The notes beneath the pieces are model-generated. The model was given only the letters and a program-made list of their open reading frames with translations, was not told where the DNA came from and did not search any database. The translations under genes and the position numbers were made by a program. This document shows positions 1-64,000 of a DNA stretch of 64,000 bases, piece after piece. How positions within the stretch are numbered: position 1 is the first letter of the stretch; each line of letters starts with the position of its first letter. The stretch is taken from positions 1,116,001 to 1,180,000 of the forward strand of contig JALJCQ010000012.1 in assembly GCA_023091665.1 (NCBI GenBank), in the 5' to 3' direction. The stretch comes from Pythium myriotylum. Its lineage: Eukaryota > Oomycota > Peronosporomycetes > Pythiales > Pythiaceae.

Positions 1-1
1 A

Positions 2-208
2 ACGCTCCAACGTAACTCCACACACACGGCCCAAGTGATTTTGATGCTTCCAGATCCTCGCGCCTTGCGAACCATCGGTGACGAGCACGAAGGTGACCCC
101 GCTCAGTACTATGTGTCCAAGCTCGAGCTCCTTACGAACAACTTGCCGTCAACGATGCTCATCTTCAGCGATGACGAAGCCGCGCCCGTTGTGTCCACCT
201 CGATTTGA
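2..208 (+). CDS. C-terminal end of an SLC12-like cation-chloride cotransporter (partial)
   Basis: This is the last exon of a gene cut by the window edge. The open frame runs from base 2 to a TGA at 206-208, 68 codons. The visible tail reads TAQVILMLPDP, then YYVSKLELLTNNLPSTMLIF, and ends VVSTSI. In pattern this resembles the extreme C-terminus of SLC12 family K-Cl cotransporters, where a nucleotide-fold tail contains a 'LVLLNMPxPP...YMEFLEVLTEGLxRVLLVRGGG' type stretch. If correct, the protein is a plasma- or vacuolar-membrane electroneutral cation-chloride transporter and this piece is cytosolic. No membrane segment is visible here, so the call rests on tail similarity recalled from the family. 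It could be another protein with a similar alpha/beta tail. Confidence 0.5.
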   Translation, partial: TLQRNSTHTAQVILMLPDPRALRTIGDEHEGDPAQYYVSKLELLTNNLPSTMLIFSDDEAAPVVSTSI

Positions 209-503
209 AGGTGGCTACATCCCTCTCAAATTGCTACCTCTGGTATTGGATAGATGAGAAGGCTGACGTATCCACTAAAAGAGGCAATATCTGTTTTTGG
301 GGGTATTGGCTGCCTTGTGACGAAGTCTGTCTGTTTGGCGAAACGAAGCTGGATTTGTCCGCAACTCGCAAAGAAGAACAAGCGCCGCCGAGAGACACGC
401 GCCCGCGGGCGGAGTGTATGTATCTAGAGTCGGCGAGAGAGAAGAGCCGAGTCGAGTGAAGCCACTGGCGCCGGTGGCGTGATCACGGCCGGGAACTGAA
501 GAA

Positions 504-2087
504 ATGGGGGGCGTGCAGTCGTGGTGCCTCGGCGAGAGCGACGCGCAGGCCTCGCTCGTGCCGGGCAAGCGCCGCGTGAACAAGAACCACAGTGGGAGCA
601 GCACGAGCAGCCGAAGCAGCAATGGCGTGCACGCAGCGCAGGCGCGCTCCCATCCGAAGGTACGCTCGCTCGGCGAATGCACTTTCCATGGCGCGCGCAT
701 GTGTGGAAGACTGACTTGGGCGACGACGTAGATGATTCAAGTGCAAGGACCAGCCTACAGTGCTGGCAGTCTCGAGAGCAAGTACGAAATGCTGTCAGAG
801 ATTGGTATGCTTTCGTTTGAGTCTGTCGACTGTGCGTTTCGGTGGATTTCTGAGTATGCATTTTGTCTCCAGGTCATGGCAGTACCTCGATCGTGTATCG
901 CTGTCGTAATAAGCGAACCGGAGCGATTTGTGCGTGCAAGATCATTGATCGCCGCGCTCTCTTCGGGAAGCGAAATGAGCTCATGGAGCAGTTCCAGGTG
1001 CGAATAGTGCAATCTCTGCTGCCGCGCAAGGATACTGATAAAGTATCGCTATGAAGGTGGAGATTCAAGTACTGCAATCACTGAATCACCCAAACATCAT
1101 TCACATCGACGACGTTTATCTGACCGACACGAAGATCTGTATGGTGGGTGGCTTATCTTTGTTCACGTCGCACTTCTGTGAGGTGGCTCATGCGTAAATC
1201 TCTGTCAGATCACCGAGTATTTGAATGGTGGCGAACTGTTCGACTACGTCGTTGACAAAGGGTGTGTAATCAACTCTAGCTCGATGCGCTGTGAATGTCT
1301 CTAAAGTGTGTTTTATGTAGCACACTCTCAGAAGTGGAGGCAAGCGCGATTGTCCGCAAGATTACATCCGCGATCGCCTATATGCATAGTTGCGGAGTAA
1401 TCCATCGAGACTTGAAGCCCGAGAACTTGATGTTGGCGAGCAAGTCACCCGGTGCAGAGGTCAAAATCATCGACTTTGGACTTGCAAAGTTGCTTGATGA
1501 GGATGCAAAAACGCAGTCGTTTTTGGGCACAAGGGTACGTTGATTGGTTTCGTGTCGCGAAATTTTGACTCGTGTTTTTAATCGTCGCATGATCAGGGCT
1601 ACTTGGCACCAGAGATGCTGCAACGGAAAGCGTACACGCGGAGTGTGGATATGTGGGCATTGGGTGTGATCGTTTATGTGCTTCTCTGTGGTTGTCTCCC
1701 TTTCAACGACGACGGTGGTCGGATCGCTAATGAGAAGGCTGCTCGGGTATGATCTGCTTGCATCTTGCCACCATCACAAGTCTCTAATGAATGCTTGATG
1801 CACAGGCAAAGTTTGGACTCCGGTACCCCAAATGGGCAAGCAACCTCTCTGCTAGCGCCAAGGACCTTTTGCAGAATCTTCTGGAGTTTGACGCGAGCAA
1901 GCGATATACTGCAGACCAGGCTCTCGCTCATCCGTGGGTCACGGGCCAACAGACTCCGAACCAGTTCCTGCGGTCGCCAAACTACCTGCGGAATATCAAG
2001 CAGAAGAAGCAGCTCAACCTGCAGTCCAAGGTAGAGGACCACGCCCTCGACGACAGTGCGATCTCGAGTAGGAGACAGTCCCACTGA
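504..2087 (+). CDS. CaMK-type serine/threonine protein kinase with N-terminal acylation motif
   Basis: Multi-exon kinase. Supported exons are 504-659, one ending at 804, 873-997, 1057-1143, 1209-1261, 1321-1534, 1597-1746 and 1806-2087. Spliced motifs in order are a glycine loop [12 protein letters not shown], the VAIK-type lysine in [34 protein letters not shown] and [16 protein letters not shown], then a [24 protein letters not shown] end typical of CaMK/CDPK catalytic domains. All catalytic residues are present. The first ATG (504) gives MGGVQSWC, which fits an N-myristoylation motif (Gly2, Ser6) with a possible palmitoylated Cys8, so the kinase may be membrane-anchored. No EF hands follow the kinase domain. 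The tail is short, so this is not a canonical CDPK. The exon 1 to 2 junction is uncertain because no acceptor near 740-770 keeps the phase exactly. Confidence 0.88.
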
Positions 2088-2500
2088 CAGGCCGTTTGTT
2101 TGGCCCAGAAGCGAAATCGCATTATCGCGTATCAACAACAACCATCTGTGTTTCAACATGGGTACATTTTGATACGAACCTAGGCCGCACTTCGTAGAAT
2201 GTCGCACGAAGGTTACTCCCACCGCCCGCTTGTTGCTGTGTCGCGCGAACGGTTTTGAGGGCACTCGACCGCCACACCGACGGCATCATTTCCCATTCTG
2301 CCGCGCCGGATTCCTCGCCCCAGCGCCTTCAGACGTGGCCGCCACGACGCGCCGCGCCGCGATTCTGAATCTAGAGAGGTGGCGCTATCTGTCGGTGCTT
2401 TTTGCACGTCGGGACACGCAGTAGAGCCGTCACGGTCCCCAAAAGAGTGGCGTAGTGGGCTAGTAGCTGAAAGCGCTGCAGCAGTAGGAGAGACCGTAGG
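2088..2500. other. Intergenic spacer
   Basis: This spacer lies between the kinase stop and the helicase start. It probably carries the kinase 3' UTR and the helicase promoter. I see no convincing gene, repeat or recognisable core promoter motif. Open frames here on both strands look like chance. Confidence 0.5.
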
Positions 2501-5500
2501 ATGCGCCGCTCGTCGCGCCTAGAGACCGCCACGGCGGAGAAGCGCAAGGCCAAGATGTCGACGCGCCTCGCAAAGCACGCGCTGCGTCAGCGGCGAGAGG
2601 TACGAGGGGATCCAGTCACTTGACTTTGTAGAGACAATTGATCTTGACAGTCAGTCCACGGTTGGTCCTGTGTAGCTGGCCGGTGATCCGGACGATGAGC
2701 CGGAAGAAGGCGAAGAAGTGGACGAGGGCGGTGACTCGGATTTCATTGCGTCATCTGAGGAAGAGGAAGGAGAAGATGACGACGATGACGACGGGGAAGA
2801 AGAGGAAGTACGTGTGCCCAAGAGGCAAGTGCGAAAGCGGAAGGCATCAACTTCGACATTCAGCAGCAGCTCGGATCAGGATGAGATACCGAAGGTGTCG
2901 AAGATCAAATCAATATTGAAGAAGCAGGCAACCGTGACAGCCTCGATCAAACCAAAATCGATTCTGAAGCGACCCAAGCAGCAAAGCGCGGAGAGTTCGC
3001 CCGAGATCAAGCCAATTTATAAGCCGATGCCTCCGGATATCACTGATGCACACCGTCGTCCGACAAAGCAGCGCCCTCTTGTGACGTCTGCGCCAAACGA
3101 CACAAACGATCGGAAGGAGCCGACTTTCTTGGACTCATTGAGCAAAGGACGAGGCTTTACGAATGGATCGACGTCCCTCGGAAATACGCTAACTCAGTTC
3201 TTCAACGACATCCTCGAATGGGACTTCTTTGAGTCACTTATGCGCCAGGCGCACAAGGATTATGCTGTCGTGACTGCAGCAAATGACGGCTCTGAAGAAG
3301 GCGAGGTTGAAGTTGCGAAAGTTCCCAGTACCTTCCAATCGTACGAACATTACTTCTCCGTGTGGAAACCACTCGCACTCGAGGAGGTGCAAGCGCAGAC
3401 TCTTAACGCAGTTTTTACTGATCATCCCGTGGCAATTCCAGTCGTTGCGTCAGGCGCCGGAAACTCCAACTTTCTCGACCGAACGGTCAAAATTCGGATT
3501 GATCTGAAGAAAGGCGGGGTGCCAGCTCAGCAGAAGCGATTGTGGAAGCTCTTGGATGACATATTTGTTAACGATCTTGTCCTGATTACGCCAAACAAGC
3601 AGTTCTTCGCCAAAGCTTTTCAAATCCACAGCAGCGGCGGTGGTGGAGACGATAAACAAACGAAGACAACTGAGAATGGAAGTGAGAACGAAGGCTTTCT
3701 CGGAATTGTTGTTTCCCAGCGTGGTTCTCGAGAAGGAATCACCATTACGGTGCTTGCGAACGAGTGGCGTAAATTCATGGACTCTGAGGCAGAATTGTTT
3801 GCGTTCAAGCTCAACAACCTGGTGACAAGCATCCGCGAGTTCCGAGCTCTCTGCGACTGCTCAAACTACCGTTTGCTGCCACTATTGCTCTCCGGGAAGC
3901 ACTGTCCAGGATCAATGCAGCTTGATTCTCTTGGTCTCGGCTATGTTCGATGGCTCCGTAATACCTTCAATGAATCCCAACTCGAAGCTATCACTGCGGC
4001 AGCGACATCCGAGGGATTTACATTGATCAAAGGACCACCAGGCACTGGTAAGACGACCACATTGAAAGGTTTGCTCAACTCCCTTCATCTTCGTGAGTAC
4101 AATCGGTATTACAACGCCGTGCTCGATGTTGCGCGGCGCCCCGATCACGAGACGAACAGAGCATGGGCGCAGATTGGCAATGAAAAGCCTCATATCCTGG
4201 TATGACAGGCCTCCTCAGGTTCGAAGGTTTGAAACTAACGTCTCCATGTAGGTAACTGCTCCATCAAACGCAGCCGTTGATAACATCGTCGGAAAAATCA
4301 TTACAGAGGGCTTTTGCGATGGCGAGGGTCGCAAGTACTTCCCTAAGATCGTACGTGTTGGCCGGGGAATGGTATGTGGTTCGAGACGCCTTGCGACGAT
4401 TGAAAAACATCGATTTATCAGTTGTTCATATGGATAGAGTCCTAATGTTCGAGTGGTGGGGCTGGACGAAATGGTCGATCAAATTTGTGGTCAGCCATAC
4501 GACGTTCTTCAACAGAAACTCATTGATCTGCGGCAGAAAATAACTATTGTACGGATAGACGGATACAATGCCAAAGAGGCGTGCTCTCACGATGTCGGTG
4601 TCTTGTAGGTGGAACATGACTCCATCACATTTCGAAATCGTATCCGCGAGGTTGTTGCTGCGATCAATCTGGACCCTGTTGGGATTCTCGCTGCTGAGAC
4701 GCAGCAGTTGCAGTTGAAGCAAAACCAAGCACAGTCGACACAGGAAGCTTCTGGCGTAGATTCTACTGCGCAGACAAGCACAGGTCCTCCCGTTGATTCT
4801 CCGCCCACGAAGATTGACTGGGCTTTGAATTCCTCACCGCCGCCGCCGATGTTATCGCCATCTGCTCCAAGTCCTCCATCCTCGTTTCATGTTTCTTCCC
4901 CTCCGAGTTTGCCGAATTATCCGTCGTCTCCACCGAGCTACAACCTCTATCCGACATCCCCGCCTGTCCCACACTCACCGGACGCAATCCATCCATCCCC
5001 CCCGACTTATCCATTTGATGATGATCAAGAGGAAGTGGAAGAGGAAGATGAAGCATTTCCAACTAGCTACGGCCCCTCCACTGCGCCTGAAGCTCTCCAA
5101 GGGTCTGCTGCCCAGTACAGCTCAGCACTAACGAGTCAGACATATAATGCTTTCTTCGACGATGATGACGAAGACATGAATGCCGAAGAAGATGAGCCAC
5201 TCCCAAATGCTTTGCCAACTCTAGCAAATGAGCTCAAGTCCACACCCAACGGCGCACCCTCAGATCACGAGGATGAGGATGAAGCGTTCCCCCCTCTCCC
5301 TGCTGACCCCCCTACCGCCGACAACTTGGATAAAGATGGTAGTAACAGCGAGAATGGATCAGATTCAACACAAAACAACAACGAGAACGCTAGCGGTGAG
5401 TTAGCGGGAATCAGCGGAGACCCGCGAAGAGAAGAAGACTTGACAGAGAGTCGTTTCGCCGTGGCGGTAAACGCAACGATTACAGAGACTCAAACAGATA

Positions 5501-7795
5501 TGGAACATCCGACGTCACCACCGCCACCGCCCCCCACCTCTCCGCCTCCGCCCCCACCAATGTCACCACCTCCTCCTCCGCCAGCATCTCCAGTGGTGTC
5601 ATCGCAACCTAGCACGGAGGACGGAGAAATGTTGTCAGAGGGAATCTCTCCTCCTGTGAAGACGGAAGGTCCGATAGTATATGAACGCTATCAACAGTAT
5701 CGACTCGTTGCCCAGCAACTTAACAGCTGTCTCGAACTGTTGAGTGAGGTATGTAAAACAAACTAGTGCTCGTTAGCGGGTCGATGGCTGATTTTGCTGG
5801 ATAGCTTCGGCTCGAAGAGAACCGTTACCACTTCGCGATGAGAGCAGTCAATGAGAAAGGGCGAGCAAACCAACAACTTCGGCAGTCGTTGGAGGTTTCG
5901 TTTCTGGATACAGCGCACATCGTGTTTACAACATTGAGCAGTGCTGGGGTGACGGCACTTGATGTTTCTGCGAAGTATGACGTTTTGGTTGTTGACGAAG
6001 CTGCTCAGGCAGTTGAGCTGTCGAGCATTATCCCGATGAAGTACGTGCGGGTGTGATGGATATTGCTCGATATCGAACTGACTATTTCCTGTCTCCGAAG
6101 GTTTGGGAGTCGACAGTGCGTTCTTGTCGGCGATCCACAGCAGCTATCAGCAACAGTTTTTTCTCGAACGAGTGGTGTTTCTCTCTACGAGAGGAGTTTG
6201 TTCGAACGTCTCGAAACGACTGGTCATCCCGTCCACATGCTTCGAACACAATATCGAAGTCACCCGCTTATTTCTGATTTCCCCCGGCATTTCTTCTACG
6301 ATGGCAAGTTACAGGATGCTGATTCAGTGAAGACCCCTGTATATGATCGCCCTTATCATCGGCTCGGCGATGGCGCGTTTATGCCTCTGGTCTTCTGGAA
6401 TTTGCTCACCAGTCGGGAGACAGTGCGGTCGGTTTCCCGTTTAAACATTGGGGAAGCCGAGATGGCTGTCAATCTTTATCTCACGCTGAAGAATTCGTGT
6501 CCACCGGATGCAGTTGCGGGGAAAGTGGGAGTGATTACGCCCTACACACAGCAAATGGAGGAGCTCAACCGGGGTTTTCGATGCGCTCTTGGGGATAATT
6601 ACAAGTCTGAAGTTGAAATCAACACCGTTGACGGGTTTCAAGGTCGGGAGAAAGACATCATTATCTGTAAGCTCTGGCAATAATGCACACCCTCAAGGCC
6701 GAGTAACTGATATTTTATCGTTTTGTAGTATCGACTGTCCGAGCCGACCCCAAAGCTGGGGTTGGGTTTTTGAATGATATCCGCCGGATGAACGTGGCTT
6801 TGACACGTGCGAAATTCGCTTGCTACGTGATCGGCAGCGAAGTAACACTTCGATCGTCCAAACCGTGGTCTGCTCTGTTGGATCATGCGTACAGAAATCA
6901 CTGCATTGTTCACGTTCAGGACCCGAAGTGCAACTTACTAACTTTGCGTCCAATGGAGAGACCACTAGGAATACCTGGTCCTCAGGCTGCAGCGCCTGTA
7001 GGAGGGCGTGGAGGTCAAAGGAGAAGGATACCGCATGTGCAAATCCCGCCCCCACCACAACACTACTCGAATATGCACCAACAACCGGCACCCCCGCATG
7101 TTGGTGGTCCACAAGAACGTCGACGATCCCCAACAGGTGAGGATGTCTGTTCGCATGCAATTGTGTCGACACTCGTCATTTCACATGATTTTTGCCTGTT
7201 AGGTGTGCCCCACGAACTCGCCCCCGACGTTCGTGGCCCTTCTCCTACGAACTTCTCATGGCGTGGTGGTAGAGGGAGGGGTGGTGGTCGCGATCCAAGG
7301 AGGGATCCGCGATTAAATGGTCGGGGTGGAAGGCTGCAAACAGACTTTGGCGGACGTAATGGTGGCTACAGACCTCCAGCAGCCCATGCACATGGCCCAC
7401 CTCCGAATTTCTCACAGCCACCACCGCAGTATGGTCCTATGAACGATGCTTTCATACCACCCACTCACCTGTCACCCCCAAGAGCTCCGCAAGGTTATCC
7501 TCCAAACCAAGTTGCACCAGGTCAACCGCAAATGCATTACCAAGGTCAACCACATCAGCACTATCAAGCACCGCCGCCGCAGCATCACTACCAGCAGCCC
7601 CACTTCCCGCCGCCGTACCCGAGTCCCACTCCACCTCCTGGATTGGCAGGCCCCCCGCCAACTTACGGACAACAGCATCCTCGTCCTTCACAAGATGCAG
7701 GGCGAGGTGCTAATGGTGGGCGAGTTCGAGACCCACGTTTGTTGCGTCAACATGGAGGTAGAGGAGCTGGAGCCCAATCAAATGCTCAATCGTGA
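2501..7795 (+). CDS. Senataxin/Sen1-like superfamily 1 RNA/DNA helicase
   Basis: Nine exons by my reading: 2501-2599, 2676-4199, 4252-4371, 4438-4548, 4609-5748, 5805-6040, 6101-6666, 6729-7136 and 7203-7795, giving about 1,598 aa. SF1B motifs occur in order: GPPGTGKTTTL (Walker A), TAPSNAAVD (Ia), VVDEAAQ (II), LVGDPQQLSATV (III), TQYRSHP (IV), VGVITPYTQQ, then INTVDGFQGREKDII (V) and MNVALTRAK (VI). Sen1/senataxin helicases unwind RNA:DNA hybrids in transcription termination and genome maintenance, in the nucleus. The N-terminus is very acidic (runs of D and E near residues 40-75) and then basic. An insertion of roughly 330 residues between motifs Ia and II is proline-, serine- and acid-rich. 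The C-terminal tail is rich in RGG and in proline, glutamine and histidine. The intron at 7137-7202 is 66 nt and in frame, so it may be retained. Confidence 0.9.
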
Positions 7796-7942
7796 AGATG
7801 TCTCTATTTTGAAGAATCGATAATCTTAGACATAAGTCCGTCCTTCGGCTTTGAAGCATTCGGACAAGACAGGGGGGTAAAGGAACAGTCGAGCAAGGCG
7901 CAATCGACCAAGGCAAGTACAGGCTGCGAGAATGATGAGTGC

Positions 7943-9469
7943 ATGCCTTCCTCTCAATGCTCCTGGCAGGTGTGGTGTTTAGTCCCATCGCACGCACACC
8001 ATGCAGAGACTCGTCTTCTCTATGCGCGAATCAATGCCACATTTCGTCTGTTCTCTTCGGCAGGTCGATGAGTGGAAAAGGTTCCAAGCCAAACAATCAC
8101 AGGTGTTTACTCAAGCAGCCTACGACATAAATGCCAAGTACGTTAAGAGCCCATTCGCCAAGTCGCTGAAGATCGAGGACTTGCTGCGCTTCATCGAAGA
8201 CACGGCTCTTGACATTGAATTCATGGTCCAACTCCCATCAATCGAGAAGTGTCTCGATCAGTGGTGGAAAGTCTACGCGAAAGACAAGGCCGTAGTGGAT
8301 CCAGACCAGTTCCGGCAAGTGTATTATGACCTCGCCAATGTGTTAGTCCAGGCTAAAACGGAGAATATTCATAAGAACTCGGTGTCAATGATAATGCGCT
8401 CGAGCTGGACCAAGTGGAGCCCCAAAGAAGCTCCGCTCGGTCAGCCTGAATTCTACCGTATCATGTTCGTTCTTGCGCACTTGGTGAGTCTGCGATACCT
8501 CGGTTATTCCCATCCTCAAATATTAACTTCTTCGTGCAGATGACTGAAAGCAATCGTCTCGGTGACTACGTAACTTTTTTCCAGGAGACATTGGCGAAGA
8601 TTACGCGCGTATTTCAGGCCAAAGCCAAACGATCTGAGGTGCGGAAGCGTAAGCCTCGGATGCACCGCAAATCGAGCGTCGTGGAGATCATGGCCAAGCC
8701 TGGGTTGGTTCGCATGCGTATGGGCTCAGTCCCGCTACCACAGGCTGCTCCGAATCAGCAAGACGGAGTCTCAACGAATATGGTGAACAAAGCTGATACC
8801 AATGTCGAAAAGAAGACTGGATTGACTTCTGATAGCGGGTCTGCGAGTGGAAACCACGGTGTCGTGAACGTTACGCTTCAACGCGTACTCACGACCCAAG
8901 GCAGCGGGATCGGGGAAATGATATACGAGGATGAGATGTGTGCTGATCGCTTCGTAGAGGTGCTGGACCGACGTGGAGTTCTCAATCAGAAAGCTACTGC
9001 TCAACACATCGTTGTCGACCCTCTGCTTTATGAGAGACGATTTCAGGAAAAATGGAGACGCCCAATGCATGAGCGCACCCTTTCGTCGGATGGTATCATG
9101 CGATTATTTTATCCTCAAACCAACAAATACGTCCCCCCACTTACTATCGCTCGCTTGCGTACATCACCACCATGCTATGCTGGCACCAAGAAAGGAGGAC
9201 TGAACTCACACCACCGAAGTATGTCTATGTTGGCGGTAAACCCCATAGCACACGACAGAGATGTCGATGTGGAACTAGAAGGAATTATGTCATCGAGGGA
9301 GAAGCGCGACTGTGAAGTGCTGAGGCGCAGTTTGTCGAACGTGACGTTGAAGAAACGACATAAAGAAAACAAATCAAAACCAAACAGAGCACCATTTAAT
9401 GCATCAGGCTTCACGGAGAATGAGGAAGAAGCGAAGCAAGACCCGATCTATTTGGCAATTTCAACATGA
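7943..9469 (+). CDS. Hypothetical protein, family not recognised
   Basis: Three exons fit: 7943-7969 (nine codons, MPSSQCSWQ), one starting VDEWKRFQAKQ at about 8063 and ending near 8483, and one from 8540 to the TGA at 9469. The splice phases agree, with donor GTGAGT and acceptor GTGCAG for the second intron. An alternative start is the ATG at 8001. The first half (VDEWKRF... to EFYRIMFVLAHLM...FFQETL) is predicted to be helical and looks like a folded domain of about 180 residues. The second half is basic and low in structure, with a KRKPRMHRK stretch that could be a nuclear localisation signal. I do not recognise the family, and it may be oomycete-specific. It ends 43 bp from the convergent thiolase gene. 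Confidence 0.75.
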
Positions 9470-9511
9470 TACGAGTGCATCGTGTTTGTATACGAAATGA
9501 TCTGGGCTTCT

Positions 9512-10711
9512 TCAAGCAGCATTCTCCAGTACAAGCGCGATCCCTTGACCGCCACCAATACAAGCCGAGCCAACTGCGTACTTCTTACCCGTTCGTTGGA
9601 GAGTGTGGGCAAGGTGACCAGTTATGCGGGATCCTGAAGCTGCGAGTGGATGGCCGAGCGAGATCGCACCACCTGACTGGTTTACAATCGATTCATCCAA
9701 GCCAAGTTCGCGAACGACGGCAAGCCACTGCGGCGCGTATGCCTCATTGATGTCAAACAGGTCGATGTCGCTGATGCTGAGTCCAGCACGAGCGAGCGCC
9801 CCACGGATCGCTGGAACGGGACCAATGCCCATGATGGTGGGATCCACGCCAGAGACCTGGTAAGACACGACACGCGCGAGTGGAGTGAGATTATGCTTCT
9901 TGACAGCCTCTTCACTCGCGAGAACAACAGCGCCAGCGCCGTCGTTGATGCCGGAGGCATTCCCCGCGGTGATGACGCCGTCTTTCTTGAAGGCTGGCTT
10001 CAGCTTGGCGAGTGCTTCCAGTGAGGTCGCACGTGGGGCCTCGTCGACCGAGAACAGCTCGGTCGACTTTCCAGTCGTGACTTCGATCGGTGCGAGTTCT
10101 GCGTCAAAGTGTCCAGCAGCTTGGGCCTGGGCCCAGAGCGTCTGAGAGCGCAGCCCAACACGATCGCTTTCGTCACGAGTAATGCCATACTTCGCAGCGA
10201 CATTTTCGCCAGTGATACCCATCGGCATGTTCACATGTGTGTCAGTGACCGATGCCCAGAGCGTGTCCTCGAGCTGGATGCCCGCGCCGAGGCGCACACC
10301 GAAACGCGCTTTGTTGCCGTAGACTGCGAGCGGTGTCTGCGACATACTTTCGGAACCAGCCGCAATCGCGATCTCGGCGTCGCCAGCGAGGATCTCCTGC
10401 ACGCATCCAACGACTGACTGGAAGCCTGAGCCGCAGAGGCGGTTGATGGTCAACGCAGGCTTCTCGATCGGTACACCGGCCTTGAGCAGTACATGGCGGG
10501 CGATGTACGCGGCGTCAGGCGACGACTGAATGACGTTTCCGACTTGCACCGAGTCGACCAGCTTGGGATCGATTTTGCCCGCTGCCAGTGCCGCCTTGAC
10601 TGCGTGGGTGGCCAGTTCTGTTGCCGAGACGTCCTTGAGTTTGCCGCCGAACTTCCCGAAGGGTGTGCGTTTGGCGGCGACGATGTAGATATTCTTGGCG
10701 AGGCCAGTCAT
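9512..10711 (-). CDS. 3-ketoacyl-CoA thiolase (ACAA2-like), copy 1
   Basis: Single exon, 399 aa from the ATG at 10711 (MTGLAKNIYIVAAKRTPFGK). That start aligns with copy 2 at 19286. An in-frame upstream start at 10768 would add 19 residues and cannot be excluded. Thiolases cleave 3-ketoacyl-CoA, or condense acetyl-CoA, using two cysteines and a histidine. All three are visible: the nucleophile in NRLCGSGFQS, the His in ISLGHPL and the second Cys in GSACIGGGQG. Full-length similarity is to mitochondrial ACAA2-type thiolases (about 397 aa) of fatty-acid beta-oxidation. One oddity is that the usual GHPLGASG reads GHPLAASG, and NEAFA reads NEAYA. Codon use is less GC-rich at third positions than in copy 2. 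Confidence 0.93.
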   Translation of the reverse strand: MTGLAKNIYIVAAKRTPFGKFGGKLKDVSATELATHAVKAALAAGKIDPKLVDSVQVGNVIQSSPDAAYIARHVLLKAGVPIEKPALTINRLCGSGFQSVVGCVQEILAGDAEIAIAAGSESMSQTPLAVYGNKARFGVRLGAGIQLEDTLWASVTDTHVNMPMGITGENVAAKYGITRDESDRVGLRSQTLWAQAQAAGHFDAELAPIEVTTGKSTELFSVDEAPRATSLEALAKLKPAFKKDGVITAGNASGINDGAGAVVLASEEAVKKHNLTPLARVVSYQVSGVDPTIMGIGPVPAIRGALARAGLSISDIDLFDINEAYAPQWLAVVRELGLDESIVNQSGGAISLGHPLAASGSRITGHLAHTLQRTGKKYAVGSACIGGGQGIALVLENAA

Positions 10712-10719
10712 CGGAGATA

Positions 10720-11045
10720 GGGTCTTTAGCAGAAGAACGACAATTGATGAATGCCGAAATGCCAACAATACTTCGGGCTGACGCCAGCACGTGGCTTTCC
10801 TCTGACGTGAAAAAGATTATCTCAACTAGAACCCAGGCGACGGGGAGAAGGCCAGCCAATGAGTCGAGAGCCCGACGTGATTGCCAGCGCACTTCAACAT
10901 GCCACGTAAACACCCCAAACATGATTACAGCCACGGATGGCATAAAAGGCAGCGTTGTAATCACGATGATACCTTCAACCGGAATCATTCTCCGTCGAGC
11001 ATACGGTTCGTAGTTATTCGTATGCAAGTACGACATGAGACGAAA
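10720..11045 (-). CDS. Candidate exon or small two-helix membrane protein
   Basis: The gap between the lipid-transfer gene and thiolase copy 1 has an open minus-strand frame starting at an ATG (11045, MSYLHTNNYEPYARRR). It contains two strongly hydrophobic stretches: residues about 20-45 (GIIVITTLPFMPSVAVIMFG) and about 60-80 (LAGLLPVAWVLVEIIFF). The basic residues before the first helix fit a membrane protein. The frame runs on into the thiolase 5' region, so its true end is unknown. It could be a separate small gene, a C-terminal exon of the upstream chorein-domain gene reached through an unseen intron, or chance. I found no clear splice pair linking it to either neighbour. Confidence 0.3.
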
Positions 11046-11134
11046 CAAGACGCATGAAGGCATACTCACTGGCTTCGTCAACGAAGTGCGTGTCTGTGCA
11101 TTATTATTGGCCAGACCGTTGGGTCTCCATTCGT

Positions 11135-14100
11135 CTAATACGTCGTCGGGAACAAACGGTGCAGCACGTGGTCGACCACAGCCGTGCGGCCATGCTTGGT
11201 GGTGCGAAACTTGAGGCGCGCACCGCCAGCGTGGACTTGGCATTCGCTCAGCAAAGGCCGGTTCTGGAGGCCAGCGCTCGTGCTCGGCAGCGTCACCAGC
11301 ACCTGCTCCGAGTCGAAGAGCGGCAGAGGCAGCCCGGAGGAGCCAGCTTTGGACGCATCCACGGGTAGAACACGCTCGACAACGTGGCGTGTAAGCATCG
11401 ACAGCTGCAGTTCGACGCCGCTTGCGTCCATTTCGACGCACGAGCACTGCTGCATGAGCGCGTTCACCAGGCGAGCGACTCTCGCCTTCTGGAGCTCCAG
11501 CGTGTTCTCTCGAAGAGCCTCGGAGCTCGGCGCCAACGAGACAGACGCTTTTGCAGGTTGCACGCGCTGGAGAAACGCCTTCCAGTTGTTGAGCACATCG
11601 TGGAAGATAGTCATGTAGCTCGCTGAGTCAAGACGGATAGATGACGGCGCTTCACTGTTCAGCTCGTTCCTCATGGCTGACTGTAGCGCCGCGTCGCTGT
11701 ACTCGATGTGGATTGTTCCCACGCAGAGTTTAGCTTTGATATCCCAGGGCTCGTCCTCTGCCAGTACCGAGCCAGAGCTGCGCTTGAAGTTGTACTTGAG
11801 ACCGACGTAGAGAAATCCGTCGCTAGGCTCACGGATGTAATCAGTCGTGATCGCGTTGGTGCCCATCGCCACAGATGATGGCGCAAGGTCCACGAGCGCT
11901 GCTCGCACTAGCCCTAGCCTTAGTTCCACAAGGAAGCTCACGCTTGGTGTTCTGCTCAGTAGTACGCATCCTGTGCATCCGTCCAGGTGAAACTCCATGA
12001 ACGTTTCTCTCGCGCGAGGAAGAATCAACGTTGAGTTAGACAAGCTTGGCAGTCCACCAGTCTCTGACGAGCGGTGGTGAAGCCGGACAGTCACAGGACC
12101 AATATGCCAGTTGATGAGCGGAAATGGTCGCGACGGGCTCAACACCCATGTTGGCATCAATGACTCGACGAGCCATTGCTGCTTGGTTAGGTTGGTTGGT
12201 GACGGTGGCGAGCGAAAGGTAAAGTACTTGGAAGGGCTGGTATTCCCTAGGCGGCTTATTGGTGCCGACGCCGCGTGCGTGAGGTGATGGTGGTTGCGCT
12301 GTGTGGGCGAACCAGCTGGCGATGCGAGCGAGATGTCATGGAGCTTCGTGGGGCTACCGGCGGGGGAGGACTCAGCGCGACTGCGCGTATAGTGGTGGTG
12401 GTGGTTCGGAATGAAGTCGTGTGGAAGTGGAGTAGTTGAGACAAGGGAGGACGGTGATTCATTCTTTGGTGAGATGGATGCCCCGCTTCCTCGACGGTTG
12501 GACTCCGGACTTTGTTGGGGGATCTCGATAGATAGTGATCGAAGTGGCTTCCCAGTCTGTGTCGGTGACTGTAGAGTGGCACTCTGATAGCTCGTGAAGT
12601 CTTGGCGAACAAGTTGACATACCATCTGACGCAATTTGCGCTGTTCATCAATTGCTAGTCGTTCAATGAGATCGGAGAGCTCCCACCATTCATCGAGACT
12701 TAACGGCTCGTATACGGGGAGCTGCGTCGTTTGTTGTTGCTTCCTACGAGCGTCCGTCGCGCGTGGACTTGACGGAAGCAGGTTTCGACCGAAGATAATG
12801 ATCTTTAGCCACTCTTTGCTTAGGCTTCGTCGATACAATGCAGCGTAGCGCTCACGATCACGTTCGAGCTGACACATCCTGTCCCGATCTTGCAAGGTGC
12901 CGAGTCTTACGCGTTTCGGGTCTCCTTTGCGAACAGACACCAAGACACATCGAGCCGCGTACAGCCACATTCCGCGTAACCACGATCGATTGAGACACCG
13001 TGATCCCGTTTTTTCAGCTTTGAGAGCAGCTACAACATCTTGTGAGACAAGAGGAAGTAGAGTTGTCGTTGAGACTTCGGCCTGGAGCGGGGGGCTTCGT
13101 TCGCGGTTAACACTTGCCGGACGCCATTGGTGACGCTGCATACGCTGGAAGAAATCGGCCAATCGTGTGAGTTCCTCATTGAGGGCGCTCAACTGCGCGA
13201 AATCCACTGTGAGTTTTACTTCTTCCGTGACAACATCAATGGCTCCGATACTCCAAGCCAATGGGTTTGATTCTGCAGATAGTCGAACGAAATCCAGTTT
13301 CACCCACAACGCAGAGACTAAGACCAGATCTCGATCTGCATTGGGCATGAATGGCTGTAGACATTTTTGCCGCACAAATGCCAGTCGATCGGCTGTGGAG
13401 ATGGTTGGATTTTGGATCGTCGTGGAACCGATACTGGAGGACGGGCGAGGAGTTGTGGACACGGACTTCGTTGCCGGAGGTCCGAGAAAACTGGTCGCGT
13501 GGAGGTCGCAATAGAACGACACATTACTGAGGTAAAGTCTTTTACAGGCTGTGTTATCGGAAGATGGCGGGGGATACTTGACTCCAGGTTGCTCTCGTCT
13601 TCGGAGAATGTGGTCGCTGATCTCGCGCGTGGTGAGCTGAACCGTCTAAACACGAGCAACTGGATAATGAGAATTAAAAAGGGATGAAAAACACTCGGGT
13701 AGCAACTTGTACCGGTATGTTAACTCCATACGCGATCATCTGTCCCTCGTACTCACTCTGTACATTTCGTTGAGTCAATGTCAGCACGTGTTGGTCACCA
13801 TCAGAGTCAGACTTACTTCGAAACGAATGTGCAGCCTTTCGAGCTTGACCGATGTCTCTGCGATCGTTGCGTGGATCTTGCTGAGGATCCACTTGACAGG
13901 TGACACACCGAATGTGTCATTCGCTGTTTCTTTGGTCTTCTTCTTGTCCGCGTCCTGACTCGCAGGCGCCGATACGCACTGCAGAATCGTGAGCAGTAAT
14001 TCTTTGGCGTACCGCAACGCGAGCTCGTTGTCCCAATCGACAGCCTTGTGGCCAACCACCAGGCAAACATTGTCGACACTAATAGTGAGCGGTGATCCGG

Positions 14101-14440
14101 CGACGAATCCAACAAAGCCCTCGACTTTGACGTCACCGATGTACGCCGCCTTCAGCTCGAATGGGAGGTGAAGTGCATTGATTAACTTGAGGTGCTATTG
14201 TCAGCCCAGGCGCTCTCTATCTGTTCGTGGGGAGAGTGTGCGCACCTCGGTCTTGAGAAAAACATCGCGTAAGCGAAATTGGCTCGGGTCTGACAATTAG
14301 TCGAAAGCGTGAGCTCAACGAGAGAATGCGCCCCGCGCAAAGTCCTCACCGAACAGGTCGCCGAGGTGGAAGACGACGTTGGCGTCGCCCACGTCGACGA
14401 AGAACTCGCGCAGCCGCTGGAGCAGCGTGTCGTAGAGCAT
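11135..14440 (-). CDS. Chorein (VPS13 N-terminal) domain bridge-like lipid transfer protein
   Basis: Five exons fit with matching phases: 14350-14440, 14246-14289, 13817-14194, 13713-13757 and 11135-13645, about 1,022 aa. The N-terminus MLYDTLLQRLREFFVDVG, followed by FHLGDLF, LRDVFLKTE, INALHLPFELKAAYIGDV, a glycine/valine stretch and SVDNVCLVVG, is the classic chorein N-terminal pattern that caps the lipid-conducting groove of VPS13, ATG2 and UHRF1BP1/SHIP164-type proteins. A YGVNIP element follows. These proteins channel glycerolipids at membrane contact sites. The protein is shorter than animal UHRF1BP1 proteins and has a Ser/Pro/His-rich linker in its middle third. The start is taken at 14440 by comparison with family N-termini; an in-frame ATG at 14500 also exists. 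It is divergent from AP4S1, with a 288-bp shared promoter interval. Confidence 0.8.
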
Positions 14441-14728
14441 GGCGATCGTCAGGTCGACGCGAGAGGCGTCTTCGTGGCGAAGGCAGTTTCGGACGTCCAT
14501 TTTTGGAGCCGTTCGCCATGGTGTGGCGTGTCATTCGTGACCTTTCAAGATCCATGAATCGTAACAATTACGCATTTAGACTGCAATCTGCCGAATCGTT
14601 CCATCGCTAGCCGTAGTATCGCATAACAGAGGATTCCCCTGGGAGATCGACTGCTGCCCCTGGAAGGGGCCAAGTTCAGACGAGCTCTCGACCGACACGA
14701 AGCAAGGAGCCGCCCCGAGACGACGACG

Positions 14729-15502
14729 ATGATCAAGTTCGTGCTCATGGTCAACAAGCAGGGCCAGACGCGCCTGGCCCAGTACTACGACTTCCTCTCG
14801 ATCCAGGAGCGCGTCGCGCTCGAGGCCGAGATCATCCGCAAGTGCCTCGGCCGCAACGAGAACCAGGTGCGTGCGGCGTGGACGGACGAGGGGGTGCGAC
14901 CGACGCGCCGGAGCGATGCGCTGACGGCGTGCGCTGCTGCAGTGCTCGTTCGTGGAGTACCGCGGCTACAAGGTCATCTACCGACGATACGCCTCGCTCT
15001 TCTTCATCGTCGGCGTCAAGGACGACGACTCGGAGGTACGCGTGCATCCGAGCGAAGGCTTGGTTTGCAGCAGGGAAAAAGAGCAACAAGCTCACGGGCG
15101 ATTGTTTTGTCACGATATGCTAGAACGAGCTTGGTATCCTCGAGTTCATCCACGCCCTCGTGGAAACCATGGACAAGTACTTCGAGAGTGTGGTACGTGG
15201 TCGATACCTTCTTGTTCTTCCCGACGAGCCAGTGTGTTGATGATTCCTGTGCACTCTGCCATCATCATCTCTCTCCCTCTCAAACTGGCGACGCGATACA
15301 GTGCGAACTCGATGTACGTTGCCTCTGGATCGCTTCTTGACACTCGAACCGAGCGTCTGACTCTATCTCTGTCGTCTAGATCATGTTCAATCTGGAGAAG
15401 GCCCACTTCATCCTCGACGAGATGGTCATGAACGGCTACATTGTCGAGTCCAACAAGATCTCGATCCTCAAGCCGATCCACCTCATGGAGAAGGCCTCGT
15501 AA
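14729..15502 (+). CDS. AP4S1: AP-4 complex sigma subunit
   Basis: Five exons: 14729-14866, 14943-15035, 15124-15192, 15302-15313 and 15380-15502, giving 144 aa, the same length as human AP4S1. The protein starts [20 protein letters not shown]. Exon 2 gives [20 protein letters not shown], exon 3 [20 protein letters not shown], exon 4 only CELD, and exon 5 [19 protein letters not shown]. This is the longin-like sigma fold, and the [10 protein letters not shown] opening plus the CSF(V/I)EY block favour AP-4 over the AP-1/2/3 sigmas. AP-4 makes a coat at the trans-Golgi network for cargo sorting. Splice phases close perfectly only when the 12-nt exon is used. Confidence 0.95.
15302..15313 (+). 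other. AP4S1: 12-nt micro-exon of AP4S1
   Basis: Twelve bases coding C-E-L-D, preceded by an acceptor ending ATACAG and followed by donor GTACGT. The sigma family has (S/C)ELDIMFNL at this point, and without the micro-exon the four residues would be missing. Confidence 0.85.
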
Positions 15503-15689
15503 GCGTCTCGCTCTGTATCCTAATATCCCGTTTCGGATCGATGATGTCGCGATCATGCTCTTGCTTCCGTTCGTCGCCTCTCTCGGCTGCGACGCTCTCG
15601 GCAGTCTTTCGTGGCGGCAGGTGTATCCATCGCTGCCGAGCAGCTCATTTTGGTGCCGGCGATCCTGGGCTAAAACTGGCCAGACCCAC
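15503..15689. other. Spacer between AP4S1 and the hAT-derived gene region
   Basis: AP4S1 3' flank. No gene is seen. Confidence 0.5.
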
Positions 15690-16085
15690 ATGACCCGTCG
15701 GCACACCGTGTGGGTCGGCATGCAGACAAGACCGGGTTGTACCAGAAACCTGGCACGGGTGGGTTCAGTGCGAGACCCGTCGAACCGTCAACAGTCTTCG
15801 AATGTGTGGTGGGCTCCTTCGCACGGGAGGAGATGGTGAGCGGGCAGGTGCCACCCAAAAACCCGTGAGAAATTCGGGTCTTCCTCCAAACCCGAACCCG
15901 TGCTAAACGAGTCGGGTTTTGCGGGAGATTCACCCTCTCCCAGAAGACCCAACCGCCTACCCAATCCAGCAACTGTTTGAACAAACGGGTTCATTTCGCA
16001 TAGGAAATCCATGTCGTTGCTGGAAAAGAGTCAGGTCGGCGGGTCGCAGGCCCTCTTCCAAAGAAAACGGGTTCGTTGCTCGTTG
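15690..16085. repeat. Cluster of short ACCCG/CGGGT motifs upstream of the hAT gene
   Basis: About a dozen copies of ACCCG or its complement CGGGT, often as AAACCCG or CGGGTTC, lie in both orientations within 400 bp (for example near 15693, 15733, 15756, 15774, 15861, 15874, 15888-15900, 15911, 15985, 16036 and 16069). hAT transposons usually carry clustered short subterminal motifs bound by the transposase BED finger. The position just upstream of a BED/hAT gene fits that, but I could not find matching terminal inverted repeats or an 8-bp target duplication. Confidence 0.5.
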
Positions 16086-16466
16086 GTGGTGGGCGGGCCC
16101 GCGGCCGTGCTGTTGTCAAGTGCTATTGTATTGGGAGGCCGCTGGCTGCATTGAGTTGCAATTGGCACGTGGTGGGAAAACGCGAGCAGCGCCCACCGGC
16201 CCCACGCGCACGCGACCTGTCGCTTCCACGAGACGCACGCGGCGCCGCACCCACGGCCGCCCGAGAGAGCGCTCTCCGCGCTATCCAACGACCCCACTGG
16301 CGCGCGCCAACTCCCGCTACGGGCCTTATAATCCGCTGCCGCCGCGCGCCTATCCGAAACCGGAGAGGCCGACGGGTTCCGGCAAGTTCCGAGTCGTCGC
16401 CGTCGAAATTCCGCCCCCGCTCGTTTCCGTCAAGCAGCCACAATAGACGCGATCGCGGAGCTCACG
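16086..16466. promoter_or_regulatory. GC-rich 5' flank of the hAT-derived gene
   Basis: A GC-rich stretch ending at the hAT start codon. It contains TTATAA at about 16326, which could be a TATA-like element. An open plus-strand frame spans it, but it looks like composition rather than coding. The promoter assignment is inference only. Confidence 0.25.
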
Positions 16467-18574
16467 ATGAAGCGGGGCGAAGAGATCCCCTTCGAAGAGG
16501 AATCCGCGGCCACGCGCAAGAAAAAGCTCACGAGCGTGGTCTGGGAGACCTTCACGCCCATGAACAGCAGCGGACTCAATAACGGCATGATCGACGCCGC
16601 CAAGTGCACGGTCTGCTCCAAGGTCTTCTCCACGCGCCACGGCACATCCTCGATGATGCGCCACGCCAAGCGCCACAGCGAGTACCCGAACGGCTCCGCG
16701 GCCAAGAAACCCAAGAAGCCCATTGCCCAAGCCAATGGCGCCCCCAAAAAGAGCCCCGCGGCCAAGAAGGAAGGCGTGCCCGCGTCGTTCGACGAGAACG
16801 GAGGAGGTATGCGCTCGGCGATTCTAGTGAGGAGGTGGTTACGCCCCGCGTGTGTAACCTTTCTGTTCGAATGTTCTCTGCAGGCGTGAAGCGGCAGCGA
16901 CTGCGTAACCTCACAGGTTCGCTGGTCGAGTGGCTCGTAGAAGACCGGCAAGATCCAGGCATTGTGCTCCACGAAAAGTTTGTTGAAGTGCTGGCGGCTG
17001 CCGGCACCAAGCCGGCGATCCCACCAATCGACACTCTGCTCAAGACCATCGAACGAAAGTACTACACGCTATTTGCTCGCGTCGGAGAGTACATTGCCCG
17101 GTCAGCCGTTGGCAAGATCACCTTCTCGTGCGATACATGGTCCACGCACGTGTACAAAGGCTATATTGCCGTGCACTTGCATTGGATCAACGCCGAGTGG
17201 GAGTACAAGACGATCCAAATCGGCCTAGAAGGTTGCCCCTTCGAATTCAACGCCTACTTCATGTCCGAGTTGCTCTACAATGTCCTTCAGGTGAACTGGG
17301 GCATTGGCAATAAGCTGTTATGTGGCGTGACGCCCACGACCACTGAATCCGTTGTTGGAATGGGCTTTTTACGTGAGAAAATCAAGGTTTTAGTGGGTGT
17401 GGACAATATCTCACCTCACTGGAACATCACGTGCCTTGGCCATCTCATCCACGCTGGTGTTCGAGCTGCCTTTAAGGAGATCCGTCACGAAGTTATGAAA
17501 CTGCGCTCGTTGTTGTCGCTGCTCAAATCAGCCACGGAGAGCCAAGAACATTTTGGACTTCGCACGAATGAAATGGGTCTGCCTCAATACCCAGACGCTC
17601 TCCCCAACCTGGATTCTCCAAAGGTGTGGCGAACGACCATCACCATGATTCTCGAAACCGCGAAACTCAAGGATACCATCAACACCATGTATGGCGACCC
17701 TTCCAATGGTATGAACATCTTCTTGTTGGAAGAGATCGAATGGGATATGCTCGTTTGGGTTGCATCGTTCCTGCAAAAATGCATGCAAATGGCAACGTGT
17801 CAGAGCGACACTAAGCACATCTCGCTGAGTATGTCGATCAACGTTTGCAAGGCCATTATCAACCTGTGTGAAAGTACGGCGGCCTCCGCGACGGAGTTCA
17901 ACGCCAATGCCGCGACGAAGATCCAGACGGTGTGCATGAAAGTCAAGGCAAGCCTGGAAACGTACCACACAGAGAACTCATCCCCCTACTTTGCCCTGGC
18001 GAAGATCCTTGATCCGCGTTTTTCGAACGAGTCTGTTGACAAGGCAGAAAAGAAGGAGTTCTTGAGGGAAATGCTCCGAAAGAATGTCTACGACTCGCTC
18101 ACAGATCCGCAAAGCGAGACTGATCCGTCTCAAAACGATGCAAGCTCTGCTTACTCTACGTTCGAGAAGCTGCTGGATATTGGCGAAGGCATGCCGGACT
18201 ACTCGATCGACGGTGATGAAGTGGATAGGTTCTTTGACGCGACGCTCATCCGTGACAAGCGATCCGATCCATTCTTATGGTGGAAATCAAATGAGACAAG
18301 ATTTCCAGGGTTGGCGAAGCTTGCCCGAGATGTGTTTTCCATCCCGGCGACCGCAGTACCTAGTGGCGTTATCTTCACCCAGAGCAGCCATGCGCGGCCG
18401 CTGAATCTGGAGGCCGGCGAGACCAACAAGCTCTTCAAGTTCGCGGAGCTCGCGCGGTCATGGCAGATCGAGCGCCAGCACTTTGGACGAAAACGTCGCC
18501 GCGATTCGTTCGACTACTCGGACGGCCCGCTTGACGCGCCGAGCAAAGTGGCGGCGTATGAAGAAAGTATTTAG
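16467..18574 (+). CDS. hAT-family transposase-derived protein with BED zinc finger, catalytic residues altered
   Basis: Two exons, 16467-16806 and 16884-18574, make an intact 676-aa protein. Residues about 25-75 are a BED finger (VVWETF, AKCTVC, then MMRHAKRH). The hAT core follows: KITFSCDTWST (first acidic residue kept), VTPTTTESVVGMGF where active relatives have an xTDNAxN block, ITCLGHLIH (the CxxH element), and a C-terminal dimerisation region with DPFLWWKSNETRFPGLAKLA and IPATAVPSGVIFTQSS. In the last, the usual SERxFS glutamate is glycine. Two of the three catalytic acidic positions therefore appear lost while the reading frame stays open over 2 kb. That suggests a domesticated DNA-binding or dimerising protein, or a recently inactivated element. 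No terminal repeats were identified. Confidence 0.85.
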
Positions 18575-19285
18575 GTTATGAAGGACATCAGACATCGCAA
18601 GAATATCAAGAAGATACCAAGCCACAGAGAAAAACAAGCTTCGACAGAATCAACGCGATGGCCTCCGTATCGAGTGCCTTCAAACATCTCGCGCGCAGTG
18701 CCGGATTCCTCTGTCGGTTTGGGAGAGACAGAGACGGAGGTGCTGCGGCGCGTGGTGAGACGGTGGCGCTCTGCATGTGGTGGGGATTTCGCTGGCGACG
18801 GGAGCGTCGAAGGGAAGGAGAGGGGTCTGTTTGTAGTAGCCGTTTTGATAGGAGAAACCCGGCACGCAGTGAGGTCGGGACGACGATCCACGCCGCACAT
18901 ATTTTAACCGTATAACAGCGCGTCTCGCCCTTGCCTCTGCCAAGTCGTCCACCACGCTACACTGCGGATTACAAATCCGGCTCATGTTGAAGTTGTCCGG
19001 TTCACGTCGGGTTCCCATCACTTCGACCGGATCCAATCGCATACCCTCTCGAAACCATTTCGGTCCTTCCCGTCTTCGAACTCCAGATCCACTGTACGTT
19101 TCAATACCCTGAGAAAGTCATCCGACGCGATCTTTCGCACGTTGAGCTCAGACGCCCTTGCATCTTGGGTTTTTGGGTCGTCGACTCGGTCCACCGAGCC
19201 GTCGACGTCGGCAGGCGAGCAGATCCCCATCGGCGCCGTGCCCCCCACGTGACCTCCCCGTCTCTCGCTCGCTCTCTCGCTCCCC
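18575..19285. other. Intergenic spacer between the hAT gene and thiolase copy 2
   Basis: 710 bp without a gene I can support; the open frames on both strands around 18578-18907 look random. A segment near 18854-18869 (AGAAACCCGGCACG then CAGTG) resembles 15744-15771 upstream of the hAT gene in the same orientation, and scattered ACCCG/CGGGT motifs recur (for example near 19007). This may be the far flank of the element. The stretch just before 19286 holds the thiolase promoter. Confidence 0.4.
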
Positions 19286-20482
19286 ATGACTCTCGCCAAG
19301 AACGTCTACATCGTCGCGGCCAAGCGCACGCCCTTCGGCAACTTCGGCGGCAAGCTCAAGGACGTTTCGGCCACGGAGCTCGCGGCCCATGCGACGCGCG
19401 CCGCGCTCGCGGCCGGCGGCGTCGACCCGTCCATCGTCGACGCCGTGCAGGTGGGCAACGTCGCGCAGACCTCGGGCGACGCCGCGTACCTCGCGCGCCA
19501 CGTGCTGCTCAAGGCGGGCGTGCCCATCGAGAAGCCCGGCCTCACGATCAACCGGCTCTGCGGCTCGGGCTTCCAGTCGGTCGTCGGCAGCGTCCAGGAG
19601 ATCCTGCTCGGCGAGGCCGAGATCGCGGTCGCCGGCGGCACGGAGAACATGTCGCAGGCGCCGTTGGCGGTCTACGGCAACAAGGCCCGCTTCGGCGTCG
19701 GCCTCGGCGCGGGCCTCCAGCTCCAGGACACGCTCTGGTCGGCGCTCACCGACACGCACTCGAACACGCCCATGGGCGTCACGGCCGAGAACCTCGCCGA
19801 GAAGTACGGCATCACCCGTGAGGAGTGCGATGCCTTCGCGCTGCGCTCGCAGACGCTCTGGGCCAAGGCCAACAAGGCCGGCCACTTCGATGCCGAGCTC
19901 GCGCCGATCGAGGTCAAGGCGGGCCGCAAGACCGAGCTCTTCACCACGGACGAGGGACCGCGCGAGACGACGCTCGAGAAGCTCGCTGGCCTCAAGACGG
20001 TCTTCAAGAAGGACGGTGTCGTCACGGCCGGTAATGCCTCGGGCATCACCGATGGCGCCGGCGCCGTCGTGCTCGCCAGCGAGGAGGCTGTCAAGAAGCA
20101 CAACCTCAAGCCGCTCGCGCGCATTGTGTCGTACCAGGTCTCGGGCGTAGAGCCGACGATCATGGGCATTGGCCCGGTCCCGGCCATCCGCGGTGCGCTC
20201 GCTCGTGCGGGTCTCAAGATGAGCGACATCGACATGTTCGACATCAACGAGGCGTTCGCCGCGCAGTGGCTCGCCTGCGCCAAGGAGCTCGGCTTCGACC
20301 CGGAGCTCGGCAACCAGAGCGGTGGCGCCATCTCGCTCGGCCACCCGCTCGGCGCCTCGGGCAGCCGCATCACGGGCCACTTGGCCCACGCGCTCCAGCG
20401 CACGGGCAAGAAGTACGCGGTCGGCTCGGCCTGCATCGGCGGCGGCCAGGGTATCGCGATCATCCTCGAGAACGCGGCGTAA
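19286..20482 (+). CDS. 3-ketoacyl-CoA thiolase (ACAA2-like), copy 2
   Basis: Single exon, 398 aa, start MTLAKNVYIVAAKRTPFGNF. It carries the thiolase catalytic set: NRLCGSGFQS, NEAFAAQW, ISLGHPLGASGSR and GSACIGGGQG, all canonical. Length and sequence match ACAA2-type mitochondrial or acetyl-CoA acyltransferase thiolases of fatty-acid beta-oxidation. There is no obvious cleavable presequence; ACAA2 relatives are imported without one. It is clearly paralogous to copy 1 at 9512-10711 on the other strand. Third codon positions are almost all G or C, so every other frame is open too. The strong codon bias suggests high expression compared with copy 1. Confidence 0.95.
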   Translation: MTLAKNVYIVAAKRTPFGNFGGKLKDVSATELAAHATRAALAAGGVDPSIVDAVQVGNVAQTSGDAAYLARHVLLKAGVPIEKPGLTINRLCGSGFQSVVGSVQEILLGEAEIAVAGGTENMSQAPLAVYGNKARFGVGLGAGLQLQDTLWSALTDTHSNTPMGVTAENLAEKYGITREECDAFALRSQTLWAKANKAGHFDAELAPIEVKAGRKTELFTTDEGPRETTLEKLAGLKTVFKKDGVVTAGNASGITDGAGAVVLASEEAVKKHNLKPLARIVSYQVSGVEPTIMGIGPVPAIRGALARAGLKMSDIDMFDINEAFAAQWLACAKELGFDPELGNQSGGAISLGHPLGASGSRITGHLAHALQRTGKKYAVGSACIGGGQGIAIILENAA

Positions 20483-20722
20483 ACTCGATAGGAAATTGAG
20501 CTGACCGTCTGATCGATCGAGCACTTGTCACTCGCGTTGGCTCGTAGTCCACGCAGTGATCTCTCTCTCTTTCATAGAAACTACCACTATTGCAATGTGA
20601 TGTGCATCCCAATCCATCCATAATGACCAAGTTGCCTTGCTGGATCCATTATAGACCATCACTCACCATTTGAGCTCCTCACAAAGTCAAGAGGCTCAGT
20701 TGTCAACCCTCTCCAGCTCGCC

Positions 20723-21878
20723 ATGTTCGCGCAGTTCCGCTTCGACGCCAAGCGCTCTCGCGACGAGACGCCAGTGGCTACGACAGAAGGAAGAGCGGAC
20801 GCGGCGGCGGAGGAGCACGGGCGGCGCGTGCGTGTCAAGGCCGAAGCGCCCGAAGAGCCGACGGAGCCAGCCACAGAGCCCGTCGCGCAGCAGCAGCACA
20901 AGTGGCAGGAGCGCTGGCATGGGATCTGCACGCCGTGCTTCGAAGCGCGAGTCAAGTGCGAGCACCACGTCGAGCGGCGACTGCGACTGCTCATTGTCGG
21001 GCACAATCCGTCCGACCACGCGTGGATGAGTGGGTGAATCGGTGCTGGCTACTTATCCATTCCATCTAACGACCGCTCACCATGCGATGTGCACTACAGG
21101 TGGATTTTCATACAGGTAGACCGCGCCTTCTCGGTTGCCTCGTCTTGTGTAGGCCTGCGACTGACGTGTCTGTGAGTCTCGATAGCAACCCGAGCAACCG
21201 CTTCTGGAATCTGCTCCGTGGGAGTCTGCCTCCGCTGTCGTGGCGCGGCATTCTCCCTGCAGATGCACTGATCTCTGAGCAGAATCACTTGCCTCACGTG
21301 TACGGCGTTGGCTTGACATCGATCGGTCTCGAGGTATGGCTTAGTTGACTACGCCGCAACTGATCTTGCAACTGAGAAGCTTGGAGTCAACCTCAGCCGG
21401 GAAATGATGCTGCTTCTTACGGCAAGGCCACAAGTACGTTGGCTCTGTGACAAACGGACAGCACAAGCTGCCATCGTCTAATGATGCTGCAGTGGCCCAG
21501 TGGCGGGACGATTTCTTCCGACGGCTACGACGCCACGTGCAGCACGTGTGCGCCAACGAGCACGGCACCTTGGACGCCGTGTGCTCGCTGCCACACAGTC
21601 CGATGATCATTGCGTTCTCGGGTAAGCGCCAGTTTAGCTGGCTCTTCTCGCCGCCGCTCGCGAAAGTCGACAACTTTGGTCGACAGACAAGGCTGCCTCA
21701 AGGGTGGCCACGTGAATGTCTGGACGACTGCGAGGTCTGGGTACTGCCCAGTTCCAGTGGTCGCGCCGCGATGACCACTGAACAGCGTGCCCTGCCGTAT
21801 CAGCAGCTCGCGGACCGCTTCCACGAACTAACGTGGCCCGACGAAGCCACCATTAAGGCCGAGGTCAAGTTGGAATAA
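20723..21878 (+). CDS. Mismatch-specific thymine/uracil-DNA glycosylase (TDG/MUG family)
   Basis: Five exons: 20723-21029, 21100-21115, 21186-21325, 21345-21433 and 21501-21878, giving 309 aa. TDG/MUG enzymes flip out U or T from G mispairs and cleave the glycosidic bond in base excision repair. The active-site motif is LLIVGHNPSDHAW, with the Asn that positions water. The second block is SGFSYSNPSNRFWNLL, then YGVGLTSIVDYAATDLA (MUG has GVTKLVD here), then IIAFSGKRQF and the VWVLPSSSGRAAM loop that contacts the mispaired strand. Residues 1-85 are polar and acidic with a KRSRDE stretch, possibly a nuclear signal. The gene needs a 16-nt exon and a 19-nt intron to stay in frame. It converges with the pseudokinase gene, 51 bp apart. 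Confidence 0.9.
21100..21115 (+). other. 16-nt micro-exon of the TDG/MUG gene
   Basis: Flanked by an acceptor ending CTACAG and donor GTAGAC. With the neighbouring bases it encodes S-G-F-S-Y-S, the family motif just before NPxNRFW. Both flanking introns are 70 nt. Confidence 0.85.
21326..21344 (+). other. Apparent 19-nt intron in the TDG/MUG gene
   Basis: A 19-base GT...AG segment interrupts the frame. Removing exactly these bases joins GLTSI to VDYAATDLA, matching the MUG-family GVTKLVD block, and restores the frame to the end. If not an intron it is a 19-bp frameshifting insertion. Confidence 0.6.
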
Positions 21879-21929
21879 AACAATACTAGTACCTTTGTTG
21901 TAGTACGACAACTATTCTATCCTTGCTCT

Positions 21930-24439
21930 TTACAACTCCATGTGCGTCAGCCATTCGACGACCTCACTCAAAGCAGGACGCGAGTCTGGGTGATACGCGA
22001 CGCAAGCCGCGATGATCCGCGCGTACTCGTCTGGCGTGTCGGCTGATGGCTCTGGACGCAAGCGACCGGCCATGACCTCCTGCGCGACGAAGATCTCGCC
22101 GAGCGTGTTGCCACGCTCCTCGAGAATGTCGCTGTAAAGTGGCTTCTGGTGAGTTAGCTCGCAGAAAAGCACACCTAACGCGTATACTTCAGCAGCGGCG
22201 GCCTCGGAACTCGGAAGGTTCGACGCGTTACGGCTTGTCAGCAGTTCTGGAGCACGAACGGCGATCTCTCCTTGGCCGTATGTGAGCACTGGTCCCGTTG
22301 TTGTGCGTGTCGCTTCGGCAAATTCAAAGACGTCGAGCTTGCAGTTCAAATCGCTGTCGCATAGTACGCTGCGCGCCGAGAGCGTTGGCGTTACGGTGGC
22401 CGTTGGAGCTCGCACGGACTGAATGAAAGCAAGCGCCGACGCAACGTGCAAGCTGATGGTTCGCACTTTTTCCCAAGTGAGCTCGATCTTCTTCTTGAGC
22501 ATCGCAGAGCGAAGACTCCCCTTGGCCATGAACTCAGCGACGAGCCAAATCTCGTCCGTCCCGACCAGACTCGATCCCAAAAACTCGACGACGTAGGGGT
22601 GGCGCAGTGCCACGCAACTCGCGACGACAGAATCGGTATCGCTACCTCGCTCTCGCAGACTCTCAACATTTACACGGATTGCAGCGACTGCCGCCCCGCG
22701 GTGGTCTGCACGCCAGAGCCCATTGGGACCGAGGCGGGACTCTCCAGAAATAGCATTTCGACCCAGATCCCACTCCGAGAGCGCCCCAGCGACCGCGGTC
22801 GTTCGCTGCGAGTATGCAGTCCCACGAACGATACCACTCTCGAGAATCTCATCCTCTTCGCCGACGATAAACTTGTCGTTCTGTCGTGTCAGCGTAAGCT
22901 GATCTTCCTGAGGATGCTTCTTTCTCCTGAAGAGAACAAATCCGGCGACGAGCGCAATGCCTCCAACGATGCAGAGAATTGCTACAATGGATCGGAGATA
23001 TCCGTTGGACGAAGAAGCAGTCCTGTCGGAGCTCGGAGATTGGGGCGGTATAGTATCCGAGCTTGCAGATGAAGTAGAGGGTGATGGTTCCGATGCTACG
23101 GTTGTAGTCCCTGTATCCTCCGCAGGAGCTAGAAGGATTGCAAATTAGCAACGGTTAGTTATCTCAGAAGACAGGAGGAGATGGACGCGGTGGTAGCTTA
23201 CTCGTGACGCAAACAGAGTTCTCTTGGAAGGTCTCGGTCTTGGAGCAATCCGCGGCGTTTGCTGCTGGGAACGAATTCCCTGTCATCGTGACGCTGGGAA
23301 TCTTCTTCAGAGCCGCGAGCTCGATCGAGGTCAGCGCGAAGGGCTTCGCGAAGGTGCATGCGTTGATCGTTCTGTCAATACAGAAAGAAAGACAAAGGAG
23401 TAAGAGTCTTGTCTTAATGGAAGACGTGCCCACGGCGGATTCTCCACGTACAATGATTGGGGCAGATTCTTGAGCGTGAGGAGCGCCGACGGGAACTTCT
23501 GGAGGCTGGAATCACGCCATTGACTGTGGAAAATAGATCGTTAGATCAGAGACAAAGAACAGCGAGACAAGCTGGCGTGTGTAGTGACGTACGCGTCGGC
23601 CACCGTGTAGTCTGAGGCGAACGCGAAAGTGTCTAGTGTTATCTTGGTGAATGAGCTGCTCGTATCGAATGAAGAGAATGATCAGTGACCTGTCAGGTAA
23701 AGTCTGGGCCATACCATGACGTACAGTGTCTTAAGGTGCGTGTTGGTCGGAAGCCACCTGGATCCGTCGAACGACATATTGAAATTTGTGAACGCCCTGC
23801 TCACACAACACCATCAGGCAATGGCTCGTGGACGAGGTGCCAAAGATCTCACTCACAGGTACTTGAGCTTGGTGAGTCCCTCAAAGGCGAGGTCTCCCAA
23901 CACCAATGTAGGCCCGTAGTACCACGGATTGACTTTGGTGAACGATCTGTGGGTCAGCCTAGAGTCAGCCTCCACTTTTCTCTCCCCTTTCCTCTTGTGC
24001 GAACGACGTACACATTCACGACGCTGACCGGGTCGTCGAGCTGCACGGCGATGCGCACGCTGTCTTCGGGCACCGAGACGTTCTCGTTCTTGAGCATGTT
24101 GGCGATTTGCGTGAGCGGGTCTTCCCACTTGGTCACGTCCCAGCTCGTCCTGTCGGTGAGGGCCTCGAACGAGACGCGCGGCGCGTTGGCGACGTAGTTC
24201 TGCACGATCTCGAGTTGGTCGGCGCCGTCGTTGCCCGTGTCGCGCAGCGCGAGGCGGAACTGCGGCGACGGCGGCTCGCTGGTCGTCGACGGACTCACGG
24301 TGCCGGGCGGCTCGCCGGCGCCCGAGGAGGCGCGCGAGATGAACGAGAGCGCCGGCTGCGCGGCCACGGGCGGCTGCGAGGCCTCGTCCGCGCGCGCGCC
24401 CGCCAGCAGCGGCAGCAGCAGCGGCAGCGCGCGGCGCAT
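21930..24439 (-). CDS. LRR receptor-like pseudokinase
   Basis: Multi-exon gene read from 24439 (MRRALPLLLPLLAGARADEA, a signal peptide with likely cleavage after ARA). Four or five short LRR-coding exons follow (for example FEGLTKLKYL near 23860, RWLPTNTHLKTLYV near 23720, FPSALLTLKNLPQSL near 23480, ELAALKKIPSVTM near 23310). Then come a Ser/Thr-rich stalk, one transmembrane helix (IVAILCIVGGIALVAGFVLF) followed by RRKK, and a kinase-like domain to 21930. In that domain the VAVK lysine is Arg (VAAIRV), HRD is replaced (TPTLSARSVL) and DFG is replaced (LDVFEF), while structural landmarks such as RAPELL, AEVYALGVLFCEL and the DSRPALSEVVEWL end remain. It is therefore a membrane receptor whose kinase fold should be inactive. 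Exon edges in the LRR part are approximate. Confidence 0.8.
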
Positions 24440-25039
24440 GACCGATCCGTAGCTGCTCACGGGGTCTGACTGACTCGGGGTCAGCCGGCCGCCCGGGCTT
24501 CTCCATGGGGCGAGGCTGCCATCCTTGCCAGAAAGCCAGCTGGCGGCTGTCACCACGGCGACCGGCGCCAGCGACGGGACGAGGAGGTGTCCAGTCGGAC
24601 GACTACCGGGTAGCCAGCCACACATTTCCGGAACCTCCGGATCTCCGGACGGAAGACGGAGAAAAGTGCAACCCCACCAAAAAGGAAAACAAAAAACAAC
24701 ACACACACACACACAAAAAAAGAAACCCACCAACAAAAATACGACGGGAAATCCAGTTGGTGGAAACAGCGACTAAAGTTCCTTGAACAGGGACTTTACA
24801 AAAGCGGGTAACTAACTTATCTCAGTGTGTGAGACACGGCTGTGGCCGCCGTTGAGCCACACACGTAATGAGTTGGTAGCATCTGGTGGTCGGGTCGCTC
24901 CCCAGCTGTTTCGCGTTACGTCAAGAAACCAGCTCGACATAATCAGGAACTAATTGGTTTAGTAATTCCTGGGGTAGTAATTTTGAATGTCACTAAAGTG
25001 ATTCGTGCGCTCCTCGTCCAAAGGCGTTCAACTTGACGG
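24440..25039. other. Divergent intergenic region with CA-repeat tract
   Basis: Shared upstream region of the pseudokinase (minus) and TRMO (plus). It contains a CA dinucleotide tract and then an A-rich tract at about 24697-24727. I see no gene. Open frames on both strands are not convincing. Confidence 0.5.
24697..24717 (+). repeat. (CA)n microsatellite
   Basis: About ten CA units inside an A/C-rich stretch. Confidence 0.85.
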
Positions 25040-26188
25040 ATGGTGACTCCGTCGAGTGCTGCGGTGCTCGGCGGCGCGGCCTGTGTCGCTGCCGTGGGCG
25101 TCGCAGTCGGCTGGCACGCGGCAAAGGCGCTTTCTCGCGATGTGTGCAGAGAAGATCCCGCAGTCGCGATCGCGAAAGACCAAGTGATCGCAGAGCTGCA
25201 GCAAGAAGTCGAGAGGCAGAAGAAGCTCCGCGCACAGGAGCGTGTCGGCCGCACGAACGCCGAGCGCGAGGCCCGCGAGGCGATCCAGAGGCAGCAAGAG
25301 GCCAGCGGGTACAACTACGAGAGCGTCGGCCACGTGCAGTCGTGCTTCAACGAGCGCCGCGGCACGCCGCGCCAGAGCGCGCTTGTGCCAGCCTCGCGTG
25401 GCCGCATCAAGTTCCGCACGTCGATCCCCACAGCGGCGCTCGAGTGCGTCGACCAGTTCAGCCACCTCTGGGTCATCTTCGTCTTCCACGAAAACACGAA
25501 CGCGGTCAAGTCCAAGCACGCTTCGTTTGCAGCCAAGATCGCACCTCCACGGTAGGTCATCACACCTGAGTCGAGATGAGTAATCCAATCTCAACGATCC
25601 ATGTTCACGTAGGCTCGGGGGGCAGAAGGTCGGACTCTTCTCCACGCGCACACCGCACAGACCGAACTCAATTGGGCTCACTGTCGTAAAGATCGAGGCT
25701 GTTTACGGGTACGTGGCAAGCTGAGGTTGGGATTGAGGTTGAGATCTGCTGACCTGTGAACCTCCAAACTTGGGTCCAGTCGCTACATCGAGATTAGTGG
25801 CCACGATTTGGTTGAAGGCACTCCTGTGCTCGACGTCAAGCCCTATGTACCCATGGATTTTGTTCCGGACCACGTTGTCCCCGACTGGATTAACGACCCA
25901 TCGGACGCAATGCCGCGGCCAGTGCAGTTCGCACCGTCGGCGAAGGATACTCTTGAGCAGCTCGTTCGTGGCGAGAAACTCCGCTTCTACAAGAAATTTG
26001 AGGAGATCCAAGCTGCGATCAAGCAGATGCTTGTATTAGATATCCGCAGCGTTCACCAAGGCCGCGGCCGAGCCGACCAAGATCAACGGTTCTATTGCCG
26101 TTTTGATAACCTAGAGATCGAGTTCCAGACGCTTGAAGATAAGATCTACGTCGTTCACTGCGGTCTGTACTCCCAAAAGGCAAAATAG
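25040..26188 (+). CDS. TRMO: tRNA (adenine-37-N6)-methyltransferase TrmO-like, membrane-anchored form
   Basis: Three exons, 25040-25551, 25613-25708 and 25780-26188, giving 338 aa. TrmO/YaeB/VirR proteins methylate the N6 of t6A37 in tRNA-Thr-type tRNAs using S-adenosylmethionine, on a beta-barrel fold unlike Rossmann methyltransferases. Diagnostic blocks are VQSCFNERRGTPRQSALVP, FSHLWVIFVFHEN, LGGQKVGLFSTRTPHRPNSI with GLTVVKIE, and GTPVLDVKPYVP. Residues about 8-26 form a hydrophobic helix (LGGAACVAAVGVAVGW), followed by a coiled-coil-like stretch to about residue 90 (QQEVERQKKLRAQE...). This N-terminal anchor plus coiled coil is also known from plant homologues but absent from the bacterial enzyme. 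Confidence 0.93.
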
Positions 26189-26562
26189 AGTTAGTGCTCT
26201 TTGGAAAACATATTGATGATAGGCTTCTACTACTCGGTGGCCATAATGGTTTCAGGATAGACGAGCCATTCGTTCAGCAGTATGGGTGTTGAAGTTGTTG
26301 ATGTTCACGCTTGTGCAGACCGGACTGGCGTTGATCGGGGAAATAACGTGAACGATAACTACACATCTGTGGATCAGCACTTGTCAAAAGTTGTGGTGAG
26401 TGTATCATGCTCCACGGTAGACAAAAACTCCAGCGAAAATCTGCAGACCAATGGAAAAACACTCACAGCGCACATAACCCCACACTTCACTTCATTACGA
26501 TGGTAGCCACTGACAATGTAAGGGGAAGCTTCCCCATACAAATGAGGCGCAACTCGAGAGGT
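26189..26562. other. Convergent intergenic spacer
   Basis: 3' flanks of TRMO and UGGT. I looked for a further UGGT C-terminal exon with an ER-retention tail on the minus strand and found none. Nothing else is recognised. Confidence 0.5.
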
Positions 26563-29500
26563 CTACTCCACGCTTGTCGGTTGGGTGCTAAACGACTTCT
26601 CGGCATCCTTGATCTCCTGATCCAGCTCGAGCCACGATTCAGGGAACAGTTCACCTGAGATTACTCGCTTCGCCATATCGAGCTTTGGCTCCTTGTGCTT
26701 GGGATTGTTGCACAAATCGATCGTCTTAGCACGAGCCTTTGATTCGTCACTGCACCATGACTCACACCACAGCCATTCGTTTGGAAGCGAGTGAATCTTG
26801 ATTTGATGCTGAGCATAGTTAGGCAGATCTTGGTCAAGGTTGGAAAGAGAATTGGGGTCCGCACTCAGTTGGTCGTATATCGCACGGAGCATGTCGCCTG
26901 CGGCAATTTGTCGGAAAAGCGCCAAGTCGACAACGTACAGTGCACTGATGTGGTAAGGGCGACCACGGAGATGGTCTTTCCAGTAACCTTGGCGCCAGAA
27001 CTGAAAACCAACATTTCGCGAGTCACAGAAGGGAGTGTATCCATACGGAGCTCCTTGGAGGTCCATCTCCCACAACTCCTTGAGATCGGCTCGCACGACT
27101 TGGTCTGCATCCACGTAAATTATCTTCTGAACGCCGAGAGGGAAGAGCACGTCAAGGAAGAGAATCTTGTACCCCCAGATGATGCGCTGTTTTTGCGTTT
27201 GCTGGCGCAACCAATTCGGCCACTTGTATGTGACCAAGCGGATATCCATACCAAACTTCTCGCGCAATGCAGGAATCGAGTCCTTGAAATCAGGAGACAG
27301 GAAATTCTCCAGGAGCCAGAACGTGACTGGGTTCTGTGTACGCTTCAGTACACTCAGCATCATGATCTTGAGGAAGCGCTCGTACAGGTGACCAGTTGCT
27401 AGCGAGAACACGTGAATGGTTTCGCCCTTTCGACCAGCGTTGGCTCCACCAGTAGCGACTGCATTCTCGGTGTTCGTGCGATTCTCCACATTAGCTTCCT
27501 TCTTTTTGCCGAAAATTGAAACGACCGACTTCCAGTACGACCCAATGATCCCTGCGTCATCAGCGATAGCCTCGACATCAGTAGAGCGTTTGCTGCTTGC
27601 GTTGTCTCCGGAAACAAGAAGGTCCTCGTGCTCCATGCCAGGACGCTTCTGCACTAGGAGCTGCTCGAGTCGCGACGTGAACGAGCTGACCACGATATCT
27701 AAGGACGTGAGACGCTTATCAGTGCCGTGTTCCACTATTTCGTACAGGTCCAGCGCTCTTCCTCGAGCAAGATGCAGACCCCAGACACCAGGGGTCGCTT
27801 GAAGCTGGAAGTATCCATAGTTCTTCATCACCAATGTATCACGGTGGAGCCGACTCGTTCCGACATCGCGTTCAAGAACGAGTTGTAGTCCATTTGGTGG
27901 AGTGTACTGATCGAAGGTTTTATCGCGGCATTGGCCGTAAACAAGCAGACTTTCCAAACGGAAAGATGCTGTCTTCGTTGCACGAACATCCACCGCGTTG
28001 TCCGTATCCACCCGCAGATTGTCTAGATCTTCAACTGTTCGATGTATTTGCACGTTCCAGGCCTCTGGAGTGTCGATCTTCATCGTCAGGATCGGCTTGA
28101 TAGGTAGTTTTCGGAATGTCACACTGGAACCCTTGGATGACTTTTTATCAAACAAATATCGGTAAAAACGCTGGAGCGGGAATTCACTGTAATCCGAGGC
28201 TGGCAGAACAAGAACCTCAACTGTCGCGTTCAACTGTTTCCGCAGCATAACAAGCATAGAGCTCATCCGTTGAGCAGCTTCAGTTAGCGGGTCTACGAAT
28301 GCCACCACACGAAGAGCATCATCACCTTCAAGTTGGATTGCAACCGATGAACCATTGTAGTCAAAACCGGAGAAGCGCTGTGCCTTTCTGTACTCGTCGA
28401 CAATGGCACTTGCCTTCACGATATCCATGCTCCTAGCATTAGCTTCCTCTGCCGAATACACTGTGCTTCGCTTGATGAAAGCCTTGGCGATCGGCTGGCT
28501 ACGATGCTTCATGTCGTAGGAGATAAGAGCTGCGATGTCCTCGTCTGAAATTGGGTGCTCAGGTAGATCAATGCGAAAACCGTTCAGGTATAACTGAGCC
28601 GCATCCAAGTTGCCACTCTTGTGGCGTGGCTGGGCGGTATCAAGCGCATGGTTCTGTTGTACAAGAGATTCCCACAGACTGGCACCGATTGCAACGTTAG
28701 AGGTGAGCAAGTTCGTTTTGATATCTGCCAGGATCGAGTCCGATTCCCAGTCAGACACTTTCTTGATCAATCCGGAAAGCTTGTTCTTGGTCGATTCCAG
28801 ACTCTTCTCTTTTGCAGCACACGCCAGGGCTTCCGTAGCTAGTTCGACGTGGGTCACTTTGTCAGAGTGACCGATGGCGTCGATGATTGCAGCAGCAAGA
28901 TCTCCCGGTCCTTGGCGATCAGATAGACGATGGATAACACCGACTCGCATCAATGTCCCCAAATCTTCTTGCACAGCCTTAAAGGCTCGTTGCACGTGAG
29001 CTGCGTGAACCGGATTATTCAGATCAGCCGAGAACAAAAGAGTTTGTTTCTTGGGGTGAGTGAGAGAATCATGTTGATGGACGAACTTCACTTGGGTGGC
29101 GACCAGTTTCTCAAGGAGACCATTCTCGTCAGTTGCGAAGAGGTGGTTGATAGCGATGTTATCAGAATCACCTTCTTCGGATTTGCCGTCGCTGAACAGG
29201 GAGAAAAAAGCTGGATATGCTTCCTGGGATACAAGCAGCTCTGAAACCAAATCCATATCATCTTCTAAGTCACCAGCTTTGGCCATCTCTTGGTACAAAC
29301 TTTGATCACGACCAAAATGACTCATGAGATCGCCTTGGAGATCCAAGTCCCTTTTCAGCACACCGTTGAACAATGCACTCTCAAACGGCAAATGCTTTTG
29401 GCCGATGTACTCGGTCATAGTCATGATGTCGTTGTCATAGTCATCGCTGCGGATAGCCTTGAGAGCTTCTTCTCGATTCGCAGCGCGAGAGAACGACCCA

Positions 29501-31552
29501 CCAGTGGCATCCAAATAACAATCGATGAGCGCTTGCACAGTCGGTTCAGTTGCCTCATCAGCAACACCCTCGATGAACCCCTGAACAACTCGACCAGTGT
29601 GTCCTTCCTCGTCTGGTGTGTCTTTTTCTTTCGCCATCGCGAGAACCTTCGCGAAATGCCACCCGGTTGCTTTATCACCGAACTCGGCTTTTTTGTACTG
29701 CTCGACGAGACTGTCACGCTCACCTTGAGTCTTGGCAGCGACGAGTTCTTTCGTGGAGACGAGGAATCCCCATTGAATAGGAGCGCCGCGCATACGGAGG
29801 AACGAAACCTGAGAAAGCGCAAGTCGACCTTGCTGAGATGTCGGGTCAAACGCAAGCACGTATTCGTACATGTTCTTGCGGATGAAAATGAGGTTCCAGG
29901 ATGGTCGGCGAAGATTTGCAACTTGGGATGGCCATTGTGCCGTCTGATGGTCAGTTTCGATGTTATTCAAATAAAGTGGCGCGAAACCAGCGAGTGGACC
30001 TCTGACACGGATACGCGTTGCACCACTCTCTGACTTGGACTCGCGGATGCTTGCAAGCATTGCCTCTCGTTCGTCCCGAGGTAAAGGTAACGAGGATAGC
30101 TGTTTTGCAACTGACCATTCCTTCCTTAGGGTACGGACGAAGTCGAAGGCATTGAATGAACGCTGCATCGGATCGACAAGGATCCCATTCAGGAGAAAGC
30201 GATTCAGAAGTCCCATTTGAGCGGCCTGGTTGTGTCGCAAGTCGATTTCTTCTCTCAGCTCGTCAGAAATAGGCTTTCGAGAGAACGCGAGTTTCTTGGC
30301 GTGCTTCGGGAAGTCTTGCGACAGGATTCGAAGGCGCTTGAGGGGATCCTTTGAGTCCAAAATTTCGCGTGCAGCAGCAATGCCAATATCTTTCAAGTGC
30401 CACGCTTTGATGTCTTGATCAGCTTGGTCATGTTGCTTAACCAAGTGGTCGCGAACGACCTTCAACTCGCCCGCAATCGAAGGGTAGGCTTTTGTAAGTT
30501 TTGAAAACACGAGGCCGTCAATTTCCTCATCGACTCCTCCATCTTCCTCATCATCTTCATCGACGCGCATATCCTCCTCCTCTTCTTCCTCATCAGCAGC
30601 CTCCTCGTTTCCAGTTCCGGCTGCCTTCTTCGAATCATCGATTGTCTTGTATTCCATGTTTTTGATATCGAGGGCCACGCCATACCCTTGCAACAGTGTC
30701 TCAAGCGTTGAATCCTTGGGATAGTGGCGCAACATATACTCTACGGCTCCGTCCTTCGCCAGTTCTTGGAGTTTGTTGTGGAACTTGTACATCGACGATG
30801 AGCCCACTGAAGCGTATAGAATAACCGAGCCGTCGCGCGGTGGAGAGGGGTGCGGGTACTTGTGGTCAACCGCAAGTTCCACGACGCTCACACCAGCAGC
30901 GACGCAGACTTTGTCGGGGTTAGTCGAAGTCAGGCTCTTCAGCGCCGAGTCGAGCTCGCTCTCGGAGCACGCGACTGCGGTCACGCAGCGATTTTCCTTG
31001 TACACAACCGCCCACGCGTCCACGTCTTCTCCGCACACTCGAACACCCGAGTCCAGCGCAAGCTACAACGCCGCGTAGTCTCAGCCATGGGATCAGTTCA
31101 CGCACAACCTCCGCGAGGGCCTTACCTGGCGGAACAACTCGATCTTGGGCGAGTAGGTGCGAGTCGAGATCGTCAGCTCTAGCATCTACGAACGCGGTTG
31201 TCAGTCGTGAAAGATCGCTCGTGCACCAAAACTCATTCCGGGAACGCACGTTTTTCGCATGCGGAGCGATCTCCTGCGCGGTTTCGACGGCGAAGGCCGC
31301 GAGCGCGTCGACGTCGCCGACTTTGCCGGCGATCTCGCGCTGTCGCTTGCCGAGCGCGTCGATGAATTTCCAGAAAAAGAGCGGATTCTCCTCGGCGAGG
31401 AACTCGCTCGCCTCGAGCAGCGGGTAGAGCGGCGAACTGGGCCAGGACGCCGTCACGTTCACGTGGACGCCGCGCGCGTCGGCGGTGGGCGCCTGTCCCA
31501 TGCACGCCAGCGCGGCGCCGACGCCGACAAGCCTCGCCACGGTCACGCGCAT
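26563..31552 (-). CDS. UGGT: UDP-glucose:glycoprotein glucosyltransferase
   Basis: Three exons (31190-31552, 31126-31143 and 26563-31062), about 1,626 aa. UGGT is the ER-lumen folding sensor that reglucosylates misfolded N-glycoproteins so that calnexin/calreticulin rebind them. The N-terminus is a signal peptide (MRVTVARLVGVGAALACMG...), then LYPLLEASEFLAEENPLFFW, the start of the thioredoxin-like array. An acidic loop lies near residue 280 (EEAADEEEEEEDMRVDEDDE). The C-terminal 300 residues are a GT24 glucosyltransferase: HVFSLATGHLYERFLKIMML, VTFWLLENFLSP, IIYVDADQVVRADL with the metal-binding DxD, GRPYHISALYVVDL and LDQDLPNYAQ. The protein ends TQPTSVE rather than an HDEL-type signal. The 5' end is 187 bp from the divergent U1-70K start. 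Confidence 0.95.
31126..31143 (-). other. UGGT: 18-nt micro-exon of UGGT
   Basis: Eighteen bases encoding I-E-L-F-R-Q, between an acceptor ending CCCAAG and donor GTAAGG. Introns of 46 and 63 nt flank it. It joins LTTAF to LALDSG, which restores the family's helical block at that place. Confidence 0.8.
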
Positions 31553-31739
31553 CTTGGGCTCTCTTCCTCCGCGGCGCCGGTTCTGGTGTCCACGCGGCGA
31601 TCAGCTTCAAGCCTTTTCATATTGTAATGTCTTGGATAGTAGTTGCGTGGTTACGAACCGCTAGTTGGGTTGGATAAGCTGGTGGATACTGGGGATTCCA
31701 TCCACGGGACGCAACGGAAGAAAGCAGCGCGCGGCGACC

Positions 31740-32895
31740 ATGAACGCCCACCGCAAGATGACGCCCAAGGGGCAGATGAGCAGCAGCGGCATGGGGCCGG
31801 CCATCGTGCACCTGCCGCCGCACCTCAAGGCGCTTTTCGAGCCGAATCCGCCGCTGGACGTGCTCTCGCAGCTCACCAAGCGCAAGATGCCGCCCTACGA
31901 AGGGCTCGCGGCGTTTGTCGACACGGTGCGAGCCACACGCGAGCAGCATGCTGACGTCCCGGAAAAGAGATATTGAATGGGTCTTGGTGTGTGCACAGTT
32001 TGAGGCTGAGCAGCCGCCCGAGCGCACGATCGAGGAGACGCCGAAGGAGCGACGCGAGCGCGTGGCGCGCGAGAAGCGAGAGCGCAACGACGCCAAGATG
32101 CAGGAGGAACTGGCCAAGTGTACGCCGCATATTGCACGGACCTCTGGTTTGTATGGTAGCGCTTAACGAGGTGCATGACGGTGCAGGGGACCCCAATGCG
32201 GCGGACGACCGCAAGACCGAGGACGCGTACAAGACGCTCTTCGTCGGACGCATCAGCTACGAGACCACCGAGAAGCAGCTGCGCCACGAGTTCGAGCAGT
32301 ACGGACCGATCCGCAAGATTCGACTCGTGGAGGATGAGGAGGGCAAGTCACGAGGCTACGCGTTTGTCGAGTACGAGAAGGAGAGCGATCTCAAGACTGC
32401 GTACAAACAGGCGGACGGAAAGAAGATCGACGGACGACGCGTCGTCGTCGATGTCGAGAGAGCGCGCACTGTGCGTGATTGGAAGCCCCGCAAGTTTGGT
32501 GGCGGAATTGGCGAAACTCGGAAGGGTGGTGCTGATGTCAACGTGAAGTATTCAGGAAGGTTAGTCCCAGTCCTACACGTTGTCGATAATCAGAATGCTG
32601 ATCCATTCATGCTTGCAGAGAACCAATCAGCCAGGTTAAGGTTGGTGGTGGTGGTCCCGATCGTGGCGCCGACGACCGTTACCGTCCCCGTAACGATCGA
32701 GAGAGGTCGCGTAGCCGTAGTCGCAGTCGCGGGAGAGGTGGTGGTCGCGATCGCCGCGATCGTCGTCGCTCACCGTCGCGTTCTCGTTCGCGTTCGCGTG
32801 GACGCGGTGATCGTGGTGGTGGCGGCCGAGATCGTGACCGTTATCGTGAGCGTCGAGACTCGCGTGACTACAGCCGCTCACGGCGAGACAGATAG
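31740..32895 (+). CDS. SNRNP70: U1 snRNP 70 kDa protein
   Basis: Four exons, 31740-31925, 31999-32119, 32187-32559 and 32619-32895, giving 318 aa. U1-70K binds stem-loop I of U1 snRNA and helps define 5' splice sites. Visible blocks are [15 protein letters not shown] (N-terminal arm), a charged helix ([17 protein letters not shown]) ending KWDPNA, an RRM with [16 protein letters not shown] (RNP2) and [13 protein letters not shown] (RNP1), then [20 protein letters not shown] and [16 protein letters not shown], the typical U1-70K extension. The C-terminus is an RS/RD/RG-rich tail with no other domain. It is compact compared with animal versions. Confidence 0.96.
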
Positions 32896-33053
32896 GAAAA
32901 CAGTTTCCGACCCAATGCGATGTGTGTGTCAAGACGCACATCGCTGTGGAATTGGTCACAAACAAATCAGACTTCTGTATGGGAATGTGGTTGGTTAAGT
33001 AAAAAAGGTAAGGGCGTATTCCCAGAGTCTGAAAATGGCCATTCTCGTCCAAA

Positions 33054-35531
33054 ATGGGTTCGAAGAATCCCGTCATGAAGCGTATCGGTGAAAAGTCGCT
33101 GCCAGCTCTGGCTTCTCGATCGAATGCCAATGAGCGTGGGATTCGCAGCGACTCGGTCACATGCCAGCTGCGCGCGCTCGTGAGGCAAAAGGCTCACAAG
33201 CGACGTCCGGTCAATCTGGAACCCATTGAACATGAAGAGACACGAAACAACTCGACAGCGAATGATCTTGTCAGCGTACAGAAGCAGATACAGGGTCCGG
33301 TCAGTCTTCAGTGGTTAGTCGACGATTTTGTGCAAGCAGCAGGAGTGGGGAATATCAAAAAAGTAGAACATTACATTCGTGGTGGAATCCCTATCGATAT
33401 GAAACACAGTGTGCTAGAAGAAACCGCGTTGCATGCTTCAGCTTCTTTGACGAGTGACTTGATCACGCGGCAGCTATTGCAAGCCGGAGCAAATGCTGAC
33501 GAACTGAACAAGGTGTGAATAGCCAACCTCCAAAATGATAATTCTGTCTGCACCTAACTATCGCTAGCCTAGAATGACGAGTCTGCGTTGCATTTAGCGG
33601 CGCGTTACCATCGCTCCCACGTAGCTGAAGAAGTGCTTCGTAACCGCGCCAGCATGGGGATGATCAACAAGGTACGCAGGTTTAAACTATCGAGTCGTTT
33701 GAAATGTGCTTTACACCGCACGCTTAGCAAGGAATGCTGGCAATGGATGTCGCTGGAGAGGTGGGAGACCACGGCATGAAGCAACTCCTTGAACGTGAGT
33801 CTTCTGCTGACGTGTAGATAGATAGGCTTTTACATTCACTAACGACAAGCTTGCTCGCAGCACCACCCAAACCCCCTTCAGACGTTCGGGTATCCAATGC
33901 GACAGCGACTAGTATCATTGTGGAGTGGTCATCGCACGGCTTGACGAGCTCAGTATACCAGTATCGAATATCTTGGACATTATCTGGTAGTCTAGGCGAA
34001 TCCTTCGAAACTTGTCGTATTCCGAGCTTCCGCATCAACAACTTGATGCCTGCATCGAAATACGAGATTCGCGTTCAGACCGGCAATCACGTAATAGGGT
34101 GGGGCATGAGCTCTGATCCTCTCCTTGTTGAGACGGATGGCGACATTCCCAACGCGATGGCCGCGCCAAGCGTTATGCGCGTGAGTGATCATTCCATCAC
34201 AATGCGCATACGACTTCCTCCGAGCAATGGTGCAGCTGTGCAGCGATTGTCGATACAGCTGCAGTGCACTGGGAGCATTGCGACAGTCGGAACAAGCTCT
34301 TTTCGCAAACTATTGAAATCCGCTGACCAAGACCAACGATGGGAAAGTGTGATTTGCGATGTAGCCGGAATGAGAAATAGTGACGAAAGCCCAGTCGAGA
34401 AAGTACACTCCGTTGAAGGTCTCCTACCGGGGCATGTCTACTACTTCCGCGTAAAGTCTCTCAATCGTTTCGGCTGGTCTCCGGACGGAGAGGTTAGCGA
34501 CGGTATTTGCACGAACGATACTCCAAAGATCGTAGGTCTTACGACTCGAAGTATCTCCCTTGTCTGGACTAAACCGTACTCCACCGAGCTGATTGACAAG
34601 TATCGAGTGGAGGCCAGAGCAAGCTATAGTACCCAATGGGTGGCTGTTGCCGACGATATATGCGATCAGCGGGTCGAAATCGACGACTTAGTCCCAGCTA
34701 CGGCATACAGCTTCCGAGTTGTTCAACACTACGCATCTCGTGGGTGGGAAGACAGTGAGAGCTGTGCCCCCACTCAGTTGTGCAGTACACAGCCAACAGT
34801 TCCTGAACCACCACTGCAACTCCGAATTGTCGATCGCACAGCGACTAGCATCTCGCTGACGTGGGATATGCCGCGATGTAACGGATATTCGGTAGAAGCT
34901 TACAAGGTTGATTACCGAATACTTGCATCCGATGGGACTGGGTGGACAACGGCAGACTCGGATGTTCCGGTCGGAGAGTCGACGTTCGTTTTGGGCGGAC
35001 TGGCTCGTGGGAAGCCGTACCAGGTCCGCGTCTGTGCGCGAAATGTGCTCGGAGATGGCCCGTTCGCAGAACTACTGGATCCGGTGTGGACGTTTGGTAA
35101 GGTTGCCCTCATTGTAGACATTGTGCACCATATCCTTACGAAGTGTGATTGCAGCGTTTCTGCCACCCCGTGCGCCAGTTTGCCTCGCTAGAACTTCGTT
35201 CTCCCTCACCATAACGTGGGAAGACGGTTCTTCAAGTGAAGAGCCATTTTCCCACGTTGAAGAGCCACGCCCTCGAGCTGATCGCCCTCAGCTTTTGTTT
35301 GAGGTTCAAATGTGCCAAGTGGACACGAACCGCGCGGAGGACCTGTCAGACGTCGACTGGGTCACCGTTGCCACCGGAACGTCGGACTGTCAGGCTCAGG
35401 TCTCTGGACTTCGACCTCTGGGCTATTACTGCTTCCGAGTGCGTGCCCACGCGTCAACGTTGCCTACAGACGAGCGAGACAGCGTGTTTAGTCCCATCAG
35501 CGCCGTCTTCCAGACTTTGCGCCGAATGTAG
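33054..35531 (+). CDS. Ankyrin-repeat and fibronectin type III protein
   Basis: Five exons, 33054-33512, 33573-33671, 33728-33794, 33861-35096 and 35155-35531, giving 745 aa. There is no signal peptide and no transmembrane helix, so it is probably cytosolic. Residues about 85-175 are ankyrin-like (VQAAGVGNIKKVEHYIRGGI, TALHASASL, QLLQAGANAD, SALHLAARYH). The rest is four or five FN3 modules, each beginning like PPKPPSDVRVSNATATSIIV and containing the YxxRVxxxNxxGW pattern (YEIRVQTGNHVIGWG, YYFRVKSLNRFGWS, YQVRVCARNVLGDG). Animal ANKFN1/WAKE proteins join ankyrin and FN3 parts in the same order, so an ANKFN1-like scaffold role is possible but unproven. The last module is separated from the others by an intron. 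Confidence 0.85.
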
Positions 35532-35675
35532 CCACTTGAACTCGGAACAAAAATCCGGATTTTATCCACTGTAACCTTTCTTCCATTTTCATCTGAAAGG
35601 GTACGACTTGGGGTACGCATGGGTTACGTTGCATTTTGCCTGGTGGCGGCAATTCCTTCCTCATCAGTCGAAGCG

Positions 35676-38600
35676 ATGGCGTCGGCGCGGTGCGTGCGGC
35701 CGCAGGAGCTCGTGGCGGCGGCGATCGACCACGTGGCGCTCGAGGGCCGCGACGGCGTGGCCGTGGCCGAGCTCATGGACGCCGTGGACCCGCAGCGCGA
35801 CGCGCGCATGCGGCGCCAGGTCTGGCTGCTGCTGCGCCGCCAGCACGCGCGCGGCGTGCTCCAGTTCTTCCACGTCGTGTCGTCGGCGCCGGCGAGCGGC
35901 TCGGCCGGCAAGAAGCGCAAGCGGCCCACTGGCGAGCACGGGAGTCCGACGCGGCGCGCGGTCCACGAGTGGCCGAACGGCGAGCGCAAGCCCGGCCTGG
36001 GAGACGAGGCCCGCGACAACAAGGACGTTTCGATGGCCGATGGAGAGCACACGCGCATGAGCGATGACAGACCCGCACCGACACACATAGCAACAGAGAA
36101 TGGCGGCCACGAAGCAGGCGCAGGCGCAGCAGGAGCAGGAGCAGAGGCAACAGCCGACACGCAACTTGCACAAGCAACGGCGATTCCGACAGCAGCATCG
36201 GCAGTGCGCCGTGAACCCGTGGTCGACGCTGAGGCCATTGCGTATGAAGATGCATGTCCACCAAGCTTGATTGCTCGACGGAAAAGACTGTTCGTCGTGG
36301 CGTGTGAAGAGCTTCGACTCCGAGCGCTGAATATTCCGCGGAAAGCGATTCTTGCCGAGTTCGGGGACGACCACCTGCGGATTTTAGAGGCAGTAGGGCG
36401 AACGCGCAGCTTGGGGATCACCATTCCTGCTCTGTGTGACGTGTTCGGCTCAGCCTCGTCGGTCAAGAAAGTCCATAACTCGCTCGACACACTCATCTCG
36501 TACAATCTCGTGGTCAAGCGCATGATGATCGTGGCTAAACCGACCATGCGACGTCTCAACATCGTGCATCTGCCGCGTTTCGCAGCCAGTTTTGTTCCAG
36601 ATATGTATGATGGTTCAGCAGAATTCGAGTCGGACGAACAGTGCAAGAAAATCCTGGTTTCGGCTGCTGAGACGTACCTCAAGGAGCTACCGACGAACTC
36701 TGCCGTGCTTTATGATCTCGGGCGAGACCTGGGTTTCCAGAAGCGACACCTCGAAGTCCTCAAATCCCACATCATACAGGAGAGCAAGCGTGAGGACAGC
36801 TTTCACCTCGAGCTGTTCCAAGCTGTGCTTCAGCCACCAAAGAAGGGGAATGCGATAGAGCCAAAAATTTTAAATTGCGTTCGATATCGCGCACCCTCGA
36901 AAGATAAAGCGAAGTCCGGTCAAAGCCAAGGGATGACGCTTGAAATGGGTCTCCTTCATCAAATCTACGGGGTGATCGAAGAGAATGGCGACAGTGGCAC
37001 GACAATAATCGATTTACGAAATCGTATGGTACTCCCCGGGAACAAACTCCCATACAAACTTGTTAGCATCCTTGCCGGTACATATGGACTGCGAGCAGAG
37101 GCAATTATCCTTGGCAAGAACAAGGCGTTCAAGTTGTACCCTATGCTCTCAGACATGAGGAAAGCCTCATCTGACCAGCCACGTATGGAAGATGACGATG
37201 CTGATGAAGAAGGTGAGATCACCGTTATCCAGTCGGAACCAAACGGATGGACATCATCCAAACTCGATGAAACTCGATACAAACGAATTGTGACATACCC
37301 GGAGCAACGGGAAGAGTTGTTCTCTGTGCGAGCAAATTTGGCGCTAAAGGTGGCGCTTGGAGGTGGAATTGAAGTCGAGGGTACACGTAAACGACGTCGA
37401 GATCACATCATGGAACGATTGGAGACAGAGAAGATTATCAGCATATCCTCTCTGCGTGCGAGTATGTTCCTTATGGAGAAGAAGCATGCGTCCAATGACA
37501 CCAGTGCAAACGATGGTACAACATCGAATGCGCACATCGGTATGGTCGACACGCGCTCGGTGAGTCGAATTGCTGCCGAGCTGGAAGAAGAGGGGTTCCT
37601 GCGTCTTTTTCAACTGCCTCTTCCGCCGAGGAACGTATCGACGAAGTTTCGAACACTTCGATGCGTTGTGTGGCCGGGTTTCGAGAATGACAAGGAATTT
37701 ATTGAAGATTATCTCAAAAACTACGGACGTGACGAACGGTTGCGACGTATACACCAAAACGTGGACAAGAACGAAGTTGTTCGGTTGCGAGCAATTGATA
37801 GTGACAACGAAGATGTACCGGGTTTTTCGCTGTTTCGTCGAAATCGGAAGCGCCCTCGTGTTGACGATGCACGCCTTTCTCCGGTTGCGACACCTCCCCG
37901 ATCGATAACTCAGGTTTCGACGGAGCCGACTGAGATCAGCTACCGTGTCCGCCGTTTTGTTGGTCAACAAAAGACGAAAATTCATTCACAGCAGTACCGT
38001 CGTCTCGGGTTCGCGTACGGTGTCATGTTTCGATGTAAGCAGTTTCACCAATTCTTGTGGAGCTTTCTTCACGAACATCCAGAGCTTCACCTCCGTGATG
38101 AAGAGATCGATGTTTCTCTGGACGATGCAGATGATTTCTCTACCGTGCGCCATCAGAGTTTTAATGGTTGCTTAGACGGGGAGAAGCGAGCGAAAACCAT
38201 ATCACGTGGAATTGTCTTTTCACGCGAGACTGTTCTTCACCGAATGCCAGTTTATTTGTACATTCAATCATTCTCAGGTGGGTCAGTATTGACTGCAAGC
38301 GAGTTTGCTTTGGTAGATTACGCAGTGAAGAATCGTTTGGGTTTCGATTCGTTGCCACCATCAGTATGTGCGAAGGTGTGGGCGCACGAGTCGGGACGTA
38401 CCTCCAAAGTGCTTGGAACCCTAACCGACTTGAAACTCATCGTACCGCACAAAATCGGTATGAAAAATTTGATCAAGATCCTCCGTTCAGGCTACACGGA
38501 CGATCGAGACAATATTCTCGCCCAGGCTCTCAAAGACAACGCACTTGGCGGCTTGTTTCGCTTGCGCAGTTCGATTCGAGTTCTCCTAGATGACCGTCAT

Positions 38601-41006
38601 TCAACAGTTCCGGACAGTGACATTGGGAAGGGTGACAACGACAGTATCAATTCTTTGTCAGCGATCAAACTTGTCGGAACCACTGAGAGGAAGTTCTCTT
38701 TTGGGAGAATTCTCCCGCTGAAGCACACGCTTCTAGTACACGAAGACGTCGATAGATACTGGGAAACTCTGGAGGGTTTGTGCGTGGAGCGAATGGTCAT
38801 GGAAGTGCGAAACCCGAAACCGAACGAACCAGTTGTGTGCGAGGTTCCATTGCCCGTAAAAACCAGGGCCCGAAGAATGTTTCGTGTTCTCGGTTGGATT
38901 TCGCGGTCTCAAAAGCCGACGCCTAAGATTGAGGGTGATACAAAAGCGGTTAAGAGTACTGGTATCGTTTCGCGAGCAATACGAGCTTCCAGACGGCGCG
39001 GTCCTGCCGTCAAGAAGAAGCTGAAGTCGAAGAAGAAACATGCCACACAAATTAACGGAACGCATACTGGTACTAGCGAGAATCACAGCGCACGTCGAAG
39101 ATCGAGTTCAATCGTCACCAATCTCAGTGAGTTTGGAGAGGAGGAGGATTCCGAGCTGTTCCTGTGGAGTGATGAAGATGAGCGTCAGCTCGTTGATTAT
39201 TTTATAGAGAATTGTCGAAGCCGATGGCAAATCCCGATTCCGCAAGGACTGCAACGTGATTCCGAGACAGTTGCATACCGTGTTCCTTGGTTGTCGCGTT
39301 CTGGATTCGGTTTAGTTTCAATCGCCCGCAAGTTATGCAAGCGCAAGATTGATGTGAAAAAGAGGCTCAAGGAGAAACTCGCTGAGCCAGATGCAAAACT
39401 ACTACTTGAAGCAGCTAAGCGTGAAATGACGCTTGCGCTGAATCCATCAGGCAGGTTTGATGAGGAAGCTGCGATTTTCGAGTCTTCACGTCTTACTGCT
39501 CTGTTTCGACGTGCTGTTATGATGATTGTTTCCCCACAAGAGGAGTATCACCCTATCGTCGCTGAAGAGCTGATTTCATTCTGGAATGCAGAAGAAATCC
39601 GACTCGTATGGAGATACCTGTGGCTAAAGAACTGGATTGTGCGAGCAACGGAGCGTGAACGAATCCGTGGATATTCAACCAGTCAAAAACTGCAAGACTT
39701 CCTTAAATTCACGACCTTGTCGTATCCACTCGTCCTTTTCCAGCAAGCAGCAGAACAAGAAGCAATGGTGTCATCAACAATCGAGGAGGTGGTTGGAACA
39801 AATGACTTGATGATCACTCGCTCGAATAGCCAGTCGGACTTGAGCTTTGAGGCCGAGTTTCCGGCCAATGCCACTCCGGGGCAATGCGCACTAGAACTTG
39901 GGTGCCAAGTGATGGGTTTGTGCAGCCTTGTTGCTATCCATAGTCCAATTACAGAAGAGAATGATGGAGACACAAATGCGTCCCCAAACAAAGATGACCA
40001 AGAGAGAACGGCAGCAATGTTGCGAAAACGAACACTGAGATTTCTGAACTACAAGAGCCAGAAGGAGGGTACCGGTTTTGCCGCTCACCTGTCCAAGCGT
40101 CTGAGTTTCAAGAATCCCTCGATTTTGACGGAAAATTGGCACGTGGAAACAAGAATGAGCGGAGTTTCACTTGATTTTCCGTGCGAGCGGAGAAAGTTCG
40201 AGGCATTTTCAACAAGTCATCACGAAGAAGAACATTATCGGCCGGCGAAGAAAGCGAAGTTTACCCATCGTAAGCTGAGTGCTGTCGTGGAACAGATCGT
40301 GCGGGAATCCGGAGAAGAAGGAGTGACAATTGAAGACGTCGTCACCCGAATGTGCCGCAATGGTGACGCGGTGGACATCAGTCTGGTAAAATTCTGTGCA
40401 GAAAACCTCGTGGAAAAGGGTGTGCTGATTTGCGTAAACGCATACTTCGCGCAACGCTATATCACAAAAGACTTCGGCGACTTCTGGCTCCTGCGCCCTT
40501 ATTCGATTATACCCGATGATACCAAGTCAATTGGAAGAGTTGTTTTTGAAGGAGAGAAGGACTTGCTTTCGTTCCCATGGCTTAAAATGGATGGGAGTAC
40601 AAACCTTCGCTTCCTCTACTCGATTCAGCGGAAGATTTTGTCTTTCGTTTTGATCTCTCCCGGTGTGACGGAGGAAACCGTGTGTCGACGCTTGGACAAA
40701 CTGCTCACGCTCCAAGACACACGCGAAGCGCTCGCACTGCTAGTCGAAGACGGTCTGTTGTACACCCGCGCGACACGTTCTGCGACCACTCCGCTTCGAT
40801 CTACATCAACTAAACGGTTATTTGGTAAGAAGCAGAGGCTACTCACCCCGTCAATCGAGCTCCTCACTGTACCAAGCAATCGTGTGCTGAACGTTGATCG
40901 GGTGAAGTACACCATACACTACTTTCCTCATGTTGAATGCATCCAACGATTCGGCAGTATTGTGCAGGACTACCAAAATGAGGTGGCAGATCTCCCGCGT
41001 GGATAG
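35676..41006 (+). CDS. TFIIIC B-block-binding subunit (GTF3C1-like)
   Basis: One uninterrupted exon of 1,776 aa from the ATG at 35676 (MASARCVRPQELVAAAID); an in-frame upstream start at 35619 would add 19 residues. TFIIIC binds the internal A and B boxes of tRNA genes, and its largest subunit reads the B box through winged helices. The N-terminal winged helix (IDHVALEGRDGVAVAELMDA) matches the VALEGLDG opening of GTF3C1. The B-block domain is at about residues 225-285 (ILEAVGRTRSLGITIPALCD and KVHNSLDTLISYNLVVKRMM). More winged-helix-like segments follow, including an HxxxxRMxxLxxxG-type block near 600-660 and one near 1535-1600 (VTIEDVVTRMCRNGDAVDI). Between them are basic, disordered, serine-rich linkers. 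It is the longest single-exon gene in the window. Confidence 0.85.
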   Translation: MASARCVRPQELVAAAIDHVALEGRDGVAVAELMDAVDPQRDARMRRQVWLLLRRQHARGVLQFFHVVSSAPASGSAGKKRKRPTGEHGSPTRRAVHEWPNGERKPGLGDEARDNKDVSMADGEHTRMSDDRPAPTHIATENGGHEAGAGAAGAGAEATADTQLAQATAIPTAASAVRREPVVDAEAIAYEDACPPSLIARRKRLFVVACEELRLRALNIPRKAILAEFGDDHLRILEAVGRTRSLGITIPALCDVFGSASSVKKVHNSLDTLISYNLVVKRMMIVAKPTMRRLNIVHLPRFAASFVPDMYDGSAEFESDEQCKKILVSAAETYLKELPTNSAVLYDLGRDLGFQKRHLEVLKSHIIQESKREDSFHLELFQAVLQPPKKGNAIEPKILNCVRYRAPSKDKAKSGQSQGMTLEMGLLHQIYGVIEENGDSGTTIIDLRNRMVLPGNKLPYKLVSILAGTYGLRAEAIILGKNKAFKLYPMLSDMRKASSDQPRMEDDDADEEGEITVIQSEPNGWTSSKLDETRYKRIVTYPEQREELFSVRANLALKVALGGGIEVEGTRKRRRDHIMERLETEKIISISSLRASMFLMEKKHASNDTSANDGTTSNAHIGMVDTRSVSRIAAELEEEGFLRLFQLPLPPRNVSTKFRTLRCVVWPGFENDKEFIEDYLKNYGRDERLRRIHQNVDKNEVVRLRAIDSDNEDVPGFSLFRRNRKRPRVDDARLSPVATPPRSITQVSTEPTEISYRVRRFVGQQKTKIHSQQYRRLGFAYGVMFRCKQFHQFLWSFLHEHPELHLRDEEIDVSLDDADDFSTVRHQSFNGCLDGEKRAKTISRGIVFSRETVLHRMPVYLYIQSFSGGSVLTASEFALVDYAVKNRLGFDSLPPSVCAKVWAHESGRTSKVLGTLTDLKLIVPHKIGMKNLIKILRSGYTDDRDNILAQALKDNALGGLFRLRSSIRVLLDDRHSTVPDSDIGKGDNDSINSLSAIKLVGTTERKFSFGRILPLKHTLLVHEDVDRYWETLEGLCVERMVMEVRNPKPNEPVVCEVPLPVKTRARRMFRVLGWISRSQKPTPKIEGDTKAVKSTGIVSRAIRASRRRGPAVKKKLKSKKKHATQINGTHTGTSENHSARRRSSSIVTNLSEFGEEEDSELFLWSDEDERQLVDYFIENCRSRWQIPIPQGLQRDSETVAYRVPWLSRSGFGLVSIARKLCKRKIDVKKRLKEKLAEPDAKLLLEAAKREMTLALNPSGRFDEEAAIFESSRLTALFRRAVMMIVSPQEEYHPIVAEELISFWNAEEIRLVWRYLWLKNWIVRATERERIRGYSTSQKLQDFLKFTTLSYPLVLFQQAAEQEAMVSSTIEEVVGTNDLMITRSNSQSDLSFEAEFPANATPGQCALELGCQVMGLCSLVAIHSPITEENDGDTNASPNKDDQERTAAMLRKRTLRFLNYKSQKEGTGFAAHLSKRLSFKNPSILTENWHVETRMSGVSLDFPCERRKFEAFSTSHHEEEHYRPAKKAKFTHRKLSAVVEQIVRESGEEGVTIEDVVTRMCRNGDAVDISLVKFCAENLVEKGVLICVNAYFAQRYITKDFGDFWLLRPYSIIPDDTKSIGRVVFEGEKDLLSFPWLKMDGSTNLRFLYSIQRKILSFVLISPGVTEETVCRRLDKLLTLQDTREALALLVEDGLLYTRATRSATTPLRSTSTKRLFGKKQRLLTPSIELLTVPSNRVLNVDRVKYTIHYFPHVECIQRFGSIVQDYQNEVADLPRG

Positions 41007-41115
41007 TCATGTGGCTTGGTGAATATCAATATGGGCATCGAGTCACAACCACAGACTCTTGCAACTAAAAACATTATCATACCTCTTCTTATCGTATATC
41101 TACTGTACGAAACTA

Positions 41116-42510
41116 CTAAATAGACACTTCTCGCCAGTGCGCGTCGAAGTGTGAGCACACAGCTTGCACGACATGGTCGGGTCGGTTCTGGTCGTGATCG
41201 CCCTCGAATGCGAGCCAGTTCTTTTCGCCCCCATACACGTCGTAGATCGCACGAGTGTGCTCAGGGCGAATGAAGTCGACTTTGGACACGCTCATGAACT
41301 GGCACGGCAGAGATAGAGCATGAACGGAACCGAGCACAGCAATGTCTTTAAATTGATAGCCGGCGGACTTCCGCACCGAGCGACTGATGATCTTGGAAGC
41401 CGCCGATAGCATTGTCTGGGGGAATGAGACGTTGCGCTTCTCGGCACTCTTGGTAACTTCCATGAGCATATCAGAGATTACCGTCTCCATGTCTCCGTAG
41501 GTACTATCGAGAGCCAGCGCATACACAAACGGGGGGCTTCCCTGATCGGTGACAGGTACGGCTGCAGATGGGGCGTCGCGACGCACATAACCTCGGATCT
41601 CGACGGTATCCTTGCAGTCGGCGAGTAGCTGCCGACAGGACTCGACATCAAGGCCTTTGACCATGCGCCCACCGATGGAGAGAACCACAAAGTCGCCGTT
41701 CGTGACGCTCAGCTGTGTCATGCGGAACCGGAATAGCCGCCCGGGGCGGACACACAAGATGTCGCCCGTTTGTTTGCACTCGCCAAGCTGCAGCTTGAGT
41801 GCTTCCCGCTGGGGCAGCCGAAGCTGTTTATACTCGTAGTCCAGCATATCACAAAGGTAAAGTAACGCAGCAGCACCACCGACACACCTTCCCCAGATAC
41901 CGATACGAGAGGCTTTGTTCGTCGCAAAAAGGTACTCGACGGCCGTGCGAACGTCATCCTTCTCGAAGTGACCAAAGGACATGCGGTCGCCCTCAGACAG
42001 CCCCGACCCCGAAAGGTCCATTGTGAACAGTGAAAAGCCCATGGCGAGTACACGGTCACGTAGGTACATGCACTCTTTCCTGGACGATGACATGCCGTGG
42101 AGGTAGATGATGCAGGGTGGTAGTGCGGCAGAGAACGACGGTCGAGCTTGCTGCGGTCGCCAAAGCGAGCACTCCAGCAACTCCTCTCGCGAGTTCATGA
42201 GCTGCAGATCCTCGCGGTAGATTTGAAGCTGCACGTTGCCTTCGCTTGTCGCTTCCGACTGCACTGTAAACTCGACCTCACCGAGATCCGTGAGCGCGTA
42301 CGTGGCGCGAACGGGACACGTGAGCGACTGGATGGCTTCGTGGTAGGAGCTCGTGAAGAGCTGCCAGATCGCCGACAGGTTGTGCGCCTGGTAGTCGCGT
42401 TTGCGCATCTGCAGAGCGCACGCGTGAGTCTCTTGAGTGCCTTCGTCCTCCCCCCCTTCTCAGCAGCGACGCACCTCTTCCTCGAGCTCGCCGTCCTGGA
42501 AAATCTCCAT
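41116..42510 (-). CDS. Alpha/beta-hydrolase with an inserted PDZ-like domain and a cysteine nucleophile elbow
   Basis: Two exons, 42475-42510 (MEIFQDGELEEE) and 41116-42408, 442 aa. The hydrolase core shows CIIYLHGMSSSRKE (oxyanion-hole HG), GFSLFTMDLSGSGLSEG, and the elbow IGIWGRCVGGAAALLY, where the usual serine is cysteine. ALALDSTYGDMETVISDML and FEGDHDQNRPDHVV supply a candidate acid and the C-terminal histidine. Between the elbow helix and the next core strand, about 90 residues look like a PDZ fold (GDFVVLSIGGRMVKGLDVES and a closing strand DTVEIRGYV). No signal peptide or membrane helix is visible. Substrate unknown. Related serine hydrolases are widespread in oomycetes and plants; a Cys elbow is known from dienelactone hydrolases. 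Confidence 0.82.
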
Positions 42511-42849
42511 GGTCTTCGCTGGTGGCTCGTTGTCTGTCGAGAGTGAATCGAGAGGTGGCGAGAGCAGAGAAACGGCCGTGTGGGGAGCCACGCGGACGAG
42601 AGCGATCGGCAGGAAGGCGATGCAGCAAGGCGTTTGTCTCCCTCTTCCTCGGGCGAACTCACGCTTTGCCCTCGTCACCAGATGGATTCAGAGAGATGCT
42701 GATTTGTGCCACCGAGGAGGCACTAAATGGACCATAGTGAAACCAAGTCAAACTGAAATATTGCCAGAGCGAGAAGGGGGATTCTGGGTCAGGAATCAGA
42801 CTTGGCCCTTCTCAGACGCGATTGGCTCTTGAAGATCCACCGAGCAGAT

Positions 42850-42875
42850 CGCTCGCTCTCTCTCTCTCTCTCTCG
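42850..42875 (+). repeat. (TC)n microsatellite
   Basis: A run of about a dozen TC dinucleotides just before CGACTT. Confidence 0.85.
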
Positions 42876-42954
42876 ACTTACTTCTTCGGAACTGCTCGAC
42901 GCGTCGTCTCTGGCAGAAGCAAGGGGCATTTAAGTTGATTCTTTCGAAGCTACA

Positions 42955-43008
42955 GAGGTGGGAAGGGGAGAGGAGAGGAGGAGGAGAACGAAGGGGGGGG
43001 GGGGGGGG
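42955..43008 (+). repeat. Purine tract ending in a run of 16 G
   Basis: About 50 bases almost purely A and G on the plus strand (GGGAAGGGGAGAGGAGAGG and on), ending in 16 consecutive G at 42993-43008. Such a strand can form a G-quadruplex or triplex. The exact G count may be a sequencing artefact. Confidence 0.8.
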
Positions 43009-44229
43009 CTACGCGGCCCTTCTCAGATCGGATTGCGTGCCGCAGACGTTCAAGATCCCCTGAGCAGATCTTGCTTCCAGGTTGATTGTGTTGCGGTGCC
43101 TTGAAGCAGCACTCTCACGTTGAAGCTGCCGTGTGATGTATTCGGCGAGGAAGGATTCCGTTCGATCTTGAAGAGTCGCACGTGGTGGATATTCGAAGGA
43201 TTCCAACTGACCATCTTCCTGATAATGTCGGTCCTCTGGGCTTCCATCTTTCCATCGATGCTGGTTCGAGGCACGAACAATCGAAGAGTTTTCAGACCAG
43301 GGCTTGAGTGCCCCCTCTCAGTCCACATTGGATAAGATCGAGATCCTTGCTTCTACGAGAGTCCAGCGTCCGTTTTGGTACGCCACTCAGTGCTCGACAG
43401 GTGCTGGTTCATTGCAATGATGGCAGCCCTGGCAAAAAAAAAAGACAAGCCATAGTGAACTATTACACAACTTTAGCTGGAGATGTGTGCAGACACCACA
43501 GCTTCTGAAGCCCCCCTCAAAAGATCGTTCTGGCCAGGAGAAATGATCCTGGACGTACCAGCAGCCCTGCAAATCTCCAGCCGGCCTTCCTCAACGTTTT
43601 CCTCCAATACCAAAAGGACACCAGCTTCCGGTGGATAAGTGATCTGTCGATCAGACGATCGCAGCCAACGGCGAAGGCAATCTCATTGCACAAGGCTCCC
43701 TTCGCGCCTTGTGGCTGCCCAGATTTGGGATCCAGTCCTTGTGGATATCTTGAATCCCTCCCACGAGAAGCCAGAACATCAGTTACTACTGCCCAGAACT
43801 GTTCGTTACCCTGACTGATGAATTGAAGAAGTGGAAGCCCCGTCGAATCTGCTTCAGAACAACTGCCAAGGAAGAAGAGAGGATGATCCTCCTCAGTCAC
43901 GTCTTACGAACGAAACGGCAGAGGATACCCCAGGACGTTTCAGCTCCGAGATTGACGGATTCGACCACTCGACTTGCCGTCGAGACGACGCTGGCTCTGT
44001 GGCGGCACCATCGATTCTGCGTCGGTGGGATGAGTCACCGCCCAGAGATCGAAACGTCCGGAGCACGTTCGGCTGCCATCGAGGAGTCGAGGAGTCTCCT
44101 GTTATCGATGGTCGGACGGCGAATAGCTGCGACCGCGTCGGTAGATGGGCTAACGACGACGGCACTCTGAGTCCCCATTTCGGAATCTTCCGGCTCGTGC
44201 ACCAATACGACTCGCTTGGATCCATCGCA

Positions 44230-46779
44230 ATGGTCGACTCAACGCGGCCTCGCTATGCGCAGTCACCGGACATGTTCACGACCAACCTCATCTCGGACGC
44301 GTCGCAGCTCAACCCCCATGCCCACACCGTACAGATTATCATGGTGTTGGGCTACGCCGTCATGAGTTTCCTATGCTTTGTTCTTATCTTCCATCTCCGA
44401 CGTAATCGCTCCGACGCTCGCAAGGGAGACAGCAGCGCCGCGCGGAAGCTCCTGCTGCCGACGTTCGAGCCTCTGCTCTGGATTCTCGGCATCGCCACGG
44501 GATCGTACGCGCTCACGATGCTCACGATTACGGTGCTCGGACTATTCCGCGATGGCACACCGCGCATCTTGAGCGAGCTCTTCTACTGCGGACGCCAGTT
44601 CGTTTTTCTCCTTGCGATGGTGTTCATGCTCCAAAAGTCTGTGTCCGTCCCCGCGCTCGGTCGATCGGTGGCCATCTCTCTCGCGCTCGCAACGTACACG
44701 CTGCCGGTGGTCATCTACATGACATACTGGGGTGAACCCGACAAGCAAGACACGTACTACGTCATTCAACGCGTGCTACGTCTTGTACTTGTGGCAGCCT
44801 TCCTCTACATTTTCTTGCGCCCGCCGAGTAGAGCGAGCAAGGCATCGATACGTTCGTACTGCTGCTTCACGTTCATCTACCAAGCGCTTTCATTCGCATC
44901 GAGCGAGCTCAACTACGTTGGCTATCGCCAGGCCGGATCTCTTGTCACGTACTGTGCTCTTATCTGGGCAGCGCTCGTTCCGCTCGTGATCTGGCGGCTA
45001 CTTTTGGCTGATACAGAGCACTGGAGAGGAATGGGGCAGCGAGCCTGTGCGCTGCAGAACGCATATCGCCAGAAGAACCAGATGCAGGAGCACGTCTCAG
45101 CTCAAGGGCTTCACGTACTCATCGAGATGCACCGGAAGCTTGTAATCGACTTTGCGTACTTGGAACTAAAGCGCCGGATTGGCGTCGGATCCAGTGCCGT
45201 TGTTTATGACGGCTGGCTTCACTCGTACACACCGGTGGCTACGAAGGTTTACACGCCCCTCGCGCTCACGGACGAAGTGGTCGCAAATTTCTCTCATGAA
45301 GCCGCTCTCTGTGCCGCCCTGCATCACCCAAACATCGTTCGATTCTACGGCATGTGCGTGTGTCCTCCGACTATTGGACTCGTATTCGAGCTCTGCCAGG
45401 GAAGTCTCGAGACCGTGTTACGAGCTAACGCGAATCGGGAGTTCCATAAGAACCACCAGACGACGATGATTAACTTGGGTTACTTGCTTGATGCGGCACG
45501 CGCCGTTGCCTACCTGCACAGCTTCTCGCCGCGTTTTCTTCATCGCGACATCAAGCCAGCCAACTTTCTTGTCGACAGTGACTACAACGTCAAACTCAGC
45601 GATTTTGGCGAGTCTCGAAGTCTCACGACTGGCGACGCAGGGAAGGACGACATGCTAAGCAGTCGCAGCCGCGACACGAATGTGTTGATTCGAACGCCGA
45701 CAGTTCTGGAGAGGTGCGAATCCACGAGGGCCCAGGAAATGACAGTCAAAGGCACTGTGGACTACATGGCCCCAGAGCTGATCAACGGTAAAGGAGGGTA
45801 CGCGTGCTACGGAGAGGCGGCTGATATATTCTCTCTAGCGATGACTATGTGGGATATCTTGCATCCAGGAGAAGAGCGGTATCCAGCTTGCAGAGACAAC
45901 CACTTGCAAGTGTTCCAAGCCGTCTTAGACGGGAAACGCCCAGCTATATCGCCAGACTTGCACCCAACGTTGCAGGAACTGATCTGCAGTGCCTGGCACA
46001 TGGACGCGCGACTTCGACCCTCCGCCCAGATCATCGTCAGTACGCTCGAGAGTATCCAAGAGGAGGTATGCGCGGAATTTCTGGCAGAAACCTTTTGGAG
46101 TTTTGGAGTCGACGTTCCAGCGTTAACTGCCTCAGATGACGAGGACAATGTCGGCTCTGGTAGCTCAAGTGGAGTCCTTGGTGGTAGCAGTCGTGGCGGT
46201 GAGGGCAAGTTGGTCGCGGATCCGATTTGTGGTGTCTTTTCGGGTGTGCAGATCGTGTGGCAGCTCGTATCCCTACAGTACGCAGACTGTGTCGGTGAAG
46301 CCAACCGCATGGGGCGGATGTGGATGGACACTGGCCTACTGCATCACGTTAAGCACGCGCGCGGATTCTCAGACGACAATGCGACCTACTACCTTGATGA
46401 AGAGCGCGTTCGAATGTGTCGACCACCGTCTAACGACGGGGCGCCCAAAACGCCATTGTCTCACCGGATGAGTGCTAGCGGCAGGCGCAAGCACACATTA
46501 TCCACTGACTCCCAGACTCCTAGCGAAACAAGCTCAAGGAGAACCAGCAACATTCCGTATCCTATGTGCGCATGTCGAAAGCACGGGCAGCGTCAGAACG
46601 AATCAACCAAGCCGGAACGGCGCAAGACGCTTAAGCGACAGAAATTCCAGACGATCTCTGAGGCGAACCTGTTAACGGCCTCGCTTCTCACGCCGGACGA
46701 AGGCGTCGCCGAGTTAACAGAGAGGCCATCCGATTTCGGGTGGTTTAGCGCTGACACGCTGAACGTAATCGTAGAATAA
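44230..46779 (+). CDS. Seven-transmembrane receptor fused to TKL-like kinase and DEP domain, copy A1
   Basis: 849 aa in one exon from the ATG at 44230 (MVDSTRPRYAQSPDMF). Seven hydrophobic helices lie between residues about 33 and 270: IIMVLGYAVMSFLCFVLIF, FEPLLWILGIATGSYALTML, FVFLLAMVFML, ISLALATYTLPVVIYM, VLRLVLVAAFLYIFL, CCFTFIYQALSFASS and LVTYCALIWAALVPLVIWRL. A conserved linker follows (LADTEHWRGMGQRACALQ, then LHVLIEMHRKLVIDFAYLEL). The kinase starts near residue 310 with IGVGSSAVVYDG, VATKVY, FLHRDIKPANFLVD, VKLSDFGESR, YMAPELI and YGEAADIFSLAMTMWD, all catalytic residues present. A DEP-like domain is near 670-725 (GRMWMDTGLLHHVKHARGF). The tail carries MCACRKHGQR and FQTISEANLLTASLL. 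Expected at a membrane, sensing outside or lumenal cues and phosphorylating inside. Confidence 0.88.
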   Translation: MVDSTRPRYAQSPDMFTTNLISDASQLNPHAHTVQIIMVLGYAVMSFLCFVLIFHLRRNRSDARKGDSSAARKLLLPTFEPLLWILGIATGSYALTMLTITVLGLFRDGTPRILSELFYCGRQFVFLLAMVFMLQKSVSVPALGRSVAISLALATYTLPVVIYMTYWGEPDKQDTYYVIQRVLRLVLVAAFLYIFLRPPSRASKASIRSYCCFTFIYQALSFASSELNYVGYRQAGSLVTYCALIWAALVPLVIWRLLLADTEHWRGMGQRACALQNAYRQKNQMQEHVSAQGLHVLIEMHRKLVIDFAYLELKRRIGVGSSAVVYDGWLHSYTPVATKVYTPLALTDEVVANFSHEAALCAALHHPNIVRFYGMCVCPPTIGLVFELCQGSLETVLRANANREFHKNHQTTMINLGYLLDAARAVAYLHSFSPRFLHRDIKPANFLVDSDYNVKLSDFGESRSLTTGDAGKDDMLSSRSRDTNVLIRTPTVLERCESTRAQEMTVKGTVDYMAPELINGKGGYACYGEAADIFSLAMTMWDILHPGEERYPACRDNHLQVFQAVLDGKRPAISPDLHPTLQELICSAWHMDARLRPSAQIIVSTLESIQEEVCAEFLAETFWSFGVDVPALTASDDEDNVGSGSSSGVLGGSSRGGEGKLVADPICGVFSGVQIVWQLVSLQYADCVGEANRMGRMWMDTGLLHHVKHARGFSDDNATYYLDEERVRMCRPPSNDGAPKTPLSHRMSASGRRKHTLSTDSQTPSETSSRRTSNIPYPMCACRKHGQRQNESTKPERRKTLKRQKFQTISEANLLTASLLTPDEGVAELTERPSDFGWFSADTLNVIVE

Positions 46780-47690
46780 GACCAACATGGATCAATGAAG
46801 ATAGCGGACAAGATACGTATCTATGAATCGAATGAGTCTTGTCGAAACCGTCCACTTTCAGTTGCAGCAACAGCGGACAGAGATGGTCATACAGGCATCA
46901 CGGTTCTGCTACACAACGGCATCACTCCATCGCTAAACCTCAATGGCGCCGCAGTTGAGCATTAGTATACCAACAGTACAACAGGACAGCTATCAGGATT
47001 CATAAGATGAGCTCAATAGACTTCACTTACACCATCAGTAGTAGCAACAACACCAAAATTGTGAAATGATCGTCACGGTGTCCGATTCGTTAACAAATAT
47101 TCCGGCGACTGACAGATACAAGTAATCTTTTGATGGGCACCAGCGTACGATTCGACCATTGGCTGTGCATTTCAACTTCGTTCTGTTGCGTCGCTTGATT
47201 TTGTCGCAGACCTGGTTAGGTCCACCGTTGCACTTCCGATCTCTGTGAGTATCCCAGCGATCGGCGCTACACAATATCGGTCGTACGTAAAGCGGTAACA
47301 GCACGCCATTGGTCTTTCTCTCAATCGGCGCCAAAAAATCAGACTGGTGTTGACGTCGCGCGTCGATTACAGTGCGGAATGTGTAAGTCACAGAGTCGTA
47401 GGTCGCGGAATCGAACATCGATCGCGCATTTTTTAACAGGAAGGCACAAAAACTGGATGGTAATGTCCTCCAGTCTTTGATGTAGACTTGATCTCGTTGA
47501 GGGGGGGCCCCTCTTTCTCCAGTCTGTCGATTGGATCATCGAGAGAGTCCAATGAGCTCACCATTAATTATAAAGATGCAGCCATAGCTCGTCACCTCTT
47601 ACTTGCCAGGAAAGCCACAAGGATTCTCGCATACGCCCAGGCTAATGGATGTGGGTTGACGAGAGAAGGCGCGCCGTAGTACAGCACGTC
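46780..47690. other. Gene-poor spacer with an unassigned small open frame
   Basis: No recognised gene. On the minus strand an ATG-started frame at 47418-47035 gives 127 residues with cysteines and basic runs (IKRRNRTKLKCTANGRIV) but no signal peptide or known domain. It may be chance or a relic. Confidence 0.35.
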
Positions 47691-48132
47691 GGCAACTACA
47701 CCTCGTTGATGGATTAGTCCGTGCCGAAGCTCGCCTCGGGTTTCTCCAACACCAAGAACTCGACCACAGGCAGCTTCATAGCCATGTGCATGCTTGGAAG
47801 CGACTTTGCCAAGCGAGCACAACTGCTGTCGAACGACCAAACCCGCGACGAGGTCGTCCATGTGATGCGCGCCATGTTTCCCATGGCGGCTCAGCCGAAT
47901 CGGCACCAAGACTGTCCACCGCTGAGGCTAAGATGACCTCTTCGACAACTCGTGGAGCAACCCTCGCCCGGACTTCACCAAAGTTGACTTTACCGAGCTT
48001 GCCGAGCCCGTAGGCCGCTTGTACTTTTCGGGCGAGCACACGTAGCCTAAGTACTAAAGCTACGTGCACGGAGCGTACCGCGCTGGAATCGCAACTGCGC
48101 AGCAGCTCAGGAAGCGCCCCGAGTTCCAGTAG
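47691..48132 (+). pseudogene. Decayed C-terminal part of a flavin amine oxidase
   Basis: Conceptual translation gives NYTSLMD, stop, VPKLASGFSNTKNSTTGSFI, then AMCMLGSDFAKRAQLL and VVHVMRAMFP. After a frameshift near 47920 it gives DLFDNSWSNPRPDFTKVDF, LAEPVGRLYFSGEHT, stop, PKY, stop, YVHGAYRAGIATAQQL and a final stop. The GRLYFSGEHT...VHGAYRAGIATA block is the C-terminal FAD-contacting signature of amine oxidases (monoamine, polyamine or L-amino-acid oxidase type). At least three in-frame stops (47715, 48043, 48055), one frameshift and no N-terminal dinucleotide-binding GxGxxG region in the preceding kilobase show that it is a dead fragment. Confidence 0.75.
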
Positions 48133-49136
48133 ATGAAGCCGTGTGGGATCGTGATGGGTTCGAGCGTTGAGTCACACTGTAGAGTCACATAACAATAAAG
48201 CTTGTCGTAAACTTGAATGATGCGAGTGTTTCTCTTTTCAAATCCCATTGTCGCGCCGAGGCTGCTCTATCCGCTCCTACTGGTCGGGAAGCACGAGCTG
48301 AGCGATGTGCCATTGAAACCATGTTCTGAGTTCCACGCGTGGCGATCCATCGCTGATAAACACGGCTGCCGCCCGACACCATGTGCTTCGGACCAGCGTA
48401 ACGCGTTCCTCCCCCATTCTTAGCGGTCTTCTTCAGGGTTCCTGATCGGAGTGGAGCTACGTAAATAGTCACAAAATCTGGACGAAATGTGGGATTGGGC
48501 ACACAGACCTCTCGTTCGCAGCACATCCAAACAATGACCCCCACGTGACATTTGCCACAGTCCTTGCGAACGGGTATGAGACGGCACTCGCTCTCGTCGA
48601 CCGTCTTCACAAGCTTGTGTCGAGACCTGTTCCGCAAGTGTCGACTTGGGATCGATTGGAACGGTGAGTTGGGTTCCAAAGTCGACAGTTATCGATCCAC
48701 TTATCACAGTCGATGATCCTAAAGCGCGAGATCACGTTTGATCGAGGGGGATGTAGAGTGTGAGTGAGCCTGATGGTGAAGCCCATTCGTTTCGATCTCA
48801 GCGTAGCTCGGTGATACCTCTTTTCCTACATGAGGAAACAGGAATTGACGCTGAATGAGTCTGGTCCAAAAGTAGCTGGCGAGTTGGCGGAGATCTTGAA
48901 TCTTGTTGAGGAGATCGGCACCGGTATCTGAGGTCAGTTCTCCAACGGCCGGAAACGTTCGCCACAGTATTCAGGGTAGACTATTTTTGCGGTCAAGATG
49001 TACCGTCGCATAGCTACTCGTCATTAAGTATTAAGTGATCGAAGGCCGCCGAGTTGCTCTCGAGAACCTCTCCTCGCTTGTATTCCGCATTTCGAAGGCT
49101 CAAGAACAAAGAAACATCAGCCGCTCGCGAACGCGT
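48133..49136. other. Gene-poor spacer
   Basis: About 1 kb. Minus-strand frames between 48185 and 48707 contain a cysteine-dense stretch (KDCGKCHVGVIVWMCCEREV) without a start or recognisable family. A short plus-strand frame near 48829 (MRKQELTLNESGPKVAGELA...) ends after 33 codons. Either could be a gene relic, and I assign no function. The frame of the downstream LRR protein is open up to 49035 without an ATG. Confidence 0.4.
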
Positions 49137-51419
49137 ATGAAAGCCCAAGCTACACAAGCCAAAGGCCCACCTGTCAGTTTAGAGCCGCGTCCACGACGAT
49201 CATGGGGATTTGTGGTGTGGTGGATCGTTCTCCTCTTCCTTCACGCCGCCAACGTCATCTACTACGCCGGTGCCGCCTGGTTGTACCGTCACTTCGCTTG
49301 GACTTACTTTGAGCATTCGCTAGAGACGAATTCGATTGGCATAAATGTGACCGAACACCCGAAAATCTCGAAGATCCACGCGGTTATTGCTGCGATCCAC
49401 GTGCTTTTCATGCTGCTCATGGTCGTGGGGTCCATCTTGGCTCGAAGATTCGTTTTTCAACCCGAGCTGGCTCGATACACACATTACATGGTCCGTCGTC
49501 TATCTGGCAAGTCTAAGACGGCCTCTTCAACGGAGGGATTATTCTTCAGAAAATTATTGGGGACCAAGATCGTGAAGAGGCTGTCCTCGACTGCCAGTCG
49601 AAGTGGCAGCTTCCTTCTTGCGCGCGACGGTCTCCTGGGCGTGGAGAGCGTCTACTTCGACCATATCCTTCTTATCCGCGAGTTGGTGGAGACATCGCTG
49701 CAGACTTACCAAGTCTTCCGTATGTCTCAGGTGCTGCCTCGATTGTGGCTGATCCGCTTCTACCTCGCTCTGCTGGTCATCAATTGCTGGGCTGTGCCAT
49801 TCCTGCATCGATATTACCGGAACAAAGAGAATCTTCGGCGGCTACTGTGCCTGCTGTGCGACGCTGTGCTTGACATGCTCTCCTCAATCGGTGTATCAAT
49901 CATCATCTTCGCGACCTACGCCCCGCAGTATACCGACCCCAATCTGTTCGGTTTTCCAATGGCCTCATGGTATGATGACGAGTGGTTTTCCAACATGCAG
50001 CAGGAGTTCCAGATCATGCTGGTCGCCTCCTGGACCGACATGCTCTCTCGTCTGGTGTTTGCAGTGGGGCTGCTTCAGTGTATGGAAGCCATCAAGGATC
50101 TCCTGACGACGTGGACGATAACTGCTTCTGGGCCAACAGATACCGTAAGTAACAAAGCTGTCATACCAACAGGCACGGAGATTGACGCAAAGCTGGGGCC
50201 AAAATTGGACGAGATGGCTGGAGCAATGAACGATAATCCTGCCGAGAGTTTTTCTGACAAGTTGGCCAAGCCTAGCCTCTCTCGGCTACCTCTCGAGACG
50301 ATTCAGTCGGACAACGCAAGAAAAAAAAAGGATTGGTTTCATCGCGCAATTCATTTTATCGTCCACATCGGAGGACCAGGACTCTTCGTCACGTGGGGGT
50401 TTGTGCTTATCGCCGTCCACGTCACCGCCGAGTCCAACCACAACAAGGCACAGTGTTCGCTGAATCTAAAACCTTGGTTTTCCAGCAAGCCAGGCTGTTC
50501 TCTCGTCGAACTTAACTGTAGATCTCTGCGTTCTTCAGGACATGACGAAGTAATCGGCTCGGTGTGGGATGCTTTCGACCCGGATCGCGCCGCTGGAATC
50601 GTGATTCGCCACTGTGCAGAGCTGGTTGTTCCGTCCAAGATCCAAGACTACCACCACATCACAAGTCTCAAAGTCTACAACTCGACGGTTGTCGGCTGGG
50701 ATGACGATTCGGCACTGACTAGCACCAAGAACCCGAACCTTCGGACGATATTCCTCATTCGTACGTTCACGACGACAGGCCAGTTGCCGCGTGGAATGTT
50801 GTCGCCCGACTTCCCGTCAGGAGTTCGAAACATCTACATGTCGGTGACGAACTTCCCGACACTCCCTAACGACCTGGACACTCGATGGCCAAAACGACTG
50901 ATGCTATCGATGGAGTTTTCTCCGGTCACTTCAATACCGGACGTCGTCGTCCGTCTGGATCCTCTGTCGGTCTCCTTTGCCGGCACCGCCATCTCGACTG
51001 TCTCGACAGAGATATTTGAGTTGCCACATGTGGATGGGATACTGTTCGGTCTTACGCGGGTTCAAGAGTTGCCTCGAAATGTCAGCTCCATCAACCCTGT
51101 GATCCGAGCCATCTTGCTGCAGTACACGAATGTGACGGAATTCTGGTCGTGGATGGACCACTACGCGTATTTCCTCCAGACTTTTCCCGGAAGAGCTTTT
51201 AATGCTTTTGGCACGCCGTACTGTCGCGAGCTTCTCGAGATCGCCAACGGCAATCGGACCGCGTTCTCAGTGAGCCCCAAGCCAGACCACAGCGTCTTGA
51301 TGGATGTCTCGACACCAGCCAAGCTAGCGTTTGTAATGCGAGCAATCGAGTGCTCAACGCCGATTCCACTCTCGAGCTTCCCACTTCCACTCGAGGACGC
51401 CAAGCACGCATGGACCTAG
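49137..51419 (+). CDS. Multi-pass transmembrane protein with LRR-like ectodomain, copy 1
   Basis: 760 aa in one exon from the ATG at 49137 (MKAQATQAKGPPVSLEPRPR). Hydrophobic helices include FVVWWIVLLFLHAANVIYYA, IHAVIAAIHVLFMLLMVVG, LWLIRFYLALLVINCWAVPF, LCDAVLDMLSSIGVSIIIF, SRLVFAVGLLQCMEAI and, near residue 415, GPGLFVTWGFVLIAVHVTAE. After the last helix comes a C-terminal region of about 330 residues with degenerate leucine-rich repeats (ITSLKVYNSTVVGW, LPRGMLSPDFPSGVRNIYM, FPTLPNDLDTRWPKRLML). It contains paired cysteines near its start (KAQCSLNLKPWFSSKPGCSL) and a TPYCRELLEIANGNRTAF end. It has no kinase domain. The architecture matches the gene at 55955-58356 and sits between receptor-kinase copies A1 and B1. 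Ligand and function unknown. Confidence 0.78.
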   Translation: MKAQATQAKGPPVSLEPRPRRSWGFVVWWIVLLFLHAANVIYYAGAAWLYRHFAWTYFEHSLETNSIGINVTEHPKISKIHAVIAAIHVLFMLLMVVGSILARRFVFQPELARYTHYMVRRLSGKSKTASSTEGLFFRKLLGTKIVKRLSSTASRSGSFLLARDGLLGVESVYFDHILLIRELVETSLQTYQVFRMSQVLPRLWLIRFYLALLVINCWAVPFLHRYYRNKENLRRLLCLLCDAVLDMLSSIGVSIIIFATYAPQYTDPNLFGFPMASWYDDEWFSNMQQEFQIMLVASWTDMLSRLVFAVGLLQCMEAIKDLLTTWTITASGPTDTVSNKAVIPTGTEIDAKLGPKLDEMAGAMNDNPAESFSDKLAKPSLSRLPLETIQSDNARKKKDWFHRAIHFIVHIGGPGLFVTWGFVLIAVHVTAESNHNKAQCSLNLKPWFSSKPGCSLVELNCRSLRSSGHDEVIGSVWDAFDPDRAAGIVIRHCAELVVPSKIQDYHHITSLKVYNSTVVGWDDDSALTSTKNPNLRTIFLIRTFTTTGQLPRGMLSPDFPSGVRNIYMSVTNFPTLPNDLDTRWPKRLMLSMEFSPVTSIPDVVVRLDPLSVSFAGTAISTVSTEIFELPHVDGILFGLTRVQELPRNVSSINPVIRAILLQYTNVTEFWSWMDHYAYFLQTFPGRAFNAFGTPYCRELLEIANGNRTAFSVSPKPDHSVLMDVSTPAKLAFVMRAIECSTPIPLSSFPLPLEDAKHAWT

Positions 51420-52760
51420 ACACCAAGTATTCTTCAAAGCCTTCCGGTGTCTGATATCCAGTTTCACAATATCGACATAATAATTTCGAACGCATACACG
51501 CAATCAAGGGTATATTCACGTTCGAAGTGGTGCGGAAACACAACGATAGGGACAATCCAAATTTCACATTTAGTTGTTCTAGTAGTCATGGCTGAAACGT
51601 GGGGACGTCGGTCTCCCTTCTCACAATCACGGTCGAGTCTTGTTACTGAAATTCAGGTCGTGCGAGGAGCTGCCAAGCCGTCGAGATACCTGCACTGTGC
51701 GCAGCGTTCACTTCCCTAGAGCCGCCCTGAATAGCAAGAAGCGGATAGGTTCGAGGGTTTCAAACAGACCCTAACCGAGAAGTGCCTCCTCGTGTTTAAC
51801 GACGGATTCGACATGCTTACGGAAACAGTGTATTCTACTTCAAATGTGAGGCTTGGACTTGGATCGCTCAGTTATGAATACTAAAGCCGGGTCCAACAGC
51901 CCTGTATTGTACCGCTGACAGCCGCGAAGAAGTGATCTCGATTTGTTCGAGGAATTCGGTCGCGAGCAACTGACGCGCCGGCACTTGGTGGGGGCCACAT
52001 GTGGGTGTACAGACCCTGGATGTTTCTCCTCGAATCCATCGATGTATTTTCTGCGTGATCGTCCATCTTGCTAAAGGCGTGTAGGTGGTGGTGCAATGCC
52101 CGGACGCACAGACTGTCATCCTAGTCTTCGCGGTCCCGCGTAAAGACGAAGAAGCGTGGCGTCTTTCGGTCGATGATAAAGACGAAGTTGGCGAACGCCG
52201 TTGTTCATTGTTCCCGGAGTTAAGTTCAAAATTGCTACGTCCCTAGAGAAATCAGCATCCCCCGGGTTGCAATCTACACGGATAATTATTCCTCGGACGA
52301 CGTGTTTGGAGCGTATTACGATTTCGCTGGCATGCAACAGTCCTGGAGCTCTAACGATTCACGGATGTGAGGAGGCTGAGGATTTGAAAGAGTGACTCAC
52401 CTGACTGCTCTGCGCGTCCATCCTGGAGTTCCGCTCACGTAATCCGATAGGGGCCAGTTGGGACGTTCTCCACGATACACAACTATTAAAAAGAAAAAGC
52501 AGCGCACCCAAGCCTTGCTGTCATGAATAGGATGTGCTCGAAAATAGCCTTTCGCGTGGATGACATGCCCCAGACCAGGCTTCACCCAAGATGTTGTGCA
52601 CTGTCCAACTGGTGCTGCATAGCCAGTGCGTTGCTCCTCACTTGGACAGTATGTCAAATGAAAATTCCGATTGACCGTTCAAAATTTTGATGACGAATTA
52701 ACAGCTATGGCCTGTCAATGCACAAGAAGATGTTCTAAATTCAATACAGTATTTGTGAGG
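51420..52760. other. Gene-poor spacer with possible gene relics
   Basis: 1.3 kb with no intact gene. Plus-strand bases about 51746-51885 read as a plausible coding stretch (ADRFEGFKQTLTEKCLLVFN... to SLSYEY stop) with no start. Minus 52397-52657 reads MTYCPSEEQRTGYAAPVGQC... for 86 codons. Neither matches a family I know. They may be remnants of duplicated neighbours. Confidence 0.35.
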
Positions 52761-55541
52761 TTACGCTGCCTCGCCAACCTTTCTCGTCGCCGAGTCTCGG
52801 AATGCAGCGAAGTCTACACCGGTCGAGCTATGATACTGCTGATCATCGGTGAGGAGGCGGGCCGTGAGCAAGTTTTCATCACTGAAGACCTTGAACTTTC
52901 GACGGATTTGACGACGAGTTGTGCGCTCGGTCTCCACTCGCTGGCCGAGCTTGCGACAAGCACAACGGTTTTCCATCAAGACATGGGAGCTGTGACTGCC
53001 TACGCGCTCTTGACCACCAACGATGAGCCCGTGGCAGCTCGATCCGGTCGAGTTTTGGTCTTGACGAAGCTTCTGTCGCTGAAGTTGCCGAGCTCTCTCG
53101 CTGAATGCAACAGGGGCCTGTGGGTTGCCACGCCCCGACGCACAACCACTCTCGTCTGCAAGGTCCATGACAATTAGTGGCTGACACAGTAAGATATGGT
53201 CCTCGTCGAAAAAGTATTGAGATCCCGAATACTCAAAGCCACGCGCATGCTTGGCGTGGTGAAGGAAGCCGCTGTCCATGAGCATGCTGCCGAGGCGAAT
53301 CGCCTCACTTTGAGATTCCACGAAGTCCCCGATCCGAAGCTTTTCAACAGCTTGTGTGCCAGCAAAACTGGTGTGGCTGCGTTGCCGCGTAGACTTCGAT
53401 GCTGTCTTCCCCGCTGTGGAGACTTGAACGCTGAGTTCTTCCATGAGCTCCAGAGCGAAAGTCGCGCACATCTCTTCTTGGATGGCCTGTAGCGACGCGA
53501 CGACAGCTTGCGCGGTGGGACGCTGTCGGGGATCCGCGTGCCAGGCAGACTCGATCAACTCGCGGAGACAAGGGTGGAGGAGATGATCCAAAACGGGGCG
53601 CTCGCCGGCGAACACAAGCTCAAAAATCTCCGAGTCACGTTGTCCGACTTCTCCACGTCGAAAACTTCCTTTCGTCTTGCTCGTGGTGGAGCCAAGCTGG
53701 TACTTGGTCATACCAGGATTTAATATGTCCCACATCGTCATCGCCAACGAATACACATCCGCAGCCTCTCCGTAGATAAAAGTCCCAGCGTGACGACCTT
53801 TGATGACCTCTGGGGCCACATACTGAGCTGTGCATTTGACAGAGCTCGCGACGACCCCGGGTATCTCGAGTACCGTCCTGCCTACCGAAGACAATGACGA
53901 CTGGATATCTCGTTCAATATTGGTTTTTGCCAGCGTTGCAGCCTCGGTTGGCCGGTGCTGATGGCCGCTGTTGGATCGAGCGGCTAGTGTTCGAGACGCC
54001 CCGAAGTCCGTGAGCTTGACTGTTCCTTCGTCATCCACCAAGAAATTGCTTGGTTTAATATCCCGATGGACAAACGGGGGAGAGAAGCTATGCAAGTACG
54101 CGACAGCTCGAGCCGCGTCAATCATGTAACCGATATTGATGAGAAACTGCTGACGACGCGGTGTGGGGATCACGCCCTGTCGAATCCAGTTGTGTTGGGC
54201 TTGCGTGACATCCACGAGCGAACCTTGGCACAGTTCGGTCACCAAGCAGATGTTCGGTGGACACACGCAGAGTCCGTGGAACTTGAGGATATTTGGATGC
54301 ACAAGGGAGCCGCACAATGCCGCCTCATGTGAGAACTCGGCGACTGTCTCTTCTGTGAACTCAGTCGGTGTGTAGATCTTGACAGCCACGGGTAGCTTCT
54401 TGGTGTGAAGAAAACCGCGGTACACTATTGCACCCAGACTCTCGACCGGCGAAGATATCGGCTCATAGAGCTGCAAGTGGGCAAAATCGATAATATACTT
54501 GCGGTGCATTTCGATGAGCACGTGGAATCCTTGCGAGGAGACGCGCTCGTCTACTCGTGCGTTCTTGCGACGAAAAATCGCCTGGAGCTCGACAGCTCGC
54601 TTGCCGATTCCTCGCCAGTGTTCCGTGTCGGCACGAAGAACGCGCCACACGAAAATTGGCAAACATGTCGAGTATACTGTAATGACCCACCCTAGCGCGG
54701 TTGCCGTATGGACGTAGTTCTGGCGAAAAGTCTCGCCTGTCGTGAACACGAGCAGCATCATAGAGATGATGTAGCCACTGAACTCGCGCATGGTCTGTTT
54801 ACTCGCCCGCGCTGGTGGGAAGACGAAGCGATACGTGAAGTAAAGCAGCACTGGAGTGCGCGAGGCAACCAAAACCCAGTAGTACATACGCTCTCTGTCT
54901 TTGGCGCCGTAGGAGTTCATAACCCAAACAATTGGCACCGTGTAGATCGACATCAAGAGCGCCTGAACCACTGCGCGAGAGAGCGCGCGCATGGAGAGAC
55001 TCGGCTGCTGCAAAAAGATCGGGACGAGCACGAAGTTGAGTTGTTTACCAGCGTACATGATTTCGATCGAAACTCGCGTGAGGTACACGAGGTAGTCGTT
55101 CGATGCGAGCATTACGCCGTACGCCACGAGGTATAGCAGGTTGACGCCGCAGAGGAGCCAAAGCAGGGGTTCAAACGCAGGTAGCACGATCTTCCGGATG
55201 GCTTCGGTGTCCCCGCTCAGCGCGAGGGTCCGGTTCCGGCGAATGCGGAGGAGAAGTAGGCCGCACGTCGTCATCATGAGCAAGAAGACGAGCATGAGCG
55301 TGAGCGACAAGCCGGTGGCTGATTTTTTCACCTCATGGAGAATCGACTCGATGACACCAAGTTGGGCCTGGTAGATCTGCTCCTGTGTGAGTCCTTGGAA
55401 TGGCGGGAAGTTGGTGCCACTGAGAAGACTGCCCAGATACGGATTATAGGGGGCATCAAAAATTGGCGGCTCTGGTAGCGGAGGAAGCGTTGGGTGGATG
55501 GGTCCTGGGCCTGAGGAGCTGTTGGAAGGATGGCGCAGCAT
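52761..55541 (-). CDS. Seven-transmembrane receptor fused to TKL-like kinase and DEP domain, copy B1
   Basis: 926 aa in one exon from the ATG at 55541 (MLRHPSNSSSGPGPIHPTLP). An outside segment of about 80 residues with PEPPIFDAPYNPYLG precedes seven helices (LTLMLVFLLMMTTCGLLLL, FEPLLWLLCGVNLLYLVAYG, LNFVLVPIFL, LLMSIYTVPIVWVM, VLLYFTYRFVFPPA, YIISMMLLVFTTGE and ITVYSTCLPIFVWRVL). The linker RADTEHWRGIGKRAVELQ and HVLIEMHRKYIIDFAHLQL is conserved. In the kinase domain the glycine loop is degenerate (SPVESLGAIVYRG), but VAVKIY, FVHRDIKPSNFLVD and VKLTDFGASR are present, so activity is plausible but unsure. A DEP-like domain is near 724-780 (GSMLMDSGFLHHAKHARGF). The tail has RCACRKLGQR and ENLLTARLL. 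Closest local relative is copy B2 at 62868. Confidence 0.88.
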   Translation of the reverse strand: MLRHPSNSSSGPGPIHPTLPPLPEPPIFDAPYNPYLGSLLSGTNFPPFQGLTQEQIYQAQLGVIESILHEVKKSATGLSLTLMLVFLLMMTTCGLLLLRIRRNRTLALSGDTEAIRKIVLPAFEPLLWLLCGVNLLYLVAYGVMLASNDYLVYLTRVSIEIMYAGKQLNFVLVPIFLQQPSLSMRALSRAVVQALLMSIYTVPIVWVMNSYGAKDRERMYYWVLVASRTPVLLYFTYRFVFPPARASKQTMREFSGYIISMMLLVFTTGETFRQNYVHTATALGWVITVYSTCLPIFVWRVLRADTEHWRGIGKRAVELQAIFRRKNARVDERVSSQGFHVLIEMHRKYIIDFAHLQLYEPISSPVESLGAIVYRGFLHTKKLPVAVKIYTPTEFTEETVAEFSHEAALCGSLVHPNILKFHGLCVCPPNICLVTELCQGSLVDVTQAQHNWIRQGVIPTPRRQQFLINIGYMIDAARAVAYLHSFSPPFVHRDIKPSNFLVDDEGTVKLTDFGASRTLAARSNSGHQHRPTEAATLAKTNIERDIQSSLSSVGRTVLEIPGVVASSVKCTAQYVAPEVIKGRHAGTFIYGEAADVYSLAMTMWDILNPGMTKYQLGSTTSKTKGSFRRGEVGQRDSEIFELVFAGERPVLDHLLHPCLRELIESAWHADPRQRPTAQAVVASLQAIQEEMCATFALELMEELSVQVSTAGKTASKSTRQRSHTSFAGTQAVEKLRIGDFVESQSEAIRLGSMLMDSGFLHHAKHARGFEYSGSQYFFDEDHILLCQPLIVMDLADESGCASGRGNPQAPVAFSERARQLQRQKLRQDQNSTGSSCHGLIVGGQERVGSHSSHVLMENRCACRKLGQRVETERTTRRQIRRKFKVFSDENLLTARLLTDDQQYHSSTGVDFAAFRDSATRKVGEAA

Positions 55542-55954
55542 TGAAGAAGATGGCAATATCCGAACTGATCACCAGCTTAGGTTTCTCCGATCCCTCGGTC
55601 GAGTACCTTCTGCTGATGGTGTGTTGGAGGGCGACCCCTCGAACATCAAAGTTCAGCACCCAGAAACGCCTGATATGTAAGACTCAACGGCAACGAAAGA
55701 ACGGGGTCCCGTGATTTTGTTGAGCTGAAGACGTTTTTGCACACCGGTGGAGATGCTTTGACCCTGTGTTTTGTGTTCTGTGCTATGGAAGAAAAATGGA
55801 GACGGAAGATATGATACAGCCAGTCAGTTTCTCAGAGAGCTGAACCGAGACGATGTGGTGTTCCTAGGTGAACGTACCGAGAATGATGTGCATTTTTATT
55901 CATGAAGCGATATTTTGATATGTTTCCGTTTTAAAAGAGAGGTGGCTAGACGCC
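55542..55954. other. Spacer between receptor kinase B1 and the second LRR gene
   Basis: Promoter side of copy B1 and 3' side of the LRR gene. No gene seen. Confidence 0.5.
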
Positions 55955-58356
55955 TCAGCTCGCTGTACACCCGAGCCACGCCTCGTGGACCGGATCACAC
56001 GGCTTGCCGATGCGAAGGGCAATCTGCTCTTGGCGCATCTTGATCGCGAATGGGCTTGGATTGCACGAGACGGGCATCCATCGCGGGTTGTAGCACATGC
56101 CCTGGCCGTAGCCCGGTACTGTGCACTCGCGGAACATCGTGCCATTGCACTGCAGCATGTCAGCTCGCGTGGGAGGCATCTCGAGCTGGATGGGCTGCAG
56201 CACGCCCTGGCACGTTGTATCCTTGAATTTGACAAAAGCCCCTCGAGTGGCCTCCGAGGCAGCCTGGTCGGCGCTTAAACACTGGCTGACAGCCGGCTTA
56301 TCCCACAGTAGGTTATACTTGCACAGAGGGCTCTCGAGATCGCAATGACCCAGGAAGCCGTTGCAGCAGAAAGCGCCTCGCTCCACCACAATGAATATCT
56401 TGAGCTTCTTCAGGTTGTCGAGCTGAGGGAAAGTGATGAGACTCGGCATGTTGCCGATCATGAGTCGTTCGACGTTGTAGAGTTTGTCGAAGCTCGGAAA
56501 GGCCTCCATGGAGAGCATAATCCCGAGAGAGATGGAACGGACGTTGACGAGCCCGTCGAAAGAAGGGAGTTTCGTCATGCGGTGCAGTGCGATATGAATG
56601 AGCAGGAGCTTATCCATCTTGTCGAAGAGATTATCCGGGAGGCTGTGGAGCGATTCTTGCGATGTTGGTCCCGAGTCCTTCCCTTCAATGTGGCTGCAAT
56701 AAACTGGCATTGGGTGGTAACTGTGCAAACAGTGCAGACGCAAATACTCACAGGAATTCGAGATTCGTAAGGTCACGGAACCAATCCGGTAGTGTCCGCG
56801 TGTTCGTGTAATAGAGCGATCTGTCGAACAGCGAAAAGTCAGTGAGCCACCATCCACCTCTCATTGCATCTCGGTCACCTACACGTGTTTGAGGTTCTTG
56901 CAGCCGCGAACCTCTTCTGGCACTGTCTCGAGTCCCCGATTCACGAGCTGCAGTGTCTGCAGGAAGCCCAAGTTTGCGAGCTGGCTGATCTTGGTCACGC
57001 GGCTAGGAGGGGTGACCCAGTCTTCGTAGAAGGCGACCTCCAGTTCTCGATCGATGATCGAGATGCATGGGCAACGCGAGTGATCATCTTTCTCTCGATC
57101 GTAGATCCATCGGTGCGCGAACTGAGCGCATTCAGGGTGCATCGCGCACGCCTCTCTCGATGTGCGGAGACTCTCTTCCGTGGACACGATGATTGCGATG
57201 AACAGCAGCGCGTACGCCGCCGAGAAGAAGCGGTTCTTTTTTGGGTACACGTTCCGGTGGTTCTGTACTCCCTCGAGCTGAGATTGCAGCAGCTGTGCAA
57301 GCTCAATGAAGCGGTGGCAAAGAGATATGTTCGTGCCGACGCGCGTGAAGATCTTAAGAGCCGAGTCGATGCGCAAGGAGTCAAGCACGTGGCGAACAAG
57401 CTCCACCCGCGATGGGTCAGCGACGATGATCGCAAATCGCTCAAAGAACCCAACTGGGAAAATTGTCTGGTTCACACCGAAGAGCGGCCTATCGAAGTTG
57501 AAGAGATACTTGGCGTAGAGTACTTCAATGATTGGGAAGATTACTGCGACCACGAGATCGAAGCCCGTGTCGCTCAGCACGTGGACACGCCCCATGTTCT
57601 CAAATGGCAACACCGAGAAAATGAAGCTCGTGAGCGCGTTCAGTGCGACGATTGCCGCGAAGAGCACGCACAAACCCACGGGCATACCGTCCTCCAAGAA
57701 CTGCGCCAGCACCACGCATTGCACGAAAATCTCAGCGAACTTAATCGCTGACGCCTATTTGAGCGAACAGAGAACGTTCTCGTAAGACCGAGGTATGTGG
57801 ATGATTTATACGAGCACTGACTCACCATTCGTCGACGTGTCGAGCTTTTTGCGTCAAACACCTCCAGCATAACCTGACTGGCGAGACGCTTGGCTGTCTC
57901 AGTTCTCGAGGACTTGATCGAGTTGTATTCAGCACGCTCTGTGTTGATGGCTGCGTTGCTGTTCGTGACCTTGGCACGGAGATTTCCGAGCGTCGAGCTG
58001 GAGACGCGGTGGTGCGCAACGAGGCGCCCACGACGCAGCATGACAACGATCTTGGTCATCGTGACCACGTATCCGATTGCGACGCAGCCGAGACCGGCAA
58101 CACCGACGCCAACGATGACCGGCGGCGGATTGCTCATGAGCCAGAATGTGCCATAGTCAAAGTCGGCCGTGTCCATCAGTGCATTGACCGTCGTTGTCGG
58201 GTCTGCTGTTAGTGTTAGGATCCACAGCAGCCACATTAGACAGAGCAAAATCAGCACGAGAACTCCAGCGGCTGGCAAGCGGTCCACCAGCCACTTCTTT
58301 CTGGTCAGTGGCAACTTCGCCTTCTCTGATGAATCCACTGGCGCAGCTGCTCGCAT
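55955..58356 (-). CDS. Multi-pass transmembrane protein with LRR-like, cysteine-rich ectodomain, copy 2
   Basis: At least four exons: 57826-58356, 57754 to about 56877, one near 56840-56756 (LYYTNTRTLPDWFRDLTNLE), and one from about 56730 to 55955. The start is MRAAAPVDSSEKAKLPLTRK. Membrane helices include GVLVLILLCLMWLLWILTLT, VIVGVGVAGLGCVAIGYVV, VGLCVLFAAIVALNALTSFI, GFDLVVAVIFPIIEVLYA and FFSAAYALLFIAIIVSTE. After the last comes an LRR region (LANLGFLQTLQLVNRGLETV, LPSFDGLVNVRSISL, YNVERLMIGNMPSLITFPQL). The end is cysteine-rich (FCCNGFLGHCDLESPLCKYN, then ECTVPGYGQGMCYN and KPCDPVHEAWLGC), which could be disulfide-bonded and extracellular. No kinase domain. Same plan as 49137-51419. Confidence 0.8.
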
Positions 58357-59431
58357 ATCGCTCGACGGCTCTAAGCGCCCTGCGATGGCCGGAGTACGAG
58401 ACTAGCCAAATTGTCTCCCATGATGTAAACGACGCAAGTTACTTTGGACGGCGCCCTTTGAATGAAAAATACTGCGGAACCTCAGTCACCCTACGTCACT
58501 TGTGTCTTCGCCGTCAATGCCCAGAAGTTCGTCTCGTTGCCGTGTCGTCACTAAACTCCCTTCATAGACTTGAAGTGACGAGCTATCTGAGTGTCTTGGG
58601 CGCGAATCGAAGAGTGACCCTAACGGCCATACGCAGATGAACGAGAAGAAGGGAAAGGCGCATGAGAAGTTGCAGTCTCTGAGATCAGGAGCTTAGAGTG
58701 CGGGGCTATTTCCAGCACTTGTCGTAACCACATGCTAGCCTCTGCGACCGCTTTCGTGTATTGTTTGTCGTTGACCAATCGGATCAGGTGGTCTGCAGAA
58801 AGATGAGCGTTGTCAACCCCCTCCAATCGGCATGCCGCTGGCAGTGCCAGTTAGGGTGAGCTCCCAAAGAATGTGCAAGACCAGAAAGCTAACAGACCAA
58901 AAAGATCTAAGCCCGTGCAATTCGAGCACCCACCGCACGTGGCTTGTCGCCCACCGTCTCCTGGGAAGAAGTATTCTTAGGATGCGAGCTCTCATCGTTC
59001 GCTATCTGGCCGGCTCACAGACGGACCGTTTACCGAGCGAGGGATTTTGGCGGGACTCTAGGTTAGGGGCGCCCGCTGAATGAGCCTCTGCTCTTGCATG
59101 GCTCAGATGTGCACATGTAGCTGAACACCTTCTCGCATCACGCAGCTCATAACTGATTCCAAGCTCTTGCGGCGATAATGGTGCAAGTTCGTCATGCATA
59201 GTCATGACTCACATCGAGTCCGTGGTACGTCTATTGTCGTTGTCGTTTTCTCCTCGCGGGGCCCTTCTTCATATCGACGGCATCGGATTTCGGCGTGAGG
59301 TGAGCCCAACTTTCGATGCCGGTTTCAAGTAAGGAAGAGAGAGACCCATGATATTTTTTCTATCCTCCAGTATCTTCACAAGCTTTACCGTGGTTGACTC
59401 GTCAGAGCTCGTTAGGATTTACTCATTGAAG
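58357..59431. other. Gene-poor spacer with short minus-strand frames
   Basis: 1.1 kb. Minus-strand frames at 58813-58995 (HVRWVLELHGLRSFWSVSF..., hydrophobic) and 58620-58826 (MEGVDNAHLSADHLIRLVND...) could be relics of another transmembrane gene's 5' end, but neither is long enough to support. No other feature seen. Confidence 0.35.
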
Positions 59432-61993
59432 CTACTCCTGAATACGCTCATCGCCAAGCCCAACCCAATCAAAGTCACTCAATCCTGTTTTGGTCGAGTA
59501 ACTGCCCGTTTCTTCGTGCGGTGCGAGGAACGAGGCGGTGAGCACGTCGACCTCTGCGATGGTCGGCACCTTCTTGCGACGGAATCGGTGGCGTCTGCTT
59601 GATTTCAAATCGTGGGTAAGTCGCTGACCATGCTTTCGGCACGCGCACGGAGGAACACGACTGGAGACCGTCGATGGGACCGTCTCGGACGTCGGAGTGA
59701 GACCTCGACGTCGCCGATATCCAAACGATGAACTATGACTACGACTGCAAGGACGTGACGTCGCTGGTCGTGGTCCTCCAGAGCTACTGCCGTTGAAATG
59801 GAACCGGTCGTGAGTGCCGCCACCGCCATTTCTAAGAGGTTGGCAGAGTCTGATTGCGTCTTCGTCCAAGTAAAACGCCTCCTCGTTATCAGTGAACCCG
59901 TGGGCGTGCTTGGCGTGGTGTAAGAAGCCAGCATCCATCCACATTCGCCCCATCCGCAAGGCCTCGGCGACGTTTGCGACGTATCGATTCGATCGCAAAT
60001 GCTCGACGGTGTCGAACCCAGTGAACATTCCCGTCGGAACCGGATTCGTCTGCCCGTCTCCAGATCCATCTTCTTCAGAAACTAGTAGCACGAGGCTCTC
60101 GGCACCAAAGTCATCAAGGCATGCGACGATACTCTGGGCGCAAACCTCCTCCTGGATCGTCTCAAGGATACTCACCATCTCGTGGGCAGTCGGACGCAAC
60201 CGAGGGTCCTCGTGCCAACCACTACAGATCAGCTCTCGCAGTGTCGGGTGGACATCGGGCGAGACGTCGGGGCGCTTGCCGTCAAGGACAGCCTGGAAAA
60301 CGTGCAGGTGGTTGTTCGTGCAGCCTGGATACCGCTCTTCTCCTGGATGCAGGATGTCCCACATCGTCATCGCCAACGAGTACACGTCGGCTGCTTCTCC
60401 GTAGCAGGCGAAGCCGCCCTTGCCATTAATCAGCTCTGGTGCCATGTACTCAACCGTGCCCTTGACAGTCATCTGCTGGGCAGTTTCGCGCACCTGGAGG
60501 ACTGTCGGCGACGGGAGGCTCGTGACGGCTGTGAAGCGATCGTCGGGCTCGATTACCATGCCCGTCGATGAGCTCCGTGTCGCCTCGCCGCTAGAGGTCA
60601 CGGCCCGAGACTCGCCAAAGTCAGAGAGCTTGACGTTGTGATCGCTGTCGACCAAGAAATTAGCCGGCTTGATATCTCGGTGGATGAAGCTGGGCGAGAA
60701 GCTGTGGAGATACGCGACTGCGCGTGCGGCGTCGAGCATGTAGCCAACGTTGATGCTCACAGTCTGGCGGACGACTTGGGTGGCCTCCAGTCGTTGGTTT
60801 GAAAGCACCACACTGTCAAGGCTACCCTGGCATAGTTCGAAGACGAGGCAGATCGTCGGAGGATACACGCAGAGACCGTGAAAGGTGACGATGTTTGGAT
60901 GGTGGAGAGCTCCGCACAGTGCCGCTTCCTGGGAAAAGCTCGCCACAACCTCGTCCGTGAGTGTTCGCGGAGTGTACACTTTGGTGGCGACGGGCGTGCG
61001 CGAGTGGAGCAGACCGTTGTAGACGACAGCGCTGGCGCCGACGCCGATCTTGCGTTTGAGCTCTAGGTACGCGAAGTCGATTAGCAGCTTACGGTGCATC
61101 TCGATCAGCAAGTGGAGGCCCTGTGAGGAAACATGCTCGTGAACGCGGTTGCGCGACCGTAAGACATGCTGCAGCGCGCACGCTCGCTGGCCCATGCCTC
61201 TCCAGTGCTCAGTGTCAGCTCGCAGCACGCGCCAGATCAAAAGGGGGCACAGTCCCGCCCACAGCAATGCGCCGTTGGTGACGACGTAGCCCGAGTCGCG
61301 GTACCCCGCGTGAAAGAGCTCGTTCGCGGTGATCGACAACCCCTGGTACACAAAGGTGAACGCGCAGAACTCACGGATCGTTTTCTTCGAGGCACGTGTC
61401 GGTGGGTACAAGCAAATGTAGACGTAGCCCGCGACCAGTAGCAACCTCAGCACGCGTTGGACGACGTAGTACAGATCCGCTTTGCTCGGGTCGCCCCAAG
61501 TGGCCGTGTAGACGACGAACGGTAGCGTGTAGGTGGCGAGAACGAGCGAGATCAGCACGCAGCGTCGAAGTGCTGGGATACTCACGGACTTCTGGTGCAT
61601 GGACACCATGACCAACAGGAACACGAACTGGCGGCCGCAGTAGAAGCATTCAGCAGCAACCTTGGAGGGTCCTGATTCGAAGACATCCAAGACGAGCAGC
61701 AGAAAGAGCGTGAGCGTGAAGGTCCCTGTCGTCGCCCCCAAGATCCATAGCAAGGGCTCGAAAGCCGGCAGGATCACTCGCTGTGCCGCGCTGCTGTTGC
61801 CCTTGAGGGCGTCCGATCGGTTGTGTCGCAGATGAGCGATGAGCACGAAACTGAGGAAGCACATGAGTCCATAGCCTAGCACCATGATGACCTGCACGGT
61901 GTCGGCACTGGGGTTCATTAGTGGCCGTTGGATAAACATTGTCGGCGTGCCGATGCTTGGGTAATCTGAGAGGCTCGAGCTCGAGTTATTCAT
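59432..61993 (-). CDS. Seven-transmembrane receptor fused to TKL-like kinase and DEP domain, copy A2
   Basis: 853 aa in one exon from the ATG at 61993 (MNNSSSSLSDYPSIGTPTMF); an in-frame ATG at 62239 would add 82 residues. It is close in length and sequence to copy A1. Helices include IMVLGYGLMCFLSFVLIAHL, FEPLLWILGATTGTFTLTLF, FVFLLVMVSM, VLISLVLATYTLPFVVYTA, LRLLLVAGYVYICLYPP, FCAFTFVYQGLSITA and TNGALLWAGLCPLLIWRVL. The linker has RADTEHWRGMGQRACALQ. The kinase is complete: IGVGASAVVYNG, VATKVY, FIHRDIKPANFLVD, VKLSDFGESR, YMAPELI and YGEAADVYSLAMTMWD. A DEP-like domain (GRMWMDAGFLHHAKHAHGF) lies near 660-711, followed by a Ser/Arg-rich stretch and the tail PPCACRKHGQR and VDVLTASFL. It is head-to-head with copy B2. 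Confidence 0.88.
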   Translation of the reverse strand: MNNSSSSLSDYPSIGTPTMFIQRPLMNPSADTVQVIMVLGYGLMCFLSFVLIAHLRHNRSDALKGNSSAAQRVILPAFEPLLWILGATTGTFTLTLFLLLVLDVFESGPSKVAAECFYCGRQFVFLLVMVSMHQKSVSIPALRRCVLISLVLATYTLPFVVYTATWGDPSKADLYYVVQRVLRLLLVAGYVYICLYPPTRASKKTIREFCAFTFVYQGLSITANELFHAGYRDSGYVVTNGALLWAGLCPLLIWRVLRADTEHWRGMGQRACALQHVLRSRNRVHEHVSSQGLHLLIEMHRKLLIDFAYLELKRKIGVGASAVVYNGLLHSRTPVATKVYTPRTLTDEVVASFSQEAALCGALHHPNIVTFHGLCVYPPTICLVFELCQGSLDSVVLSNQRLEATQVVRQTVSINVGYMLDAARAVAYLHSFSPSFIHRDIKPANFLVDSDHNVKLSDFGESRAVTSSGEATRSSSTGMVIEPDDRFTAVTSLPSPTVLQVRETAQQMTVKGTVEYMAPELINGKGGFACYGEAADVYSLAMTMWDILHPGEERYPGCTNNHLHVFQAVLDGKRPDVSPDVHPTLRELICSGWHEDPRLRPTAHEMVSILETIQEEVCAQSIVACLDDFGAESLVLLVSEEDGSGDGQTNPVPTGMFTGFDTVEHLRSNRYVANVAEALRMGRMWMDAGFLHHAKHAHGFTDNEEAFYLDEDAIRLCQPLRNGGGGTHDRFHFNGSSSGGPRPATSRPCSRSHSSSFGYRRRRGLTPTSETVPSTVSSRVPPCACRKHGQRLTHDLKSSRRHRFRRKKVPTIAEVDVLTASFLAPHEETGSYSTKTGLSDFDWVGLGDERIQE

Positions 61994-62867
61994 CTCAGTC
62001 GTGCGATGTTGTTGGAATAGATGGCCGACAAATGGTGTGGGGCCGGGTCGACTTGCGGAATGTGGTGGCGATTGTAGACTACAGCCGTCCAGAATATCTT
62101 GGAGTTCGAAGAAAAGGCTCGGGACAGATCTAGGGTGTGCACTGAGAGTGTGCGAGAGAGAATAATAACAGAACGATCGACTTGCACTGGCTTCAGGTTT
62201 CGCTGACCATCCATACAAGAGCCTCCAAAAGCGTTTCACGCGACCCGTCGCTACTGCAAAGAGGGGAAAGCACGCCCTCTTCTCATCACTGCTCTTGCGT
62301 CGCCAAATATCAAGACGTGCACAAGTGTGTAGGACAAAAACGATAAGCTTTATATATCTTGAAGAGCTACAACCGTCTGACCTTTCAAGATCGTGATACC
62401 AATTCGAATTGAGTCATCTACCTACTCGATGGATTTTTGGCACACGGATGGAGATGCTCTTGACGTCTGCGCCAAATGTACACTGTAGTGGAGAGACTAC
62501 ACGTGTGAAGGTGGCAAAAATTAGAAGCATGAAAACTGCACCAGTCAGAGAACAGCTTGCAACTTTGGTGGAACTCAGTTTGTACTGAACTCAAGTGCAT
62601 TGTCGTCCAACGGCTTGCAGTGAAACGGCCGCGGAGTGAGATCCTCGTGTTCTCGGAAGTCGGTCTTCCTTCCACCGAATATGCGGGAGCTGCGATTGTT
62701 GAACATCGAAGATGGGGGATTTATCGAGCGACGGGGACAGCAAATTGAAGCTGGCCAGATGGGAGAAGATCGTTGGCTGGTAGTCTCTATTGTCTTGCGC
62801 TGATGCTATGCGCTTGCGCCTTCTCCAGAGATTCAATCCGCCCCACTCGCTAACTCTCTCTTTCACA
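61994..62867. other. Divergent promoter region of two receptor-kinase genes
   Basis: 874 bp between the oppositely transcribed copies A2 and B2. It should hold both promoters and 5' UTRs. An AT-rich patch near 62345-62360 (AAGCTTTATATATCTTG) is TATA-like. No gene is supported. Confidence 0.45.
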
Positions 62868-64000
62868 ATGACGGGCAACGCGTCGTCTCAATTTCCTCCG
62901 CTGCCGCAGCTCCCCGAGCCGCCGATCTTCGATCCGCCCTACAACGCCAGACTCGCCGCCGTTCTAGACGGCTCCGCGTTCCCTCCCGACATGTCGCCGG
63001 ACCAAGTCTACCACGCCCAGCTAGGCGTGCTCCAAGCGATCATCGACGAGCTCAAGTCAACGTCGGTGAACCTGGCCATCGCGCTCATGGTTGCCTGGCT
63101 GCTCATGGTAGTTCTGTGCGGACTGCTACTTGTTCGCATTCGCCGGAACCGCCAACTGGCGTTAAGCGGCGACGTCGACGCGGCGCGCAAGATTGTTCTA
63201 CCAGCCTTCGAGCCGCTCCTGTGGCTTCTCTGTGGATCCAACCTGCTTTACGTCGTGGTCTACGGCGTACTGCTGGCTGGTACCGACTTGGTAAATAACC
63301 AGAACCGACTGACGATCGAGGTCGCGGTTGTCGTCAAGCAGATTAACGGTTTGCTGGTACCCATCTACTTGCTCCAGCCCAGCCTCTCGCTTCGAGCGCT
63401 ACGCACGGCCTCAGTGCAGACCGTCGCGTTGTCCGTATACACGATCCCTGTGCTTATGGTTCTCACCGCAGTGGAATCGCACCGCAACACGCGCTTCTGC
63501 TACTGGACGCTGATGGCTGCACGGGGTCTCGTCGGGCTCTATTTGCTATACTGCATCGTGTACCCACCTGCACGAGCCAGTGCACTTGCATTTCGGGTCA
63601 CCTGCGCGTACGTCATCACGATGATGCTGCTGATCTTTGCGACTGCCGAGTCCTTCCATCGCGGCCACCCAGACGTCGCCAAAACCTTGGCTTGGGCTGT
63701 CACGTTCTACTCGATGGCTCTACCCATTTGCGTGTGGCTGCTGCTTCGCGCCGACACGGAGCACTGGCGAGGGATCGGCAAGCGAGCAGTCGAGCTACAA
63801 GACGTCTTCCGCCGCTCCAAAGGCAAGATCGACGAGCGTGTCTCATCGCAAGGTCTCCACGTACTCATCGAGATGCATCGCAAGTTCATCATTGACTTTG
63901 CTCACTTGCAGCTGCGAGGGCGTCTGCGCGAGGGCACCCGAGACGATAACTCTGCCGCTGTCTACCGTGGGTTTCTCCATACGAAGAAGGCACCAGTAGC
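62868..64000 (+). CDS. Seven-transmembrane receptor fused to kinase, copy B2 (partial)
   Basis: Open from the ATG at 62868 (MTGNASSQFPPLPQLPEPPI) to the window edge, 377 codons without a stop. The N-terminal segment has LPEPPIFDPPYNARLAAVL, matching copy B1. Seven helices follow (IALMVAWLLMVVLCGLLLV, FEPLLWLLCGSNLLYVVVYG, GLLVPIYLL, LSVYTIPVLMVLTA, ARGLVGLYLLYCIVYPP, YVITMMLLIFATAE and VTFYSMALPICVWLLLRAD), then the linker DTEHWRGIGKRAVELQ and LHVLIEMHRKFIIDFAHLQL. The start of the kinase domain lacks a canonical glycine loop (GRLREGTRDDNSAAVYRGF), as in copy B1. The catalytic motifs, DEP domain and tail are beyond the window. Confidence 0.85.
   Translation, partial: MTGNASSQFPPLPQLPEPPIFDPPYNARLAAVLDGSAFPPDMSPDQVYHAQLGVLQAIIDELKSTSVNLAIALMVAWLLMVVLCGLLLVRIRRNRQLALSGDVDAARKIVLPAFEPLLWLLCGSNLLYVVVYGVLLAGTDLVNNQNRLTIEVAVVVKQINGLLVPIYLLQPSLSLRALRTASVQTVALSVYTIPVLMVLTAVESHRNTRFCYWTLMAARGLVGLYLLYCIVYPPARASALAFRVTCAYVITMMLLIFATAESFHRGHPDVAKTLAWAVTFYSMALPICVWLLLRADTEHWRGIGKRAVELQDVFRRSKGKIDERVSSQGLHVLIEMHRKFIIDFAHLQLRGRLREGTRDDNSAAVYRGFLHTKKAPV

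Follow-up and report, generated by a model that had tools for sequence, protein, structure and literature searches.

Do the large genes at the end of a 64,000-nucleotide stretch of the Pythium myriotylum genome (contig JALJCQ010000012.1, positions 1,116,001 to 1,180,000; hereafter the window) encode receptors that carry their own effector enzyme, and how might such a chain work? We consider it highly probable that these four genes, G1 to G4, belong to the oomycete GPCR-TKL family and sit in a locally amplified array, and that they specify one-chain receptor kinases in which a linker would couple the receptor-like part to the kinase and signalling would not depend on G proteins.

An array of one-chain genes

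All four genes share one architecture, a single chain that runs from a seven-helix region through a conserved linker and a TKL kinase to a DEP domain. The preliminary description, made from the letters alone, had located this cluster correctly and had rightly taken the DNA to be that of an oomycete. G1 (44230..46779, plus strand; 849 aa) and its sister G3 (59432..61993, minus strand; 853 aa) carry canonical kinase motifs; G2 (52761..55541, minus strand; 926 aa) and G4 belong to a divergent branch. The first three are complete, each an unbroken frame counted from the chosen Met. G4 (plus strand) is cut by the window edge, its first 377 codons occupying 62868..64000; on the contig it continues to window coordinate 65597 and has 910 aa in full.

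The contig carries at least ten copies and the genome at least 13, both lower bounds because genome searches score best candidates only. Three of the 13 are dispersed outside the array. Chance fusion or a sequencing artefact is ruled out by ten uninterrupted frames of 849-1037 codons on the same contig. The search for the same domain order that the preliminary description had proposed also rules out chance fusion, since 120 of 120 listed relatives (the best 120 of 262) match both kinase and DEP. Homology to the family is given by an nr record named GPCR-TKL 3 (P0078; 42% identity over 87% of the query), which itself has a sub-threshold DEP. In Pythium oligandrum, a named relative, the locus tags run consecutively from 004028 to 004030.

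The homologue lists used here comprise the best 120 of 262, of 421 and of 2487, and several of the P. insidiosum records represent different strains. Alignment A2 contains ten of the P. myriotylum sequences and 56 hand-picked from 120 listed relatives, with the three dispersed copies omitted. P0001 and P0002 are absent from both trees and P0135 from the second (double or odd length), and P0096, which has a gap in the kinase, is omitted from the tallies.

Seven-helix region, linker and kinase

The seven-helix regions were located by hydropathy at 44329..44994 (G1, plus), 54645..55310 (G2, minus), 61232..61897 (G3, minus) and 63072..63737 (G4, plus). In the hydropathy mean of 148 family members seven hydrophobic segments precede the linker, and all seven reach the threshold individually in 128 of the 148 relatives and in ten of the 13 P. 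myriotylum copies, the other three having five or six when taken singly. The predicted seven helices were thus recovered for the family mean and for G1, G2 and G4 singly, but G3 shows six, its TM6 scoring 0.84 against the threshold of 1.0. This threshold is not specific by itself, as kinase stretches score 1.35-1.84, and a stricter single-protein scan gives fewer segments in some copies. The inner loops contain on average 5.2, 2.5 and 4.1 Lys plus Arg residues versus 1.1, 0.9 and 1.3 in the outer loops, and the N-termini hold 168 sequons compared with 45.4 +/- 6.1 in shuffled sequences, from which we place the N-terminus outside and the kinase inside the cell.

Comparison of the seven-helix region with PDB sequences gave no matches at E <= 10, and no Pfam family was matched by more than two of the 13 members, none of these being a GPCR family. 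The oomycete origin, domain chain and clustering of the earlier interpretation stand, but its receptor part has no GPCR family match in PDB or Pfam. Since the region is without detectable kin among solved proteins and Pfam GPCR families, the label "GPCR" refers here to helix number and topology, and we call this part receptor-like. Cysteines occupy at most 20 of 150 sequences in any column of the extracellular stretches examined.

The linker between TM7 and the kinase (45001..45168 in G1, plus, ADTEHWRG...EMHRK..IDFA; 54468..54638 in G2, minus; 61058..61225 in G3, minus; 63744..63914 in G4, plus) is the best conserved region, which bears out the preliminary description. In the 66 sequences of alignment A2 its majority-residue frequency is 0.79, against 0.59 for the seven-helix region and 0.67 for the kinase. 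Among the best candidates scored in this genome, it was found in the 13 family genes only. On these alignments the linker appears to be the obvious coupling element to mutate.

The kinase domains, located by Pfam at 45169..46068 (G1, plus), 53469..54467 (G2, minus) and 60143..61057 (G3, minus), match their best profile at E 4.3e-33 to 2.4e-41, as expected of the TKL-like kinase first proposed. CTR1, TAK1 and Roco4 are the best PDB matches of the kinase profile. Canonical copies possess the catalytic loop HRDIKPxN, which we take to indicate the Ser/Thr type, and the activation-loop insert is variable (39-83 residues from DFG to APE in the 13 genes). None of the 13 proteins matched the PIPK domain that would place them with the GPCR-PIPKs. 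The canonical copies are likely to be ligand-controlled Ser/Thr receptor kinases.

The DEP domain and the proposed mechanism

DEP domains were identified by Pfam, with a profile check, at 46222..46428 (G1, plus), 53169..53387 (G2, minus) and 59828..60043 (G3, minus). Scanned with some upstream codons, the three complete copies gave E values of 1.9e-3, 2.9e-6 and 1.6e-6, respectively, each under the curated Pfam cut-off of 32.7 bits (G1, 18.5 bits), and G4, read whole, gave 1.8e-7 for a DEP that lies outside the window and is also below the cut-off. The DEP-like domain originally suggested for the complete copies is in fact matched in all 13 genes (E 3.1e-9 to 1.9e-3); the cut-off is exceeded by one of the 13 in whole-protein scans versus seven of the 13 in the single-frame genome search. 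Among the best 120 of 262 relatives, 68 have a precomputed DEP, and the other 52 all match it on scanning, mostly under the cut-off. The Pfam matches start at profile position 11-24, and the first part of the domain is therefore degenerate. At E <= 1, a profile of 12 sub-threshold copies reached 24 PDB sequences (best 2.1e-13), every one of them from a known DEP protein, in agreement with the original suggestion. A separate membrane-TKL lineage, represented by one P. myriotylum copy and four of four relatives scanned, is without DEP and serves as a negative control; this and the profile result rule out a chance match. Six other TKLs scanned for DEP are fragments, and are silent on its presence in whole proteins.

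The combination of GPCR, TKL and C-terminal DEP, whose prior description had been left open, has already been described in oomycetes (van den Hoogen et al. 2018, PMC5784254; PMC6033456), and the architecture itself is not new. The published proteins share with ours the seven helices, TKL kinase and C-terminal DEP in one chain, and their multiple copies. Phytophthora infestans has 17 GPCR-TKLs, 8 of which were reported with DEP (PMC5784254), compared with 13 of 13 found here beside the DEP-less lineage. DEP thus looks general in the family, as if it belonged to the core design and not to just half of the members. We infer that the cut-off explains the P. infestans count, because P0066 of that species scores 18.2 bits yet is without a precomputed DEP. 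The DEP-less lineage, of which one member was found here, is unlikely to suffice as the cause. What goes beyond the published reports found is the generality of DEP, the conservation of the linker and a Pythium branch with an outer motif. A DEP in the core design and a linker as coupling element also provide a sharper target.

A C-terminal CxCRK motif follows the DEP (46567..46590 in G1, plus; 52941..52964 in G2, minus; 59624..59647 in G3, minus). In the mechanism that we propose, a ligand at the seven-helix part would shift TM7, and the linker would relay this movement to the kinase N-lobe, releasing or pairing the kinases. These would then phosphorylate nearby targets as well as the inserts of their own chains, with no G protein needed, while the DEP and the CxC/basic tail would tether the kinase to the membrane or to a loop of the receptor. 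Bypass of G proteins and a role of DEP in regulating receptor signalling have been discussed (PMC5784254, PMC6033456), and no GPCR-TKL was functionally characterised to the knowledge of the authors of PMC12716839.

Several other proteins resemble parts of this design. The GPCR-PIPKs of oomycetes and Dictyostelium likewise have seven helices, a fused kinase and a conserved post-7TM linker motif, LR(x)9GI in their case (PMC5784254, PMC12716839), but theirs is a lipid kinase and ours a protein kinase. By description, the choanoflagellate GPCR-TKL/K (eLife 2025, PMC12716839) has the same order of seven helices and TKL kinase; it was called probably convergent, because its 7TM clusters with no others. 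GPR155/LYCHOS, a multi-helix protein with a C-terminal DEP, differs in its transporter-like part, its holozoan distribution and the lack of a named kinase (PMC12716839).

Signalling might instead run mainly through G proteins or arrestin, kinase and DEP forming a built-in GRK/RGS-like desensitiser of the same or a neighbouring receptor. This role was proposed in PMC5784254 and PMC6033456, which also note that some RGS proteins contain DEP and that P. infestans has one GRK gene and no PKC, and the DEP profile weakly matches GPR155 (E 0.11-0.22). However, the DEPs closest in sequence are those of P-Rex and DEPTOR, there is no RGS protein among the 24 PDB matches at E <= 1, and the better conservation of the linker than of the seven-helix region favours direct coupling of receptor and kinase, so that we regard a desensitiser as rather unlikely. 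Less probable still is a seven-helix part acting as membrane anchor or scaffold, with other receptors, or the membrane itself, governing the kinases. The missing sequence tie to any GPCR would suit an anchor, as would the N-termini of canonical members, which are poorly conserved and short (<60 residues in 113 of 127). The many nearly invariant positions in the inner loops and at the ends of helices (alignment A2) would not, nor would the conserved extracellular motif specific to the divergent branch, unexpected in a plain anchor.

The divergent branch

G2, G4 and the adjoining G5-G7 place five of the ten array genes in a branch of 21 members among the sequences listed (support 1.0), whose named members are all Pythium. 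The extracellular motif PxxPxxx(I/V)FD occurs in 21 of 21 branch members and in none of the 127 others listed; it reads PPLPEPPIFDAPYNPY in G2 (55437..55484, minus) and PPLPQLPEPPIFDPP in G4 (62895..62939, plus). We found no mention of the branch or its motif in the parts of PMC5784254 consulted. Branch kinases show active-site losses that differ from member to member: G2 has lost the glycine loop and kept HRD, Asn and DFG, and the kinase of P0137 is mostly canonical. By the classical definition, loss of the VAxK Lys, HRD Asp or DFG Asp, none of the 21 is a pseudokinase, since all three residues are retained throughout. In P. infestans inactivity was judged by these same residues (Judelson and Ah-Fong 2010, PMC3019232). 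The transmembrane TKLs of that study are also alike in their clustering, TKL being the commonest clustered kinase there, and one of them is drawn with an intracellular DEP; according to PMC5784254 their GPCR-like topology was not noted.

Branch members may have weaker catalysis and serve as ligand-specific co-receptors of their canonical siblings. Inactive TKLs have been proposed as possible HER3-like partners (PMC3019232), and a seven-helix analogue of HER2/HER3, pairing canonical kinases with Pythium partners whose active sites erode while motif, linker and DEP are kept, is a tentative and fairly improbable analogy. Ligand recognition (or a tethered peptide) would reside in these partners, which would allosterically activate canonical kinases in heteromers. 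Slightly more weight, though still well short of an even chance, goes to ordinary duplicates that are fully active or relaxing toward loss, with no co-receptor role. Decay tolerated in tandem copies was argued in PMC3019232, and the varied losses and three retained key residues would fit it. At matched 7TM identity, moreover, the conservation of branch kinases is not clearly below that of canonical ones (identity in five bins 0.53/0.56/0.61/0.70/0.68 and 0.53/0.59/0.62/0.64/0.69, respectively). Against mere duplicates, DEP and linker are kept better than in canonical pairs in all five bins, for instance 0.54 and 0.76 versus 0.43 and 0.69 at 35-45% 7TM identity, in pairs that are not independent; the five branch copies of this genome have no internal stops, and the branch occurs in at least two named Pythium species. 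The array naturally combines canonical genes with divergent siblings and so makes the idea of partner receptors testable. Outside the branch, copy D3 has Ser in place of the Mg-binding Asn and Gln in place of the helix-C Glu.

Gene array and known relatives

The preliminary description of four clustered seven-helix receptors with a built-in TKL-like kinase and a DEP-like domain (window 44230..64000) proved real: G1 (849 aa), G2 (926 aa), G3 (853 aa) and G4 (910 aa, extending past the window edge) are each a single frame, and the array continues beyond the window (C12:1116001-1180000 on contig JALJCQ010000012.1, here C12; genome total 58.7 Mb). Their start codons were chosen and are putative; the frames remain open upstream of them, most in G1 and G3. 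Ten copies lie at C12:1160230-1234108, with G1 to G7 within 31 kb, followed by approximately 26 kb of other frames and then G8 to G10. A genome search with G3 revealed three more full copies dispersed over contigs C1, C3 and C15. The same search gave matches to the kinase alone and a shorter relative, also on C1; the count is therefore at least 13 + 1 (the latter this shorter C1 relative). For G3 and G2, the genes used as queries, the closest named relatives among the matches listed are from Pythium oligandrum (56% identity for G3, 53% for G2) and, for G2, also P. insidiosum, which suggests a Pythium-like oomycete.

Between G1 and G2 is a 794-aa open frame (window 49035-51419, +) with several hydrophobic stretches by eye and no match above family cut-off in a Pfam scan. 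Between G2 and G3 (window 55955-58356, -), overlapping frame pieces resemble by eye a membrane and leucine-rich-repeat-like gene, and look like either a gene with introns or a decayed one. Two predicted Saprolegniales proteins, P0001 (1529 aa) and P0002 (1509 aa), appear by eye to carry two 7TM-TKL-DEP-like modules each, and are either merged neighbours or true double receptors.

The window genes are members of a known family. Passages of PMC5784254 describe GPCR-TKLs with a C-terminal DEP domain and suggest desensitisation; the modes of action listed in part of PMC6033456 include direct activation, receptor phosphorylation and an inactive catalytic domain. PMC3019232 reports TKLs that span the membrane, including one whose drawing shows a DEP domain, as well as TKL clusters and pseudokinase partners. 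A passage of PMC12716839 regards a choanoflagellate family as probably convergent and, to its authors' knowledge, no GPCR-TKL as functionally characterised.

Receptor, linker and kinase

The mean hydropathy of 148 relatives reveals seven hydrophobic segments ahead of the linker (G3 residues 36-51, 77-101, 120-135, 144-159, 182-193, 213-220 and 242-251); two later peaks are inside the kinase. Protein by protein, the threshold is reached in all seven segments in 128/148 relatives and in six in 18/148. The seven helices claimed at the outset stand for the mean and for 10 of the 13 own copies taken singly; G3 and the dispersed copy D1 have six (TM6 weak), and G5 five, TM6 and TM7 falling short of threshold. 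The inner loops are basic, the outer ones are not. N-terminal sequons number 168 versus 45.4 ± 6.1 in shuffles, with at least one in 79/149 sequences; the activation insert (89 versus 88.1), the spacer after DEP (49 versus 61.1) and the C-terminal end (27 versus 48.8 ± 6.0) exhibit no such excess. Because the inner loops are basic and sequons are in excess at the N-terminus only, the sequences fit an orientation with the N-terminus outside and the kinase inside.

The linker between TM7 and kinase (G3 257-312) is the best conserved of the regions as defined here: in 66 aligned sequences 29/56 of its columns reach at least 90%, against 33/228 in the 7TM part and 109/305 in the kinase. One 15-residue window, at the catalytic loop, scores above it (0.92 versus 0.89 for the linker). 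Searching the genome with a 60-residue linker piece matched the 13 genes only, up to E = 1. From this conservation and position we infer that the linker would be a natural element coupling 7TM to kinase.

The best solved relatives of the family kinase profile are CTR1, TAK1 and Roco4, which we take to belong to the TKL group; the catalytic loop, HRDIKPxN, is presumably of Ser/Thr type. The activation segment varies in length: from DFG to APE the 13 genes have 39-83 residues, and the C1 relative has 22.

The DEP domain

A DEP domain in the receptor-kinase chain, as originally proposed, was matched in 13/13 own genes, mostly under the cut-off: whole-protein Pfam scans gave E values of 3.1e-9 to 1.9e-3, 1/13 above cut-off, and a single-frame genome search placed 7/13 above it. 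Among the best 120 of 262 relatives, 52 had no precomputed DEP; all 52 gave a match at E <= 0.1. When a profile was built from the 12 sub-threshold own copies only, its matches at E <= 1 were 24 PDB sequences belonging to about six proteins, all known to contain DEP: P-Rex1/2, DEPTOR, EPAC-type exchange factors, pleckstrin 2 and GPR155. In contrast to our 13/13, DEP was reported in 8/17 P. infestans GPCR-TKLs in a passage of PMC5784254, where the methods passage on the PIPK search names SMART and InterProScan. We think that the figure of 8 of 17 is due in large part to cut-offs.

The shorter C1 relative (L032:1228-2874; C1:1239394-1241040) served as negative control, and no DEP was found in it at E <= 1, nor at E <= 0.1 in four of its lineage (P0140, P0142, P0155, P0172). 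It represents a separate membrane-TKL lineage with a weak linker form by eye, missed by the 60-residue search, and found, among the matches listed, in Pythium, Phytophthora, Albugo, Saprolegnia and Aphanomyces. Its own frame has six segments ahead of the kinase by mean hydropathy, with more in the relatives' N-terminal extension. A second kinase-DEP combination, L002 (C7:1046187-1049423), is one frame with DEP upstream of a kinase that looks AGC by eye.

Downstream of DEP, CxC[RK] occurs in 134/149 family members, and [DE][FW]xx[FW] close to the C-terminal end in 50/149 (2.3 ± 1.6 in shuffles); membrane anchoring or trafficking are our guesses.

A divergent branch

G2, G4, G5, G6 and G7 group with 16 relatives in a tree of 150 proteins built with FastTree (support 1.0); among the matches listed, these relatives comprise five P. 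oligandrum records, six of P. insidiosum (several strains) and five without species name. Compared with canonical members, this branch has largely lost DFGE (1/21 versus 112/127) and often the Mg-binding Asn (11/21 versus 124/127), the loop's first glycine (11/21 versus 127/127) and the catalytic-loop Lys (14/21 versus 124/127). Simple loss of function is disfavoured because the three residues of the usual kinase test are kept in 21/21 and because P0137, within the branch, has mostly canonical kinase motifs, perhaps through gene conversion between neighbours or reversal. Moreover, when pairs are matched for 7TM identity, the branch kinases are about as similar to each other as canonical ones, and linker and DEP identity exceed those of canonical pairs in 5/5 bins.

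Ahead of TM1, PxxPxxx[IV]FD is present in 21/21 branch members and 0/127 others. A shorter form, PxPPIF, is found in two Lagenidium proteins (P0118, P0136), the branch's sister group (support 0.92), whose catalytic motifs are intact; this suggests that the outer motif may have arisen first and the active-site change later.

Among the openly searchable papers that were listed, no title or abstract opening deals with this branch, with its outer motif or with DEP being common to the whole family. What this analysis adds is the linker specificity, the canonical/divergent pairing and a likely generality of DEP; the pairing idea would be worth more if shown. In P. oligandrum two branch members and one G1/G3-type gene bear consecutive locus tags (004028-004030), adjacency being read from the tag numbers, so the mixed array is probably older than this genome.
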